Of a stretch of 64,000 nt of DNA, positions 1-64,000 are shown in pieces. Under the pieces are notes generated by a model. That model saw only the letters and a program-made list of their open reading frames with translations, was not told where the DNA came from and made no database searches. The stretch covers positions 62,001 to 126,000 of the forward strand of contig DASSPH010000077.1 of assembly GCA_035699745.1 (NCBI GenBank), written 5' to 3'. A program made the translations under genes and the position numbers. The DNA is from Vicinamibacterales bacterium. GTDB lineage: Bacteria > Acidobacteriota > Vicinamibacteria > Vicinamibacterales > 2-12-FULL-66-21. How positions within the stretch are numbered: position 1 is the first letter of the stretch; each line of letters begins with the position of its first letter.

Positions 1-210
1 CGGGACGCCGGGCGTTGTCGCCGCCTCGGTGACGGGCGGCGCCGCTGCCGGCGGCGTCTTGAACGATCCGACGAACGTCTCGAACTGGTCGCCGAGCGCT
101 TCCCGCTGCTTGCGGTAGCGTTGAATGTCCCGGCCGAAACGCTCCAGTTCCTCGAGGGCCGCCTGGGGATCGAACCGCGGCCTCGGGTCAGGCTCCTGGT
201 GTCCTTCCAC
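1..210 (-). CDS. Unknown protein, N-terminal part only (runs off the left edge)
   Basis: An open minus-strand frame enters from the left edge. It reads as a plausible 70-residue N-terminus from a GTG at 210-208, with a GGGAG motif about 12 bp upstream. The visible part is charged and helical (E-E-L-E-R-F-G-R-D-I-Q-R-Y-R-K-Q-R-E), which suggests a coiled coil. A Pro/Ala/Thr-rich linker follows at about residues 53-70. No signal peptide or catalytic motif is visible, so no function is assigned. It is divergent from the permease relic that starts just to its right. The start choice is uncertain because the frame stays open for some distance further upstream. Confidence 0.4.
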   Translation of the reverse strand, partial: MEGHQEPDPRPRFDPQAALEELERFGRDIQRYRKQREALGDQFETFVGSFKTPPAAAPPVTEAATTPGVP

Positions 211-222
211 GTGTGTAGTTGA

Positions 223-501
223 CTCCCGTCGGATGCCCGGCGTCAACCACTTCCGCACCGGCGCCGCGCGTTCGAAGACGGCCTCGACGAAGAGATCCGG
301 TTCCACCTCGATCAGCAGATCGAGAAGGACCGTCGCGCCCGGTCGAGCGCTGACGAAGCCCGCCGGCAGGCGTTGATCCTCAGCCACGCGCTGCGGCTGG
401 TCGGGATCGGCGTCGGACTCGTCGTTGCCGCGGTCGCATCGCTGCTCCCGGCATCCCGCGCGATGCGGATGGCGCCGGTTGATCCGCGGCGAACGAACTG
501 A
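223..501 (+). pseudogene. Internally deleted relic of an ADOP-type (MacB/FtsX-like) ABC permease
   Basis: The frame that ends in TGA at 499-501 has no start codon after the upstream stop at 220-222. It first reads D-E-E-I-R-F-H-L-D-Q-Q-I-E-K, followed by S-A-D-E-A-R-R-Q-A-L. That is the cytoplasmic N-terminal signature of acidobacterial duplicated orphan permeases. It then passes directly into L-R-L-V-G-I-G-V-G-L and A-S-L-L-P-A-S-R-A-M-R-M, which resemble the last membrane helices and the C-terminus of the same family. The normal protein has about 800 residues. Here only about 90 remain, so the periplasmic domains and most helices are missing, apparently through in-frame deletions. The family assignment comes from motif memory and the pseudogene status from the missing start and core. 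Confidence 0.55.
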
Positions 502-516
502 GGCGCGCCGCTCTGA

Positions 517-2199
517 CTAGAGCGTGATCGCCCCTTCGTCCGCCGAGGACACCAGCCGCGCGTACTTGCCCATGACTCCCGTCTGGTAGCGGAGCGGCGG
601 CGCCACCCACGCGGCGCGGCGCGCCTCGAGCTCGGCGGCCGGGACGTCCATCTCGATCGATCGCGCGTCCGCGTCCAGCGTGACGCGGTCGCCGTCGCGC
701 AGCAGCGCGATCGGTCCGCCCATCGCCGCTTCCGGCGCGACGTGGCCGACCATCAGCCCTCTGGTGGCGCCGGAGAACCGCCCGTCGGTGATGAGCGCGA
801 CCGAATCGCCGAGGCCGGCGCCGACGATGGCCGCCGTGACGGCGAGCATCTCGCGCATCCCCGGACCGCCGCGCGGCCCTTCATAACGGATGACGACCGC
901 GTCGCCGGGCGCGATCCGTCCGTGCTGGACCGCGTCGAACGCCGCTTCCTCCGAATCGAAGACGCGCGCCGGTCCGCTGAACGTCCGGCGATTGTGACCG
1001 GACAACTTCACCACGCAGCCCGCGGGCGCCAGATTGCCGCGCAGGATGACGAGCCCGCCGCTGGTCTTCAGCGGCGCGCTGGCCGGGGCGATCACCTGCT
1101 GTCCGGGGGTCTCGACCGCGGTGGCGGCTTCCTCGCCGATGGTCTTTCCCGTCACCGTGATCGCGTTGGTGTGCAGCACGCCGGCCTCGACCAGACGCTG
1201 GGCGACGAGGCGGGTGCCGCCCGCGGCATGGAGGTCGGTCGCGACGAACCGTCCGCCTGGCTTCAGGTCCGCGAGCACCGGCACGCGCGCGTTGACCCGA
1301 TCGAAATCATCCAGCGTCAGCGGCACACCCGCTTCGCGGGCGATCGCCACGAGGTGCAGCACGGCGTTGGTCGATCCGCCCGTCGCCGCAACCGCCGCGA
1401 TGGCGTTCTCGAGCGAGTCGCGGGTGAGAATGTCGGAGGGACGGCGGCCCGCCCGAAGCACGTCCATCGCCAGCTGTCCGACCCGGCGCGCGACCGCGTG
1501 CTTGTCCGGATCGAGCGCGGGCACGTCGCCGCTGCCGATCTCGGCGAGCCCGAAGAACTCGATCGCGGTCGCCATCGTGTTGGCGGTGAACTGACCGCCG
1601 CAGGCGCCGGCGGCCGGGCAGGCGCGATCCTCGAGCGCGCACAGCGCGGCGTCCGTCATGCGGCCGGCGGCATGGCTGCCGATGGCCTCGAACACGTCCA
1701 TGATCGTGACGTCGCGCCCCTCGAACCTGCCGGGGGCGATCGAGCCGCCATAGAGAATCACGCCCGGCAGGTCGAGGCGCGCCAGCACCATGGCGGCGGC
1801 GGGAATCGTCTTGTCGCAGCCGACCAGCACCACCAGCGCGTCGAACAGGTTGCCCCGCGCCACCAGTTCGATCGAGTCGGCGATCACTTCGCGGCTGACG
1901 AGCGACGCGCGCATCCCCGCCGATCCCATCGTGATCCCATCGGAGATCGACACGGTGTTGAATTCCATGGGCGTGCCGCCGGCCGCGCGGACGCCTTCCT
2001 TGACCGAGGCCGCGAGTTCGCGCAGGTGCAGGTTGCAGGGGCCGATTTCCGTCCAGGTGTTGGCGATGCCGACGATCGGACGGGCGAGCGCGTCACGATC
2101 GAACCCGGCGGCGCGCAGCATGGAGCGGGCCGCGGCCCGGTTCGGCCCGTCGGTAATCGCGCCGCTCTGCCACTTGCCCGTGCGTTTGGTCTCAGTCAC
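517..2199 (-). CDS. ilvD: Dihydroxy-acid dehydratase
   Basis: This enzyme dehydrates 2,3-dihydroxy-isovalerate and 2,3-dihydroxy-3-methylvalerate to 2-keto acids in valine and isoleucine synthesis. It uses an Fe-S cluster and Mg2+ in the cytoplasm. The sequence shows the IlvD/Edd hallmarks: N-T-W-T-E-I-G-P-C-N near the N-terminus, V-G-C-D-K-T-I-P-A, then C-P-A-A-G-A-C-G-G-Q-F-T-A-N-T-M with the cluster cysteines. The C-terminal half has I-T-D-G-R-F-S-G-A-T and the end has G-V-M-G-K-Y-A-R-L-V. At about 560 residues it is full length. I take the GTG at 2199 as start: it matches the family N-terminus and lies 6 bp after a TGGTATGAT box. An upstream ATG at 2244 would add 15 atypical residues. A short hairpin (509-524) covers the stop codon. 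Confidence 0.95.
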   Translation of the reverse strand: MTETKRTGKWQSGAITDGPNRAAARSMLRAAGFDRDALARPIVGIANTWTEIGPCNLHLRELAASVKEGVRAAGGTPMEFNTVSISDGITMGSAGMRASLVSREVIADSIELVARGNLFDALVVLVGCDKTIPAAAMVLARLDLPGVILYGGSIAPGRFEGRDVTIMDVFEAIGSHAAGRMTDAALCALEDRACPAAGACGGQFTANTMATAIEFFGLAEIGSGDVPALDPDKHAVARRVGQLAMDVLRAGRRPSDILTRDSLENAIAAVAATGGSTNAVLHLVAIAREAGVPLTLDDFDRVNARVPVLADLKPGGRFVATDLHAAGGTRLVAQRLVEAGVLHTNAITVTGKTIGEEAATAVETPGQQVIAPASAPLKTSGGLVILRGNLAPAGCVVKLSGHNRRTFSGPARVFDSEEAAFDAVQHGRIAPGDAVVIRYEGPRGGPGMREMLAVTAAIVGAGLGDSVALITDGRFSGATRGLMVGHVAPEAAMGGPIALLRDGDRVTLDADARSIEMDVPAAELEARRAAWVAPPLRYQTGVMGKYARLVSSADEGAITL

Positions 2200-2205
2200 G
2201 CCGCC

Positions 2206-2214
2206 ATCATACCA
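2206..2214 (-). promoter_or_regulatory. Extended -10 element of ilvD
   Basis: On the minus strand the sequence is TGG followed by TATGAT (2211-2206), an extended -10 box. Only 6 bp separate it from the GTG start of ilvD, so transcription would begin at or next to the start codon. No convincing -35 is visible. The same TGGTATGAT string occurs before the metallopeptidase gene that starts at 55137. Confidence 0.45.
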
Positions 2215-2275
2215 ACCGAAACGGGCCCGCCCCCGTCGAAACACTCAGGTCCCGGCGGCTGGCGTGTCTGGCTCG

Positions 2276-2734
2276 ATGGACGACGAGGAACTGCTGCGGC
2301 GGATTGCCGCGCGGGACGAGACCGCGTTCCGCGAGCTGTATGCGCGCCATTCGGCGGCCGTGTACGGACTGCTCTGCCGGCTCGCCGGGCGGGGCAGCCT
2401 TGCCTCCGACCTCCTGCACGAGACGTGGCTGCGCGGCGTCCGTCATCTGCCGCTCTTTCGCGGCCAGTCCGCGTTCGACGCCTGGCTGGCGGAGATTGCG
2501 CTGAACTGCTATCGCGACTGGCGCCGCCGGCACGCGCGGGACGCGCCGCCGGGCGACGCGGATGTGCAAGGCGGCCAGCCGGGTGTTGCACCGCCAGAAC
2601 ATGAAGAGGAGCGGATCGTGACGGCGCTCTGCCGGCGGGGCCTGCTGCGTCGGCGCCGGCGCTCTGCCGCGATCCTCTGGGGCGCGATCGGCGGGGCCCT
2701 CCTGGTTCTGTCCGCCTGGGCGTTCTGGCCCTGA
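2276..2734 (+). CDS. ECF sigma region 2 joined to an anti-sigma-like membrane tail
   Basis: The product has 152 residues. Residues 1-85 look like sigma-70 region 2 of an ECF factor: it begins M-D-D-E-E-L-L-R-R-I-A-A-R-D and continues with F-R-E-L-Y-A-R-H, L-L-H-E-T-W-L-R and N-C-Y-R-D-W-R-R-R. Region 4, needed for -35 recognition, is absent. After a Pro/Gly-rich spacer comes E-E-E-R-I-V-T-A-L-C-R-R-G-L-L-R-R-R-R-R and one hydrophobic helix (about residues 130-150). That is the arrangement I associate with the small membrane proteins encoded beside acidobacterial ECF sigma genes. The simplest reading is a deletion that fused a sigma gene to its neighbour, in frame. It may be a membrane-tethered decoy or a decaying gene. 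It is divergent from ilvD and lies 50 bp before the PBP gene. Confidence 0.6.
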   Translation: MDDEELLRRIAARDETAFRELYARHSAAVYGLLCRLAGRGSLASDLLHETWLRGVRHLPLFRGQSAFDAWLAEIALNCYRDWRRRHARDAPPGDADVQGGQPGVAPPEHEEERIVTALCRRGLLRRRRRSAAILWGAIGGALLVLSAWAFWP

Positions 2735-2767
2735 CCTTCGCTTCCGCCACCGCAGCGGCGCGCATCT

Positions 2768-2776
2768 TGCGATAAT
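2768..2776 (+). promoter_or_regulatory. Extended -10 element of the PBP1A gene
   Basis: TGC followed by GATAAT (2771-2776) forms an extended -10-like box ending 8 bp before the ATG at 2785. No purine-rich ribosome-binding site lies between them, so the transcript would be leaderless or nearly so. Confidence 0.4.
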
Positions 2777-2784
2777 CGATCCTG

Positions 2785-5169
2785 ATGACGTGGATCCGAC
2801 AACGGCTGAACTCGGTCCGGATCTGGCTCGCCGCCAATCCGCGCGCGTTTGCCGCCGCTATCGTGTTGATGTCGCTGGCGCTTGTGCTCACCGCCGGCAG
2901 CTCGCTGTGGTTCGTCTACGACGTGACGGCGGGGATGCCCTCCAGGGCGCAGGTCCGCGACCTGGGAGAAATGGCACAGTCGACCACGATTCTCGACGCG
3001 AAGGACGCCCCTGTCTTCACCATCTTCAAGGAACAGCGGATCGAGATCCCGCTCGAGCGGATGTCGCCGGTCCTGATCGACGCGGTGATCGCCGTCGAAG
3101 ACCAGCGGTTCTACGATCACAACGGCATCGACCTGATCCGCATCGGCGCCGCGGTGCTGCGCAACGTCCAGGAGGGGCGGCGCGCCGAAGGGGGCAGCAC
3201 CATCACGCAGCAGCTCGCGCGCCAGACCTTCCTCAGCCGCGACAAGACGTTCCGCCGGAAATTCAAGGAGATCCTCCTCGCCGCGCACATCGAGGGGGAG
3301 TACGACAAGAAGGAGATCCTGCAGCTCTATCTGAACAAGGTCTACTTCGGGGACGGCCTCTACGGCGTCGAAGCGGCGTCGCTCGGCTACTTCGGCAAGC
3401 ACGCGAGCGAGGTCAACCTCGAGGAGGCGGCGCTGCTCGCCGGGCTCATCCAGTCGCCGTCGAGCTACGCTCCGACGGAGAACATGGAACGTGCGATCGC
3501 GCGCCGCAACGTCGTCCTCCAGGCGATGCTGTCGAGCGGCGCGATCGGCCGTGACGACTACGAGCGCGCGCGCCGGGCGAAACCGCGGCTCAGCAACGCG
3601 ATCGAGTTCAAGGAAACGTTCGGCCTCTACTTCAAGGAGCAGGTCCGCAAGGAGCTGGTGGATCGCTTCGGCGGGACGCGTGTGGCGCAGGGCGGCCTGA
3701 AGGTCTACACCACGCTCGATGCCGATCTGCAGCGTGCGGCCGAGAAGCTCGTCGAGGACGGGATCGAAGCGATCGAGAAGCGGCGCGGCTACAAGCACGA
3801 CGCCCGGGGAGACGAGGCGGCGAAGGAGTACCTGCAGGGCGCGCTGGTGGCGATCGATCCGCGCACCGGCGCGGTCCGCGCGATGGTCGGCGGACGCGAT
3901 TTCGGCGAGAGCCGCTTCAACCGCGCCACGCAGGCGAAGCGGCAGAGCGGATCGGCGTTCAAGCCGTTCGTCTATGCCGCGGCGCTCGAAGCCGGATACG
4001 CGCCGGCGTCGTTGATCACCAACCTCAATTCACCGCTCGCCACGCCGCAGGGGGACTGGGTGCCCGAAGACGAGCACTCGAGCGCCAGCTCGATGACCAT
4101 GCGGTCGGCGCTCCGCATGTCGAGCAACCGCGCCGCGGTCCAGATGCTCAACACCATCGGCATCCCGAACGCCGTCAGCTACGCGCAGAAGCTGAACGTC
4201 GGCACGCCGCCGAGCGTGCCGTCGCTCGCGCTCGGCGCCAGCGAAGTGACGCTGCTGTCGCTCACCGCCGCCTACGGCGCCTTCGCCAACAGCGGCATCG
4301 TCCGCACGCCGGTTCTCATCCGCCGCGTGGAAGACAGCGACGGCAAGGTGCTCTACGAGGATCCCGGCAAGTCGCAGCGCGCGGTCTCCGAGGCCACCGC
4401 GTTCCTGATGGCGAGCATGCTCTCCGACGTCGTCAACTACGGCACGGCGTATCGGGCGCGGCAGGCCGGCTTCACGCTGCCCGCCGCCGGCAAGACCGGC
4501 ACCACCAACGAGTATGTCGACGCGTGGTTCGTCGGCTTCACGCCGAGTCTCGTGACCGGCGTCTGGGTCGGCTTCGATCAGCCGAAGCCGATCGTCTCGA
4601 ACGGCTACGGCGGCGAGCTGGCGGTGCCGATCTGGGCCGGCTTCATGAAGGTGGCGACCAAAGGGGACAAGTCCGAATGGTTCGAGCGTCCTGCCAACGT
4701 GGTCGGCGTCAACGTGTGCCGCTCGTCCGGCAAGCTGCCCAACGCCGGCTGCACGACCGCGATGAGCACCGACGAATACGGCAACGTCATCGTGAAGTCG
4801 ATGGTCTACACCGACTATTTCGTGAAGGGAACGCAGCCCACCTCGCTGTGCCCGGTGCACGCGAGTCCGTATGCCGGCACCGTCACGGCCTCGGCGGCAG
4901 CGGGTGATTCGCCGGCACTGCCCGCTCCCGCCGCGGGCGGCGATCGCGGCACGCTGCCGCTGCCGCCGGCGCAGGGGACGACCGGGGTGAGCGCTCCGCC
5001 GCCGGCGGGCGCGCCACCGGTCACCGGCGGCAAGGTCGTCGAAGAGGAGAAGCCGAAGAAGCGCGGGTTCTGGTCGCGTCTGTTCGGACGCGGGGACAAG
5101 AAGGACGACAAGGATCAGAAAGACCAGAAGGAGCAGAAACCGAAAAAGCCCGGCGGCGGCGAACGGTAA
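2785..5169 (+). CDS. mrcA: Penicillin-binding protein 1A (class A bifunctional PBP)
   Basis: This enzyme polymerises lipid II (glycosyltransferase 51) and cross-links peptidoglycan (transpeptidase) at the outer face of the inner membrane. A cytoplasmic stub is followed by one membrane helix at about residues 22-46. The GT51 domain contains the catalytic-type E105 in A-V-E-D-Q-R-F-Y and G-G-S-T-I-T-Q-Q-L at 136-144. The transpeptidase domain has S390-A-F-K393, S446-S-N448 and K570-T-G. After a Pro/Ala-rich linker the protein ends in a very basic and acidic K/D/E-rich tail (about 750-794), which is unusual and may be cytoplasm-like or wall-binding. The total of 794 residues is normal. The gene lies 24 bp upstream of holB. 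Confidence 0.95.
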   Translation: MTWIRQRLNSVRIWLAANPRAFAAAIVLMSLALVLTAGSSLWFVYDVTAGMPSRAQVRDLGEMAQSTTILDAKDAPVFTIFKEQRIEIPLERMSPVLIDAVIAVEDQRFYDHNGIDLIRIGAAVLRNVQEGRRAEGGSTITQQLARQTFLSRDKTFRRKFKEILLAAHIEGEYDKKEILQLYLNKVYFGDGLYGVEAASLGYFGKHASEVNLEEAALLAGLIQSPSSYAPTENMERAIARRNVVLQAMLSSGAIGRDDYERARRAKPRLSNAIEFKETFGLYFKEQVRKELVDRFGGTRVAQGGLKVYTTLDADLQRAAEKLVEDGIEAIEKRRGYKHDARGDEAAKEYLQGALVAIDPRTGAVRAMVGGRDFGESRFNRATQAKRQSGSAFKPFVYAAALEAGYAPASLITNLNSPLATPQGDWVPEDEHSSASSMTMRSALRMSSNRAAVQMLNTIGIPNAVSYAQKLNVGTPPSVPSLALGASEVTLLSLTAAYGAFANSGIVRTPVLIRRVEDSDGKVLYEDPGKSQRAVSEATAFLMASMLSDVVNYGTAYRARQAGFTLPAAGKTGTTNEYVDAWFVGFTPSLVTGVWVGFDQPKPIVSNGYGGELAVPIWAGFMKVATKGDKSEWFERPANVVGVNVCRSSGKLPNAGCTTAMSTDEYGNVIVKSMVYTDYFVKGTQPTSLCPVHASPYAGTVTASAAAGDSPALPAPAAGGDRGTLPLPPAQGTTGVSAPPPAGAPPVTGGKVVEEEKPKKRGFWSRLFGRGDKKDDKDQKDQKEQKPKKPGGGER

Positions 5170-5193
5170 GATCGCGGATATAGAATCAGCAGG

Positions 5194-6231
5194 ATGCCCT
5201 TCCGCGCCATCGCCGGCCACCGGCCGCTGCTGGAGCTGCTGTCGCGCGCCATTTCGCGCGGCACGCTGCCGCCCAGCCTGCTGTTCGCCGGTCCCCAGGG
5301 CGTCGGCAAGCGCCTGACCGCGATCGCGGTCGCACAGGCGCTGAACTGCGAGCGCCCGGTTCCCTTCGACGAAGACATGGCTGCCGCCCGCGGCGCCTCG
5401 GCGCGCGCGGCGGGAAACGACGGCTGTGGCGAGTGCCCCGCCTGCCTCCGCATCGCGCGCGGCGTGCACGCCGACGTGCTGGTCGTCGAGCCCGGCGACA
5501 CCGGCGCGATCAAGATCGAGCAGATCCGCGAGGTCGTCGACCGCGCTGGCTACCGGCCGTTCGAGGGGCGCCGCCGCGTGGTGGTGATCGACGGCGCGGA
5601 CGCGCTCGGTCTGCCGGCGCAGGACGCGATTCTCAAGACGCTCGAAGAGCCGCCCCCCGCGTCGGTGTTCGTGTTGATCACCGATCGTCCCGACGTGCTG
5701 CTGCCGACGGTGCGCTCGCGCTGCCAGCGCGTGCGGTTCGGCCCGCTGACCCCGTCTGAAGTCGCCGCCTTGCTGATCGCGCAGCACGGCATGGCCGCGG
5801 CGGAAGCGCATGCCGCGGCCGCGGCGTCGGGCGGAAGCATCGGCCGCGCCATCGCGGATGCCGAAGACGGCGCGATGAACGCGCGCGACATCGCGGCGCG
5901 CCTGCTGCAGGGCGTCGCGGCGACGAACGACCCGCGCCGGCGCCTCGACGGCGCCCGGCTGCTGACCGGCGGCGGATCCGATCGCGACGAGCTGTCGCGC
6001 CGCCTGCTCGCGCTGTCGTCGCTCATCCGGGATCTCGGGCTGCTCGGCGCGCGGGCCGACGATCGCACGCTGGCGAATGCCGATCTCAAGCCGCAGCTCC
6101 AGTCGCTGCTCAGGGCCTACGACGGCGATCGGGCGCTCCGCGCCTACTCCGCGGTCGATCGCGCGCTGGACGCGCTCGGCCGCAATGCCAGTCCGAAGAT
6201 CGTCGCCGACTGGCTGGCCCTGAATCTCTGA
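5194..6231 (+). CDS. holB: DNA polymerase III delta' subunit
   Basis: This is a clamp-loader subunit of the replicative polymerase. It shows the Walker A motif G-P-Q-G-V-G-K at about residues 33-39, a zinc-binding cysteine set ending in C-G-E-C-P-A-C, I-E-Q-I-R-E-V, the degenerate Walker B-like V-V-V-I-D-G-A-D, L-K-T-L-E-E-P-P-P and the S-R-C motif (V-R-S-R-C-Q-R-V) typical of delta' and DnaX. The length of 345 residues is normal. TATAGAAT lies 7 bp before the ATG and might be a -10 box giving a leaderless message. The stop overlaps the next start by one base (TGATG). The holB-ricT neighbourhood is also found in Firmicutes, which supports both calls. Confidence 0.9.
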   Translation: MPFRAIAGHRPLLELLSRAISRGTLPPSLLFAGPQGVGKRLTAIAVAQALNCERPVPFDEDMAAARGASARAAGNDGCGECPACLRIARGVHADVLVVEPGDTGAIKIEQIREVVDRAGYRPFEGRRRVVVIDGADALGLPAQDAILKTLEEPPPASVFVLITDRPDVLLPTVRSRCQRVRFGPLTPSEVAALLIAQHGMAAAEAHAAAAASGGSIGRAIADAEDGAMNARDIAARLLQGVAATNDPRRRLDGARLLTGGGSDRDELSRRLLALSSLIRDLGLLGARADDRTLANADLKPQLQSLLRAYDGDRALRAYSAVDRALDALGRNASPKIVADWLALNL

Positions 6232-6995
6232 TGGCTTCGCCGTACGTCAGCGTCAAGTTCACGCCCGCGGGACGCAGCGTCTCGTTCCTGCTCCCCGACT
6301 TGAAGATCGACGGCCTCACGCCGGGCGATCAAGTCGTGGTCGATGGGGCGGAAGGGCAGGCGCTCGGCACGGTGACGCGCACGCCGCCGCAGATGGCGCC
6401 GCGCCGCCAGCCTGCCGCCGGTTCGCCGAACATCGTCGTCCGGCGGGCGACGCGCGACGACGTGGTGCAGCGGCTCAAACAGCAGCAGCGCGAGCAGGAC
6501 GGGATGCGGGTCGCGCAGCTGAAGATCCGCGAGCGCGGGCTGCCGATGAAGCTGACCAGGGTCGAACATCTGTTCGACGGATCCCGACTCGTCTTCTACT
6601 ACACCGCCGAGACGCGCGTCGACTTCCGCGAGCTGGTTCGCGACCTGGCGTCGCATTTCCGCATGCGCATCGAGATGCGGCAGATCGGCGTCCGCGACGA
6701 GGCGAAGATGCTGGGCGGCTATGGATCCTGCGGCCGCCCGCTGTGCTGCACGACCTGGCTGGCGACGTTCGAGCCGGTCTCGATCAAGATGGCGAAGCAG
6801 CAGCAGTTGAGTCTGAGCCCGTCGAAGCTGTCGGGGCAGTGCGGGCGGCTGAAGTGCTGCCTCCGCTACGAACTGCCCAACGGCGAGGGGGTGAAGCACG
6901 CCGGGTGCGCCGATCACGGCAGCTGCTCGAACCCCACCGGCTGCGGCGGCTGCGGCGCCGAAGGGGGCTGCGGATCCTGCGGTCATCATGACTAA
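6231..6995 (+). CDS. ricT: PSP1-domain protein, RicT/YaaT family
   Basis: The family includes the Bacillus protein RicT (YaaT), part of an Fe-S complex that affects RNase Y. Evidence is the PSP1 C-terminal core: V-R-D-E-A-K-M-L-G-G-Y-G-S-C-G-R-P-L-C-C, then T-T-W-L-A-T-F-E-P-V-S-I-K-M-A-K and L-S-G-Q-C-G-R-L-K-C-C-L-R-Y-E, with the conserved paired cysteines. The last 30 residues form a Cys/Gly-rich tail (C-G-G-C-G-A-E-G-G-C-G-S-C-G-H-H) that could bind metal. The N-terminal 75 residues are a poorly conserved lead. The start is translationally coupled to holB and the end overlaps pdxA by 8 bp. The exact role outside Firmicutes is not established. Confidence 0.85.
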   Translation: MASPYVSVKFTPAGRSVSFLLPDLKIDGLTPGDQVVVDGAEGQALGTVTRTPPQMAPRRQPAAGSPNIVVRRATRDDVVQRLKQQQREQDGMRVAQLKIRERGLPMKLTRVEHLFDGSRLVFYYTAETRVDFRELVRDLASHFRMRIEMRQIGVRDEAKMLGGYGSCGRPLCCTTWLATFEPVSIKMAKQQQLSLSPSKLSGQCGRLKCCLRYELPNGEGVKHAGCADHGSCSNPTGCGGCGAEGGCGSCGHHD

Positions 6996-7866
6996 GCCCC
7001 GCGTGGGCATCACCGTCGGCGATCCGGCCGGGATCGGTCCCGAGATCGCGCTCAAGGCGGCCGCCGACCCCGCGGTGCTGGACGTCTGCGAACCGTGTCT
7101 GTACGGCCCGCATCACGAGACCGAACTGCGCGCCTTCGTCCCCGGGCAGCTGTCGGCCGAGGCGGGACGGACGGCCTGCGAGGCGATCGCGCGCGCGGTC
7201 GAGGACGTGCGGCTGGGCCGCATCGACGCGATTGCCACCGCGCCGATCAACAAGGAAGCGTTCGCGCTGGCGGAGATTCCGTTCAAGGGGCACACCGACC
7301 TGCTCGCGATGCTGACCAAGGGCGGACCGGCGGTGATGATGTTCCACTCCGAGCCGCTCCGCGTCGTCCTCGCGACGGTCCACGTGCCGCTCCGCGACGT
7401 GCCGGCGCTGCTCACGCCGGAGCTCCTCGATTCGATCATCGACGTCGCCGCGCGCGAGATGCCGCGCTTCGGATACCCGGCGCCGCGGCTGGCGCTCGCC
7501 GGGCTGAATCCGCATGCCGGGGAACACGGCGTGATCGGCGGGGAAGACGATGCGGTGCTGCGCCCGGCGGTGGCGCGCGGCCGCGACCGCGGCATCGAGA
7601 TCTCGGGTCCGTGGCCGGGCGACACGGTTTTCGGACGCGCTGCCCGCGGCGAATTCGATGCGGTGATCGCGTGTTACCACGATCAGGGGCTAATTCCCGT
7701 CAAGCTGCTCGCCTTCGGCCGCGCCGTGAACGTCACCCTCGGCCTGCCGATCGTGCGCACGTCCGTGGATCACGGCACCGCGTTCGACATCGCCGGCAAG
7801 GGGATCGCCGATCCATCGAGCCTGGTGGAAGCGGTCAGGCTCGCTGCTAGACTTGTGCGCACCTAG
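6988..7866 (+). CDS. pdxA: 4-hydroxythreonine-4-phosphate dehydrogenase
   Basis: PdxA oxidises 4-phosphohydroxy-L-threonine in the DXP-dependent pathway to pyridoxal phosphate. Seen here: G-D-P-A-G-I-G-P-E at the N-terminus, A-P-I-N-K-E-A, the metal-site region F-K-G-H-T-D, L-N-P-H-A-G-E-H-G, C-Y-H-D-Q-G-L-I-P-V-K and S-V-D-H-G-T-A-F-D. The histidines of the last four motifs include the family's metal ligands. At 292 residues it is some 35 shorter than the usual 330. The missing stretch lies after L-Y-G-P-H-H, in the variable N-terminal lobe, and not in the active site. The ATG lies inside the end of ricT (8 bp overlap), indicating one operon with holB-ricT. Confidence 0.93.
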   Translation: MTKPRVGITVGDPAGIGPEIALKAAADPAVLDVCEPCLYGPHHETELRAFVPGQLSAEAGRTACEAIARAVEDVRLGRIDAIATAPINKEAFALAEIPFKGHTDLLAMLTKGGPAVMMFHSEPLRVVLATVHVPLRDVPALLTPELLDSIIDVAAREMPRFGYPAPRLALAGLNPHAGEHGVIGGEDDAVLRPAVARGRDRGIEISGPWPGDTVFGRAARGEFDAVIACYHDQGLIPVKLLAFGRAVNVTLGLPIVRTSVDHGTAFDIAGKGIADPSSLVEAVRLAARLVRT

Positions 7867-7871
7867 TCCCC

Positions 7872-8345
7872 ATGGCCAAGACCGCGCGCGAGGACGCGCA
7901 GAAGATCATCGCCGACAACCGCAAGGCGCACCACGACTACCACCTGCTGGAAACGTTCGAGGCGGGGGTTGCGCTGCTCGGGACGGAAGTGAAGGCGATC
8001 CGCGAAGGGGGCGCCAACCTGCGCGACAGCTACGCGCGGATCGAGGACGGCGAGGTGTGGCTCTACAACGTCCACATCCGCGCCTACAGCAGCCGCGGCT
8101 ACAGCGATCACGAGCCGACCCGCCGCCGCAAGCTGCTGCTCCACCGCCAGGAGATCCGCAAGTTGATCGGCAAGACCGTCGAACGGGGCATGACGCTGGT
8201 GCCGACGGCGATGTACCTGAAGAACGGCCGCATCAAGGTGTCGGTGAGCCTCGCCAAGGGCAAGAAGGCGCACGACAAGCGAGAGACGATCAAGAAGCGC
8301 GAGACCGACCGCGAGACGCGCGCGGCGGTGAAGGAAAGACGGTAA
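7872..8345 (+). CDS. smpB: SsrA-binding protein
   Basis: SmpB brings tmRNA to stalled ribosomes for trans-translation. The 157-residue product has the OB-fold hallmarks: F-E-A-G-V-A-L-L-G-T-E-V-K-A-I-R, N-L-R-D-S-Y, then R-R-K-L-L-L-H-R-Q-E-I and L-V-P-T-A-M-Y-L-K-N-G-R-I-K-V. A Lys/Arg-rich C-terminal tail begins at about residue 133 (K-K-A-H-D-K-R-E-T-I-K-K-R-E), the part that enters the decoding site in the family. It starts 5 bp after pdxA. No ssrA gene was recognised next to it. Confidence 0.95.
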   Translation: MAKTAREDAQKIIADNRKAHHDYHLLETFEAGVALLGTEVKAIREGGANLRDSYARIEDGEVWLYNVHIRAYSSRGYSDHEPTRRRKLLLHRQEIRKLIGKTVERGMTLVPTAMYLKNGRIKVSVSLAKGKKAHDKRETIKKRETDRETRAAVKERR

Positions 8346-8359
8346 ACTAGCGGGCTTAT

Positions 8360-8899
8360 ATGAAGAACAGCCGTGCGGTCCTGACCGCGGTCGTCATTCT
8401 GATTGTCGCCGTCGCCGGGTGGTTCGTGTTCCGCCGCGGCGGCGCGGAGCGGATCGATCTGCTGACCCAGTACGACCAGGCGAAGAAGGACGGCGGTCCG
8501 TACTCGATCGCCGAGGTCACGCTGGCGGGGGAAACGAAGCGCGCCGTCGTCGCACCGCCGAACAGCCGCATCAGCTTTCACGTGCGCGTGCCCGACGATG
8601 GATGGCTGCGGGTCGCGCTGGGGATGAAGCCGGAGGCATGGGAGAAGGAAGGCAACGGCGTCTACTTCTTCGCCGGCGTCTCCGACGGCCGCGCCTTCGA
8701 GCTCCTCTTCGAGCAGACCGTCAACCCCTTCGCGAACGCCTCCGAGCGCCGCTGGATTCCCGTCATGGTCGACCTCTCCGCCTACGCCGGCGAAGAGATG
8801 GACATCGTGCTGAACACGCGCGCCAGCGGCAAGGGGGTGGCGCCGGACGACCGCAACGATCTGCCGGTGTGGGGCGAGCCGGAGCTGGTCCGGCGCTGA
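8360..8899 (+). CDS. Membrane-anchored periplasmic protein of unknown function
   Basis: The protein has 179 residues. A single N-terminal hydrophobic helix (about residues 7-24, T-A-V-V-I-L-I-V-A-V-A-G-W) acts as signal anchor. The rest reads as a beta-rich globular domain with alternating hydrophobic positions, for example R-I-S-F-H-V-R-V-P-D-D-G-W-L and W-I-P-V-M-V-D-L-S-A-Y-A-G-E-E-M. Such jelly-roll-like strands often bind ligands, but no catalytic residues stand out and I do not recognise a family. It lies 14 bp after smpB and 15 bp before the DegT gene, so it may be the first gene of the glycan locus or the last of the housekeeping run. Confidence 0.7.
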   Translation: MKNSRAVLTAVVILIVAVAGWFVFRRGGAERIDLLTQYDQAKKDGGPYSIAEVTLAGETKRAVVAPPNSRISFHVRVPDDGWLRVALGMKPEAWEKEGNGVYFFAGVSDGRAFELLFEQTVNPFANASERRWIPVMVDLSAYAGEEMDIVLNTRASGKGVAPDDRNDLPVWGEPELVRR

Positions 8900-8914
8900 G
8901 CCCGCCCGCCGCTG

Positions 8915-10033
8915 ATGCCTGTTCCGCTGCTCGACCTGCAGGGTCAGTACCGCCCCCTGCGGGAAGAGATCCTTGCCGCCATCGCGCGCGTCTGCGACAG
9001 CCAGCGGTTCATCGGCGGCCCTGAAGTCGAGTCGCTGGAAGGCGAGATCGCGGCGATGCTCGGCGTGCCCCACGCGGTCGGCCTGTCGTCCGGCACCGAT
9101 GCGCTGCTCGTCGCGCTGATGGCGCTGGGGATCGGGCGCGGCGACGAAGTCATCGTCCCGACGTTCTCGTTCTTCGCGACCGCCGGCTGCGTCTCGCGTA
9201 CGGGCGCGGCGCCGGTGCTCGTCGACATCGATCCGGCCACGTTCAACATCGATCCTGCCGCGGCGGCCGCGGCGGTGACGCCGCGCACCCGCGCGATCAT
9301 CCCGGTCCACCTCTACGGCCAGTGCGCCGACATGGATCCGCTGACCGCGGCGGCACGCGCGCAGGGCATCGCCGTGATCGAAGACGCCGCGCAGGCGATC
9401 GGCGCGAGCTACAAGGGGCGCCAGGCCGGCTCGATCGGCAACGTGGGCTGCTTCTCGTTCTTTCCGAGCAAGAATCTCGGCGCCTTCGGCGACGCCGGTC
9501 TGCTGACGACGGCCGACAGCGCGCTGGCGCACGAAGTCCGCCTGCTGCGGAACCACGGCGCGGAACCGAAGTACTTTCACAAGCGCATCGGCGGCAATTT
9601 CCGCCTCGACGCGCTGCAGGCTGCAGTGCTGCGGGTGAAGCTCCCGCACCTCGCGCGATGGACGGCGATGCGCCAGGCGAACGCCGATCGCTACGACCTG
9701 CTGTTCGCCGGCAGCGCCGCCGCGAATCTCGTCACGGTGCCTCGCCGGGCGCCGGACCGCACGCACATCTTCAATCAGTACGTGATCCGCGTGCCGAACC
9801 GAGACGCGGTCCGCGCCCGGCTCGATGCCGCCGGCATCGGCACCGAAGTCTACTATCCCGTCCCGTTCCATCTCCAGGAGTGCTTCGCGCCGCTCGGCTA
9901 CCGGGCCGGGGATTTTCCGCATGCCGAGCGTGCGGCGGCGGAGACGCTCGCCCTCCCGATCTACGGCGAGCTGACCGAGACCGAGCAGCGTGAAGTCGTG
10001 AACGCCGTCGCGGCCGCATGCGCGTCCTCGTAA
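8915..10033 (+). CDS. DegT/DnrJ/EryC1/StrS-type sugar aminotransferase
   Basis: This is a PLP-dependent aminotransferase that converts a nucleotide-bound keto-sugar to an amino sugar. The fold-type I signatures are clear: S-S-G-T-D-A-L near residue 62, [20 protein letters not shown] and the PLP-binding lysine K186 in [19 protein letters not shown] and the [10 protein letters not shown] substrate region follow. The length of 372 residues is normal. Similarity to 2-acetamido-3-keto-hexuluronate aminotransferases (WlbC/WbpE type) is plausible, but the donor sugar cannot be read from sequence alone. Its end overlaps the RmlD-like gene by 16 bp, so the two products probably act on the same sugar. 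Confidence 0.9.
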
Positions 10034-10881
10034 CCGGCGCCGCCGGCCTGCTCGGCTCGGCGGTGACCGACGTCTTCCGCGCCGCGGGGGACGACGTCCA
10101 CGCCGCCGTGCACGGAACCCTCGACATCGTCGACGCCGGCGCGGTCGAACGGGTGGTGCTCGACGTCGGTCCCGATGTCGTCGTCAACTGCGCCGCCTAC
10201 AACGACGTCGACGCCGCGGAGAGCGATGCCGTGGCCGCCCTTCAGGTGAACGCGTTCGGCGTGCGGGCGCTCGCGGCGGCGGCGCGCCGCGCGGAAGCGG
10301 TCCTGGTGCACTACAGCAGCGACTTCGTGTTCGACGGCGACGCGGGCCGCCCGTACACCGAAGACGACGCGCCCAATCCGCAGAGCGTGTACGCCTCGTC
10401 GAAGCTGCTCGGCGAATGGTTCGCGGCGGACAACCCGCGCTCCTACGTCCTGCGCGTCGAGAGCCTGTTCGGCGGTCCCGGCATGCGCGCGGGATCGCGG
10501 CGGGGGAGCCTCGGGACGATCGTCATGCGCATCCGCGCCGGTGAAGTGACGCCGGTATTCGTGGATCGGACCGTTTCACCGAGCTACACGCCTGACGTCG
10601 CCGCCGCGACGCGGATGCTGGTGGCGCGCGGCGCGCCATGGGGTACGTATCACTGCGTCAACGCGGGCGCCGCGAGCTGGCGAGAGATCGCGGAGGAGGC
10701 CGCACGCCGCCTCGGCCTCGAGCTGACCGTTCGCGAGCTGACGCTGGCGAGCATGTCCTCGCCGGCGCGGCGGCCGCGCTACTGCGCGTTGTCGCCGGCG
10801 CGGCTCACATCGCTCGGCATCGTCATGCCCTCCTGGCAGGACGCGCTGCAGCGGTTTCTCGACAACGATCTGCCCGCCTAG
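10018..10881 (+). CDS. RmlD-like NAD(P)-dependent sugar-nucleotide reductase
   Basis: This is an extended short-chain dehydrogenase similar to dTDP-4-dehydrorhamnose reductase. It begins with the Rossmann motif [10 protein letters not shown], then [12 protein letters not shown], typical of RmlD (N-x-A-A-Y-T-x-V-D-x-A-E). The catalytic Y-x-x-x-K is present in [11 protein letters not shown], preceded by S-S-D-F-V-F-D-G. The length of 287 residues fits. A true rmlD is normally accompanied by rmlA, rmlB and rmlC, none of which is in view, so another 4-keto sugar may be the substrate. The stop codon shares the palindrome CTAG with the stop of the convergent lhgO gene. Confidence 0.85.
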
Positions 10882-11990
10882 GCGAGCGCGTCCCTCACCA
10901 GGCCGGCGACCATCGCGCCGACCGCCAGGCAGGCGGTCAGGCCCGGGGATTCGATCCCGGCGGCCTGCACCAGCGCCGGCTGCAGGCGATCGCGGCGGAT
11001 CATGAAGTCGGCGAACGGCTCCTCGGGGCGCTGCAGCTTCGGGCGGATGCCGCTGCCGCCGTAGCCGAGGTCCTCGAGCCCGAGCTCGGGCAGCAGCGTC
11101 CGCGCCGGTTCGAGGAACGCTTCGAGCGGCAGCCGGTTCGACTCGTAGTCGTCCTTCGACTGCTGGTAGCGCGCGGTCGGGCCGAGCAGCACCGTGCCGC
11201 CGAACGTGCGCGTCAGGTGAACGCCGAGGCTGTGCCCCGACGCGTCGGGAAACGGATAGACGAGGCCGCTGACCCACGACGACCGGGACGGGCGCAGCTG
11301 CGCGTACTCGCCGCGGCACGGATGGATCGTGAAGCGCTCGCCGCCGAGCGCCGCCGACACGTCGTCCGCGTACAGGCCCGCCGCGTTGACGACCACCCGC
11401 GCCGAGATGGTCTCGCGGGTCAGCCGCACGTCGAAGCCGTGCGGCCGGGGCTCGCCGCCGATCAGCGCGGCGTCGCGGAGCAGGATGCCGTCGGCCGCCT
11501 CGATGTCGCGGGTCAGCGCCTGGATCAACACTTCCGGCTCGAGGCGGCCTGAGTTGGGCGACCACAGCGCCGGCCGCGCTGCGACGTGGGGTTCGCGGGC
11601 GCGGACGAACGCGGCGTCGACGACCTCGAGTCCTTCGACGCCGTTGGCGGTGCCGCGCGCGCGCAGCGCCTCGAGGCCGGCATGGTCGCCGTGCGCCGGG
11701 GCGATGATCAGCTTCCCGCAGCGTTCGTGCGGCACCCCGCGCCGCGCGCAGTAGGCGTAGAGACGGTCCGCCCCCTCGACGCACAGCGTCCCCTTCAGCG
11801 AGCCGGCCGGGTAGTAGATCCCGGCGTGGATCACGCCGCTGTTGTGGGTGCTCGTTTCCATGCCGGGGCGGCGATGCCGCTCGGCCACGCAGACGGTGTG
11901 GCCGTCGGCGGCGACCGCCGCCGCGGTGGCGAGGCCGGTGACGCCGCCGCCGACCACGAGAACGTCGATCAGCTCATGAGTAGTGGTCAT
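10878..11990 (-). CDS. lhgO: L-2-hydroxyglutarate oxidase (FAD-dependent)
   Basis: This flavoenzyme of the DAO family oxidises L-2-hydroxyglutarate to 2-oxoglutarate. The N-terminal FAD-binding motif G-G-G-V-T-G-L-A-T is at about residues 13-21. LhgO-specific stretches are [43 protein letters not shown] and [12 protein letters not shown]. The end has the dinucleotide-proximal [11 protein letters not shown]. The length of 370 residues is normal. It sits alone on the minus strand between glycan genes and shows no obvious link to them, so it may simply be inserted metabolic cargo. Confidence 0.88.
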
Positions 11991-12089
11991 CGGTCGCTAT
12001 TGACGATCCGCGTAGCTTACCGTACGCTCAACGCAGGCCGCGAGGCGGCGCTCGCGGCGAATCCTCGTGCATCCCAACCTTCAGGTCGA

Positions 12090-13943
12090 GTGATCGATTT
12101 TCCAGAGCTTTGCACGCTGGACGCGGCACGGCTGCAGGCGCTCGGCGAGGCGTCCCCCGCGCTCGCCGCCGAAGTCGCGAGGCACGCACACGACGGCGTG
12201 TGGCTGGCCGGAGCCGACGCCGGTCTCGCGCGCGCCCGGCTCGATGCCCGGCGCGGCCTCGCCCGCGCCCGCGCGCGCATCCTGGACATCCGGCAGCGGC
12301 TCGGACCGGGAGCGCGGGTCGTCTGGGTGCTGCCCAATCCGCATGCGTGGGGGCTCGACCCCGACGAGGCGCGTGCGGTCGCCGAGGAACACCTCGCCGT
12401 CGATTCGGCATCGGCGGCTGGTGAAGGCGACAGCGCTTTTACCGTCATCGCCGGCATCGTCCGTCGCGACGTCGTCGGGCTGCTGCTGTCGATCCGCGAT
12501 CTCGGCCGGACGACGATGGGGCGCATGGTCGGGCACGCCCGCCGCATCCGGCGCGCGGGGCTTCCGATTGCCGCGGTGCTGATTGCCGATCCGGGGGACC
12601 GGGTCGCGGCCTGGTCGCCGCTGCTGGCCCGCGGACGATCGGCCGTGCATCGCGTGTTCGGCGACGCAGTGTTCGGCACGTGGATTCGCGCCGCTGACGC
12701 GAGCCCCGGGTTCGAGAGGAGCGCCCGGCTGACGGCGGCGCTGGGCGGATCCGCGCTGCCGCTGATCGCCTGCGACAATCCGTTCGCGGCGCCCGAGTGG
12801 GAGACGCTGATCGACGGCCGGGTGGCGGCGGATCTCTCGTGGCCAGCGGTTCCGCATCCGCCGGAGCCCGTGGGATCGGTCGCGCGAACGGGCGCGTGGC
12901 TGACGGCCGGCGCGTACCGGCCGCTCGAATTCGACTCGCGCGTGCCGGGCGCCGCGTCGCACGCCGGTGTGCTGCGCGTCGTGCGCACGCCGATCGCGCG
13001 CGGCTTCGATGCGACGTGGTCGCGGTGGCGAGGGCCGCGAGCCGATCTCGATCGGCTGCTCGACTATCTCCGCTTCGAGTCGTTCCTGCGCCGCCTCGAC
13101 GATACCGGGCTGGCGCAGCGGTACCATGAGTTCAAGGTGTTCGCGCACGCCGGCGGCGGACCGGCCGTCCGCACGACGCTGCTCGAGCTGGACGAGCAGG
13201 TCTCGGAGGCGCAGTGCGCGCTTCTGATCGAGGAATGCGTCGCGGCGCAGACGGCGTCGGCCGGCACGCTCGCCGTCGCGGGCGGAGAGGCGTTTCTGAC
13301 CGCGGCGCGGGCGGAAGCGGACGCGCGGGTGCAGCGGTTCGGCGCGGACGCGCTGGCCAGGCAGCGAAAGGCTCACGCCTACCTGGAGACGATTCCGGCG
13401 GACGCGCCGCTGCGAGCCGACGTCGTCGCGCTGATTGGGGCGATGCCCGGGCACCTCGGGCGGGCGCTGGAGATCGGCGCGGGAACGGGCCGGCTGGCGC
13501 GGGAGCTGGCGCCGCGCGCCGCGCAGTACGTATGCGTCGATCTTCAGCCGGAGACGATGCCGCGGGGCGGGGGGGCGGTCAGCGTCGTGTCGGACCTGCA
13601 CAACCTGCCGGCTGCCGACGGGCAGTTCGACACGCTGATCGCCAACAACGTGCTGGAGCATGCGGCCGATCCGGTGGCGGCGCTGCGCGAGGTCCGGCGC
13701 GTCCTGTCGCCCGAAGGGCGGCTGTATGCGCTGGTGCCCCTCGACGCGCTCAGTTCCGAGTACGATCTTCCAGCGCACTTGTGGAAGGCTGACATGATTG
13801 GGATCGAGCGGGCCGCGTCGGCCGCGGGCCTGCGCATCGATCGCGCGGAAGCGTTGAACCTCTACGGGCTGGGCGTCGCCGGCTCGTTTCCCTCGTGCTA
13901 CGGCTGGGTGTGCCTGCTGGTGGCCGGACGGAGCAAAGACTGA
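12090..13943 (+). CDS. Two-part protein: unknown N-terminal region plus SAM methyltransferase
   Basis: With the GTG at 12090 the product has 617 residues. The C-terminal 170 residues are a class I methyltransferase: L-E-I-G-A-G-T-G-R-L (E461), Y-V-C-V-D-L-Q, then F-D-T-L-I-A-N-N-V-L-E-H and V-R-R-V-L-S-P-E-G-R-L-Y. The first 430 residues match no family I know. They contain W-V-L-P-N-P-H-A-W-G, a beta/alpha-looking stretch (I-P-I-A-A-V-L-I-A type segments) and an Arg-rich middle. It may modify a sugar of the polysaccharide, since the stop is followed one base later by the asnB-type gene. The start is uncertain: an in-frame ATG at 11976 would run antisense into lhgO, and no ribosome-binding site favours either. 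Confidence 0.65.
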   Translation: MIDFPELCTLDAARLQALGEASPALAAEVARHAHDGVWLAGADAGLARARLDARRGLARARARILDIRQRLGPGARVVWVLPNPHAWGLDPDEARAVAEEHLAVDSASAAGEGDSAFTVIAGIVRRDVVGLLLSIRDLGRTTMGRMVGHARRIRRAGLPIAAVLIADPGDRVAAWSPLLARGRSAVHRVFGDAVFGTWIRAADASPGFERSARLTAALGGSALPLIACDNPFAAPEWETLIDGRVAADLSWPAVPHPPEPVGSVARTGAWLTAGAYRPLEFDSRVPGAASHAGVLRVVRTPIARGFDATWSRWRGPRADLDRLLDYLRFESFLRRLDDTGLAQRYHEFKVFAHAGGGPAVRTTLLELDEQVSEAQCALLIEECVAAQTASAGTLAVAGGEAFLTAARAEADARVQRFGADALARQRKAHAYLETIPADAPLRADVVALIGAMPGHLGRALEIGAGTGRLARELAPRAAQYVCVDLQPETMPRGGGAVSVVSDLHNLPAADGQFDTLIANNVLEHAADPVAALREVRRVLSPEGRLYALVPLDALSSEYDLPAHLWKADMIGIERAASAAGLRIDRAEALNLYGLGVAGSFPSCYGWVCLLVAGRSKD

Positions 13944-13944
13944 C

Positions 13945-15939
13945 GTGTGCGGCATTCTCGGCGCGTTTCATCCGGCGCAGGACGCGACTCCCGATGACAC
14001 GATCGCGCTGATGCGCGATCGCATGGCGCATCGCGGTCCGGATGGGACCGGGCTGTGGAGGTCGGCCAACCGACAGTGCGTGCTCGGCCATCGGCGGCTG
14101 TCGATCATCGACCTGTCCGACCTGGCGCTGCAGCCGATGGTCAACGACGCCGGCACGGTGGCGGTCGTGTTCAACGGCGAGATCTACAACCACGCCGAGA
14201 TCCGGACCCGGCTGGAGGCGACCGGCCGGTACCGCTGGCGGACGGACCATTCCGACACCGAGGTGCTGCTGCACGCGTTCGAGGAATGGGGACTCGCGTG
14301 CGTCGATCGGTTTTACGGGATGTTCGCCGTCGGCATCTACGATGCGCGCCGTCCCGAGCGGCCGGTGCTGCACCTGATCCGGGATCGCATCGGGATCAAG
14401 CCGCTCTACATCACGCGGACGCCGCGCGGCGAATGGCTGTTCGCGTCCGAGATCCGCGCGCTGACCGCGCATCCCGAGATCTCCGTGGCGATGGAGCCCG
14501 CCGCGTTCTGGCACTACCTGACGTTCATCGTCACGCCGGCGCCGCTGACGCTGTTCAAGGGCATCTTCAAACTGCCGGCCGGCCACACCATCACCATCGA
14601 CGCGAGCGGCGCCCGCGCCGCGCAGTGGTGGGACTGCAAGCCGGATCGATCGCGGACGCTGAGCGAGCGCGATCTCAGCGCCGACGAGGCCGGCGACGAG
14701 CTGCTGCGGCTGATGCGGCAGTCGATCGCCCGCCGCATGGTGTCGGACGTGCCCTTCGGCGTGCTCCTCTCCGGCGGGGTCGATTCGTCGTTGAACGTGG
14801 CGCTGATGCACGAGCTGATGGACCGGCCGATCCGCACGTTCACGATCGGCTACGAAGGGCAGGAGAGCTACAACGAGTTCCAGCACGCCCGCCGGATCAG
14901 CGAGCGCTACGGCACCGATCATCACGAGACGCGGATCGATCGCGGCCGCATGCAGGAGTTCCTGCCGCTGCTCATCCGTCTGCAGGACGAACCGATCGCC
15001 GACAACGTCTGCATCCCGCTGTATTTCCTCGCCGAGCTGGTGCGGCGCAGCGGCACCACGGTGGTGCAGGTGGGCGAAGGGGCGGACGAGAACTTCCTCG
15101 GCTACTGGTGGTGCGAGCACTACCGGCAGAAGTACGAGGAAATCTATAATCCTCTGCGATCGGCGGGCGCGGTGCAGCGCGCCGTGCGGCGGCTGCGCCG
15201 CCCGCGGACGGCGGTGGCCGGCGAGGATCGCGACATCGCGGCGCGCGCCGAAGCCGGCGAAGAGCTGTTCTGGGGCGGCGCCGCCTGCTGGTGGGGCGAG
15301 CTGCGCGACAAGCTCACGCCCGATCGCCGGCCGTTCGACGTGCCGATCGCGTGCCCGATCGACGGACTGCTCCCGCGCGGGTTCGATCGGCCGGACAGCC
15401 ACAACGTCGTCGAGCACTACCTCGGCCCGCTCACCGGGCGGCTGGTCGAGCCCGAGGTGCTGCAGAAGATCACCTACATGGAGCTGAAGCTGCGGCTGCC
15501 CGAGCATCTGCTCATGCGGGTGGACAAGCTGACGATGGCGCATTCGATCGAGGCGCGCGTGCCGTTTCTCGATCATGACGTCGTCGAGTTCGCCGCCCGG
15601 CTGCCGCTCTCGTACAAGCTGCGCGACGGCGTCGGCAAGTGGCTGCTGAAACGCGTCGCCGAACCCTACATCGACGCCGATCTCGTGCACCGGCGCAAGC
15701 AGGGATTCGGCGCGCCGATGGAGGAGTGGTTCCGCGACCCCGAGTTCGGCGGGCGGTGCCTGGCGGCGTTCGAGCGGTCGGCGCTCAGGCGCGAGGGCTA
15801 TTTCGACGACGACTTCGTCCGCGGCATGCTGCGCCGGCAGATTGAATCGGGCGGAGGCTACAGCTTTCAGCTGTGGACGCTGATGAACGCCATCCTGTGG
15901 CACGAGTCCTGGGTGATGGGCCGGGCGGACTGCTTCTGA
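13945..15939 (+). CDS. asnB: AsnB-type glutamine-dependent amidotransferase, first copy
   Basis: These enzymes hydrolyse glutamine at an N-terminal cysteine and transfer ammonia to an adenylated carboxylate. In glycan clusters they often amidate uronic acids and do not make asparagine. The GTG start is supported because it puts Cys at position 2 (M-C-G-I-L-G-A-F), which becomes the N-terminal nucleophile. The GATase part has R-M-A-H-R-G-P-D-G and F-N-G-E-I-Y-N-H. The synthetase part has the PP-loop S-G-G-V-D-S-S at about residue 276 and ends with K-Q-G-F-G-A-P-M-E-E-W-F. The length of 664 residues is normal. It is close in sequence to the second copy at 17992. The gene ends 5 bp from the convergent methyltransferase. 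Confidence 0.9.
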   Translation: MCGILGAFHPAQDATPDDTIALMRDRMAHRGPDGTGLWRSANRQCVLGHRRLSIIDLSDLALQPMVNDAGTVAVVFNGEIYNHAEIRTRLEATGRYRWRTDHSDTEVLLHAFEEWGLACVDRFYGMFAVGIYDARRPERPVLHLIRDRIGIKPLYITRTPRGEWLFASEIRALTAHPEISVAMEPAAFWHYLTFIVTPAPLTLFKGIFKLPAGHTITIDASGARAAQWWDCKPDRSRTLSERDLSADEAGDELLRLMRQSIARRMVSDVPFGVLLSGGVDSSLNVALMHELMDRPIRTFTIGYEGQESYNEFQHARRISERYGTDHHETRIDRGRMQEFLPLLIRLQDEPIADNVCIPLYFLAELVRRSGTTVVQVGEGADENFLGYWWCEHYRQKYEEIYNPLRSAGAVQRAVRRLRRPRTAVAGEDRDIAARAEAGEELFWGGAACWWGELRDKLTPDRRPFDVPIACPIDGLLPRGFDRPDSHNVVEHYLGPLTGRLVEPEVLQKITYMELKLRLPEHLLMRVDKLTMAHSIEARVPFLDHDVVEFAARLPLSYKLRDGVGKWLLKRVAEPYIDADLVHRRKQGFGAPMEEWFRDPEFGGRCLAAFERSALRREGYFDDDFVRGMLRRQIESGGGYSFQLWTLMNAILWHESWVMGRADCF

Positions 15940-15944
15940 ACGTG

Positions 15945-16748
15945 CTACTTCCGCGCCTCGATCAGCAGGTTGAAGCCGCGCCGCGCGCCGCCGCGGCGGA
16001 TCCACCGTCTCGGCCAGATGCGCCGCGCCGCGGCGAGCACCGGGCCGCGATGGCGCTGGCCGGCGGCTCCCTCGAGCAGATCGGTGAAGGCGAGCTGCGG
16101 GCGCACGGCGGCGTGGGCGAACGGCGCGAACAGGCGCTCGGCCTCGGCGCGCGTGAACGCCTGCGTGCCCGGACTCTCGAGCCGCTCGCCGACGACGGCC
16201 CGACGCGAGCGCCACGGCCGGCCGGCGGCGACCGCGTAGCGCAGCCACAGCATGTCGACCGTCCAGGAGTTCCGGTGATAGAGCATCACGCGGGCGCGGC
16301 CGCCGGGAACGAGCACGCGATGCACCTCGCGGATCGCGCCGGCGACGTCGGCGGTGTGATGCAGCACGCCCCACGAGAACACCAGATCGAAGGACGCGTC
16401 CGGAAAGGGCAGCCGTTCGGCGTCCGCCTGGAGGAGCCGCGGCGCGTGTCCCTCGAGCACCAGCCGGTTGCGCGTGTGCGCCAGGGCGCGGGTGGTCAGA
16501 TCGAGGCCGACCAGGCGGCGCGGGTGCTGTTCCGCGAACTGCAGATGATCGGCGCCCATGCCGACGCCGATCTCGAGGACGGCGGCGCCGCGCGCCTCGG
16601 TGAACCGCGCGAAGGGCGCGAGGTACGGCTCCAGCTCGTAGCGCGTGCGGGCCTGCGCGGCGAGCTGCTCGCGCACCGAGCCGCCGCGGGCGTAGACCTC
16701 GCCGCACGACTCGTGGTTCCAGAAATCGTGCACCGCGCGCGTCGCCAT
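15945..16748 (-). CDS. SAM-dependent methyltransferase
   Basis: The product has 267 residues with a class I Rossmann methyltransferase fold: V-L-E-I-G-V-G-M-G-A-D, L-V-G-L-D-L-T, L-Q-A-D-A-E-R-L-P-F-P-D, F-D-L-V-F-S-W-G-V-L-H-H and V-H-R-V-L-V-P-G-G. The N-terminus (V-H-D-F-W-N-H-E-S-C-G) and the H-H-T motif closely parallel the C-terminal domain of the glycosyltransferase fusion at 28432, so the two are paralogues. It is the only minus-strand gene within this part of the glycan locus and faces the first asnB-type gene. A likely job is O-methylation of a sugar, but the substrate is unknown. A TACACT box lies 8 bp before the ATG. Confidence 0.85.
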   Translation of the reverse strand: MATRAVHDFWNHESCGEVYARGGSVREQLAAQARTRYELEPYLAPFARFTEARGAAVLEIGVGMGADHLQFAEQHPRRLVGLDLTTRALAHTRNRLVLEGHAPRLLQADAERLPFPDASFDLVFSWGVLHHTADVAGAIREVHRVLVPGGRARVMLYHRNSWTVDMLWLRYAVAAGRPWRSRRAVVGERLESPGTQAFTRAEAERLFAPFAHAAVRPQLAFTDLLEGAAGQRHRGPVLAAARRIWPRRWIRRGGARRGFNLLIEARK

Positions 16749-16771
16749 TCAGCGGCAGTGTACATCCAGCG

Positions 16772-17992
16772 ATGAGAGTGTTGCTGCTGACGCAGTACTT
16801 CCCGCCTGAGATCGGCGCGACGCAGAACCGGATGGCCGAATTCGCCGCCGCGCTCGCCGCGGCGGGGCACGACGTCGAAGTTCTGACCGAGGTACCGAAC
16901 CACCCGTCCGGGATCGTGGCGCCGGCGTACCGGACGCGCTGGATCTATCGCGACGAGGAGCGCGGCTATCGGGTCACCCGCGTCTGGGTGTTCGCGCGGC
17001 CGCGCAAGACCTTCCTCACGCGGGCGGGGTTCTACTCCACGTTCTTCTTCATGGCGGTCCTCGCCTGCCTTGCCGGCCGTCAGCGCTACGACGTCGTGGT
17101 CGCGACGACGCCGCCGCTGACGGTCGCGGCGGCCGGGCTGGCGCTCAGCCGCCTGAAGCGCGCCCCGTTCGTCGTCGACGTCCGGGACCTGTGGCCGGAA
17201 GCGGCCGCCGCGCTCGGCGAGCTGTCGAACCCGGTGCTCTATCGCGCCGCCGAGCGGCTGGAGCACGCGATCTACCGCGGCGCGCGGGCGATCACCGCGA
17301 CGACCGAGGGTTTCTGCGCCGCGATCGCCGCGCACGGCGCTGCCGCGGCGGTGACGCACGTGCCCAACGGCACGCGGCCGGATCTGTTCGCGTCCAGGGC
17401 CGAGGGGCGCGATGCCTTCCGCCGCCGCCACGATCTCGGCGACCGCTTCGTCGTCGCGTACATCGGACTGCACGGCATCGCGCAGGGGCTGGAGGTCGTG
17501 CTCGACGCGGCGCCGTCGGCCCCCGAGGCGCTGTTCCTGCTGGTCGGCGAAGGGCCGCGCAAGCCGGCGTTGATGGCGGAATGCGCCCGGCGCGGCTGCC
17601 GCAACGTCCGCTTCTTCGACGAGGTGCCCAGCGCCGGCGTCGCCGACGTCATGGCCGCGGCGGACGTCCTGCTGGTGACGCTGTCCGCCGCCCCGGTGTT
17701 CAGGACCTTCGTGCCGTCGAAGCTGTTCGATGCGATGGCGGCGGCGCGGCCGATCGTGCTGATGGTCGACGGCGAGGCGCGGGGGATTCTCGAGAGCGCG
17801 GGTGCCGGCGTGTTCGTGCCCCCCGGCGATGCGGCGGGCCTCGCCGCGGCGGTGATGGCGCTCGAGCGCGATCCCGCGGCGCGCGGCCGGATGGGCGCCG
17901 CCGGACGCGCGTTCGTGACCGCGCGCTACGACCGCCGTCGGCAGGCTGCCCGCTTCGCGGAGATCGTCGCGGCGGCGGGAGGCGCCTCCTGA
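16772..17992 (+). CDS. Family 4 glycosyltransferase (WcaI/WbuB-like)
   Basis: This is a GT-B fold retaining glycosyltransferase of 406 residues. The N-terminal half begins L-L-L-T-Q-Y-F-P-P-E-I-G and has G-H-D-V-E-V-L-T-E-V-P-N-H-P and D-V-R-D-L-W-P-E, typical of the WcaI/WbuB group that adds amino sugars or fucose in capsule synthesis. A hydrophobic stretch (F-F-F-M-A-V-L-A-C-L-A) may associate with the membrane. The C-terminal donor domain has V-P-N-G-T, G-E-G-P-R-K and V-P-S-K-L-F-D-A-M-A-A-A-R-P-I. The stop shares one base with the following start (TGATG), indicating coupled translation with the second asnB-type gene. Confidence 0.88.
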   Translation: MRVLLLTQYFPPEIGATQNRMAEFAAALAAAGHDVEVLTEVPNHPSGIVAPAYRTRWIYRDEERGYRVTRVWVFARPRKTFLTRAGFYSTFFFMAVLACLAGRQRYDVVVATTPPLTVAAAGLALSRLKRAPFVVDVRDLWPEAAAALGELSNPVLYRAAERLEHAIYRGARAITATTEGFCAAIAAHGAAAAVTHVPNGTRPDLFASRAEGRDAFRRRHDLGDRFVVAYIGLHGIAQGLEVVLDAAPSAPEALFLLVGEGPRKPALMAECARRGCRNVRFFDEVPSAGVADVMAAADVLLVTLSAAPVFRTFVPSKLFDAMAAARPIVLMVDGEARGILESAGAGVFVPPGDAAGLAAAVMALERDPAARGRMGAAGRAFVTARYDRRRQAARFAEIVAAAGGAS

Positions 17993-19935
17993 TGTGCGGG
18001 ATCGCCGGCTGGCTGTCCTCCGCGCACGACGTCGATGCGGGCGTGCTCGATCGCATGCGGGACGCGCTCGCGCACCGCGGTCCCGACGACGCCGCTTCGT
18101 GGGTGTCGCCGGATCGGCATGCCGGGCTCGGGTTCCGCCGGCTCGCGATCATCGATCTCGCCCCGGCCGCCTCGCAGCCGATGACCAACGAGGACGGCCG
18201 GCTGCAGCTCGTGTTCAACGGCGAGATCTACAACCACGCGGCGCTGCGCGTCGAGCTCGAGCAGCGCGGGCATCGCTTCCGCACCGATCACTCCGATACC
18301 GAGACGATCGTCCACGGCTTCGAGGAATGGGGACCGGATGTGGTCCACCACCTCGACGGCATGTTCGCGTTCGCCGTTTACGACCGGCGCGACCGCACGC
18401 TGTTCTTCGCGCGCGATCGGGTCGGCATCAAGCCGCTCTATTTCACGCAGGCGCACGGCGCGTTCCTGTTCGCGTCGGAGATCAAGGCCCTGCTGTGCCA
18501 TCCGGCGGTGTCGCGCGACGTCGACCCGTGGGCGCTGTATCACTACCTGAGCTTTCTCGCCGCGCCGGCGCCGCTGACGATGTTCAAAGGGATTCACAAG
18601 GTGCCGGCAGGGCATCGCGGCACGGTGAGCGGTCCGGACGTGCGCCTCGAGTCGTACTGGGACGCGCTGCCGCGAACCGGCGACGCCGCCGGGCCGCGCG
18701 TCGACGTCGCCGCAGCCGCCGGTGACGTGTCCCGGCTGCTGCAGGCGGCGGTCAGCAAGCGGCTGATGTCCGACGTGCCCTTCGGCGTGCTGCTGTCGGG
18801 CGGCATCGACTCGTCGCTGATCACCGCGCTGATGGCGCGCGAGATGTCGCAGCCGGTGCGCACGTTCACCGTCGGGTTCTCGGATCATCGCCGGCTGAAC
18901 GAGGTCGACGAGGCGCGCGCCGTCGCCCGCCGGTTCGCGACCGATCACCACGAGATCATGGTGGCCGAGCGCGACATGGCCGCCTACGTGCCCGAGCTGG
19001 TGACCACGCAGGACGAGCCGCTTGCCGACTGGGTCTGCGTTCCGTTGTACTTCGTGTCGCGGCTCGTGCGCCAGAGCGGCACGGTCGTCGTGCAGGTGGG
19101 AGAGGGCAGCGACGAACAGTTCTGCGGCTATGCGAGCTACATGGGTTACCTGAAGCTCTACGAGCAGTATTGGGAGCCGTGGCGGCGCCTGCCGCAGTCG
19201 GTGCGGCGGGCGGCGGCCTCCACCGCGGTCGCCGTCGGCCGCATGCTCGATCGCGGCGCGTTGTACGCGGACATCGCCGCGCGGGCGGCGCGTGATCGCG
19301 AACACTTCTGGGGCGGCGCGGTGTGCTTCTGGGAGACCGACAAGACGCAGCTGGTCAACCGGACCGCGTTCAGCGGCGCGCCGAGCGCCGTCGCGCCGGG
19401 CGATTTCTCGACGGCGGACACCTATGAGGTGGTGAAGCATCATCTCGCGCGGCTCGACGCCGCCTGGCCGGAGGCCGACGTGCTGGCCCGCATGACCTAT
19501 CTGGAGTTCAAGCAGCGGCTGCCCGAGCTGCTGCTGATGCGCGTCGACAAGATCACCATGTCGACGTCCGTCGAGGCGCGGGTGCCGTTCCTCGATTACC
19601 GCCTCGTGGAATACACCATGGGCCTGCCGATGGAGGTCAAGCTCGCCGGCGGCGTCAAGGGGCTGCTGAAGAAAGTCGCGCGCGGCGTGATCCCCGACGA
19701 GGTCATCGATCGCCCCAAGGTCGGGTTCGGCGCGCCGATGGCGGAATGGCTGCGCGGCGATTTCGGCCGCGACGCGGAGGCGGCGATCATGCGGAGCCGG
19801 CTTCGCGAGCGCGGCTTCTTCGACTACGACCGCATCGCCCGGCTGTTTGCCTCCCACCGCTCGGGCACGGACCGCAGCCTGCCGCTGTGGACGATCTACA
19901 ACCTCACCGCCTGGTACGATCGCTGGATTCCGTGA
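17992..19935 (+). CDS. asnB: AsnB-type glutamine-dependent amidotransferase, second copy
   Basis: The product has 647 residues with Cys2 exposed after Met removal (M-C-G-I-A-G-W-L). GATase motifs are L-A-H-R-G-P-D-D, F-N-G-E-I-Y-N-H and D-H-S-D-T-E. The synthetase domain has the PP-loop S-G-G-I-D-S-S at about residue 269, followed by V-Q-V-G-E-G-S-D-E and K-V-G-F-G-A-P-M-A-E-W-L near the C-terminus. It shares both architecture and many local strings with the first copy. Two such enzymes within 2 kb suggest two different amidation steps or a recent duplication. It overlaps the preceding glycosyltransferase and the following heparinase-like gene by one base each. Confidence 0.9.
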   Translation: MCGIAGWLSSAHDVDAGVLDRMRDALAHRGPDDAASWVSPDRHAGLGFRRLAIIDLAPAASQPMTNEDGRLQLVFNGEIYNHAALRVELEQRGHRFRTDHSDTETIVHGFEEWGPDVVHHLDGMFAFAVYDRRDRTLFFARDRVGIKPLYFTQAHGAFLFASEIKALLCHPAVSRDVDPWALYHYLSFLAAPAPLTMFKGIHKVPAGHRGTVSGPDVRLESYWDALPRTGDAAGPRVDVAAAAGDVSRLLQAAVSKRLMSDVPFGVLLSGGIDSSLITALMAREMSQPVRTFTVGFSDHRRLNEVDEARAVARRFATDHHEIMVAERDMAAYVPELVTTQDEPLADWVCVPLYFVSRLVRQSGTVVVQVGEGSDEQFCGYASYMGYLKLYEQYWEPWRRLPQSVRRAAASTAVAVGRMLDRGALYADIAARAARDREHFWGGAVCFWETDKTQLVNRTAFSGAPSAVAPGDFSTADTYEVVKHHLARLDAAWPEADVLARMTYLEFKQRLPELLLMRVDKITMSTSVEARVPFLDYRLVEYTMGLPMEVKLAGGVKGLLKKVARGVIPDEVIDRPKVGFGAPMAEWLRGDFGRDAEAAIMRSRLRERGFFDYDRIARLFASHRSGTDRSLPLWTIYNLTAWYDRWIP

Positions 19936-22013
19936 TGTCACGCATCGGCCGCTACCGGAGAATGGCGCGCAAGGCGCTGACCCGCCCGCCCGCGCAAGTG
20001 GCGCGCGGGATCGGACGCGAGCTGCGGGCGCAGATCGCCCGCCCGTGGGTGCGGCTGCGCCCGGCGCTCCTGTCCGACCGCGACGTGCTCGACGCACTCG
20101 GCTGCGCCGGCCCTGCCGCGCTGCCGGACGCGCTGGCGCGGGCGCCGTTCTTTCCGCTCAGCGGCGAATCCATGGACGCAGTCGCCGGCCGCTTTCAGCA
20201 GTCGAACCCCGGGGCCGTCCAGGGCATCGTGGACGCGGCGGATCGGATTCTCGCGCACGAGTTCGATCTGCTCGGATCGGGGTGCCGCGCGCTGGGGCCG
20301 TCGCTGCCCTGGCTGCGCGACTTCAAGACCGGCGCCGCCTGGCCGAAATCGTATGCGTTCGATCTCGACTACGAGATGCTCACGCCCGACAGCGACGTCA
20401 AGGTGCCGTGGGAACTGAGCCGGTTCCAGCACGCGGCGCTGCTGGGGCAGGCGTGGCTGTTCACCGGGCGCGACGCCTATCGCGCGGAATTCGTCTCGCA
20501 GTTCGACGATTGGGAGCGCGAGAACCCGTGGGGCTACAGCGTGAACTGGGTGTGCGCGATGGACGTGGCGATCCGCGTCCACAACTGGCAATGGGCGTAT
20601 CGCTGCCTGTTCCCCCCGGCGTCGCCCGCCCCGCCGGCGTTCGCCGCGCGCTTCGCGCGCGCCTTGTATCTCCACGGCGAGTTCATCGAGCAGCACCTCG
20701 AGCAGTCCGACGCGCATGGAAACCACTACATCGCCGAAGCGGTGGGGCTCGTCTCGGTGGGCGCCTGGCTGCGCCATTCCGCCGCCGGTGAACGCTGGCT
20801 CCAGACCGGCCGCCGGATTCTCGTCGACGAGATCGCGCGCCAGGTGCACGCCGACGGCGTCGACTTCGAGCAGTCGACCGCGTACCACCGGCTGGTGACC
20901 GAGACGTTCCTGACCGGGTTCCTCCTGCTGCGCATGGCCGGCTGCGATGCGCCTCCGGCGGCATGGCACCGTCTCGAACGCATGTTCGATTACATCGCCG
21001 CCTACACCAAACCGGACGGACGGGCGCCGCTGATTGGCGACGCCGACGACGGGCGGATGCAGAAGCTCGCGCCGCGCGACATCAACGATCACCGTTACCT
21101 GCTGTCGACCGCCGCCTGCCTGTTCGGGCAGGCGCCGCTGGCCGAGGCCGCCGGACGCTGCTGGGAAGAAACCTGGTGGATGCTGGGCGCCGGCGCTGCC
21201 GACACGTTCGCCGGACTGCCGCGCGGCGGCCCCCGCGGATCGGAAGCGTTTCCTGACGGGGGCATCTACGTGCTGCGCGCCCCGGGCGCCCACGCCATCG
21301 TCGACTGCGCCGAAGTGGGCATGAACGGTCGCGGCGGGCACGGCCACAACGACATCCTCAGCTTCGAGTTGTGCCTGGCCGGACGCGCGGTCGTCACCGA
21401 CTGCGGATCGTTCGTCTACACCGCCGATCCGGCGGCGCGCGATCGCTTCCGCAGCACCGCCTCGCACAACGGCGTCCAGGTGGATGGCGAAGAGATCAAT
21501 CGCTTCCTCGTCCCTTCGGACCTGTGGCGCCTGAGCGACGATGCGCGTCCGGTCGATGTGTGCTGGACGGGGAAGGGGGCCGGCGGGGAGATCGTCGCGG
21601 CGCACACTGGATACGAGCGGCTGTCCGATCCGGTGCGGCACACCCGAGGGTGCGCGCTGTCGGAGGATGGCCGCATGTTCGCGGTCCGCGACGAGTTGGC
21701 GGCGTCCGCGACGCACCGCTACACCTGGCGGTTTCATCTCGCGTCCGGCGTCAGCGCGCGCGTCGAAGGGGGCGCGATCGTCATCGACACCGCTGCGGAC
21801 GTGCCGGTGCGGCTCGGGTGGGCCGGCCCCGGCTTGCCGGCGCCCGTCCTGGAGCCGGGATATGCGTCGCCGTCGTACGGCGTGCGGGTACCCATCACGG
21901 TGATACGGCTCGACGTGACCGCCACCGGCGCGCTGGCGGTCGCTTGGGCGTTCGGCCTCGGCTCCGCCGAGGCGGTCCTGGAGCGCGCGCGGCAATACCG
22001 GGAGGCGGCATGA
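19935..22013 (+). CDS. Heparinase II/III family protein, first copy
   Basis: The product has 692 residues. An alpha-barrel N-terminal half contains W-E-L-S-R-F-Q-H, N-H-Y-I-A-E-A-V-G-L, E-Q-S-T-A-Y-H-R-L-V-T-E and G-D-A-D-D-G-R. A beta-sandwich C-terminal half has the family signature G-G-H-G-H-N-D-I-L-S-F-E-L (about 466-478), then D-C-G-S-F-V-Y and R-S-T-A-S-H-N. Y-H-R and H-G-H-N-D contain the Tyr/His residues used for beta-elimination in lyases of this family. No signal peptide is obvious. Such proteins are common in exopolysaccharide loci and may trim or epimerise uronate-containing chains. The ATG overlaps the previous stop by one base, and its end overlaps the next start by 4. Confidence 0.85.
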   Translation: MSRIGRYRRMARKALTRPPAQVARGIGRELRAQIARPWVRLRPALLSDRDVLDALGCAGPAALPDALARAPFFPLSGESMDAVAGRFQQSNPGAVQGIVDAADRILAHEFDLLGSGCRALGPSLPWLRDFKTGAAWPKSYAFDLDYEMLTPDSDVKVPWELSRFQHAALLGQAWLFTGRDAYRAEFVSQFDDWERENPWGYSVNWVCAMDVAIRVHNWQWAYRCLFPPASPAPPAFAARFARALYLHGEFIEQHLEQSDAHGNHYIAEAVGLVSVGAWLRHSAAGERWLQTGRRILVDEIARQVHADGVDFEQSTAYHRLVTETFLTGFLLLRMAGCDAPPAAWHRLERMFDYIAAYTKPDGRAPLIGDADDGRMQKLAPRDINDHRYLLSTAACLFGQAPLAEAAGRCWEETWWMLGAGAADTFAGLPRGGPRGSEAFPDGGIYVLRAPGAHAIVDCAEVGMNGRGGHGHNDILSFELCLAGRAVVTDCGSFVYTADPAARDRFRSTASHNGVQVDGEEINRFLVPSDLWRLSDDARPVDVCWTGKGAGGEIVAAHTGYERLSDPVRHTRGCALSEDGRMFAVRDELAASATHRYTWRFHLASGVSARVEGGAIVIDTAADVPVRLGWAGPGLPAPVLEPGYASPSYGVRVPITVIRLDVTATGALAVAWAFGLGSAEAVLERARQYREAA

Positions 22014-24148
22014 AGCAGGTCGTGCTCGAAGGCGGCCGCGTCGCCGTGGTCGACGTGCCGGCGCCGCTCTGTCCGCCCGGTCACGTCCTCGTGCGGACGA
22101 GCCATTCCTTGATCAGTACGGGAACGGAACTGGCGACGACCGGCGGCGGGCAGGGCGTGCTGCGGCAGGCGATCGCGAACCCCGATCTGATCCGCAAGGT
22201 GCGCGAGAAGGTGAGCACGGTCGGGCTGCGGCGGACGGTCGATCTGGTTCGGGCGCGGCGGCAGTCGGCGATGGCGCTCGGCTACAGCGCATCGGGCAAG
22301 GTGATGGCGGTCGGCGACGGCGTGACGGGGGTGGCGGTCGGCGCGCGCGTCGCCTGCGCCGGCGCCGGCCATGCGAACCACGCCGAGGTGAACGCGGTCC
22401 CGGGCAACCTGGTCGCGGTGATGCCCGACGGTCTCGACTTCGAGTCGGCGGCGTGCGCCACGGTCGGCGCGATCGCGCTGCAGGGCGTCCGGCGCGCGGC
22501 CCCCACCCTCGGCGAACAGATCGTCGTCATCGGGCTCGGCCTCATCGGCCAGATGACGGCGCAGCTGCTGCGCGCGCACGGCGCGCGCGTGCTCGGCGTC
22601 GACGTCCGTCCGGCGCGGGTGGCTCTCGCGCGTACGCTCGGCATGGAAGCGGGAGCGATCGCCAGCGACGTCGATCTCGCCGCGCTGGTCCGCGACTGGA
22701 CCGGCGGCACGGGTGCGGACGCGGCCGTCGTCTGCGCGAGCGGCGGCGACTCGGCGCTGTTGAACGCGGCGCTCGACGTGTGCCGACGAAAGGGACGGCT
22801 CGTGCTGGTCGGCGACGTGCCCATCCGCATCCACCGCGAGCGCATCTACAAGAAAGAGATCGACTTCCTGATCTCGACCTCGTACGGGCCCGGGCGATAC
22901 GATCCGGCCTACGAGCAGAAGGGACTCGACTATCCGATCGGCTACGTGCGCTGGACCGAGGGGCGGAACCTCGCGGAAGTGCTGCGGCTGATGAGCACGG
23001 GGGCGCTGCAGGTGCGCCCGCTGATCGCGCAATCGTGGCCCGCCGATCAGGCGCAGGGCGCGTACGACTCGCTGCGATCCGGCGATGCGATCGGCGCGCT
23101 GATCGATTTCGATCTCCCGAGCGAGCCCGTCGTCCGGCCGCCGGCGGTCGCGCCGGCGGGACGCGAGCCGCGCGCCGGCCGCGTGCGCCTCGCGGTCATC
23201 GGCACCGGCGCGTTCTTCAAGGGCGTGCATCACCCGATGCTGACCCGCCACGGCGGCTTTTCGATCGACATGATGATCGGCCGCTCGGGCCTGGCGCTGG
23301 CGGACTACGCCAGGCGTCATGGCGTGCCGGCGGTCGACACCTCGCCCGATGCGGCCCTGCGGAATCCGGACATCGACGCCGTCCTGATCGCCACCCGGCA
23401 CGACCTGCACGCCTCGCTGGTGCTCGCGGCGCTGCAGGCCGGCAAGCACGTCTTCGTCGAGAAGCCGCTCGCGTTGACGGTGGACGATTGCTCGGCGATC
23501 GTCGAAGCGGCCGCGGCGTCCGGGCGCGTGGTGATGGTGGGCTTCAACCGCCGCTTTGCGCCGGCGTCGCTGCGCCTGCGCGAGGCGTTCCGGCCGGTGC
23601 TGGAGCCGAAGACGGTGCTGTATCGCGTCAACGCCGGTCTGCTGCCCGCCGAACACTGGCTGCGCGATCCGGCGGAAGGCGGCGGACGGCTGGTCGGCGA
23701 GGGGGTGCATTTCCTCGACTGGGCGCGCTGGTTCGTGGACGCCGACCCGGTGTCGGTCCATGCCGCGGCGATCCGGCGCGACGGGCTGGTCGATGCCGAC
23801 AACGTCTCGATTGTCGTGCAGTTCGCCGGCGGATCGCTGGCCACGATCCACTACTGCAGCCAGGGCGCGAGCGCCGTCGGCAAGGAGCGTATCGAGGTGT
23901 TCGGCGGCGGCCGCGCCGCGATGCTCGACGACTTCGCGGCGGTGGAGATTGCCGGGACGCCGCACGCCGGGCGGACGCGCCGCGGCACGGTCGAGAAGGG
24001 GCACTTCGAGATCGTTCAGAACTTCCACGATGCGATCGTCAAAGGCGCCGCGCCCGGAGTGACCGCCGTCGACGGCTGGTGGGCGACGTGGTGCGCGCGG
24101 GCGGCGGAGGAGAGCTTGCGCACCGGCAAGCCGGTCACCCGTGGCTGA
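22010..24148 (+). CDS. Bi-domain oxidoreductase: zinc-type dehydrogenase plus Gfo/Idh/MocA, first copy
   Basis: The product has 712 residues. Residues 1-370 resemble medium-chain alcohol dehydrogenases: S-T-G-T-E-L near the N-terminus, G-Y-S-A-S-G-K-V, V-G-A-R-V-A-C-A-G, T-V-G-A-I-A-L-Q-G and the Rossmann motif I-G-L-G-L-I-G-Q at about 174. Residues 390-712 are a Gfo/Idh/MocA oxidoreductase with V-I-G-T-G-A-F, the E-K-P motif (K485) and G-G-G-R-L-V-G-E-G-V-H-F. Fusions of this kind are known from capsule and exopolysaccharide clusters, where they probably make a modified nucleotide sugar. The start overlaps the heparinase-like stop as ATGA. It is paralogous to the gene at 25802. Confidence 0.87.
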   Translation: MKQVVLEGGRVAVVDVPAPLCPPGHVLVRTSHSLISTGTELATTGGGQGVLRQAIANPDLIRKVREKVSTVGLRRTVDLVRARRQSAMALGYSASGKVMAVGDGVTGVAVGARVACAGAGHANHAEVNAVPGNLVAVMPDGLDFESAACATVGAIALQGVRRAAPTLGEQIVVIGLGLIGQMTAQLLRAHGARVLGVDVRPARVALARTLGMEAGAIASDVDLAALVRDWTGGTGADAAVVCASGGDSALLNAALDVCRRKGRLVLVGDVPIRIHRERIYKKEIDFLISTSYGPGRYDPAYEQKGLDYPIGYVRWTEGRNLAEVLRLMSTGALQVRPLIAQSWPADQAQGAYDSLRSGDAIGALIDFDLPSEPVVRPPAVAPAGREPRAGRVRLAVIGTGAFFKGVHHPMLTRHGGFSIDMMIGRSGLALADYARRHGVPAVDTSPDAALRNPDIDAVLIATRHDLHASLVLAALQAGKHVFVEKPLALTVDDCSAIVEAAAASGRVVMVGFNRRFAPASLRLREAFRPVLEPKTVLYRVNAGLLPAEHWLRDPAEGGGRLVGEGVHFLDWARWFVDADPVSVHAAAIRRDGLVDADNVSIVVQFAGGSLATIHYCSQGASAVGKERIEVFGGGRAAMLDDFAAVEIAGTPHAGRTRRGTVEKGHFEIVQNFHDAIVKGAAPGVTAVDGWWATWCARAAEESLRTGKPVTRG

Positions 24149-25805
24149 GTACTGGGGTCTGGCGGCGTATCCGCCGTCCGCCGCATGGCTGCAGCGCGTC
24201 TCCGCGACGCTCGACGGTCCGCTCCAGGTCACCACCCTGGGCGATCTGCGGCCGCTCGGCGCCGCGCGGCTGGTGTCGCGCGTGCGCAGCGTCCGCGCTG
24301 ACGTCGGGCTCCTGCTCGAGGACGGCGGACCGGGTCCGCTCAGGCCCGCGCTGCTGACGCTGCTGGCGCTGACCCGCTGCCGCACGCTCGAGACGATCGG
24401 CGCCGAAGGGACGCGGCGCAGCGTGTCGCGGCGCACCGTCTGGTCGGCGCTCGGCCGCATGCTCGGCGCGACGATCGGCGGCGCCCTCTCGGCATGGGCC
24501 TGTTGGCGCGAGCTCAGCGCGCTCGACGTGCCGGGCACGCGGCGGTTCCCCTCTCCGCTCCGCAGCATTGCGGTCCTGCGTACGAATCTCTGGCACGGCG
24601 TGAAGGTCGGCGGCTCCGTCGGTCATTTCGCCGGCGTCGTCAACGCGCTGCAGCGCCGCGGGCTTCGAACCGACGTGTTCGCGCCGGAGCCGCAGCCGAT
24701 GATCGATGAAGGCGTGCCGATGCACAGTATCCCGGCGCCGCCCGATCCGGCCTACCCGTACGAGCTGAACTACTACCGGTATCACCGCCGGTTCGTCGCC
24801 GCGTTGACCGCGCGTCTCGGCGCCGCGCGGCCGGACGCGCTCTATCACCGCCTGAGTCTCGGATCCTGGGCCGGCGTCGCGCTCGGCCGGCGGCTGGGCA
24901 TTCCGGTCATCGTCGAGTACAACGGATCCGAGGTGTGGGTCTCACGTCACTGGGGGCGCGCGCTGCGTCTCGAGCGGCTGGCGGCGCGCGGCGAGATCGT
25001 GGGGCTGCGCGCGGCGGATCTGGTCGTCGTCGTGTCTCAGCCTCTCGCCGACGAGGTGCGCGCCCACGGCGTGCCCGCCGACCGCATCGTCGTCCATCCC
25101 AACGGCGTCGACACGGATCTGTTCGACCCGGCGCGCTTCACCGCCGCGGATCGGGCGGCGACGCGTCGCGCTGCCGGCATTCCCGAAGACGCCACCGTGT
25201 GCACGTTCGTCGGGACGTTCGGGCGGTGGCACGGCGTCGACGTGCTCGCCGCGGCGATTGGCCGGCTCGCCGCCGATCGACGGTGGATCGACCGGCACCG
25301 CGTGCGGTTTCTGCTGATCGGCGACGGCGCCATGATGCCCGCCGCGCGGCGCGAGCTCGCGCCGCTCGCCGACCTCGTGGCGTTCGCGGGTCTGCGGCCG
25401 CAGGCGGAAACGCCGGCGTGGCTGGCGGCGTCGGACGTGCTGCTGTCGCCGCACGTGCCCAACCCCGACGGCTCCCGCTTCTTCGGATCGCCGACGAAGC
25501 TCTTCGAATACATGGCGATGGGACGGGCGATCGTGGCCAGCGCGCTCGAGCAGATCGGCGAAGTGCTGCAGCCCGCCTTTCGCGCGTCGGAGCTGCCGCA
25601 CGGCATGACGGATGCCGCGGGCCGGGTCGCGATCGTCTCGACGCCGGGGAGCGTCGACGAGTTCGCCGACGGGATCCGCTTCGCCGTGGAGCGCCCCGGA
25701 CTCCGCGCGACGCTTGGCGCAAATGCGCGTGCCGCGGCGCGCGCGCGGTATACATGGGACGCGCACGTCGAGGCACTGCTCGCGCGCTGCCAGAGACTCA
25801 CATGA
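24141..25805 (+). CDS. Family 4 glycosyltransferase with an N-terminal extension
   Basis: The product has 554 residues from a GTG that overlaps the previous gene by 8 bp. Residues 1-145 form an extension unrelated to GT4 enzymes, with hydrophobic Ala/Leu-rich helices. From about 150 the GT-B fold begins (G-V-K-V-G-G-S-V-G-H-F-A-G-V). Further motifs are V-E-Y-N-G-S-E, V-V-V-S-Q-P-L-A-D-E, V-H-P-N-G-V-D-T, V-G-T-F-G-R-W-H-G-V-D-V-L and G-S-P-T-K-L-F-E-Y-M-A-M-G. It resembles the GT part of the fusion protein at 28432, which also carries a front extension, so the two form a duplicated pair. Acceptor and donor are unknown. Confidence 0.85.
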   Translation: MAEYWGLAAYPPSAAWLQRVSATLDGPLQVTTLGDLRPLGAARLVSRVRSVRADVGLLLEDGGPGPLRPALLTLLALTRCRTLETIGAEGTRRSVSRRTVWSALGRMLGATIGGALSAWACWRELSALDVPGTRRFPSPLRSIAVLRTNLWHGVKVGGSVGHFAGVVNALQRRGLRTDVFAPEPQPMIDEGVPMHSIPAPPDPAYPYELNYYRYHRRFVAALTARLGAARPDALYHRLSLGSWAGVALGRRLGIPVIVEYNGSEVWVSRHWGRALRLERLAARGEIVGLRAADLVVVVSQPLADEVRAHGVPADRIVVHPNGVDTDLFDPARFTAADRAATRRAAGIPEDATVCTFVGTFGRWHGVDVLAAAIGRLAADRRWIDRHRVRFLLIGDGAMMPAARRELAPLADLVAFAGLRPQAETPAWLAASDVLLSPHVPNPDGSRFFGSPTKLFEYMAMGRAIVASALEQIGEVLQPAFRASELPHGMTDAAGRVAIVSTPGSVDEFADGIRFAVERPGLRATLGANARAAARARYTWDAHVEALLARCQRLT

Positions 25806-28435
25806 GACAGATTCTGCTGAACGATCGCGGGGCGCTGGTGGCCCGCATGCCCCGCCCGGCGCTCGAGGACGGAACGCTGCTCGTCCGCGTCCGATACTCG
25901 CTGGTGAGCACCGGGACCGAGCTGTCCGGCCTCCGCGCCTCCGCGGATCCGGCGGACAAAGGCTCCGTCACCGAGCGCGCCCGCGCGTCCGCCGGTCTCG
26001 CGCGCCACTACCTGAAGGCCGCGATCGCCGAGCCGGATCGCGCCATGCGGCGCGTCGCCGCCATCGCGCGCGGCCGGATCGCGGCGCTCCGTCCGAGCCC
26101 GGCGGCGGCGCCGAAGTTCACCGCGGCCGATCTCACCTGGACCCGCCACGCGGCGACCGCGCTCGACGCGTCCGGCGAGGGCGTACGGCTCACGACAGAC
26201 GCGTCGAGCGGCGCCTATCAGGCGGCCGCCGGACCGATCGCCGTCGATCCCGGCACGACGCCCGTCGTCTCGATCAGCGGCACCGTCGCAGCCGGCGCGG
26301 TCACGATGGGACTGCTCAACGACGCCGGCGACCGGTGGCTCGGATCGCGCATCTACGAGCGCGGCGCGTTCGACGATCAGCTGATATTCGATCCCGCCGG
26401 CTCCTCGTCGATCACGTTCGTCATCGCCGCCGCGGGAGCCGGGCCGTCGACGCTGTCGATCGATCGCATCAGCATCTCGATGCTGCCGGCGCTCTCCGAC
26501 GGCCTGCCGCAGTCCGAGCTCGATCAGCAGGGCTGGAACGTCGGCTATTCCGCCGCCGGCGAGGTGCTCGCGGTCGGTGCGGGGATCACCGACCTGGTTC
26601 CGGGCGATCTCGTTGCCTGTGCCGGAGCGGGCATCGCCAACCACGCCGACTATGTCGTGGTGCCGCGCAATCTCGCGTGCCGCGTCCCGCCGGGATGTCC
26701 GCTCGAAGTGGCGGCGACGACGACCGTCGGCGCGATCGCGCTGCAGGGGGTCCGGCGCGCCGCGCCGCAGCTCGGCGAGCGGATCGCGGTCATCGGTCTC
26801 GGGCTCATCGGCCAGATCACCGTCCAGCTGCTGCGCGCGTCCGGGGCGCGCGTCTACGGACTCGACCTCGACGCCGGCCGTGTCGAGCGCGCGCGCCGGC
26901 ACGGGCTGTTCGCGGGAGCGACGGAGCCTGACGCGTTCCGCCGGCTGGTCCGCGACGCGACCGGCGGCAGGGGAGCCGATCGCACGCTGATCACGGCGGC
27001 GACGAAAGCCAGTCACGTGATCAATCTCGCGATGGACGTCACGCGTGCGAAAGGCACGGTCGTGATCGTCGGCGACGTCGGCCTGCACGTCGAGCGCGCC
27101 GCTTTCTATCGCAAGGAGATCGATCTCCTGATGAGCACGTCGTACGGACCGGGGCGGTACGACGCGCAATACGAACAGCGCGGCGCCGACTATCCGTACG
27201 CCTACGTGCGATGGACGCTGAATCGCAACATGCAGGCGTACATGGAAACCGCGGCCGACGGCCGGATCGACGTCAAGGCGCTGATCGACAAGGTCGTCGG
27301 CGTCGACCAGGCGCCGGACGCGTATCGTCAGCTCGCCGCCGGGACGGATGCGCCGCTGGCCGTGCTGCTGCGCTATCCCGACGACGAGCGTCCGCTGCCG
27401 GAGCCGCCCGACGCCACGGCCGTGCACCTGCGCGGCCATCGTCGTCCGGCATCCGGTCAGATCCGCTACGCCCTCGTCGGGGCCGGCGCCTTCGGCACGT
27501 CCATGCTGGTGCCGCAGATGCAGAAGCGGCGCGACGTCTTCTTCCTCCGCGCCATCGTCAGCCGCACGACCGTGCAGGCGAGCAACTTCGCGCGCGCCAA
27601 CCAGGTCGAGATCCTCTCCACCGAGCTGGACGACGTGCTGCGCGATCCGGAGATCGACCTGGCTGTCATCGCGACGCGTCACAACCGGCACGCCGCGCAG
27701 GTGGCCGCGGCGCTGCGCGCCGGGAAGCACGTGTTCGTCGAGAAGCCGCTGGCGCTGTCGTGGGACGAGCTGGACGACGTCGTCGCGGCGTGGCGCGAGG
27801 CCGGCGCGCCCGTGCTGATGGTCGGGTTCAACCGGCGCTTCTCCCCGGCGATCGAAGCGCTCGCGTCCGCGCTGCCGCCGCAGCGCGGCCCGCTGGTGAT
27901 GAACTACCGCGTCAACGGCGGCTACATCCCCGGCGATCACTGGGTGCAGACGGCGGAAGGCGGCGGCAGAAACCTCGGGGAAGCGTGCCACATGTACGAC
28001 ACGCTGCGCTTCCTTGCCGCGTCGCCGGTGCAGTCGATCGCCGCCGCCGCCATCCAGCCCGGCGACCGGCCCGTGCTGCGCACGGATAATTTCACGGCCA
28101 CGCTGGGCTACCGGGACGGCAGCCTCGGCAGCGTGATGTACACCGCCATCGGTCCGAAGACGGGGCTCGGCAAGGAGCGGCTCGAAGTGTTCTGTGACGG
28201 CGACGCGTACGTGCTCGACGACTTCCAGCGTCTGACGCGGGCCAGCGATCAGCGCGTGCTGTGGGAAGCCGGCGCCCCCGACAAGGGGCACGAACGCGAG
28301 ATGTCGCGTCTGGCCGACGCACTGAGTCAGGGGGAGCCGCCGCCGATTCCGGTCGAAGAGCTGTTCGAGACGACCGCGGTCGCGTTGCACATCGAAGACT
28401 TGTTGTCCGGCCGCGGCGCGGCGGGAGTGGAATGA
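25802..28435 (+). CDS. Bi-domain oxidoreductase, second copy, with an inserted beta-rich domain
   Basis: The product has 877 residues and the same two modules as the gene at 22010: an alcohol-dehydrogenase-like half (I-G-L-G-L-I-G-Q at about 331; T-T-V-G-A-I-A-L-Q-G; S-T-S-Y-G-P-G-R-Y-D) and a Gfo/Idh/MocA half (V-G-A-G-A-F-G at about 558; V-E-K-P-L-A-L near 645; A-E-G-G-G-R-N-L-G-E). Between about residues 105 and 230 it has an extra segment not present in the first copy. That segment is rich in Thr, Ser, Ala and Gly with alternating strands, which looks like a small beta-sandwich. The ATG overlaps the preceding stop as ATGA. The two copies probably act on related sugars. Confidence 0.85.
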   Translation: MRQILLNDRGALVARMPRPALEDGTLLVRVRYSLVSTGTELSGLRASADPADKGSVTERARASAGLARHYLKAAIAEPDRAMRRVAAIARGRIAALRPSPAAAPKFTAADLTWTRHAATALDASGEGVRLTTDASSGAYQAAAGPIAVDPGTTPVVSISGTVAAGAVTMGLLNDAGDRWLGSRIYERGAFDDQLIFDPAGSSSITFVIAAAGAGPSTLSIDRISISMLPALSDGLPQSELDQQGWNVGYSAAGEVLAVGAGITDLVPGDLVACAGAGIANHADYVVVPRNLACRVPPGCPLEVAATTTVGAIALQGVRRAAPQLGERIAVIGLGLIGQITVQLLRASGARVYGLDLDAGRVERARRHGLFAGATEPDAFRRLVRDATGGRGADRTLITAATKASHVINLAMDVTRAKGTVVIVGDVGLHVERAAFYRKEIDLLMSTSYGPGRYDAQYEQRGADYPYAYVRWTLNRNMQAYMETAADGRIDVKALIDKVVGVDQAPDAYRQLAAGTDAPLAVLLRYPDDERPLPEPPDATAVHLRGHRRPASGQIRYALVGAGAFGTSMLVPQMQKRRDVFFLRAIVSRTTVQASNFARANQVEILSTELDDVLRDPEIDLAVIATRHNRHAAQVAAALRAGKHVFVEKPLALSWDELDDVVAAWREAGAPVLMVGFNRRFSPAIEALASALPPQRGPLVMNYRVNGGYIPGDHWVQTAEGGGRNLGEACHMYDTLRFLAASPVQSIAAAAIQPGDRPVLRTDNFTATLGYRDGSLGSVMYTAIGPKTGLGKERLEVFCDGDAYVLDDFQRLTRASDQRVLWEAGAPDKGHEREMSRLADALSQGEPPPIPVEELFETTAVALHIEDLLSGRGAAGVE

Positions 28436-31044
28436 AGGTCATCATCCTCGACACGGCACTCGAGCGCGGCGCCGCCGCCGACGTGCCAGGCATCGACGCC
28501 ACCACCGAGCGGCATCGTCTGGAACTGCCGGCGACGGGCGGCGGCGCCGCCGTAATCGGCGACGTGCTGGCGTGGCTCTCGACGCATCCCGAGGTGCGCG
28601 GTGCGGTGCTGCCGGTGCCGACCGGCTATGCGGGCCGCCAGCACCTCGCGTTGGCGGGCCGGCTGCTGCGGGCGGGGTACGCCGCGTGGTTCTACTGGCC
28701 GCCCGAGCAGGCGCTGGAACGCGTCGACGACGAGCGGCTGCGCAGCGGCTGGCGGCACTGGATCGCCGTGAAGGGCTGGGAGGCGGCGCGGCGCCTGACC
28801 GGACGCCCGGCGTGGACGCCGCCCGCCGCCGCCGAGCGCCCTGCGGCGCCGGCCGAGATCTCGAGCGACGTCGACGCGCTCGTCTCCGCGGCGTCGCCGG
28901 TGCCCTTCGCCGGCCGGCGCGTGCCGTCGCCGGCCTCTCCGCTGCCGGGCACCGGCGTGTACCTGCGGACCGACTACTGGGCGCCGATCACCTCGGGCGG
29001 CAGCTACGTCCATACCTGTTTCGTCGCCAAGGAGCTCGCGCGCGTGACCGGCGGCTTCGTCGCGCTGATGGCGAACCGTTATCCGCTGCTGGACGACCTC
29101 GGCCTGCGCCAGGTCGTTCTCGAGCGTCCGGGCGCGAGCGCCGGCGAGCTGGACCTGCTGCGCGCCACCGGGCATTACGAGGCGCGGCTGCGGCCGGTGC
29201 TCGAAGCGCTGAAGCCGGCCTATCTCTACGAGCGGCTCTGTCTCGGCAACTACGCCGGCGCGCGTCTCAGTCAGGCGCTGGACATCCCGTACATCGTCGA
29301 ATACAACGGCTCGGAGCTGTCGATGCGCCGCAGCTTCCAGGGGGACCGCTTCGTCTACGAGCAGGAGTTCGAGCGCATCGAGCAGGCGGCGTTCGCGCAA
29401 GCGACGTTGATCTCCGTGGTCTCGGAGATCGTGCGGGACGATCTGCTGAAGCGCGGCGTGCCGGCGGACAAGATCGTCGTGAACCCGAACGGCGTCGATC
29501 CCGACACGTACGCCCCGGCGTCTGCGGAGCAGCGCGCGGAACTGCGGCGGGAGCTCGGCTGGTCGGATCGGGAGCGCGTCGTCTGCTTCACGGGAACCTT
29601 CGGCGGGTGGCACGGCGTCGACGTGCTCGCCGCCGCGATGCCGCGCATCGCGAGCCAGAGTCCCGACGTGCGGTTCCTGCTGATCGGCGACGGCACCCAC
29701 AAGCACCTGGTCGACACCGCGGTCCGGGACGGCGGTCTCGCGGCACGGGTCCACGCGCCCGGGCGCGTCCCGCAGCCCGAGGGGGCGCGGCTGCTGAAGG
29801 CAGCGGACATCTTCGTGTCGCCGCACAGCAGCCACATGGTCGACAGCCGGTTCTTCGGATCGCCGACCAAGCTGTTCGAGTACATGGCGTGCGGCGGCGG
29901 CATCGTGGCGAGCGATCTGGAGCAGATCGGCCAGGTGCTGCAGCCGGCACTGCGGCCGGGCGACTTCGCCGGCGGCGCCCCCGCCGTCGGCCGGGAGCGT
30001 GCGGTGCTGTGCGAGCCCGGCAACGTCGACGATTTCGTGCGGGCGGTGTGCGCGCTGGCGGCGTACCCGGCGATCGCGCGCGCGCTTGGCGCGAACGCGA
30101 GAGCCGCCGCGCAGGTCGATTTCTCCTGGGAGGCGCACGTGCGGCGGCTGTGGTCCGCCGCGGCGGGCGAGATCCAGCCGGTGCCGGCCGCCGCTCCGGC
30201 GCAGCCGGCACGCATCGAAACCGGCGATCCGTACAAGGATCAGGTCCAGAACCAGTGGAACAACAACCCGGTCGGATCGCAGTACGTGAAGCACGCGCAG
30301 GCGCACACGCTGCAATGGTTCCTCGAAGTGGAGGCGCATCGCTACGGTGAGTACGGCCCGTGGATGCCGGAGGTGATGGAGTTCGATCGGCACGCGGGCA
30401 AGCGCCTGCTGGAGATCGGCGGCGGGATGGGCACCGACCTGGCCCAGTTCGCGCGCCACGGCGCGATCGTCACCGACCTCGATCTGTCGGCCGGACATCT
30501 CGCGCTCGCCCAGGAGAACTTCCGGCTGCGCGGCCTGCCGGGCACCTTCATTCACCAGGACGCCGAGACGCTGCCGTTCCCCGACGCCAGCTTCGACGTC
30601 GTCTACAGCAACGGCGTCATCCATCACACGCCGAATACGCAGTCGGTGGTGGACGAGATCTACCGCGTGCTGGCGCCCGGCGGCAGGGCGATCATCATGG
30701 TGTACGCGGAGAACTCGCTGCACTACTGGGGCGTGCAGGTCGGCCTGCTCGGCCTGCGAGGCGGTCTGCTGCAGAGCGCGTCGATGGGGGACATCATGTC
30801 GCGCAGCGTCGAGATGACGAAGAACGACGCGCGTCCGCTGGTGAAGGTCTACACCGCGCGCCGCTTGCGGGCGATGTTCAGCCGGTTCACGGACGTGCAG
30901 ATCGTCAAGCGGCAGCTGACGGCGCCCGAGCTCCCGCCGTTCGCGCGCTGGGTGCCGCTCGGCCTGGCGGGGCGGCTGGTCGGGTGGAACCTGATCGTGA
31001 AAGCCACCAAGCCCCTCGACGCTTCCCGTGCGCGATCTGCTTAG
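28432..31044 (+). CDS. Fusion of family 4 glycosyltransferase and SAM methyltransferase
   Basis: The product has 870 residues in three parts. Residues 1-170 are a front extension with a possible alpha/beta fold and a Pro/Ala linker. Residues 180-585 are a GT-B glycosyltransferase: T-S-G-G-S-Y-V-H-T, V-E-Y-N-G-S-E-L, V-N-P-N-G-V-D-P, T-F-G-G-W-H-G-V-D-V-L, G-S-P-T-K-L-F-E-Y-M-A-C-G. Residues 600-870 are a methyltransferase: L-L-E-I-G-G-G-M-G-T-D (E661), D-A-E-T-L-P-F-P-D, S-N-G-V-I-H-H-T-P-N-T. The methyltransferase is a paralogue of the stand-alone one at 15945. Coupling transfer and methylation may let the chain be capped or marked as it is built. The start overlaps the previous stop as ATGA. 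Confidence 0.88.
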   Translation: MKVIILDTALERGAAADVPGIDATTERHRLELPATGGGAAVIGDVLAWLSTHPEVRGAVLPVPTGYAGRQHLALAGRLLRAGYAAWFYWPPEQALERVDDERLRSGWRHWIAVKGWEAARRLTGRPAWTPPAAAERPAAPAEISSDVDALVSAASPVPFAGRRVPSPASPLPGTGVYLRTDYWAPITSGGSYVHTCFVAKELARVTGGFVALMANRYPLLDDLGLRQVVLERPGASAGELDLLRATGHYEARLRPVLEALKPAYLYERLCLGNYAGARLSQALDIPYIVEYNGSELSMRRSFQGDRFVYEQEFERIEQAAFAQATLISVVSEIVRDDLLKRGVPADKIVVNPNGVDPDTYAPASAEQRAELRRELGWSDRERVVCFTGTFGGWHGVDVLAAAMPRIASQSPDVRFLLIGDGTHKHLVDTAVRDGGLAARVHAPGRVPQPEGARLLKAADIFVSPHSSHMVDSRFFGSPTKLFEYMACGGGIVASDLEQIGQVLQPALRPGDFAGGAPAVGRERAVLCEPGNVDDFVRAVCALAAYPAIARALGANARAAAQVDFSWEAHVRRLWSAAAGEIQPVPAAAPAQPARIETGDPYKDQVQNQWNNNPVGSQYVKHAQAHTLQWFLEVEAHRYGEYGPWMPEVMEFDRHAGKRLLEIGGGMGTDLAQFARHGAIVTDLDLSAGHLALAQENFRLRGLPGTFIHQDAETLPFPDASFDVVYSNGVIHHTPNTQSVVDEIYRVLAPGGRAIIMVYAENSLHYWGVQVGLLGLRGGLLQSASMGDIMSRSVEMTKNDARPLVKVYTARRLRAMFSRFTDVQIVKRQLTAPELPPFARWVPLGLAGRLVGWNLIVKATKPLDASRARSA

Positions 31045-32980
31045 ACGGTTGTGGAAGCCGCGAGCCGGCCCTGCCGCCGCGGCGCCGGCGGCCGGCGCAC
31101 AGGACGTCGCAGCCTTCCGTTCCGCGCCGCGGATCTACGGTCCGGTCGATCCCGATCGCCTGCGTCGCGCCTGTCCGGAGCTGACCGCCACGATCATGGC
31201 GTCGGCAAATGCGGCCGTCGATCACCGCTTCAATCTGCTCGGCAGCGGGCCGTACCGGCCGGTTGACCCGGACCGCGGCGCGCGCGGCGGCTACGACCCG
31301 ATCGACTGGGCGCTGGATCCGGTCTGCGGCGCGCGTTTTCCCAACCAGCAGCCGTCCGCCGGCTGTGACATTGCCGCCATCCGGCCGCCGTCCTCGGATA
31401 TCAAGCGTCCCTGGGAGCTCGCGCGGTGCTATCACTGGGCGACGCTCGGCCAGGCGTGGCTGCTCGGCGGCGATGCGCGGCACGCGCGCGAGCTGTTTCT
31501 GCAGGCGGACGACTTCATGGAGGCGAATCCCGTCGGACGCGGGATCCAGTGGACCTGCACCATGGACGTCGCCATCCGCGCCGCGAACTGGGTGATCGGT
31601 CTGGAGCTGGTCCGCGACGCGCCCGTCGACGAGGCGTCGTGGGTCCGCGCGCTCGACGCGGTGATCGCGCATGGCCGCTTCATCCGCACGCACCTCGAGA
31701 ATCACTACGAGGTCACCAGCAACCATTTCCTGAGCAACATCGTCGGGCTGCAACTCGCAGGTCTGGCGCTGCGGCACTGGGAGGAAGGGCGCGCGTGGTT
31801 CGAGTTCGCCTCCAGCGCGCTCGAAGCCGAGATGGCCGTGCAGGTGCTGCCCGACGGCATGGATTTCGAGTCGTCCGTGCCGTACCACCGTCTCGTCACC
31901 GAGCTGTTCTTCGCCGGGTGGCGGGCGGCGCTGTCGGGCGGCCGGGAGCTTTCCGCCGCCTACGCCGATCGACTGCGTCAGATGCACGCCTTCCTCGCGG
32001 CGGTGCTGCGCCCGGACGGGTTGATGCCGCAGGTCGGCGACGCGGACGACGGCCGCCTGCATGTGTTTCGCGGGCACGACGAACAGCGGCCGCAGGATCC
32101 GCGTCACCTGTTCGGACCTGCCGCCGCGGCGTTCGGGGAGCGCGGCTGGCTCTCCCTCGCGGGCCCCGAGGGCGCCTGGGACGCGGCATGGTGGGGCCTG
32201 ACGGTGGAGGAGGCGCCGCCGTTCGCGGCGCCGCCCGTTCACGCGTTCTTTCCGGAGGCCGGCCTGCTGTCGTACCGCGACGCCGCCGGCACCTACCTGC
32301 TCGTGACCAACGCGAAGGTGGGAACGAAGGGCTTCGGCAACCACAAGCACAACGATCTGCTGTCGTTCGAGTACCACGTCAACGGCCGTCCGCTGGTCGT
32401 CGATCCCGGCAGCCACGTGTACACGTCGGATCCCGACTCGCGCAATCTGATGCGCAGCGTGAGATCGCACAGCAGCGTCGCGCCGGCCGGAGCCGAACCG
32501 AATGAATTCAAGCCGGAGTGGCTGTTCCGGATGTTCGAGCGCGCGTCCCCCGAGCACGTCGAGGTCGCGACGGCGGACCGCTCCGCGCGCTACACCGGCC
32601 GGCATCGCGGCTTCGAGCCGCTGGGCCTGGCCGTCAGCCGGACGTTCGCGCTCGACCCAGGCGTGCTGCGCATCGTCGACTCGGCGGACACCGCCCCGGA
32701 ATCGCCGCTGCCGATGGAGTGGCGTTTCCAGCTCGATCCCCGTGTCCATGCGGACGAGACCGGCGGCGCGCTGCGGCTCACGACAGAGACCGCCCGCGTC
32801 CGCCTGGACTGGCCGCGCGAGTTGGCGATGAGCATCGAGGCCGCGTGGTACTCCCCCTCGTACGGCGTCCGGGTGCCGTCGCGGCAGATCGTGCTGCGCG
32901 GATCGTGCGCGCGCGGCGCGTCCGTCCGGTGGACGTTCGTGTTCACGACCGAGGCGCCGGTGCGTCAGGAACGATCGTGA
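31028..32980 (+). CDS. Heparinase II/III family protein, second copy
   Basis: The product has 650 residues from a GTG that overlaps the previous gene by 17 bp. Motifs parallel the first copy: W-E-L-A-R-C-Y-H-W-A, N-H-Y-E-V-T-S-N-H-F-L-S-N-I-V-G, F-E-S-S-V-P-Y-H-R-L-V-T-E, G-D-A-D-D-G-R and, at about 435-447, F-G-N-H-K-H-N-D-L-L-S-F-E-Y, then D-P-G-S-H-V-Y and R-S-H-S-S-V. Here the usual H-G-H-N-D is H-K-H-N-D. No signal peptide was seen; the N-terminus is basic. The last 38 bp overlap the convergent ABC-transporter gene, so the tail of the protein is constrained by antisense coding. Confidence 0.85.
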   Translation: MRDLLRRLWKPRAGPAAAAPAAGAQDVAAFRSAPRIYGPVDPDRLRRACPELTATIMASANAAVDHRFNLLGSGPYRPVDPDRGARGGYDPIDWALDPVCGARFPNQQPSAGCDIAAIRPPSSDIKRPWELARCYHWATLGQAWLLGGDARHARELFLQADDFMEANPVGRGIQWTCTMDVAIRAANWVIGLELVRDAPVDEASWVRALDAVIAHGRFIRTHLENHYEVTSNHFLSNIVGLQLAGLALRHWEEGRAWFEFASSALEAEMAVQVLPDGMDFESSVPYHRLVTELFFAGWRAALSGGRELSAAYADRLRQMHAFLAAVLRPDGLMPQVGDADDGRLHVFRGHDEQRPQDPRHLFGPAAAAFGERGWLSLAGPEGAWDAAWWGLTVEEAPPFAAPPVHAFFPEAGLLSYRDAAGTYLLVTNAKVGTKGFGNHKHNDLLSFEYHVNGRPLVVDPGSHVYTSDPDSRNLMRSVRSHSSVAPAGAEPNEFKPEWLFRMFERASPEHVEVATADRSARYTGRHRGFEPLGLAVSRTFALDPGVLRIVDSADTAPESPLPMEWRFQLDPRVHADETGGALRLTTETARVRLDWPRELAMSIEAAWYSPSYGVRVPSRQIVLRGSCARGASVRWTFVFTTEAPVRQERS

Positions 32981-34655
32981 TGCGCGCCGGCTGCATCGCG
33001 GCGGCGGCCGCCTCGACCGCGGACGACGACTGCACCTGGATCTCGAAGGCGCGCACCAGCATGTGGTACCAGCGCGAGTTGACCGTGAAGTAGGGATTGA
33101 AGGTCTGCTGGTAGAGGTCGCGCTCGCCGACCGCGCAGGTCACGAGCCACGCGCCGCCGCCGAGCACGAGCGGATCGGCCTCGACGTGCACCACGGCGCG
33201 ATCCGCCGGCAGTTCGAGCCGCCCGGCATGGACGTAGACCGCGGCGGTGCCTCCGAGACGGTTGAACGCCAGCACGAACGTGCAGTCGCGCGGCCCGTCC
33301 TCCTGCTGCCGCTGCAGCGTCACGCGGGCGTGGAGCCGGGCGCCGTGCGGGAAGCTCACCGACTCGCGTCCGGCGTCGTCGGCGAAGACCACCTGCTCGA
33401 TGCGGATGGCGCCGGTGCCGTATGCGCCGCTGCCCGCGAAGGCGTCTCCGCTCGCGTTCGCGATGCGCTGCTCCTGCCAGCCCTCGCCGCGCGGCAGGTC
33501 GCCGCGCAGGATCGTGCGGTTCTCGCTGTCGAGCACCGCCACTTCCGCGGTTTCGTCCCCCTGGTAGCGCCAGGCGATGCGCAGAGCCGCCGGCGGCTCG
33601 CTCGTCGCGCGCGCGATCGTCCACTCCGCCTTGTGATAGATGTGGCCGAAGGTCTGCAGCGGCCGCGCCCGGCGTCCCTCGATCGTGTCCGGCGCGCCGA
33701 GGTTGCTTTCGGCCGACAGGTGCCAGTCGCTGGCCCCGTCCGCCGCGCGCAGCGCCGTCGTGCCGTCCTGGAACTCCAGCTCGATCCGCTCGATCCACAG
33801 CGGCTCAGGCAGCGCAAAACCGGAACGGCTCCGCACCACGACGCGCAGCGCGCCGCCGGCCGTCGCGGCGCGGCTGCGGTTGCGCGCGCGCAGGCGCGCC
33901 TCCTCCTGCGCCTTGATCGACGCTTCGTACGCGGACACGGTGCTGCGGCCGTCGCCGACGTGCTGCACGGCGCCGCGATCGATCCAGACGAACCGCTCGC
34001 ACAGATCCATCGCGGCATAGAGATCGTGCGTCACCAGCAGCAGCGTCGTCCCCCGATCGGTGCACAGCGCGCGCATGCGCTCGAAGCTCTTGTGCGCGAA
34101 GTAGGCGTCCCCGACGCCGAGCAGCTCGTCGACGACGAGAATCTCGGGCTCCACGGCGGTCGCGGTCGAGAACATCAGGCGCGCGCCCATGCCGGTGGAA
34201 TAGGTCTTCATCGGCTGGTCGATGAACTGATCCAGCTCCGCGAAGTCGACGATGTCGTCGAAGCGCTGCGCCGCTTCACGGCCGATCACCCCCATGTGGG
34301 CGAGGCTGGCGAAGACGTTCTGCCGTCCCGTGAACTCCGGGTGGAAACCGGTGCCGATCTGCAGCAGCGGGCTGACCCGTCCGTGCAGCGCGATCGAGCC
34401 GCTGGTCGGCCGGGCGGCGCCGGTAATCAGCTTCAGGAGCGTGCTCTTCCCGGCGCCGTTCCGCCCGATGATGGCGACCTTCTCGCCGCGCGCGATCGTC
34501 AGATCCATGGGCTGCAGCGCGACGTGTTCGGTGAAGTAGCGCGGACCCGGCGGGCACAGCCCGAGCAGATCGAGGATCCGGTAGCCGGGCCGGGTGTAGA
34601 GCCGGTACGTCTTCGAGAGCCGGTGGAGCACCACCGCCGGCCGCGGCTCACTCAT
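32943..34655 (-). CDS. wzt: ABC transporter ATPase for polysaccharide export, Wzt type, with long C-terminal domain
   Basis: This ATPase powers export of a finished lipid-linked polysaccharide. Residues 1-250 are the nucleotide-binding domain with Walker A G-R-N-G-A-G-K-S-T (64-72), signature S-T-G-M-G (153-157), Walker B I-L-V-V-D-E (172-177) and switch histidine in V-T-H-D-L-Y. The remaining 320 residues are longer than the usual Wzt C-terminal domain. A first beta-rich part lies at about 270-420 and a second, Wzt_C-like part at about 420-540. Such domains bind the chain end or its cap. It overlaps wzm by 8 bp and is transcribed after it. The methyltransferase fusion in the locus would fit a capped-chain recognition model. 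Confidence 0.9.
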   Translation of the reverse strand: MSEPRPAVVLHRLSKTYRLYTRPGYRILDLLGLCPPGPRYFTEHVALQPMDLTIARGEKVAIIGRNGAGKSTLLKLITGAARPTSGSIALHGRVSPLLQIGTGFHPEFTGRQNVFASLAHMGVIGREAAQRFDDIVDFAELDQFIDQPMKTYSTGMGARLMFSTATAVEPEILVVDELLGVGDAYFAHKSFERMRALCTDRGTTLLLVTHDLYAAMDLCERFVWIDRGAVQHVGDGRSTVSAYEASIKAQEEARLRARNRSRAATAGGALRVVVRSRSGFALPEPLWIERIELEFQDGTTALRAADGASDWHLSAESNLGAPDTIEGRRARPLQTFGHIYHKAEWTIARATSEPPAALRIAWRYQGDETAEVAVLDSENRTILRGDLPRGEGWQEQRIANASGDAFAGSGAYGTGAIRIEQVVFADDAGRESVSFPHGARLHARVTLQRQQEDGPRDCTFVLAFNRLGGTAAVYVHAGRLELPADRAVVHVEADPLVLGGGAWLVTCAVGERDLYQQTFNPYFTVNSRWYHMLVRAFEIQVQSSSAVEAAAAAMQPARITIVPDAPAPRS

Positions 34656-35496
34656 AGTCGGTGAACACCGGCATCAAGCGGCGGAAGAAGCCGGCGCCGG
34701 CGACGGCCAGGACGAGCGCGAAGACGCCGAACACGGCATCTGTCCAGAGCGGGATCTCCCGCAGCCCCATCAGCGCGAAGCGAAAGCTTTCGACCAGGTA
34801 GGTGAGCGGATTGAGCAGCACCCAGATACGGGCGGCGCCCGGCACGAGCGAGAGCGGATAGCCGATCGGCGAGATGAAGAGAAACAGCAGCAGCAGCAGG
34901 TTGACGACGTAGGTGACGTCGGGAATGAGCACGGCAGCCGCGGACGTGAACCACACCAGGCCGGCGAGCGACACGAACAGCAGCAGCAGCGGCACCGGCA
35001 GGTAGAGCAGATGCAGTCCGGCGTGTCCCGAGACGATGAGCAGGACGAGCAGGATGCCGAGGCTGATCAGCAGGCCGCCCATCGACACGATCAACTGCCG
35101 GATCGGCACGAGCTCGAGCGGGAACACCGAGTTGCGCAGCAGCGACAGGTTGGCCTTCACCGACGGCGTGGCGGTCGCGACCGCGTCGGAGAAGCCGAGG
35201 TAGGGCACCATTCCCGAGAAGATGAACAGCACGTACTCGAAGCTGCCGAACTCGGCGAAGCGCGCGCGGAAGACGACCAGGTAGACGAAGCTGTAGGTGG
35301 CGAGCAGCAGCGCGGCATACAGCGGGTGCCACAGCACGCCGAGCACCGAGCCGGCGTACTTCTTCTGGAACTCGAGCCACACCACCGAGGCGAGCACGCG
35401 GCGTGCCTGCCGCGCCCGGTGGAGCGTCGCGATCGCCTCACGTGCCGCCGCCACGGGCGCGCGAACGCTCCAGCGGAAGAGCAGCGTGGGAATCAT
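34648..35496 (-). CDS. wzm: ABC-2 type polysaccharide export permease, Wzm type
   Basis: The product has 282 residues and six predicted membrane helices, and belongs to the ABC2_membrane/TagG family. The cytoplasmic front carries V-V-W-L-E-F-Q-K-K-Y-A-G-S-V-L-G, the usual amphipathic entry into the first helix. Later segments include Y-S-F-V-Y-L-V-V-F and L-L-L-L-F-L-F-I-S-P-I-G-Y-P. It pairs with the ATPase encoded directly downstream (8 bp overlap) and should form the inner-membrane channel for the glycan. The ATG at 35496 gives a family-like N-terminus and lies 14 bp after the ligase-like gene, so ligase, wzm and wzt form one minus-strand operon. Confidence 0.9.
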   Translation of the reverse strand: MIPTLLFRWSVRAPVAAAREAIATLHRARQARRVLASVVWLEFQKKYAGSVLGVLWHPLYAALLLATYSFVYLVVFRARFAEFGSFEYVLFIFSGMVPYLGFSDAVATATPSVKANLSLLRNSVFPLELVPIRQLIVSMGGLLISLGILLVLLIVSGHAGLHLLYLPVPLLLLFVSLAGLVWFTSAAAVLIPDVTYVVNLLLLLFLFISPIGYPLSLVPGAARIWVLLNPLTYLVESFRFALMGLREIPLWTDAVFGVFALVLAVAGAGFFRRLMPVFTDYE

Positions 35497-35510
35497 CGGC
35501 CAGTTCGATG

Positions 35511-38324
<2,814 letters not shown>

Positions 38325-38431
38325 GCAAGAGCTTTACCTCTGCTCTTTCGAGACGCGCGTCCGCTGCGTCGCTGATTACCCTTTTTCGGTCCGCCGTCCC
38401 GGGTACTGCTGGGTACGCCGGTTGCTCAACC

Positions 38432-38451
38432 GCTCGCCCGAGGGAGCGAGC
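38432..38451 (+). promoter_or_regulatory. Hairpin over the ribosome-binding site of the propeller protein gene
   Basis: GCTCGC (38432-38437) pairs with GCGAGC (38446-38451) around an 8-base loop. The likely Shine-Dalgarno AGGGAG (38441-38446) lies in the loop and at the edge of the stem, 7 bp before the ATG at 38454. The structure could limit translation. The remaining 129 bp gap after gmd shows no gene and no recognised riboswitch. Confidence 0.35.
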
Positions 38452-38453
38452 AC

Positions 38454-41447
38454 ATGCGTATCCGATGGGGGCTGATTTTCGGAGCACTCGCGCTGACGTC
38501 GACAGTCGCGTCTGCGCAAACCACGGTCTTTCTCAGTTCATCCACCAACCGGGAAGTGTGGCGAGGGGAGTCCGCAGGGGCGACCTTCGGCGCCTACCTG
38601 GACCGAGGGGAGTTGAGCGGCGACTCGCGGCGCGATCTCATCATGGGATCGCCGACCTGGAACGGCAACCAGGGGCGCGTCTACGTCACCTTCAGCGGTC
38701 CGGTGCTCGGCGGGGAAGTTGCCGCCGCGACCGCGCCGGTGATCCTGACCGGCGCCTCCGCCGGGGACCGGTTCGGCACGGCGACCGCGGCCGGCTGGAT
38801 CACCAGCCGCGAGTTCGATCTTCCACAGTTGAGCCGCGACCTCGTGGTCGGTTCGCCGACCGCCGGTTCGAACGCCGGCGCGGTCTACGTCTTCAAGCGC
38901 GGCCTGTTCGTCAACGGCGCGCGACTCACCACCGCGGACGCCGTCCTGACGATCACCGGGCAGGCGGGCGATCGCATCGGTGAAGCGCTCGCGACCGGCG
39001 ACATGGACGGCGACGGCTACCGCGAGATCATCGTCGGCGCTCCCGGCAACAACAAGGTCTACGTCATCAAGGGCGGGCCGTCGATCAGCGGGACGATCAA
39101 CCTGTCTTCGCAGTCGCCGCTCGTCACCATCACCGGACCGGCCGGCGTGGACGTCGGGAAGGTGCTGGCCGCGGGTGACATCACCGGCGACACGTCGTAC
39201 GACCTCGTCGTCGGCGCCCCCGGCACGGCCCCCGCGGGCGCGGTTTACATGGTCGCCGGAAGCGCCGCGGGTCTCCCCGCCACGGTGAACCTGGCAACGC
39301 AGGCGACCGCGACGTTCACCGGCATCGACGGCGGCGATCGCGCCGGCGCGAAGCTGACGATCGGTCCCTTCGACGCCGACGCGAAGTGGGACCTCGTCGT
39401 CGCGGCGCCGGACGCGGCAGGGCCGTCGAACGCCCGCGCGGGCGCCGGCGAAGTCTACGTGCTCTGGGGACGGACGTCGCTGACCTCCCGCGCGTTTTCG
39501 GCCGCCGACGTCACGATCTTCGGCGCCGGCGCGGGGTTCCACACCGGTGCGGCGCTGGCGATGGGCGACGTCGATCGTACGGAGGTGTACGACCTGGCGA
39601 TGCTCGCCTCCGGGGCATCCGGCATCGGCGAAGCGCACGTCGTCCTCGGCCGCGCCCGCGCGCTCTTCCCGGCGACGATCGACCTGAACAGCGGTATGGA
39701 CCGGCGCGTCATCGCCGATCCGGCCGCCGGGCAGATGCAGAACGTGCTCATCTACGACCACACCGGCGAAGCGGCGGAGGACATCGTGGCGGCGTTCCCC
39801 GGCGCGACCGAGGGCAAGGTCTACATCACGTTCTCGCCGCTGCCGCACGGCACGATCCTCTATCCGTCCGATACCGCGGTCATCGGCGGCACGTCGGCGG
39901 CTTTCCAGTGGAACGCGGGAGCGAACTCCGATCTGTACCGGCTCACGGTGGGCACCGCGGAAGGGGCGGCGAATCTGTTCGACTCCGGCGAGCTGGCGGC
40001 GACGTCGGTCGCCATGCCCGCCAGCTTCCCGACGAACCAGACGCTGTACCTCCGCCTGGCCAGCCGCGTCGCCGGCACGTGGCGCAACGCCGACACGACG
40101 TTCACGGTCCTGCCGGGCGCCACGTTCATCTATCCGACGAACAACGTCTCCGGCGTGAGACCGACCTTCTTCTCCTGGTCGGCGGTGACGAGCGGCGCCA
40201 CTTATCGTCTGCTGGTGGGTACCACGGCGGGCGGCAACGACGTCGCCGACAGCGGTACCATCAGCGCGACCTCGTATCGTGTCTTCTCGCTGCCGGCGGG
40301 ACGCACGCTGTTCGCGCGGGTGATCTCGACGTACAACGGCGGCTCGACGTCCAGGGACGTCACGTTCACGAGCGCGCCCACCGGCACGACGGGCGCCGAC
40401 GCGCCCGGCACCGGCATCGGCACCAACTTCGGCGGCGGCACGGGCGGCGATGCGCTGCTCTACAACTCGGGCAGCGGCGCGTGGTCGCTGCAGATCGCCA
40501 ATGCGACCGGCTTCTCCGGAGCCGACGGCGGGGTCTGGTCTGCCGGCTGGGTGATCAAGAGCGGCGATTTCAACGGCGACGGCGTGTCCGATCTCTTCTT
40601 CTACGATCCGGCGACCGGCCGCGCGTTCAAGGGGTTGAACACGGGCGGCAGCTTCACGTTCGTGCCGTTCACCTGGGGCAGCGGCTGGTCGATCTACGTC
40701 GCCGACCTGAACGGCGACGGGCGTTCGGACGTGTTCGTCTACAACACCGCCAGCGGCCGCTGGTACCGCTGCATCAGCCAGATCGACAACAGCTTCGTCT
40801 ACACGAACGGCGGCACGTGGTCTCCGAACTGGAGCATCTATCCGGGCGACTTCAACGGCGACGGCCGTGCCGATCTGTTCCTCTACAACGCGAGCGGGGA
40901 TGCCAACCGCGGCCGCTGGTATCGCGTTCTCAGCAATGCCGACGAGTCGGTGACGTACGTCGCCGGCGATCTGGTGTGGCGGAACGACTGGACGGTCACT
41001 CCCGGCGACTTCAACGGCGACGGGATCACGGACCTGTTCCTCTACCGCTCGACGGGCGACTGGTACCGCGTCCTGTTCACCCCCGACGGCGTGGTCTATG
41101 ACGGCGGCGCCTGGTCGCCCGGGTGGAACGTCTCCCGCGGCGACTTCAACGCGGACGGGCGCGCCGACCTCTACGTCTACAACCCGTCCACCGGACGCTG
41201 GTTCGTGATGATCACCGAGTCGAACGGCGGGATGACGCCATACGGCGGCGTGACGTGGGCCTCGGGGTTCCAGGTGACGATCACCGACGTCGACGCCGAC
41301 GGACGCGCCGATCTGCTCCTCTACAACCCGGCCGACGGGCGGTGGTTCCAGTGCATCACCATCGCCCCCGGCGAGTTCCGGTTCAACACCGGCAACTTCG
41401 GCGCGGGCTGGACCGCCGTGGTCGCGGCGCGCACGATCCTCCCGTAG
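38454..41447 (+). CDS. Secreted FG-GAP protein with Ig-like pair and seven-repeat propeller
   Basis: The product has 997 residues. The signal peptide spans about 1-22 (cleavage after A-S-A). Residues 25-465 hold FG-GAP repeats of integrin type, for example G-D-M-D-G-D-G-Y-R-E-I-I-V-G-A-P and G-D-I-T-G-D-T-S-Y-D-L-V-V-G-A-P. Residues 465-640 are two Ig/fibronectin-like units, each starting with a Y-P-S/Y-P-T motif. From 665 to the end run seven units of about 47 residues with the core W-S-x-G-W, then D-F-N-G-D-G-x-x-D-L-F-L-Y-N. The acidic loops suggest calcium binding. The C-terminal module is shared with four other genes (45-59 kb), plus a broken one. There is no cell-wall anchor. It is probably extracellular or on the outer membrane. 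Confidence 0.85.
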   Translation: MRIRWGLIFGALALTSTVASAQTTVFLSSSTNREVWRGESAGATFGAYLDRGELSGDSRRDLIMGSPTWNGNQGRVYVTFSGPVLGGEVAAATAPVILTGASAGDRFGTATAAGWITSREFDLPQLSRDLVVGSPTAGSNAGAVYVFKRGLFVNGARLTTADAVLTITGQAGDRIGEALATGDMDGDGYREIIVGAPGNNKVYVIKGGPSISGTINLSSQSPLVTITGPAGVDVGKVLAAGDITGDTSYDLVVGAPGTAPAGAVYMVAGSAAGLPATVNLATQATATFTGIDGGDRAGAKLTIGPFDADAKWDLVVAAPDAAGPSNARAGAGEVYVLWGRTSLTSRAFSAADVTIFGAGAGFHTGAALAMGDVDRTEVYDLAMLASGASGIGEAHVVLGRARALFPATIDLNSGMDRRVIADPAAGQMQNVLIYDHTGEAAEDIVAAFPGATEGKVYITFSPLPHGTILYPSDTAVIGGTSAAFQWNAGANSDLYRLTVGTAEGAANLFDSGELAATSVAMPASFPTNQTLYLRLASRVAGTWRNADTTFTVLPGATFIYPTNNVSGVRPTFFSWSAVTSGATYRLLVGTTAGGNDVADSGTISATSYRVFSLPAGRTLFARVISTYNGGSTSRDVTFTSAPTGTTGADAPGTGIGTNFGGGTGGDALLYNSGSGAWSLQIANATGFSGADGGVWSAGWVIKSGDFNGDGVSDLFFYDPATGRAFKGLNTGGSFTFVPFTWGSGWSIYVADLNGDGRSDVFVYNTASGRWYRCISQIDNSFVYTNGGTWSPNWSIYPGDFNGDGRADLFLYNASGDANRGRWYRVLSNADESVTYVAGDLVWRNDWTVTPGDFNGDGITDLFLYRSTGDWYRVLFTPDGVVYDGGAWSPGWNVSRGDFNADGRADLYVYNPSTGRWFVMITESNGGMTPYGGVTWASGFQVTITDVDADGRADLLLYNPADGRWFQCITIAPGEFRFNTGNFGAGWTAVVAARTILP

Positions 41448-41459
41448 CGCCCGCGGTCG

Positions 41460-41487
41460 ACGCCACCGACACCCGCGTCGGTGGCGT
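41460..41487 (+). terminator. Perfect 11 bp hairpin after the propeller protein gene
   Basis: ACGCCACCGAC (41460-41470) and GTCGGTGGCGT (41477-41487) are exact inverse complements around a 6-base loop. The hairpin starts 12 bp after the stop. No run of T follows directly (only CTCCTTT some 15 bp later), so it may act as a weak or Rho-assisted terminator or as an RNA 3' end stabiliser. Confidence 0.55.
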
Positions 41488-41535
41488 TGACCGGCCCCCC
41501 GCTCTCCTTTAGAATTTGCGGCGGATCCATACAGA

Positions 41536-42465
41536 TTGGCCCTGCCGTCGCTGTCCATCGTTGTCCCGGTCTACAACGCCGAACACTCTCTCGCCGCTCT
41601 CGTCGAACGGCTGCATCCGGTCCTGAGCGCGGCCGCCGCGACGTTCGAAGTCATTCTGGTGGACGACGGCAGCCGCGACGGCAGCTGGCGGGCGATCGAG
41701 GACCTGCACGCGCGGTATGGCTGGGTCCGCGGTATGCGCATGATGCGCAACTACGGCCAGCACAACGCGACGTTGTGCGGCATCCGCGACGCGCGCGGCG
41801 ATGTCGTGGTCACGATGGACGACGACCTGCAGCATCCGCCCGAGCAGATACCGGTGCTGCTGGCGAAGCTCGAGGAAGGCTACGACGTCGTCTACGGATC
41901 GCCGTCGGCCGAGCGCCACGGGCTGTGGCGCGACCTGGCCTCACGGATCACCAAGCTCGCGCTGCAGAGCGTGCTCGGCGCGACGACGGCGCGGCAGGTG
42001 TCGGGGTTCCGCGCGCTGCGCACGCACCTGCGCCAGGCCTTCGCCGATTTCCGCGGCGCGTTCGTCTCGATCGACGTGCTGCTGACCTGGTCGACGACGA
42101 AGTTCACCGCCTGCCGCGTGCCGCACGAGTACCGCAAGTTCGGCCGCTCGAACTACACCTTCTTCAAGCTCGTGATCCACGCGCTCAACATGCTCACCGG
42201 CTTCTCGACGCTGCCGCTGCAGTTCGCCAGCCTGCTCGGCTTCGCGGCGATGCTGCTCGGCATGGGGCTGCTGGCCATGGTGCTGGTCCGCTACCTGATT
42301 CACGGTGTCGTCATGCCGGGCTTCACCTTCCTCGCGTCGGTCATCTGCCTGTTCTCGGGCACGCAGCTGTTCACGCTGGGGATGATGGGCGAGTACCTCG
42401 CGCGCGTGCACGACCGAACGCTGGAACGGCCGATCTACGCCGTCGCCGAGCGCACCAGCGCGTGA
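41536..42465 (+). CDS. Family 2 glycosyltransferase, polyprenyl-phosphate type (ArnC/GtrB-like)
   Basis: The product has 309 residues from a TTG start. The GT-A fold has S-I-V-V-P-V-Y-N-A-E, L-V-D-D-G-S-R-D-G-S, the second acidic motif M-D-D-D-L-Q-H-P-P-E-Q and Y-G-S-P-S-A-E-R-H. Two membrane helices follow at about 230-295 (L-G-F-A-A-M-L-L-G-M-G and F-L-A-S-V-I-C-L-F-S-G). These enzymes transfer a sugar to undecaprenyl phosphate for use on the other side of the membrane. The stop overlaps the next GTG (GTGA), so the product likely works with the aminotransferase. TAGAAT at 41510 may be its -10 box. Confidence 0.88.
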   Translation: MALPSLSIVVPVYNAEHSLAALVERLHPVLSAAAATFEVILVDDGSRDGSWRAIEDLHARYGWVRGMRMMRNYGQHNATLCGIRDARGDVVVTMDDDLQHPPEQIPVLLAKLEEGYDVVYGSPSAERHGLWRDLASRITKLALQSVLGATTARQVSGFRALRTHLRQAFADFRGAFVSIDVLLTWSTTKFTACRVPHEYRKFGRSNYTFFKLVIHALNMLTGFSTLPLQFASLLGFAAMLLGMGLLAMVLVRYLIHGVVMPGFTFLASVICLFSGTQLFTLGMMGEYLARVHDRTLERPIYAVAERTSA

Positions 42466-43595
42466 CCGGCTACCGCATTCCCTTCAACCGCCCCGCGGCG
42501 GTCGGCGCCGAGATCGAGTACCTGCGCCGCGTGCTCGCCGAAGGGCACTGGTCGGGCGACGGCCCGTTCACCCGGCAGTGCCACGAACGGCTCAAGCGCG
42601 CAACCGGCGCGCATCACGTGCTGCTGACGACCTCGTGCACGCACGCGCTCGAGATGGCGGCGCTCCTGCTCGAGGTGCGGCCGGGGGACGAGGTGATCCT
42701 GCCGGCGTTCACGTTCGTCTCGACCGCGAATGCCTTCGTGCTGCGCGGCGCGACGCCGCGCTTCGCCGACATCATGCCGGGCACCCTGAACATCGACCCG
42801 GCGCACGCGCGCCGTCTGCTGAGCGAGAGAACCCGGGCGATCGTCGCGGTGCACTACGCCGGAATCGGCTGCGACATGGACGGGCTGCAGGCGCTCGCCG
42901 CCGATGGCCGCGTCGCCATCGTCGAGGACAACGCGCACGGGTTGTTCGGATCGTATGCCGGGCGGCCGCTGGGATCGTTCGGCGCGCTCGCCACATTGAG
43001 CTTTCACGAGACCAAGAACGTCACCTGCGGCGAGGGGGGCGCGCTGCTGGTGAACGATCCGGCCCTGGTGCAGCGGGCCGAAATCCTGCGCGAGAAGGGG
43101 ACCAACCGCACGGCCTTCTTTCGCGGCGAGACCGAGAAGTACACCTGGGTGGACGTCGGCTCCAGCTATCTGCCGTCCGAGTTGAACGCGGCGGTGCTCT
43201 GCGCGCAACTCGAGCGCGCTGACGCGATTCAGGCGCGGCGGCGGGTGCTGTGGCTGCGCTACCGCGACGAGCTGGCCGGCTGGGCCTCGCGGCGCGGCGC
43301 GGCGCTGCCGGCCGTCCCCGACGGCTGCGATCCGGCGTGGCATCTCTTCTACATCCTGATGCCCGATGCCGCCGCCCGCGACGCCGCCATCCGGGAGCTG
43401 CGCGCCCGCGGCATCCTGGCCGTCTTCCACTACCTGCCGCTGCACCTCTCGCCCATGGGGCGGTCGTTCGGCGGCGCGCCGGGGGACTGCCCGGTCGCCG
43501 AGGCCTCCAGCGCGCGCCTGCTGCGCCTGCCGCTCTTCGCGGCGCTCACGGACGACGAGAGCGCCGCCGTGATCGCTGCCGTCAAGGAGCTGTGA
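42462..43595 (+). CDS. DegT-type aminotransferase, RffA/WecE-like
   Basis: The product has 377 residues. It begins I-P-F-N-R-P, as in dTDP-4-amino-4,6-dideoxygalactose transaminases, and has S-C-T-H-A-L-E-M-A-A, P-A-F-T-F-V-S-T-A-N-A-F, V-E-D-N-A-H-G-L and the PLP lysine K185 in S-F-H-E-T-K-N-V. Further features are G-E-G-G-A-L, E-K-G-T-N-R-T-A-F-F-R and F-H-Y-L-P-L-H-L-S. These strings are specific to the RffA/WecE branch, so a 4-keto-6-deoxyhexose is the probable substrate. This fits the ketosugar made by Gmd or an RmlB elsewhere. The GTG start overlaps the previous stop, and its own stop overlaps the next GTG. Confidence 0.88.
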   Translation: MTGYRIPFNRPAAVGAEIEYLRRVLAEGHWSGDGPFTRQCHERLKRATGAHHVLLTTSCTHALEMAALLLEVRPGDEVILPAFTFVSTANAFVLRGATPRFADIMPGTLNIDPAHARRLLSERTRAIVAVHYAGIGCDMDGLQALAADGRVAIVEDNAHGLFGSYAGRPLGSFGALATLSFHETKNVTCGEGGALLVNDPALVQRAEILREKGTNRTAFFRGETEKYTWVDVGSSYLPSELNAAVLCAQLERADAIQARRRVLWLRYRDELAGWASRRGAALPAVPDGCDPAWHLFYILMPDAAARDAAIRELRARGILAVFHYLPLHLSPMGRSFGGAPGDCPVAEASSARLLRLPLFAALTDDESAAVIAAVKEL

Positions 43596-45946
43596 GCCGC
43601 CTGACCCGCGGCGACGTGCTGGTGGCGCTCGCGATCGCCGCCGCGGGCGCGTGGCTCGGCCTGCGGATTCTCGGGGACTACCGTGCGTCCGGCGGAATCC
43701 CGTCGTTCCAGCAGAGCGCGTTCGGCCCTGCGGTGCTGACCGCCTGCGGGCGCGGGTACCAGAACCCAGACGACGACGCGCTGCCGGCGCTCAAGGCGTT
43801 CCTGCTGTCGCGCCGTGACGCGTTCGACTGCGGCGAGCTTCCCGCGACAATCCCCACGCTGCCGCTGCGCCCGTTCCATCGCGTGACGATGTACATGGAG
43901 CTCGTCGTCGCGGCGCTGTGGAAGACGGGGCCGATTTCGTGGTCCTCGGTGGATCGGCTCAATGCCGCCGCGTTCGGCCTCGATCTCGCGCTGTTGTTCC
44001 TGCTCTGCCGGGCATTTGCCGGCCGCGTGCTGTCGGCGGCGGCAGCGGCGGCGTGGGCGGTTTCACCGCTCCACCTCGCCATCGCCGTCGATCTGCGCGA
44101 TTACGTCAAGGCGCCGTTCATCCTCGGCGCCGCCACGCTGATCGCGTGGATGCTGCGTTCGACGTCGCCGAGACGGGCCTGGCTCGGCGCAGCGGCGGCT
44201 GCGGCCGCCGGTATCGGATCGGGATTCCGCACCGACGTGCTCCTGGTGCTGGTGCCGGTGGTGGCCGCGGTCGCCTTCGCCGGATCCGACACCGCGCGGA
44301 GGCGCCTGCTGTTCAGCGGCGCCGCCGTCGCGCTGTTCGCGATCGTCTCGCTCCCGATCCTGCGCGGTTACACCGGCGGCGGCGTGATCAGCCACGTGCT
44401 GCTGCTCGGACTGACCTCGCCGTTCGACGCAAAGCTGGGGCTCGAGACGCCGATGTACCGCGTCGGTCCCGTCTACCACGACGCGTACGTCTTCAGCCTC
44501 GTGTGGGACTGGACGAACCGCGCGGAAGGAGAGGCGCGCGCGCGCGAGATGACCTTCGGATCGCCGCAGCACGACGCCGCCACGACGGCATACTTCCGGA
44601 GCGTCGTCGCGCGGCTGCCCGCGGACCTCCTGCTCCGCGCGCTGGCAGCGGCGCGCCGGTCCGTCACGGTGAGCCTGTCGCCGCCGTACGACGCAGCACT
44701 GCCGTGGATCGGATCGCCGGGACTCCGCCGGGCGATCGCGCTGCGCGCTGCCGCGCTGCCGGCGTTGCTGCTCATCCTGCCGTTCGCGCTGCTGTTGGCG
44801 TGGATCGCCGCCGTGCGCTGCGGCTGGCGGACGGCGGCGGCAATCGCGGTGCTGGCGCTCACGTTCCCGGCCGCGAGCGCCCTTCAGTTCCACGAGCGGC
44901 ACGTCTTCTACCTCGAGGTCATCCCCCTCTGCGCGTTCGTCTCGACGGTGTCCGCAGTGTGGGCGCTCGCGCGGCGCCGCGAACGCCCGGTGGTGCCGGC
45001 CCGGCGCACCGCCGCTGCCTTCGCGACGGTCGCGCTCGCCGCGGCCGTCGTGGCCGCCGGCTACGCCCTGGCCGCCGCCGTGCAGGCGCGGCAGCTGGCG
45101 TCGTTGTTCGAGCGCTACGAGCGGCTGCCCGCCGCGGCGATTCAGTGGCAGACGGCGCCTCTGGCGAGCGGCGGGCGCCGGCTGACGCCGCTCACCGCAC
45201 CTGCGTCGGCGGTCAGCGCACCGTTTCACGTGCTCGAACTCGATCGCACGCGCTGCGGGCTCGCGCTGTTCCGCTTCGTGCTCCGCTACCACAGTCCGGC
45301 GCCGGCCGATGACGTCACGTTCGATGGATGGGTCAACCTGCTCGACGCGGCGCGCATGCGCGTGTATTTCCCCATCGTCGCCATGCCGAGGCTCGGCGTG
45401 GCGTTCGATGGCCTCGAGCTGCCGGCGCGCGCCGAGTCATGTATCGCGGCCTGGAAGGTCGCGGAGGTCCCGCCGCAGCTGCCAAAGTTCGTCGCGCAGC
45501 TGCCGGAGGACTGGCGGACGCTGCCGCTTCGGCAGAAGGCCGGGACGGACGGCGGGCTCGTGCGCCGGGACGGCACGCGCGTGTACCTGAACGACGTGGC
45601 GTTCCCCGTGGATGCGGCAGTGGTTCAGCCGAAGGTGAGCGGCGTGATCGAGCGCATCGGGGACGAACGTCCCAACGGCTATCTACTCCGGGCGCCGGCC
45701 AGCGACGTTCGCGAAGGCGACGCGTTCGTCCTGGAGGGCAGGGCCGACAGAGGCGGCTTCGTCGTCGGGCTGCAGACCGGCGGGCAGTGGGGACCGCTGG
45801 TGAACGTCGCCCGCAAAGGGGCGTTCCTGGTGGTGCTGCATCCGCCGTCGGCGGGCAGTTATACGGTGGTGGTGGCGGATGACGGCGGGGGAGGGGCGCA
45901 CGGCATCACCGTCGCGCGCGCCGGCTGGCTCCCCCGCGCCCCTTAG
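43592..45946 (+). CDS. Large multi-spanning membrane protein, GT-C-like, with C-terminal soluble domain
   Basis: The product has 784 residues. Ten or so hydrophobic helices occupy about residues 5-500, with a polar first loop. The loop containing A-V-D-L-R-D-Y-V-K-A-P-F and the arrangement of helices resemble dolichyl-phosphate-sugar mannosyltransferase-like (GT39/PMT) proteins. The C-terminal 240 residues are soluble and beta-rich (F-V-L-E-G-R-A-D-R-G-G-F-V-V-G type strands). Gene order after a polyprenyl-phosphate glycosyltransferase and an aminotransferase fits a role in transferring the amino sugar from its lipid carrier onto glycan or protein outside. That is inference; no catalytic residue was proven. 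The last 4 bp overlap the convergent gene. Confidence 0.7.
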   Translation: MSRLTRGDVLVALAIAAAGAWLGLRILGDYRASGGIPSFQQSAFGPAVLTACGRGYQNPDDDALPALKAFLLSRRDAFDCGELPATIPTLPLRPFHRVTMYMELVVAALWKTGPISWSSVDRLNAAAFGLDLALLFLLCRAFAGRVLSAAAAAAWAVSPLHLAIAVDLRDYVKAPFILGAATLIAWMLRSTSPRRAWLGAAAAAAAGIGSGFRTDVLLVLVPVVAAVAFAGSDTARRRLLFSGAAVALFAIVSLPILRGYTGGGVISHVLLLGLTSPFDAKLGLETPMYRVGPVYHDAYVFSLVWDWTNRAEGEARAREMTFGSPQHDAATTAYFRSVVARLPADLLLRALAAARRSVTVSLSPPYDAALPWIGSPGLRRAIALRAAALPALLLILPFALLLAWIAAVRCGWRTAAAIAVLALTFPAASALQFHERHVFYLEVIPLCAFVSTVSAVWALARRRERPVVPARRTAAAFATVALAAAVVAAGYALAAAVQARQLASLFERYERLPAAAIQWQTAPLASGGRRLTPLTAPASAVSAPFHVLELDRTRCGLALFRFVLRYHSPAPADDVTFDGWVNLLDAARMRVYFPIVAMPRLGVAFDGLELPARAESCIAAWKVAEVPPQLPKFVAQLPEDWRTLPLRQKAGTDGGLVRRDGTRVYLNDVAFPVDAAVVQPKVSGVIERIGDERPNGYLLRAPASDVREGDAFVLEGRADRGGFVVGLQTGGQWGPLVNVARKGAFLVVLHPPSAGSYTVVVADDGGGGAHGITVARAGWLPRAP

Positions 45947-47271
45947 CGGCTCCCGGCGAACGACACGATGGCGTTCATCGCGTTGTAGCCCATCAGGTAG
46001 TCGAACGCCGCGATTCCGACGGTCGTGACCTCGTAGTAGCGTCCCGTCGTCGAGTCGTAGACGTGCAGGTCGGTGCGGCCGTCGTGGTTGAAGTCCGTCA
46101 TCTTGATCCGCCAGGCCGGCGACCACGCCCCTTCGTAGTAGCTGAAGTTCCGCGGCGCCAGGCCCGAGATGACTTCGAACCAGCGTCCGGTCACCGGGTT
46201 GTAGACGAAGATGTCGGTGCGGCGATCGCCGTTGAAGTCGCCGGTGTGCACCTCCCAGCCGGCCGACCAGGCGCCGTCGTAATAGCTTGCCGTGTCGCCC
46301 GAGAACATGACCTGGAAGTAGCGGCCCGACGCCGGGTTGTAGAGGAACAGGTCCCCCTGACCGTTGGCGTCGAAGTCGGCCGGATGCACCTGCCAGCCCG
46401 TGCTCCAGCGCACCGGACCCTCGCGGTAGTCGAACGAGATGTCGGCGCGCGTCAGGACGCGGAACCAGCGGCCGCTGTTCGGATCCGGCGCCGGGTTGCC
46501 GTTATACATGAACAGGTCGGCGCGATTGTCCCCATTGAGGTTGGCGACCGTCACCGTCCAGCCGGCCGACCAGATGCCGGACTGCACGTAGGCGAAGTCC
46601 CCCAAGCCGTTCGCCAGCCCCACGTACCACCGGCCGTTGGCCGGGTTGTAGAGCAGGAGGTCGGACGAACCGTCGCCGTTGAAATCGGCGATCTGCGGCA
46701 CCCAGCCGGCGCTCCAGTTGTAGTTGCCGAAGTACGCGTAGGTGCCATGCCCCTGGTTGGTCAGCTTCTTCCAGGCGCCGCTCACGGGGTTGTAGAGCAG
46801 GAAATCGGTATATCCGTCGTTGTTGAAGTCCGCCTCGTATACGTTCCATCCAGGCACCGATGCGGGAGAGCTTCCCGGGTTGTCGACATCGGTCATCGGC
46901 GCGCTCCACGTGCCGGTCGCCGGGTTGTAGAACACCGGCTCCTGCGGCGGATACATCGGCGCCAGGTACGCCAGCTCCTGAGACGGGTCGCTCACCACGC
47001 CGTCGCTGTTCACCGCCCGCACGACGAAGTAGTAGGTCTGCCCTCGCGTCAGACCGTCGATGTCGACGGTCGTGTTGTTCCCTGCGTCGCGGGTCACGGA
47101 GTAAATGCCGCGGCTGGTGCCGTATGACACCAGGTAGCGGACGACGTCAGGTTCGGGATTGCGATCCCACGCGAGCGTAATGGGGATGGCCGCGGCCTGC
47201 GCCGCCGACAGCAGCACCATGGCGAGGGTCGTCAGCGTCGTGCGTTTCGAGAGCATGGTCGCGATATCCAT
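45943..47271 (-). CDS. Secreted fibronectin-like plus propeller protein
   Basis: The product has 442 residues. The signal peptide is at about 1-28 (cleavage near A-Q-A-A-A); an internal ATG six codons on could also be the start. Residues 30-105 form a fibronectin type III-like domain with L-A-W-D-R-N-P-E-P-D-V and Y-Y-F-V-V-R-A-V-N-S-D-G. From about 110 to the end run the same propeller repeats as its neighbours (D-F-N-N-D-G-Y-T-D-F-L-L-Y-N, D-F-N-G-D-G-S-S-D-L-L-L-Y-N). It is the smallest member of the family here, little more than propeller, and may act as a binding adaptor. About 140 bp of non-coding DNA without a clear promoter lie upstream. Confidence 0.82.
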   Translation of the reverse strand: MDIATMLSKRTTLTTLAMVLLSAAQAAAIPITLAWDRNPEPDVVRYLVSYGTSRGIYSVTRDAGNNTTVDIDGLTRGQTYYFVVRAVNSDGVVSDPSQELAYLAPMYPPQEPVFYNPATGTWSAPMTDVDNPGSSPASVPGWNVYEADFNNDGYTDFLLYNPVSGAWKKLTNQGHGTYAYFGNYNWSAGWVPQIADFNGDGSSDLLLYNPANGRWYVGLANGLGDFAYVQSGIWSAGWTVTVANLNGDNRADLFMYNGNPAPDPNSGRWFRVLTRADISFDYREGPVRWSTGWQVHPADFDANGQGDLFLYNPASGRYFQVMFSGDTASYYDGAWSAGWEVHTGDFNGDRRTDIFVYNPVTGRWFEVISGLAPRNFSYYEGAWSPAWRIKMTDFNHDGRTDLHVYDSTTGRYYEVTTVGIAAFDYLMGYNAMNAIVSFAGSR

Positions 47272-47412
47272 AGCGGTTCCGTGGCGAGCTGAGCAGAGGC
47301 AATGGATGTGCCGTGACCCCGACCATATGTATTTGCCCGATTTTCCGTGATTCTGCCTGGTTATTCCCTTCGGTTGGTTACGGTTGGCGAGTCAGAATTA
47401 CACATCTGCTGC

Positions 47413-49945
47413 TCACCTCGGCTGTGGCCGTGTGGCAAAAATACGTAGTGCGGCCGGCCACGTCCCGTTGGCGAATGTGAAAATGCCAGGCGACTGCGTC
47501 ACCGCCTGGAACCATCGGCCGTCGGCGGGATTGTAGAGAACGAGATCCGCGCGGCCGTCGACGTCGAGGTCGGTCACGTTCACCTGCCAGCCGGCCGACC
47601 AGTTCACCGCGCCTCCGTAGTAGCCGAGCGTCCCGTCTGGCTCGGAGATCACCACGTACCAGCGGCCGCTCGTCGGGTTGTAGACGAACAGGTCGGTCCG
47701 GTTATCGGCGTTGAAGTCGCCGCGCGACAGCGTCCAGCCCGCGGACCAGAGCCCGGTCTCGTAGCGAGCACCGGTGGCGGAGAAGAACACGCGATACCAG
47801 TCGCCGCTCGCCCGGTACAGGAACAGGTCCGTGCGCCCGTCGCCGTCGAAGTCGCCCGGCGTGATCGTCCAGTCGTTGCTCCACACCACGTCCCCCTCGA
47901 CGTAGCTGAAGGTCTCGTCCTGACCGCTGAGGACTTGGAACCAGCGCCCGCGATTGGCGTCGCCGGTCGCGTTGTAGAGGAACAGATCGCCGCGGCCGTC
48001 GCCGTTGAAGTCGGCCGGATAGATGCTCCAGTTCGGCGACCAGACGCCCGCGTCCGAGTAGCGGAACGATCCGTCCGGCACGCTGAGGCAGCGGAACCAG
48101 CGGCCGGTCGTCCTGTTGTAGACGAACAGGTCGTCGGCGCGATCGCCGTTGAGATCGACAACCGTGATCTCCCAGTCCGGGCTCCACGCGAACTCGGTGT
48201 AGGTCGACGTCTCGGCGCCGGTTGCCAGTCCCTTGAGCGCCCGCCCGGTGATCCTGTCGTAGAAGAACAGATCGCCGCGCCCGTCACCGTTGAAGTCCCC
48301 GGGCAGCACCGTCCACCCCGGCGACCACGTCGCCGTCGCGCCGGCCGTGAATCCGAGCGCGACTGGACTGCTGACCGCGACGAACCGGTGGCCGCTGACC
48401 GGGTCGTAGGCGACGACGTCGCCGGTGCCGTCGGCGTTGACGTCGAACGTCGGGGCGTCGTGTCCGTTCTGGCGCACGGCGACAGGGATGCCGCCAATCG
48501 ACAGCGACGCCGTCCGGGTCGGGCCCGCCGAGGCGGAGGCGGTCACCGCCAACGTGCTGCTCCCTGCCTGATTTCCCGCCACCGAGATCCACGGCGCGCT
48601 CGTGGACCTCGAGACCACACAGTCGCCGGGCGTCGTGGTGACGATGAGCGGCGCCGTGCCGCCGGCGGCGCCGAACGTGACCACGGTACGACTGACCGAG
48701 AACGTGCACGGCAGTCCCGCCTGGGCAATCGCAATCTGCTGCCCGGCGACCAAGAGGGCCCCCTGCCTGGCGATGCTGCTCGGCGTCGCGGACACGACGA
48801 AAGGAACCGATCCCGAGCCTGTGCCGGAGTAGCCGGCGGCCAGCCAGCTGCTGTCGGAGCCTACGTGCCAGCGGCAGCCGTCTCGGGTCGAGATCGTGAG
48901 CATTCCGGAGCCGCCGGCGGCAGGGAATGACGCCGGTGTCGCGGTGATGCGATGAGTGCACGGTGCGATATTCGGGTCCCAGCCCATGTCGTACAACATC
49001 GCGATCGTGATCGGACCGGGATCGTGAATCGCCTCCGAGGAGCCGAGCAACGGTGTCATCAGCGAGCTCGGATGCCCCACGCCAAAGGCGGCCTCGTCGA
49101 GATGTTCATAACTGGAGCCGCGTTCGAATGTGGCCGGGGCGTAGAGTCGCGCGGGCGAGTTTCCGTTCGCTGCGCGCACGAACGGGCCCGAGAAGAACAG
49201 GTTGCCGCTGGTGAACGCGGCGGCGAGCGCGTCGCCGAGGTAATGACGAACGATCGGCCCCCCGCGTCGATGACGAAGGCGTCGTAGATCGCCGCGGCGC
49301 CGTCGAAGTTCCAGCCGAGGAATCCAGCACCGAACTGGTTGACTCCGGCAGTGCCGAAAACGCCGAGCCCGTGTGCGAGTTCGTGCAGCGCCGCGCTGAC
49401 GAAGTCGTACTTCCCCGGCGGCACGACGCCGTCCGTGCCGAAGTACCAGTTCACGCCGGCGTTGAACCGCGGCCCCATGTCCACGAATGAATTGGATGGA
49501 TATCCGTCGAGACGAGTCCCGAGCGCCGACGGGTAGAGCATGTAGGGAAATCGCAGCGGATGACGATCGTCGGGCCGCGCGATGGCATTGATTCTCCCGT
49601 GCTCGGCGAGCACGCCGGGACCGAGCGCGCTGAACGCCGCGTCAACGCGAATCGTGAACGGCGACGAGACCCGCGATGCCCAGATGTTCACCGCAAACTG
49701 AAATGCGGCTTCGGCGTCCCGCGGAAAGTCCGTGTAGGTGACGGCGAAATCGGCGGTCACCGGACCGGGCGTCGGGGCGGGATATAGCTCGATTGACCCG
49801 GTGGGCCGGCGCGCAGGAAGCAGACCGGCCCGTGTGGGGACACCGCCCTTGCCGTCAGCGGATCCGGCGGCAGGACCCAGACGCATGCGGCCACGAACGC
49901 CGCCAGACCGATGGGCGGCCGAACGAGACGACCCGGGATGCGCAC
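47413..49945 (-). pseudogene. Third tandem metallopeptidase-propeller gene, broken by two frameshifts
   Basis: The reading frame starts at a GTG (49945), 9 bp after the neighbour's stop, with a signal peptide (P-I-G-L-A-A-F-V-A-A-C). It shifts near the C4 run (plus-strand GGGG at 49774-49777) and again at the G6 run (CCCCCC at 49258-49263). Adding one base at each place restores a full family protein: peptidase domain with A-L-H-E-L-A-H-G-L-G-V, N-G-N-S-P-A-R-L-Y-A-P, BACON-like domains and seven propeller repeats ending at 47413. Both breaks are single missing bases in homopolymers, so either a sequencing error or a young pseudogene is possible. The propeller half is nearly identical to that of the adjacent copy. 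Confidence 0.75.
47461..48058 (-). repeat. Long direct repeat in propeller coding sequence (copy 1)
   Basis: This stretch aligns without gaps to 50003-50600, a constant offset of 2542 bp. Counting by eye I find about 28 mismatches in 600 bp. Identity falls abruptly beyond 48060, to roughly two thirds. It codes for the last five or so propeller repeats of the broken gene. Confidence 0.8.
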
Positions 49946-49954
49946 GCGCCGACC

Positions 49955-52537
49955 TTACTTTGGTTGGGGCTGTGTGGCAAGGATCGTCAATCCGGCCGGC
50001 CACGTCCCATTGGCGAATGTGAAAACGCCAGGCGACTGCGTCACCGCCTGGAACCATCGGCCGTCGGCGGGATTGTAGAGAACGAGATCCGCGCGGCCGT
50101 CGACGTCGAGATCGGTCACGTTCACCTGCCAGCCCGGCGACCAGTTCACCGCGCCGCCGTAGTAGCCGAGCGTCCCGTCTGGCTCTGAGATCACCACGTA
50201 CCACCGGCCGCTCGTCGGGTTGTAGACGAACAGGTCGGTGCGGTCATCGGCGTTGAAGTCGCCGCGCGACAGCGTCCAGCCCGCGGACCACACCCCGCTT
50301 TCATACCGAGGTCCGGCGGCGCGGAAGAACACGCGGTACCAGTCGCCGCTCGCCCGGTACAGGAACAGGTCCGTGCGCCCGTCGCCGTCGAAGTCGCCCG
50401 GCGTGATCGTCCAGTTGTTGCTCCACACCACGTCCCCCTCGACGTAGCTGAAGGTCTCGTCCTGACCGCTGAGGACGCGGAACCAGCGCCCGCGATTGGC
50501 GTCGCCGGTCGCGTTGTAGAGGAACAGATCGCCGCGGCCGTCGCCGTTGAAGTCGGCCGGGTAGATGCTCCAGTTCGGCGACCAGACGCCCGCCTCCGAG
50601 AATCGGAAGCCGCCGGTCAACAGGCTGAAGCCGCGGAACCAGCGTCCGCTGCCCGGGTTGTAGAGGAACAGGTCGTCGGCGCGGTCGCCATTCAGGTCCA
50701 GCACCGTCAGCTGCCATCCCGGGCTCCACGCGAACTCGGTGTAGGCGAAGGTCTCCGTCCCGATCGAGATCCCCTCGACCGCGCGGCCGGTCGACTGGTT
50801 GTAGAAGAACAGATCGCCGCGACGGTCGCCGTTGAAATCGCCGGTCAGGACGGTCCATCCCGCCGCCCATTGCGAGATCGCGCCGTTGACGAACCCGAGG
50901 TTGCGCGGATCGGCGACGGCGAAGAACCGCGATCCGCTCAGATTGTCGTAGGCCAGCACGTCGGCCGCGCCGTCGTCATCGATGTCGAAGGTGGACGAAT
51001 CGTCGCCGAGCTGCCGCACGCTGACCGGAACGCCCGCCACCGTCACCGTCGTCGTGCGAGCGGCGGCGCCCGATACGCCCGCCTGGAGGGTCAGCGTGCT
51101 GCTGCCGGTCTGGGCGCCGCTCACCGTGAGCCAGGGCGCACTGCCGGCGATGGAGAACGCGCAGTCCTGCGCGCTCGCCGTGACCGCCAGGGTCTTGGCG
51201 CCGCCGTGGACGCCGAAGGTGACCAGGTCCCCTCCGAGGCTGAACGTGCACGGCACGCCGGCCTGCGTCACCGTCAGCGTCGCGCCGCCCGCGCTGATCG
51301 TCGCGCTCCGGCCGACGCTGCTCGCGTTGGCGCTGACGCTGAAATCCAGCGAGACGGGGCCGGTCCCCAGCGTATTCGGCGACGTGAACGTGAGCCAGGG
51401 CGCGTTGCTGCTCGCCGTCCAGCCGCAGCCGGTCCCGGTCGTGATGGTCACCGCGCCGGTGCCGCCGCTGGCGGTGAACGATCCCGGCGATCGGGTGACG
51501 TTGTAGGTGCACGCGCTGCCGTTCACGCTCCAGCCCATGTCGCGGAAGATGCCGTGCACGATCAAGCCCGGATCGTGAATCGCTTCCGCGGAGGCGAGGA
51601 ACGGCGTCATCAGCGAGTTCGCATTTCCGACCGTGTATGTCGCTTCGTTCAGGTGCAGATAGCTCGAGAACGCCCCCCAGATCGTCGGCGCGTAGAGGCG
51701 GGCGGGGCTGTTTCCGTTGACGGCGCGCTGCTGCGGTCCGGAGAAAAAGAGATTGCCGCTGGTGAGCTGCGTGCCCAACGCGAACGACGGGTTGGGGAAC
51801 AACGCCGTGTCGAGGAACGCCTGTCCGAACCCATTGACGACGAAGCGATCGTAAATGCCCGGAAGCGCGTTCGGGGTGCCGAAGCCCCACGTCCCCTGAG
51901 AGCTGGCGTTGAGCCAGCCCGAGCCGAAGAAGCCCAGCCCGTGTCCGAGTTCGTGGAGCACGACCGTCACGAAGTCGTGAGTGCCCGCCGGGGCGTTGCC
52001 GTCCGTGCCGAAATACCAGTTCACGTTCGAGCCAAACCGCGTGATGACGTCGGCCTCGGTGGGATCGATGTCGAAGCCGGCGAGTCGGTTGGCGAGCGAC
52101 GACGGATAGTACGTCCCGGGAATCCCGCCCGGCACTTCGCGCCACAGCGCGCCGGTGGCCGCGCTGCCCAGCGTGTTCGGTCCGAGATCGAGGAATCGCG
52201 CGTCGATCGTGATCGGCACCGGCGAATTGAGCTGAGACGCCCACACATCCACCGCGAACTGGAACGCGACCCGCGCCTGCGCGGGAAAACCGGCGTACGC
52301 GACGCTGATCGTCGTGTTGCGCGTGCCGGGCGCTGCGGCAAGGGCGGACGGAGGCAGACGCGGCGGCACATAGCTCGGATGGACCGTGTAATCGGCCAGG
52401 AGCACGCACATCGGTCCGGGCTCGTGAACCGCGCGGATCGGACCGCCCGCAGATGGCGCCGGCCGCGCGCTCCATACGCACGCCAGCAGGAGCGCTGTCA
52501 GACACACGGGCACCGTACTCGACTGTCGAACGCTCAT
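49955..52537 (-). CDS. Secreted zinc metallopeptidase with BACON domains and propeller, middle copy
   Basis: The product has 860 residues. The signal peptide is at about 1-29 (V-C-L-T-A-L-L-L-A-C-V-W). The peptidase domain (60-370) contains the zinc site H-E-L-G-H at 195-199 within V-V-L-H-E-L-G-H-G-L-G-F-F-G, with N-W-Y-F-G-T-D-G just before and S-L-M-T-P-F-L after. Two BACON-type beta domains follow (about 385-570; C-G-W-T-A-S-S-N-A-P-W-L, then S-A-P-W-L-T-V-S-G). Seven propeller repeats close the protein. BACON domains often mediate binding to mucin or carbohydrate. The ATG at 52537 has a purine-rich GGTGAGCGGA upstream and lies 5 bp after the previous gene. The substrate is unknown. Confidence 0.85.
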   Translation of the reverse strand: MSVRQSSTVPVCLTALLLACVWSARPAPSAGGPIRAVHEPGPMCVLLADYTVHPSYVPPRLPPSALAAAPGTRNTTISVAYAGFPAQARVAFQFAVDVWASQLNSPVPITIDARFLDLGPNTLGSAATGALWREVPGGIPGTYYPSSLANRLAGFDIDPTEADVITRFGSNVNWYFGTDGNAPAGTHDFVTVVLHELGHGLGFFGSGWLNASSQGTWGFGTPNALPGIYDRFVVNGFGQAFLDTALFPNPSFALGTQLTSGNLFFSGPQQRAVNGNSPARLYAPTIWGAFSSYLHLNEATYTVGNANSLMTPFLASAEAIHDPGLIVHGIFRDMGWSVNGSACTYNVTRSPGSFTASGGTGAVTITTGTGCGWTASSNAPWLTFTSPNTLGTGPVSLDFSVSANASSVGRSATISAGGATLTVTQAGVPCTFSLGGDLVTFGVHGGAKTLAVTASAQDCAFSIAGSAPWLTVSGAQTGSSTLTLQAGVSGAAARTTTVTVAGVPVSVRQLGDDSSTFDIDDDGAADVLAYDNLSGSRFFAVADPRNLGFVNGAISQWAAGWTVLTGDFNGDRRGDLFFYNQSTGRAVEGISIGTETFAYTEFAWSPGWQLTVLDLNGDRADDLFLYNPGSGRWFRGFSLLTGGFRFSEAGVWSPNWSIYPADFNGDGRGDLFLYNATGDANRGRWFRVLSGQDETFSYVEGDVVWSNNWTITPGDFDGDGRTDLFLYRASGDWYRVFFRAAGPRYESGVWSAGWTLSRGDFNADDRTDLFVYNPTSGRWYVVISEPDGTLGYYGGAVNWSPGWQVNVTDLDVDGRADLVLYNPADGRWFQAVTQSPGVFTFANGTWPAGLTILATQPQPK
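50003..50600 (-). repeat. Long direct repeat in propeller coding sequence (copy 2)
   Basis: This is the partner of 47461-48058. It encodes the C-terminal propeller repeats of the intact middle metallopeptidase. The matching stretch in the third paralogue (from about 52590) is clearly more diverged, so the pair was homogenised or duplicated recently. Confidence 0.8.
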
Positions 52538-52542
52538 TCCGC

Positions 52543-55137
52543 TCACCTCGATTGCGGCCGGGTCGCGACGATCTGCAGCCCGGTCGACCAGGTTCCATTG
52601 GCAAACGCAAACACACCCGGCGCCTGCGTGACGGCCTGGAACCAGCGTCCGTCGTTCGGGTTGTAGAGCACGAGATCCGCGGCGCCATCGACGTTGACGT
52701 CGGTGACGTGAACTTTCCACCCGGCCGACCAGATGACGTCGCCGTAGTAGGCGAGCGATCCGTCCGCCTGTGAGATCACGACGTACCAGCGGCCGCTGGT
52801 CTCGTTGTAGACGAACAGGTCGGTGCGTCCGTCGGCGTTGAAATCGCCGCGCGACAGCGTCCAGCCGGTCGACCACGCGCCGTTCTCGAAGCGGAGCCCT
52901 GCGGCGGTGAAGAACACGCGGTACCACTCGCCGCTCGGGCGATACAGGAACAGGTCGGTGCGGCCGTCGCCGTCGTAATCGCCCGGCGTGATCGTCCAGT
53001 CGGTCCGCCACACGACGTCGCCGTCGAGATACGTGACGGTCTCGTCGGGATTGCTGAGGACCCGGTAATAGCGCCCGTGATTCGCATCGCCGCTGGCGTT
53101 GTAGAGGAACAGGTCGGCGCGTCCGTCGCCGTTGAAATCGCCGCTGTAGATGCTCCAGTTCGGCGACCAGGTGCCGCTCAGGGTGTACGAGAACGAGTGG
53201 TCCGGCTGGCTGATGCAGCGATACCACCGTCCCGTGGCCGTGTTGTAAACGAAGACGTCATCCGAGCCGTCGCCATTGAGGTCCGCGACGGTGACGCCCC
53301 ACCCGGCGCTCCAGGGGAACTCGAAGTAGGCGAAGACCTCGGTGCCGATCGAGACCGCTTTGATCGCGCGCCCGGTGGATGCGTTGTAGAAGAACAGATC
53401 GCCCCGGCCGTCGCCGTTGAAGTCCCCCGGGAGGACGGTCCAGCCCGTGGACCATGTGGACGACGCGCCGGTCGAGAAGCCGGGCGCGGCTGGATTGCCT
53501 CGCGCGAAGAAGTGCGAGCCCGTGGATGGATCGTACGCGAGCAGATCGCCGGCGCCGTCGTGGTCGATGTCGAACGGCGGCGTCGCATGGCCGTTCTGCC
53601 GGACGGCGACTTGCGTGCCATGGATCCCGATGCTGCTCGTCCGCGTGGACGCGCCGGACGGGCCGGCGCTGACCGTCAGGGTCGTGGTGCCGACCGCGTT
53701 GCCGCTCACCGCGACCCAGTCGCCGATCTGCGTGACCGCGGTGATCGGGCAGTCAGGCGCGTTCGTCGTCACCGACAGCGGCGCGGATCCGCCGTTCGCG
53801 CCGAACGTGATCAGGGTCGGCGCCACCGCGTAGGTGCACGGGACGCCGTCCTGAGCGATCGTGAGAGCCTGCCCTGACGCGGTGATCGTCCCCTGCCTCG
53901 CCGCGTGGTTCGGGTTCGATGCCACGCTGAAGTTCACCGTCGCCGATCCGGTCCCGGCGGTTGGCGACGCGAACGCGATCCAGGCGTCGTTGGTGCCGAC
54001 CGACCACGGACAGCCCGCGGCGGTCGTGACCGTCACCGACCCGGTTCCGCCGGAGGAGGGAAACATGGAGGGTGACACGCTGCTGTTGTACGTGCAGGCG
54101 GGCGGCGTCGTGCTGACGGCCCAGCCCATGTCCTGGAACATGCCGCGCGTGATTGGCCCGGGATCGTGGATCGCTTCCGCGGACGCCAGGAACGGCGTCA
54201 TCAACGAGTTGGGGTTGCCGGGCGTATAGGTGGCTTCGTTGAGATGGGCGTAGCTCGAGCCCGGATTCCACGAGGCGGGCGCATACAGCCTGGCGCTCGC
54301 GTTCCCGTTCGCCGCCCGCTCGTTCGGTCCCGAGAAATACAGCGCGTCGCTGGTCAGCTGCGCGGTCAGCGCCGCCGACGGGTTCGGGAACAGCGCGGTG
54401 TTCAGAATCGATTCGCCGGAGCCGTTGACGACGAAGCGGTCGTAGATGGTGGGATAGGTGACGCCGCCGAGCGTGTACCCCCAGCGTCCGTCGCCGCCGG
54501 TCGGCACGCGCCCCGACCCGGTGAACCCGAGGCCGTGCCCCAGCTCGTGGAGGACGACGCTGACGAAGTCGTACTTGCCTGCGGGGGTGGCGCCGTTGGT
54601 GCCGTAGTACCAATTGAACGTGGAACCGAAGCTCGCATAGATGTCGGCGCCCCCAGGATCGGCGTCATAGCCGATCAGCCGGTTGGTCACGGCGACGGGA
54701 TAGAACGTATCCGGCTGACCGCCCGGCACGCCGACCCACAGGGAGCCGGGCCCGGCGGAGCCGAGCACGCCCGCGCCGAGATCCGCGAACTCGGCGTCGA
54801 TCGTGATCGGCTGTGTGGAGACGAGCTGCGCCGCCCAGATGTCGACGGCGAACTGGAACGCGGCCTGCGCCTCCGGGGTGAAGCCGTGATACGTGACGTC
54901 AATCGTCGCGTTGGAGGACGATCCGGGCGTCGTCGCCAGTGAGGCCCGCCGCCATGGCGGCGCCACGTAGCTGCGATGCACCCGGGGATCGGCCAGCAGC
55001 ACGCATCGCGCGCCGTGGACATCCGCCACTCGTCGCGGGCTCAGGGCCTGCGTCGCCGGCACGAGCGTCCACGCGGACACCAACACGAAGGCCGCGAGAC
55101 ACACCCGTGGCCGCACACACGACGACCGTGGGCCCAT
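52543..55137 (-). CDS. Secreted zinc metallopeptidase with BACON domains and propeller, first gene of operon
   Basis: The product has 864 residues with the same plan as the next gene: signal peptide about 1-32 (V-C-L-A-A-F-V-L-V-S-A-W), peptidase domain with H197-E-L-G-H201 in V-V-L-H-E-L-G-H-G-L-G-F-T-G, N-W-Y-Y-G-T-N-G, S-L-M-T-P-F-L-A-S-A-E-A, BACON-like domains at about 385-575 and seven propeller repeats. The HExxHGxGF site lacks the third histidine of the classic metzincin motif, so the family is unassigned. The ATG at 55137 is preceded by AGGAGG with a 7 bp spacer, the best ribosome-binding site in the window. An extended -10 box lies at 55184-55192. The three tandem genes are 5 and 9 bp apart. 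Confidence 0.87.
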   Translation of the reverse strand: MGPRSSCVRPRVCLAAFVLVSAWTLVPATQALSPRRVADVHGARCVLLADPRVHRSYVAPPWRRASLATTPGSSSNATIDVTYHGFTPEAQAAFQFAVDIWAAQLVSTQPITIDAEFADLGAGVLGSAGPGSLWVGVPGGQPDTFYPVAVTNRLIGYDADPGGADIYASFGSTFNWYYGTNGATPAGKYDFVSVVLHELGHGLGFTGSGRVPTGGDGRWGYTLGGVTYPTIYDRFVVNGSGESILNTALFPNPSAALTAQLTSDALYFSGPNERAANGNASARLYAPASWNPGSSYAHLNEATYTPGNPNSLMTPFLASAEAIHDPGPITRGMFQDMGWAVSTTPPACTYNSSVSPSMFPSSGGTGSVTVTTAAGCPWSVGTNDAWIAFASPTAGTGSATVNFSVASNPNHAARQGTITASGQALTIAQDGVPCTYAVAPTLITFGANGGSAPLSVTTNAPDCPITAVTQIGDWVAVSGNAVGTTTLTVSAGPSGASTRTSSIGIHGTQVAVRQNGHATPPFDIDHDGAGDLLAYDPSTGSHFFARGNPAAPGFSTGASSTWSTGWTVLPGDFNGDGRGDLFFYNASTGRAIKAVSIGTEVFAYFEFPWSAGWGVTVADLNGDGSDDVFVYNTATGRWYRCISQPDHSFSYTLSGTWSPNWSIYSGDFNGDGRADLFLYNASGDANHGRYYRVLSNPDETVTYLDGDVVWRTDWTITPGDYDGDGRTDLFLYRPSGEWYRVFFTAAGLRFENGAWSTGWTLSRGDFNADGRTDLFVYNETSGRWYVVISQADGSLAYYGDVIWSAGWKVHVTDVNVDGAADLVLYNPNDGRWFQAVTQAPGVFAFANGTWSTGLQIVATRPQSR

Positions 55138-55183
55138 GAGAGGTCCTCCTGGGGGAGCTGCGCGTGGGGCTGGGGAGACAGTT

Positions 55184-55192
55184 ATCATACCA
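55184..55192 (-). promoter_or_regulatory. Extended -10 of the metallopeptidase operon
   Basis: The minus strand reads TGG then TATGAT (55189-55184), identical to the box before ilvD. Transcription would start near 55177 and give a leader of about 40 bases that includes the AGGAGG site. No clear -35 was found. Confidence 0.5.
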
Positions 55193-55200
55193 AACTGGCC

Positions 55201-55206
55201 TATAAT
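55201..55206 (+). promoter_or_regulatory. Consensus -10 box of the WecA-like fusion gene
   Basis: A perfect TATAAT lies 26 bp before the ATG at 55233. A -35 match is poor (ACAGTT at 17 bp spacing). It lies beside the oppositely directed -10 of the metallopeptidase operon, 9 bp apart, so the two promoters overlap. Confidence 0.5.
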
Positions 55207-55232
55207 CGCGCTCGACCGCCGTCGTACCGCTG

Positions 55233-57044
55233 ATGCCGCCCCCCGCAAACGTCCTGCCATTCCTGGTGGCGTTCGGCGTCACGCTCGCCCTGACCCCCCT
55301 CGTGCGCACGATCGCCCTCCGTTCCGGAGCGGTAGCCTGGCCGCGGCGCGACCGCTGGAAGCAGACGCCGGTGGCGCTGTTGGGGGGAGCCGCGGTCGTC
55401 GCGGGGGTGCTTGCCGCGGCGGTTGTATCGGGGGTGACGGAGGCCCGACAGTGGGCGGTCATCGCCTGCGGCGCGAGCCTGTTCTTCGTCGGGCTGGTGG
55501 ACGACTTCGTCCGCCTCAAGCCCAGCACCAAACTCACCGCGCAGATCGCCGTCGCCTGCCTGGCGGTCACGCTGGGCGTGACGCTTCAGTGGACCGGTTC
55601 CGCGGTCGTGAACGCGCTGTCCACCATCGTGTGGATCGTCGGCATCGCCAACGCCGTCAACCTGCTCGACAACATGGACGGCCTGTGCGCCGGCGTCTCC
55701 GGGATTGCCGCACTGTCGTTCGCTGTCGGCAGCCTGGACGCCGGCGTCGGATCCTACGGCGCCGCGGTCGCGGGCGCGTGCGCGGCGTTCCTCGTCTACA
55801 ACTTCAATCCCGCCTCGATCTTTCTCGGCGACAGCGGCAGCCTGTTCCTGGGCGGCACGCTCGGCGTGCTGGGCGTGTCTGCGGGGGGCAGCGGGCGCGC
55901 CGGCCTGACCTCGACGCTGGCGATTCCGGCGCTGATTCTCCTGATTCCAATCTTCGACACGCTGTTCGTGACCGTGCTCCGCAAGCTGTCCGCGCGGGCT
56001 GCATCGGAAGGGGGGCGCGACCACACGTCGCACCGGCTCGTCGCCTTCGGCTTCTCGGAGCGTCAGACGGTCATCCTGTTCTACGCGCTGGCCGCGGTCA
56101 GCGGCGGAACCGCCGCCGGTCTGGCGCATTTCGCCTGGACGGAGGGGCCGATCCTGCTCGGCGTGCTCTTCCTGGTGCTGATCCTCCTGGCGCTGCAACT
56201 GGCGCGGGTGAAGGTCTACGCCGGACAGGACTTCTCGGCGCTGCGCGACCGCACCTACACGCCGCTTCTGATCGACGTCACCTACAAGCGGCGCATCTTC
56301 GAAGTGCTCCTCGATCTCGCGCTGGTCACCTTCGCCTACTACGCCGCGTACGTCATCCGGTTCGATCGCGACTTCCCGCTCTACTACGACCTGCTCAGCC
56401 GCTCGGTGCCGATCGTCATCGCCTGTCAGATGATCAGCCTCTTCGTCATGGGGGCCTATCGCGGCGTCTGGCGGTACTTCAGCACGTCCGACGTCGGCAC
56501 CTACGTCAAAGGGGTGGTCATGGGGACGACGCTGAGCATTCTGGCGCTGGTCTACCTGTATCGCTTCGAGGGGTATTCGCGCGGGGTGTTCATCATCGAC
56601 GCGATGATCCTCGGGCTGCTGGTGATCGGCAGCCGCGCCTCCTTCCGGCTGCTGACCGACGTCGCCAGCCGCCACGGGATGGGGGAAGGACGCGCGATCA
56701 TCTACGGCGCCGGCGACGGCGGCGCGATGCTCGTCCGCGAGCTGCGGAACAATCCCATCTACCCGTACCGGCCGATCGGCTTTCTCGACGACAGCGCCGG
56801 CAAGGCGAACCGGCGGATTCTGGGAATTCCGGTGTTCGGCGGCGTGGATCGCGCCGCGGCCGTGTTGCAGCAGCACCGGCCGCGCGCCGTGATCCTCAGC
56901 ACGGACAAGATTCCGGCCGAGCACGTGCTTCGGATACAGGCCGCGTGCCGCGCGGCGGGCGTGCCGCTGCTGCGATTCGCGTTCACGCTGCGGGATGTGA
57001 CGGAAGGGGATGGTGTCCCGCCGCACGCGGCGGGACACCCTTGA
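55233..57044 (+). CDS. WecA/MraY-like sugar-1-phosphate transferase fused to the front half of a CapD/WbpM-type protein
   Basis: The product has 603 residues. Residues 1-325 resemble polyprenyl-phosphate glycosyl-1-phosphate transferases: V-D-D-F-V-R-L-K-P, N-A-V-N-L-L-D-N-M-D-G-L (aspartates for Mg2+ and catalysis), Y-N-F-N-P-A-S-I-F-L-G-D-S-G-S and G-G-R-D-H-T-S-H-R-L, across about ten helices. Residues 350-600 begin with four helices (Y-A-A-Y-V-I-R-F-D) and a Rossmann-like domain (I-I-Y-G-A-G-D-G-G-A-M-L). That equals the N-terminal part of nucleotide-sugar 4,6-dehydratases of the CapD/WbpM group, but the dehydratase domain itself is missing. It may start glycan synthesis on undecaprenyl phosphate and sense or bind the donor with its second half. 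Confidence 0.85.
   Translation: MPPPANVLPFLVAFGVTLALTPLVRTIALRSGAVAWPRRDRWKQTPVALLGGAAVVAGVLAAAVVSGVTEARQWAVIACGASLFFVGLVDDFVRLKPSTKLTAQIAVACLAVTLGVTLQWTGSAVVNALSTIVWIVGIANAVNLLDNMDGLCAGVSGIAALSFAVGSLDAGVGSYGAAVAGACAAFLVYNFNPASIFLGDSGSLFLGGTLGVLGVSAGGSGRAGLTSTLAIPALILLIPIFDTLFVTVLRKLSARAASEGGRDHTSHRLVAFGFSERQTVILFYALAAVSGGTAAGLAHFAWTEGPILLGVLFLVLILLALQLARVKVYAGQDFSALRDRTYTPLLIDVTYKRRIFEVLLDLALVTFAYYAAYVIRFDRDFPLYYDLLSRSVPIVIACQMISLFVMGAYRGVWRYFSTSDVGTYVKGVVMGTTLSILALVYLYRFEGYSRGVFIIDAMILGLLVIGSRASFRLLTDVASRHGMGEGRAIIYGAGDGGAMLVRELRNNPIYPYRPIGFLDDSAGKANRRILGIPVFGGVDRAAAVLQQHRPRAVILSTDKIPAEHVLRIQAACRAAGVPLLRFAFTLRDVTEGDGVPPHAAGHP
57012..57039. terminator. Perfect 12 bp hairpin within the last codons, between convergent genes
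   Basis: GGTGTCCCGCCG (57012-57023) pairs exactly with CGGCGGGACACC (57028-57039) around a 4-base loop. It encodes the last residues of the WecA-like fusion and lies 16 bp from the stop of the opposing gene, so it can act as a two-way terminator. It has no T run on either side. Confidence 0.5.
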
Positions 57045-57054
57045 CTACGCGCGT

Positions 57055-59580
57055 TCAGCGTCCGCTGAGCGACGCGATCATCTGCAGGCCCGTCTCCATC
57101 GCGGCGCCGGTGTAGTAGCCGAACTGCGCCGGGATCGCCGAGCTGATGATCTGGAACCATCGCCCGTCCGCCGGGTTGTAGACGATCAGGTCGGCCAGGC
57201 CGTCGCGGTTGATGTCCGTGACCGTCGGGACGAAGCCGCCCGCCCACACGAACGGCGCGTGATTGTACAGCCAGCCGTCACCGGTCGACACCACCACGTA
57301 CCAGTCGCCGGTCGTCTGGTTGTAGACGAACACGTCGTCTTTGCGGTCGCCGGTGAAGTCGCCGACGCGCGGCGTCCAGCCGAGGCTCCACTGGCCGTTG
57401 ACGTAGCGTTCAGGCCCGGTGTTCGTCGGGAAGAAGACCTTGTACCAACGGCCGTCCGTGCCGTAGAGCAGCAGGTCGGTGCGCGAGTCCCCGTCGAAGT
57501 CGCCCGGCATCACCGTCCAGCCGGTCCACCACCGCAGCGAGCCCTCGACATACGCCGAGAAGGCGCCGTTCGGCGCGTTCAGCGCCCTGACGTAGCGGCC
57601 GGTGTCGGCGTTACCGGGCGTCTTGTTGTAGACGAAGATGTCGGTGATGCCGTCGGCGTTGAAGTCGCCGGTGTAGACCTCCCAGTTCCGGCTCCACACG
57701 CCGCTCGTCTGCTGGAAGACCCAGCTGGCATCGGTGAACTGCTTCGTCCAGTTGCCCGTCGCCTTGCTGTAGGTGAAGATGTCGTCGCGGCCGTCGCCGT
57801 TGAAGTCTCCCGCCACGACGGTCAGCCCAGCCGCCCACCCATACTCGGTGAACGTGAAGGTGGTGTCGCCGTTGTTGATGCCGCGCAGCGCGTAGCCCGT
57901 CGCCGCGTTGTAGGTGAGGATGTCGCTCAGGCCGTCGCCGTTGAAGTCGGCGGTGACCACCGAGCTTCCCGCTCCCCATCCGTACCCGTGATTGAGCTCG
58001 GTGAAGGTTCCCAGGTTGCCTGACAGCAGGTACCCGCCGCCGTCGGTGCCGTGGTACGCGAACACGTCGCCGCCGCCCGCGGCGTTGAGGCTGAGCGCGC
58101 GGCTGACGCCGGCGACGAAATACACCGCGTTCGACTGCGCGTCTGCATCGGCGCTGGATCCGGAGACCTTGACGCTGACCCGGACCGCCTGGTTGCCCGA
58201 GACCGCCAGGATGACCGCCGACGGGGACGCGTCATACGCGCGCATCTCCTGCCAGCCGGTGCCTTCGCGCCAGCGCTCGAAGCGATAGAGCAGCGTCCCG
58301 CTGCCGCCCGAGGCCGTCGCCGTCCACGTGACGGACGTGCCGGCGAGCGGCGGCAGCACGTGGCTCGGGTTCAGCGCCGAGATGCTCGGGCCTGCCGGCG
58401 GCGGCGGCGGAGGCGGGGGAGGCGGAGGAACGGTGGTTCCGCCGCCGGCCTGCACCAGGCCGCCACGCATGCCGCCGGTCTGCTGCGTCGCGACGAGCCA
58501 CCGCGAGCTGATGGGATCCATCGCGATCGCGGGGTTGTAGCTGGGCCACTTGCCGTCCCACGCGACGACCAGCGAGGCGGCGGCCTTGGGCGACAGCGTA
58601 TCGTCGAGCTCGACGACGTAGAGGCCCGCGCCCCAGCCCTTGACCGTGAGCAGTGAAGTCCTGGAGGCGTCGTTGTAGCGGATCGTGAGATCGCCCGCGC
58701 CCCACCCGGGATCCTGGCGGTATAGCTTGTGCGCGCTCATGTTGCCGATCGTGTCGATGGTGCGCAGATACGCGTAGTTATTCTGGTACCACGTCGCGGC
58801 GAACGCGTTGATCTGTTTGTTGAACGTCACCGACGGATCGTCCGCCCTCGACGTGTGGTCGTCGAGGTAGAACACGTCGCCGATGCCGGAGAAATCGGAC
58901 TTGCGGAACAGGCGGCTGTAGATGACGCCGAAGATGGGCGCGATGTCGCCATAGCCGGCGGCGAGACACGCGTCGGTCGTCGCGCAGGCCACCCCCGGCC
59001 AGCTCTGATAGTTCACGCCGTCGCCAATCGGCGTGGGCTGGCTGACGCCCAGGTTCGGGCTGAAGCGCACCACGTGCGGCTGCGGCACGAGACCGGTCAG
59101 CCTGATGCCCACGATCCAGTCGGTTCCCGTCCACGCCGCCGACGCCTTTTCGGCGCCGTTGGAGTCGATCCCGATCCAGCCCAGCGGAACGCGGTCAGTG
59201 ACCGTCGGCGTCCCCGAACCGTACCGCACGATACGGCCGAACTCGGTGTGCCCGGACCCCGTCGTCGACAGGTAGGTCACCAGGAACATCGGATCGTTTG
59301 CGGAGCCGCCCGCGGTGACGGTCGACCACCCTGTATACCCTTCATTGCCGCCGGCGATGCTGAATGGAGCGCCAAGGGCGACACCGGAAGCCGAGATGAA
59401 ACGTCCGCGAACGGGTGACCCGGCGAGCGTCTCCAGGTAGACGGTGCCGTCGAACGCCAGACTGTTGCGGCCGGCGGGAATCTCCGCGGTGGACACGCCG
59501 GTGATTGAGATTTGTGCGAGGACTGGTGCGGCAACGAGCAAGGCCATCAGCGTGGCGCCGCATGTGGTTCTTCGGTTCAT
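57055..59580 (-). CDS. Secreted protein: unknown N-terminal domain, polyproline linker, Ig-like domain, propeller
   Basis: The product has 841 residues. The signal peptide ends near residue 23 (V-L-A-Q). Residues 25-370 form an unfamiliar, probably beta-propeller-like domain with repeated short units (W-T-G-T-D-W-I-V-G-I, A-F-A-A-T-W-Y-Q-N, W-L-V-A-T-Q-Q). A run of 11 prolines at about 385-395 separates it from an Ig-like domain (about 400-490, V-T-W-T-A-T-A-S-G-G-S-G-T-L). The C-terminal third is the seven-repeat propeller shared with the other secreted proteins of the window (D-F-N-G-D-G-L-S-D-I-L-T-Y-N and so on). Its function is unknown. A TTGACA box at 59709-59714 is a possible -35. Confidence 0.82.
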   Translation of the reverse strand: MNRRTTCGATLMALLVAAPVLAQISITGVSTAEIPAGRNSLAFDGTVYLETLAGSPVRGRFISASGVALGAPFSIAGGNEGYTGWSTVTAGGSANDPMFLVTYLSTTGSGHTEFGRIVRYGSGTPTVTDRVPLGWIGIDSNGAEKASAAWTGTDWIVGIRLTGLVPQPHVVRFSPNLGVSQPTPIGDGVNYQSWPGVACATTDACLAAGYGDIAPIFGVIYSRLFRKSDFSGIGDVFYLDDHTSRADDPSVTFNKQINAFAATWYQNNYAYLRTIDTIGNMSAHKLYRQDPGWGAGDLTIRYNDASRTSLLTVKGWGAGLYVVELDDTLSPKAAASLVVAWDGKWPSYNPAIAMDPISSRWLVATQQTGGMRGGLVQAGGGTTVPPPPPPPPPPPAGPSISALNPSHVLPPLAGTSVTWTATASGGSGTLLYRFERWREGTGWQEMRAYDASPSAVILAVSGNQAVRVSVKVSGSSADADAQSNAVYFVAGVSRALSLNAAGGGDVFAYHGTDGGGYLLSGNLGTFTELNHGYGWGAGSSVVTADFNGDGLSDILTYNAATGYALRGINNGDTTFTFTEYGWAAGLTVVAGDFNGDGRDDIFTYSKATGNWTKQFTDASWVFQQTSGVWSRNWEVYTGDFNADGITDIFVYNKTPGNADTGRYVRALNAPNGAFSAYVEGSLRWWTGWTVMPGDFDGDSRTDLLLYGTDGRWYKVFFPTNTGPERYVNGQWSLGWTPRVGDFTGDRKDDVFVYNQTTGDWYVVVSTGDGWLYNHAPFVWAGGFVPTVTDINRDGLADLIVYNPADGRWFQIISSAIPAQFGYYTGAAMETGLQMIASLSGR

Positions 59581-59684
59581 TCGACCGTCCCTTGACGACT
59601 TTTTCGCAGGGTTGGCGCCCTCGTGGGGCGATCCGTCCTAGACGTTTTTCGGTTCGTGACGCGTGGAGGAACAGGGGGCGCACA

Positions 59685-59714
59685 AAGGTAACGGCATCAA
59701 AGGCTTGTTGTCAA
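59685..59714 (-). promoter_or_regulatory. Possible promoter of the polyproline propeller protein gene
   Basis: The minus strand has a consensus TTGACA (59714-59709). TACCTT at 18 bp spacing (59690-59685) is a weak -10. It would give a leader of about 100 bases, which contains two similar GAAAAA-C/G-TC...GGACGG stretches (see findings). It overlaps the proposed ATG of the divergent HEAT gene. Confidence 0.35.
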
Positions 59715-60793
59715 TGCACACGTTTGTTATCGTTCGACGGGTGACCCTCCCGCCGCGCCCTTTCCTCAGGTTTTCCGTCGCAATTCTCCTCGCGCTCGGC
59801 ATCCCCCCGGTCGTCCGCGCACAGGGGACGCCCGCCCGCGATCAGGCGAAGGCGCGCATCGACGCGGCTCTGGCAAAACGCGAGGTGCCCTCTGCCCTCG
59901 CGGCCTACGACGCGTATGTCGCCTCCGGGAAACCGGACTTCGAGCTGCTGCGCCCGATTGCCCGCGCCACGCTCGAGTCCCTGGCACGGGGCGCCGCAGC
60001 CCGATCGGTGGCGGCGCCGGCCCTGGAGCGGCTTGCAGGCGCCGGGGATCAGGCGGCGCTGCGGACGCTGCGGGAATTTTCCGCGTCGGAGACGCCCGAC
60101 ACGCCCGAGAGTGCCGCGGCCACGCTCGCCCTGGCTCGCCTGGGCGACAAACAGGGCATCGATCGGCTCGGGGCGCTCATCGACGCCGGCTCGGAGATCA
60201 CACGGGCGCAGCTGATCCGCGCCGCACGGGACGCCGATCTTCGCGGGCTGATCCCGAAGCTCGCGTCGCTGTTGTCGGGAAGCGGGCAGGGTGCGGCCGC
60301 GGCCGCGCTGGCGCTCGGAGGGCTGCAGAACCGCGACGTCATCCCCGCGCTCCAGACGCTGTTCGATCAGGGGCAGGGGGTCGTCAAGCTCGCCGCCGGC
60401 GTGGCGCTGACGCGGCTGGGGGTGTCGATCGCCGATCAGTACGTGACGAGCTCGCTCGCCAGCGAGACGCCGGATCTCCGGCTGATCGCCGCCGAAGCGT
60501 ACCAAGGCTCCACCCGCACTCACTGGATCCAGTACGTGCAGGATCTGCGGACCAGTCCGAACGAGATTGCGCGTGTCCGCGCCGCCGAACTGCTCGCGTG
60601 CTGCCGCGCCGGCGTTGCGCAGGAGATGCTCCGCGATGCGCTCCGCAGCGCGAATCCGACCGTGCGGGCGGAAGCGGCCCGCGCGCTCGAGCTGCGCGGG
60701 TGGTCGGACGCCGCGCGCGCGCGCCGCCTGCTCGACGACCAGTTCGAGATCGTCCGCGTGTACGGCGCCGGCGCCGCGTTGCGCGCCCGCTGA
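59714..60793 (+). CDS. Secreted HEAT-repeat protein
   Basis: The product has 359 residues. A signal peptide is predicted at about 1-36 (F-S-V-A-I-L-L-A-L-G-I-P, cleavage after V-R-A). The mature part is all helical with HEAT-like repeats of about 30 residues, for example A-A-A-A-L-A-L-G-G-L-Q-N-R-D-V-I-P-A-L and V-R-A-E-A-A-R-A-L-E-L-R-G-W. Such repeats make curved scaffolds for protein binding in the periplasm. No enzyme motif is visible. The start could instead be the GTG at 59741, which would free the opposing promoter. The gene faces the convergent GT-C gene, 11 bp away. Confidence 0.75.
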   Translation: MHTFVIVRRVTLPPRPFLRFSVAILLALGIPPVVRAQGTPARDQAKARIDAALAKREVPSALAAYDAYVASGKPDFELLRPIARATLESLARGAAARSVAAPALERLAGAGDQAALRTLREFSASETPDTPESAAATLALARLGDKQGIDRLGALIDAGSEITRAQLIRAARDADLRGLIPKLASLLSGSGQGAAAAALALGGLQNRDVIPALQTLFDQGQGVVKLAAGVALTRLGVSIADQYVTSSLASETPDLRLIAAEAYQGSTRTHWIQYVQDLRTSPNEIARVRAAELLACCRAGVAQEMLRDALRSANPTVRAEAARALELRGWSDAARARRLLDDQFEIVRVYGAGAALRAR

Positions 60794-60804
60794 CCGCGAC
60801 CTCG

Positions 60805-62649
60805 TCAGGACCTCCGCAGCACCACCTCCGACACGAGCGCCGGCGCAGTCCCCACGTTGCGGATCGTGACCGTCGCCGTCTCGCCGCGTTGTTCGACCGA
60901 TCCTTGAATGGATCCGTGCGGCGAACCGACCGCGTCGAGAGCCCAGCCGGCGACGGCGGCCTGTGAACGAAACGACAGCTGCGCCGCCTGCTGCGGCTCG
61001 AGCCGCAGCGCAAGGCTCCCGTCGCGCCCCGGCGTCGCGCGCGCGGCTGCCGCGGCAAACAGCCAGGCCGGAATGGCGACGCTGGACTCCCCGCGGACGA
61101 TGCCGATGCCCGCCTTGCGGCTGTCCTTGTTCGCATACACCAGCGCCGGGGCGCCGGCAGGCGGAAGCTCCAGCGGCACGGCCGCATACCGTTCGTGGAA
61201 CTCCGGCATGCGCTGGAGGTCCTCACCGCTGCGATAGAACGGGGGCGACCCCACGTTGAAGACGATCAGATCCGGCTGCCGATCGAACACATAGCGCCCG
61301 TCCCCCAGCTCGTGCCCGATCATCCCGCGCCCGATGCCGGCCGGCGGATGCCGAGGCAGGTAGTGGTCGTTGAGGCCGAGCATGTCCAGCGACGGCAACT
61401 CCGACCAGTAGGGCAGGCACCCCGCCGCCGTCACGGCGACGAGCGGCCGCTGCCGCTCGAAGGCGCGCTTCAGCTGCAGCGCCAGTTCGCGGCAGTCCCA
61501 TTCCCATCGCTCGGTCATCGCGCGCCGGCTCTGCTTGTCGGTTTTCTGCCGGGCCGCAAACGGAATGACCAGCGACAGGCAGAGCGCCGCCGCGAGCGCC
61601 AGGTAGGCTCGCCTGTGCTGCAGGCGCAGCGCGGCGGCCGCCGCTCCGTCGGCCAGCGCGAACGCGAACACGACCACCAGCGGAACGATGTGCCTGAAAG
61701 CGGGAAAGATATCGCCGCCGATGAAGACCACGTACGCGCACCACCCGGCGACAGTCAATGACAGATGGATGCCGCGCCGGCGGCGCTCCCTCGAGGCCAG
61801 CGCCGTCGCCAACGAGAGCACGGCGAGCGCGGAGAACGGCAGCAGTGCGGAGAAACCGGCCGAGAGGTACTCCCATCCGGCCCGGAAGTGATCGGCCGAC
61901 GGCGCGATCTTCACGAGCGCGGTGTTCGGCACCCATTCCCCGTAGTACAGGCGCCGAAACGCCAGTTGCGCAACGTAGAAGCCCGCGGGGACGACGGCCG
62001 CCTGCCAGAACCAGCGCCGCGCCGCGAGCAGCGACACGCTGGTCACGGCGGTGAAAAGCGCGCCGTCGGGTCTGGTGAGGCACAGCAGCCCCAGCGTCAA
62101 CGACAGACCGAGCCGTCCGCTCCGATCGGATCGCTGCCGGTCCAGGACGTCGAGCGTCAGCCCGGTCGCAATCGCGAGCAGCGCACCGTAGAGCGGCTGC
62201 TCGAGTCCGCCGATGCTCCAGACCACAATCGGAGCGGCGGTGGCGGTGAACGCCAGCGCGATGACGCCGGCGGCCATGTTGCCGTACGAGACGCGCCGCA
62301 GCGATCCCGCCGCAACGGCGAACAGCAGAGCCGCCGTACACGCGACGCCGAGCGCTCGCGCCGCCGCGATGAGATCCGCGCCCGTGAATCCCGCGGCCGC
62401 CACCAGCAGGATCCAGAGCAGGTTCGAGTACCCTTCGACCCGCTCGCCGTCGTTCCACGTCAACCCCTGCCCGTCGAGCAGGCGATCCGCATAGCGCAGC
62501 GAGATCAGCGCGTCGTCCGAGATGAATGGAAGATACGCGCGCGCGTGATACCAGAGAAGCAGAACGAAAGGCAGGGTGATTGCCGCCGCGATCCAGGTTC
62601 GGCGGGTCACGGCCGTCAGCGCACGCACCATCGGAAGCGTTCCGATCAT
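60805..62649 (-). CDS. Polytopic GT-C-type membrane protein
   Basis: The product has 614 residues with about ten helices over residues 18-370 and a soluble C-terminal part. The first extracytoplasmic loop holds [18 protein letters not shown] and [12 protein letters not shown]. This Asp-Asp loop followed by V-E-G-Y is typical of a bacterial GT-C group related to arabinofuranosyltransferases and ZomB-like proteins. A later loop has Y-Y-G-E-W-V-P-N-T. The likely role is transfer of a lipid-linked sugar outside the membrane; the acceptor is unknown. An in-frame ATG six codons downstream is an alternative start. It is divergent from a related partial gene. Confidence 0.78.
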
Positions 62650-62671
62650 ACGGTAACGGCCGGGACCGCTA

Positions 62672-62680
62672 TGCTATAAA
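62672..62680 (+). promoter_or_regulatory. Extended -10 of the right-end GT-C gene
   Basis: TGC followed by TATAAA (62675-62680) lies 6 bp before an in-frame TTG at 62687 and 30 bp before the GTG at 62711. If the TTG is used, the transcript would be leaderless. Confidence 0.4.
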
Positions 62681-62710
62681 TTCCTCTTGCCACGGACTTT
62701 CGCGGAGAGT

Positions 62711-64000
62711 GTGCCGCGCGGGCGCCTCGCCCTGGCGCTCCTCCCCGGCCTTGCGTTCGCGGTCTGGTACGCGCTGTCGGCCTCGCGCGCCGCCGGCGGG
62801 ATGGGATTCCCGCTCGACGATTCGTGGATCCACGCGCAGTTCGCCCGCAACCTCGCCACCGGCCATGGGTTCTCGTACACGGGCGGACGCGCCGTCTCCG
62901 GATCCACAGCACCGTTGTGGACCGTCGCGCTCGCCGCCGCGTACTTCATCGTCCGGAACATGATCGCGGCGGCGTTGATCGCCGGCGTTGCCTGTCAGCT
63001 GACGGCGGGCTACTACGCGGTTCGCCTGACGCAGTTGTTCGACGTGCCGCGCGCGGTCGCGCTTCTCGCGGCGCCGCTCGCGGTCGTCACGCCGGTCATG
63101 GTCTGGGGCGCGGTGTCCGGCATGGAAGTGCCGCTCGCGGCGATGCTCGTTCTGGCGGGGCTCTACCACTACCTCCGCGCCGGCGACGCCCGCGGCCCGC
63201 GGTGGATCGGCGCGGCGCTCCTCGGCCTCGCCGCCCTCGCACGCCCCGAGAGCCTGGCGATCGCGGCAATCGTCGTCGGCACCGAGTGGCTGCGCCCGGG
63301 TCCCATCGGCATGCGCGCGCTGCGGTTCGCCGAGGGATCGCTGATCGTGGCGGTCGTGTTCGCGCCGCTCGTGCTGTTCAGCTGGTACACGATCGGCCAC
63401 CCGCTGCCCACGACCTTCTACGCCAAGAGCGGTCCCGGCATTCTGCAGGCGCTGCAGACCGGCGATCGCGCGATGCTGACGCGCGACGTCGTCGTGTTCG
63501 GACCCGCCGCCGTCGCGAACTTCGGCTTGATTCTCCTCGATCAGTTCGGCTGGTCGGCGTGGCTGCTCGCCGCCGCCGCCGCCGGCGCCGTCATCGCGCG
63601 CGGCGCCCGGCGCGTGGGATTGGTGCTGTGCGCGATTCTGCTGCTCGTTCCCTTCGCCATGGGGCTGACCGCGCCCCAGCGCCTGAAGCCGGACAACGTC
63701 CGGTATGCCGCGCAGCTCGTGGCCGTCGCCGTGCCGCTGCTTGCCGGCGGGCTCTACCACCTGCTCCGGCGGCCGGCATTCGCAGCGGCGCTGATCGGCA
63801 TGGCGGCGATCTTCACCGCCGAGCGCGCGGTGCGCGGCGTGGACACCTACGCCGGGTCGGTGAGGACGATCCAGCAGCTGCAGGTGCTCGCCGGCCGCTG
63901 GGTTGCCGCGACGCTCCCGGCGGAAGCGATCGTCGCGGTGAACGACGTCGGCGCCATCGCGTACTTCGGCAACCGCCGCATCCTGGACCTGGAGGGATTG
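62711..64000 (+). CDS. Polytopic GT-C-type membrane protein, N-terminal 430 residues (runs off the right edge)
   Basis: An uninterrupted frame runs from a GTG at 62711 to the last base and reads as a membrane protein. The first loop has F-P-L-D-D-S-W-I-H-A-Q-F-A-R-N-L, G-H-G-F-S-Y and V-S-G-S-T-A-P-L-W-T. This has the same layout as the [10 protein letters not shown] loop of the divergent gene, so the two are distant paralogues. Later parts include A-L-A-R-P-E-S-L-A, G-H-P-L-P-T-T-F-Y-A-K and L-K-P-D-N-V-R-Y-A. About nine helices are visible. It is probably another extracytoplasmic sugar transferase. An in-frame TTG at 62687 is an alternative start. Confidence 0.75.
   Translation, partial: MPRGRLALALLPGLAFAVWYALSASRAAGGMGFPLDDSWIHAQFARNLATGHGFSYTGGRAVSGSTAPLWTVALAAAYFIVRNMIAAALIAGVACQLTAGYYAVRLTQLFDVPRAVALLAAPLAVVTPVMVWGAVSGMEVPLAAMLVLAGLYHYLRAGDARGPRWIGAALLGLAALARPESLAIAAIVVGTEWLRPGPIGMRALRFAEGSLIVAVVFAPLVLFSWYTIGHPLPTTFYAKSGPGILQALQTGDRAMLTRDVVVFGPAAVANFGLILLDQFGWSAWLLAAAAAGAVIARGARRVGLVLCAILLLVPFAMGLTAPQRLKPDNVRYAAQLVAVAVPLLAGGLYHLLRRPAFAAALIGMAAIFTAERAVRGVDTYAGSVRTIQQLQVLAGRWVAATLPAEAIVAVNDVGAIAYFGNRRILDLEGL

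Follow-up and report, generated by a model that had tools for sequence, protein, structure and literature searches.

A rare, clustered propeller module with lectin relatives joins varied front ends in an acidobacterial polysaccharide locus

Our analysis showed that five intact genes and one broken gene share one C-terminal propeller module between positions 38454 and 59580 of the window, confirming the original prediction made from the sequence. The window is the whole stretch of 64,000 nucleotides analysed here, bases 62001-126000 of contig C77 in a Vicinamibacterales genome of 6.30 Mb and 110 contigs (Table 1). The module is rare, its six copies are clustered (between 40.4 and 58.1 kb), two of them bear a gene conversion tract, one has a confidently predicted seven-bladed fold, and the partners to which they are joined vary. 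We hold the chances evenly balanced that the module is a lectin-type docking cassette, tethering varied secreted domains to a glycan that would most likely be the cell's own.

Table 1. Propeller genes, conversion tracts and polysaccharide genes, in window coordinates.
Feature	Position	Strand	Details
DegT aminotransferase	8915..10033	+	66% identical to G023-locus DegT
RmlD-like reductase	10018..10881	+	54% identical to G023-locus RmlD
Wzt-like ATPase with Wzt_C domain	32943..34655	-	
Wzm-like ABC-2 permease	34648..35520 (approximate ends)	-	
Wzy_C/O-antigen ligase-like protein	35511..37460	-	
GDP-mannose 4,6-dehydratase (GMD) ORF	37131..38324	+	directly before gene A; 78% identical to G023-locus GMD
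Gene A	38454..41447	+	997 aa; N-terminal FG-GAP repeats, two Ig-like stretches, C-terminal propeller 40416-41444
Family 2 glycosyltransferase (GT2)	41536..42465	+	
DegT aminotransferase	42459..43595	+	
Gene B	45943..47271	-	442 aa; fn3 and propeller 45946-46959, most divergent copy
Gene C, pseudogene	47413..49950 (upper end approximate)	-	HExxH part, BACON, propeller 47416-48462
Conversion tract in C, blades 4-7	47454..48058	-	95.5% identical to D
Gene D	49955..52537	-	HELGHGLGF peptidase-like part, BACON, propeller 49958-51004
Matching tract in D	49996..50600	-	partner of C tract
Gene E	52543..55188 (about; start codon uncertain)	-	HELGHGLGF peptidase-like part, BACON, propeller 52546-53592
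Glycos_transf_4 (WecA-like) fused to CoA_binding_3	55233..57044	+	
Gene F	57055..59580	-	841 aa; front without Pfam match, polyproline, Ig-like, propeller 57058-58119

By its motifs, the module belongs to the VCBS/FG-GAP propeller superfamily, and almost all of its blades have a calcium-loop motif. Propellers of the VCBS type are described with DxDxDG in loop AB, G and W in loop CD and GW in loop DA', and with signal sequences and mixed partner domains (excerpts of PMC8023676). The loop motifs, signal sequences and mixed partners are common to our module, which stands apart within the superfamily: it is a narrow subfamily, its copies are clustered and it has a conversion tract. FG-GAP or FG-GAP_3 scored above the Pfam cut-off in six of the seven window ORFs scanned, the exception being the 5' part of C; fn3 was found in B, and BACON in C, D and E. 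A DxNxD-type loop occurs in all six of blades 2-7 in A, C, D, E and F and in five of six in B, and most blades carry W at both of the loop positions typical of VCBS propellers. Propeller identity is 81% between C and D, 69% for C-E and D-E, 55-60% between A and C, D or E, 42-44% between F and A, C, D or E, and 35-40% between B and all others.

These copies could have been amplified separately from single blades. We took blades 2-7 apart and ranked the true blade order among 720 permutations: it came 1st to 10th in each of the ten pairs that A, C, D, E and F can form, so that these propellers descended whole from one ancestor and separate amplification is ruled out for them. In all five pairs involving B the true order ranked 193 to 377, hence B would be older, separately amplified or internally homogenised. 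The expectation of one common module therefore holds blade by blade for A, C, D, E and F, but not for B, which is out of register and may have a different ligand from the other modules.

The front ends are of only four kinds in the window because C, D and E are tandem duplicates. They follow one another on the minus strand in the order E, D, C, with E ending at 52543 and D starting at 52537, a spacing that looks as in an operon. The reading frame of gene C shifts twice, near 49.78 and 49.23 kb, and three different frames hold its signal-peptide, HExxH and BACON-propeller parts. When 17 front parts were compared all against all by blastp, those of D and E were 54% identical and those of A, B and F had no match at 1e-3. 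Interchangeable front ends had been proposed, and the four kinds (Pfam, blastp), along with more in genome G023, bear this out, but the Ig-like domains named in that proposal had no Pfam match and were judged by eye. Signal peptides, likewise read by eye, suggest that the window proteins are secreted. Rfam (gathering scores) and tRNA scans of the window gave no match.

Within the family of duplicates, a stretch of 605 bp covering blades 4-7 is 95.5% identical between C and D, which share 63.5% identity over the remaining aligned bases. The log-likelihood gain of this tract was 146, whereas 200 shuffles of the mismatches never gave more than 9.7, and synonymous differences fall from 26 in 140 codons in blades 1-3 to 17 in 209 in blades 4-7. 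The tract shows recent gene conversion of blades 4-7: with synonymous differences lowered as well, recent copying fits it better than protein-level selection alone. Such conversion is one way for modules to stay alike while their partners diverge.

The module is uncommon even where FG-GAP sequences abound. Profile A1 gave six full matches in the own genome (506-612 bits), all within one 17.7 kb stretch (C77:102425-120107) and not scattered at random, the next match scoring 52 bits. FG-GAP_3 matched 96 times in the same genome, where 150 of 154 candidates were scored, yet only these six places exceed 52 bits with profile A1, which rules out a generic FG-GAP background. At 1e-40, matches were confined to the own genome, G023 and G034 among 60 genomes (own included); none of the 11 other genomes of the same family matched. 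In the order of G023, three of 161 genomes matched at 1e-30, namely G023, G034 and G480 (13 candidates scored per genome; the own genome is not among these rows). A phylum-wide module is rejected by one match, the own, in 396 genomes sampled at 1e-40, a search that scored about five candidates per genome and could miss weaker copies. Close relatives in named genomes were absent from the 80 loci listed, the best of which was about 30% identical. Generic relatives (77 matched ORFs of loci L017-L096) reached whole-protein scores of up to 172 bits, and apparently complete modules of G023, G034 and G480 scored 244-356 bits; judged by these scores, the gap between module and generic relatives is real but not wide. 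One of the generic relatives, in Comamonas sp. KCTC 72670 (L017, propeller at about 9950-11017), has a similar design: its HEIGHALGFRHEH peptidase-like protein carries a GW-type propeller whose repeats are almost perfect.

We also built a tree of 23 modules, rooted at the midpoint and with long branches to the outgroup. Modules from the window, G023, G034 and G480 cluster in it (98/97), and so do A, C, D, E and F (95/94); support is weaker for the group formed by the other genomes' modules (88/92), and B remains unplaced. Most simply, each lineage may have multiplied the module and fused its own partners to it, but homogenisation by conversion inside each genome would yield an identical tree. 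The module is a narrow, recombining subfamily of lectin-like propellers. Integrin-type propellers in bacteria have reportedly been the subject of a published study; the papers listed in our literature searches included none on this subfamily in a setting like that of the window.

A wide range of partners was found in G023, where 13 match rows correspond to 11 genes, one of which occupies two rows and has its tail on a contig whose end overlaps by 141 identical bases; with 13 of 39 candidates scored, the count is at least 11 copies. These partners include at least eight kinds other than those of the window: subtilase with P-domain, GSDH, a PQQ/BamB-like propeller, NHL repeats, M12B reprolysin, Ig/cadherin repeats, GDSL lipase and a glycosidase-like front that matches GH42 weakly (22.7 bits for a cut-off of 21). 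BACON, known from the window, is a further partner. Of the remaining genes, one has only a signal-peptide-like start and one is a fragment. The linker is often BACON or InlB-like repeats. One G023 gene (L103:3596-5401) is the sole case in which the module stands ahead of its partner, a GDSL lipase.

Folds were predicted for two of the six modules. That of E is a closed seven-bladed propeller of 7 x 4 = 28 strands (41 rows, pLDDT 94.1, pTM 0.90), as had been anticipated; B conforms in part, with six confident blades and a first blade and fn3 part mostly below pLDDT 50 (34 rows). The nearest solved relatives of the module are lectins. A profile search of solved structures ranked 9oee first (3e-32), followed by 8w20 ('Secreted esterase', 5.5e-20), CRTAC1, integrins and then PLL3 (4.4e-6). 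Foldseek with the E fold also placed 9oee on top (3.0e-12; its title names UmbA4 bound to S. griseus TUA), with Bap1 (6mlt) at rank 41 (1.5e-5). VIA-align, a second look at the best 1000 Foldseek matches with families judged from the top 50, gave the PVL-type lectins PVL and AAL2 Z-scores of 25.9-26.6 and the PLL/PHL lectins about 21-22, amid unrelated seven-bladed propellers at 20-21 (others 20-22). In that ranking, the PVL group alone stands clear.

A candidate sugar pocket can be outlined from these relatives. The glycan contacts Trp668 and Tyr551 of UmbA4 occupy equivalent blade positions (excerpts of PMC13274773), and in a register set by eye (offset 31, fitting all three residues named in that paper) they correspond to the aromatic residue after G-R-W here. 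This position is aromatic in five or six of blades 2-7 in A-E and in three of six in F, an agreement that amounts to a hint. The GW of loop DA', said to help build the sugar pocket in PVL and tachylectin-2 (excerpts of PMC8023676), is retained in most blades of the window modules. PVL and AAL2 resemble the module in their seven blades, calcium-loop motif and GW loop, but identity is only 14-15%, and the available text on these lectins mentions no enzyme fusions. Their essential sugar-contact Asn/Asp, which opens the connecting segment, and their pocket His (excerpts of PMC4483166) are not evident by eye in the window modules, so that the ligand is not predictable from them. Conservation at the presumed pocket columns, picked after viewing the alignment, was not significantly in excess (p = 0.053).

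The genomic setting is that of polysaccharide synthesis. The propeller genes are interleaved with glycan-synthesis genes, a GT4/methyltransferase is also nearby, and sugar-nucleotide and glycosyltransferase genes run on to the right. The propeller genes had been thought to surround an export locus; they do lie inside a polysaccharide locus, but Wzt and Wzm (32.9-35.5 kb) stand to one side. A heparinase II/III-like protein with N and C domains is encoded on the plus strand at 31028-32980, between glycosyltransferases and Wzt, and is perhaps a lyase for the glycan of the locus. The WecA-like protein has relatives in six of the 11 other same-family genomes (34-48% identity). One export locus conserved across the family is rejected: nine of the 11 genomes match the own Wzt only in its ATPase part (42-46% identity), and their glycans therefore probably differ.

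Elsewhere, the expected association with polysaccharide genes holds in part. We read neighbours by eye and scanned 13 of them against Pfam; in G023, contigs of at least 7 kb gave usable context. All six own copies are in a polysaccharide locus, as are three of the eight G023 genes with usable context (of 11). These three lie on contigs C337 and C412, among GMD, DegT, RmlD, a hexapeptide transferase, a carbamoyltransferase, GT2, GT4 and a sugar transferase. The other five of eight adjoin gyrase A/topoisomerase IV, hydantoinase B, asparaginase, a class-III aminotransferase or DUF1501, and the copies of G034 (2/2) and G480 (1/1) are also elsewhere, with ferredoxin oxidoreductase, gyrase A/topoisomerase IV and leucyl-tRNA synthetase as neighbours. 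Altogether there are 17 genes with context, of which nine belong to polysaccharide loci; these nine form two clusters and count as two observations. Contigs C55, C34 and C67 of the own genome also have full-length DegT, and none of the three has a module match. DegT was found in G023, G034 and G480 too, full-length on four G023 contigs, one of them with propellers; neither these genes nor the WecA-like relatives in other genomes alter our interpretation.

How might such proteins work? Each would be exported via its signal peptide, and the lectin-type seven-bladed propeller would serve as a reusable, usually C-terminal tether, gripping a glycan by pockets near the blade junctions. The front end would thereby be held at the glycan, be it peptidase-like, fn3/Ig-like or a second propeller in the window, or the subtilase, sugar dehydrogenase, lipase, M12B peptidase and others of G023. 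The ligand would most likely be a polysaccharide made by the own locus; bound to it, the proteins would coat the matrix of their own cell, much like Bap1 and RbmC in Vibrio. Duplication would have multiplied the cassette, and recombination among propeller genes would have kept its copies similar. In Vibrio cholerae, the propeller of Bap1 and RbmC binds the cell's own exopolysaccharide while their other domains differ (excerpts of PMC10102183). The likeness lies in secreted proteins with one shared propeller and varied other domains; the differences are eight blades there and seven in E, adhesion domains there and peptidase-like and many other partners here, and binding that was demonstrated there and is only proposed here. 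We favour this docking because lectins are nearest by profile and fold, one module sits on unrelated fronts in two genera, the GW of loop DA' is kept in most blades, six own copies share one polysaccharide locus, three G023 copies lie where GMD, DegT and RmlD are shared, and Bap1/RbmC set a precedent. Against it stand the copies outside such loci, the reduction of nine locus copies to two clusters, the module-free contigs of polysaccharide type, the PVL contact residues that are not evident by eye, the p-value of 0.053 and the foreign glycan of UmbA4. Weighing these, we think it probable that the module binds a glycan, and a toss-up whether the ligand is the cell's own polysaccharide.

The propeller might instead be a lectin that recognises foreign glycans, of plants, fungi or other bacteria, aiming secreted enzymes in the manner of a carbohydrate-binding module. 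UmbA4, the closest solved relative, binds the surface glycan of competitor Streptomyces (excerpts of PMC13274773), several partners are hydrolases or oxidoreductases, and most G023 copies are outside polysaccharide loci. Yet the six own and three G023 copies are in such loci with shared genes, and the fn3, Ig-like and propeller-only partners are not enzymes, which leaves targeting of foreign glycans a minority view, for us rather unlikely. The resemblance to UmbA, in which a peptidase-like front is likewise coupled to a VCBS-type propeller, the closest solved one to ours both by profile and by Foldseek, could even mean that these genes code for components of an umbrella-like antibacterial particle. 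We find this very improbable: UmbA binds UmbB through a trypsin-like domain (excerpts of PMC11062931), for which Pfam and NCBIfam gave no match in the window proteins. UmbA4 has six blades and targets other bacteria; E has seven blades. UmbC-type ALF repeats matched none of four genomes searched, but the same search matched none of 14 controls either.

A propeller that binds no glycan at all, being a stable calcium-loaded end domain or a protein binder spread by recombination in a duplication-prone locus, is to us slightly less credible than a lectin for foreign glycans. VCBS/integrin-like propellers do include protein binders, and integrins and CRTAC1 also match the profile; the conversion tract shows that recombination alone can spread copies; and the PVL contact residues are not evident by eye. 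Nevertheless, lectins are nearest by profile and by fold, and the aromatic contact position of UmbA4, in our by-eye register, is kept in most blades of A-E.

If docking to the own polysaccharide is true, the 'double-sided tape' design of Bap1 and RbmC would reach outside Vibrio and would serve enzymes as well as adhesion; whether it generalises in this way is a question that the Bap1 authors themselves raised (excerpts of PMC10102183). A set of unannotated FG-GAP proteins would gain a testable role, and enzymes could be displayed on bacterial polysaccharides by means of a natural tether. Our most far-reaching and tentative suggestion, which we think more doubtful than docking itself, is a matrix-display system, in which an own-polysaccharide-binding cassette, homogenised by conversion, carries peptidases, lipase, sugar dehydrogenase and adhesion domains and makes the exported glycan a changeable enzyme scaffold.

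The peptidase-like front ends have features of their own. The HELGHGLGF parts of C, D and E are probably relatives of the NCBIfam metalloprotease family NF038122, scoring 53.2 (5' part of C), 54.9 (D) and 70.9 bits (E), all below its curated cut-off of 80. A PDB sequence search with the peptidase part of E gave no match up to E 10. Metzincins, one of which, Mep72, is reportedly secreted in biofilms, have the zinc motif HExxHxxGxxH/D. Read by eye, C, D and E all have HELxHGLGxxG, with Gly or a Thr region at the position of the third ligand, and so depart from that motif. Further along, a conserved A-I-H-D-P-G in all three (e.g. 54.1-55.1 kb), also seen by eye, may provide the third zinc ligand.
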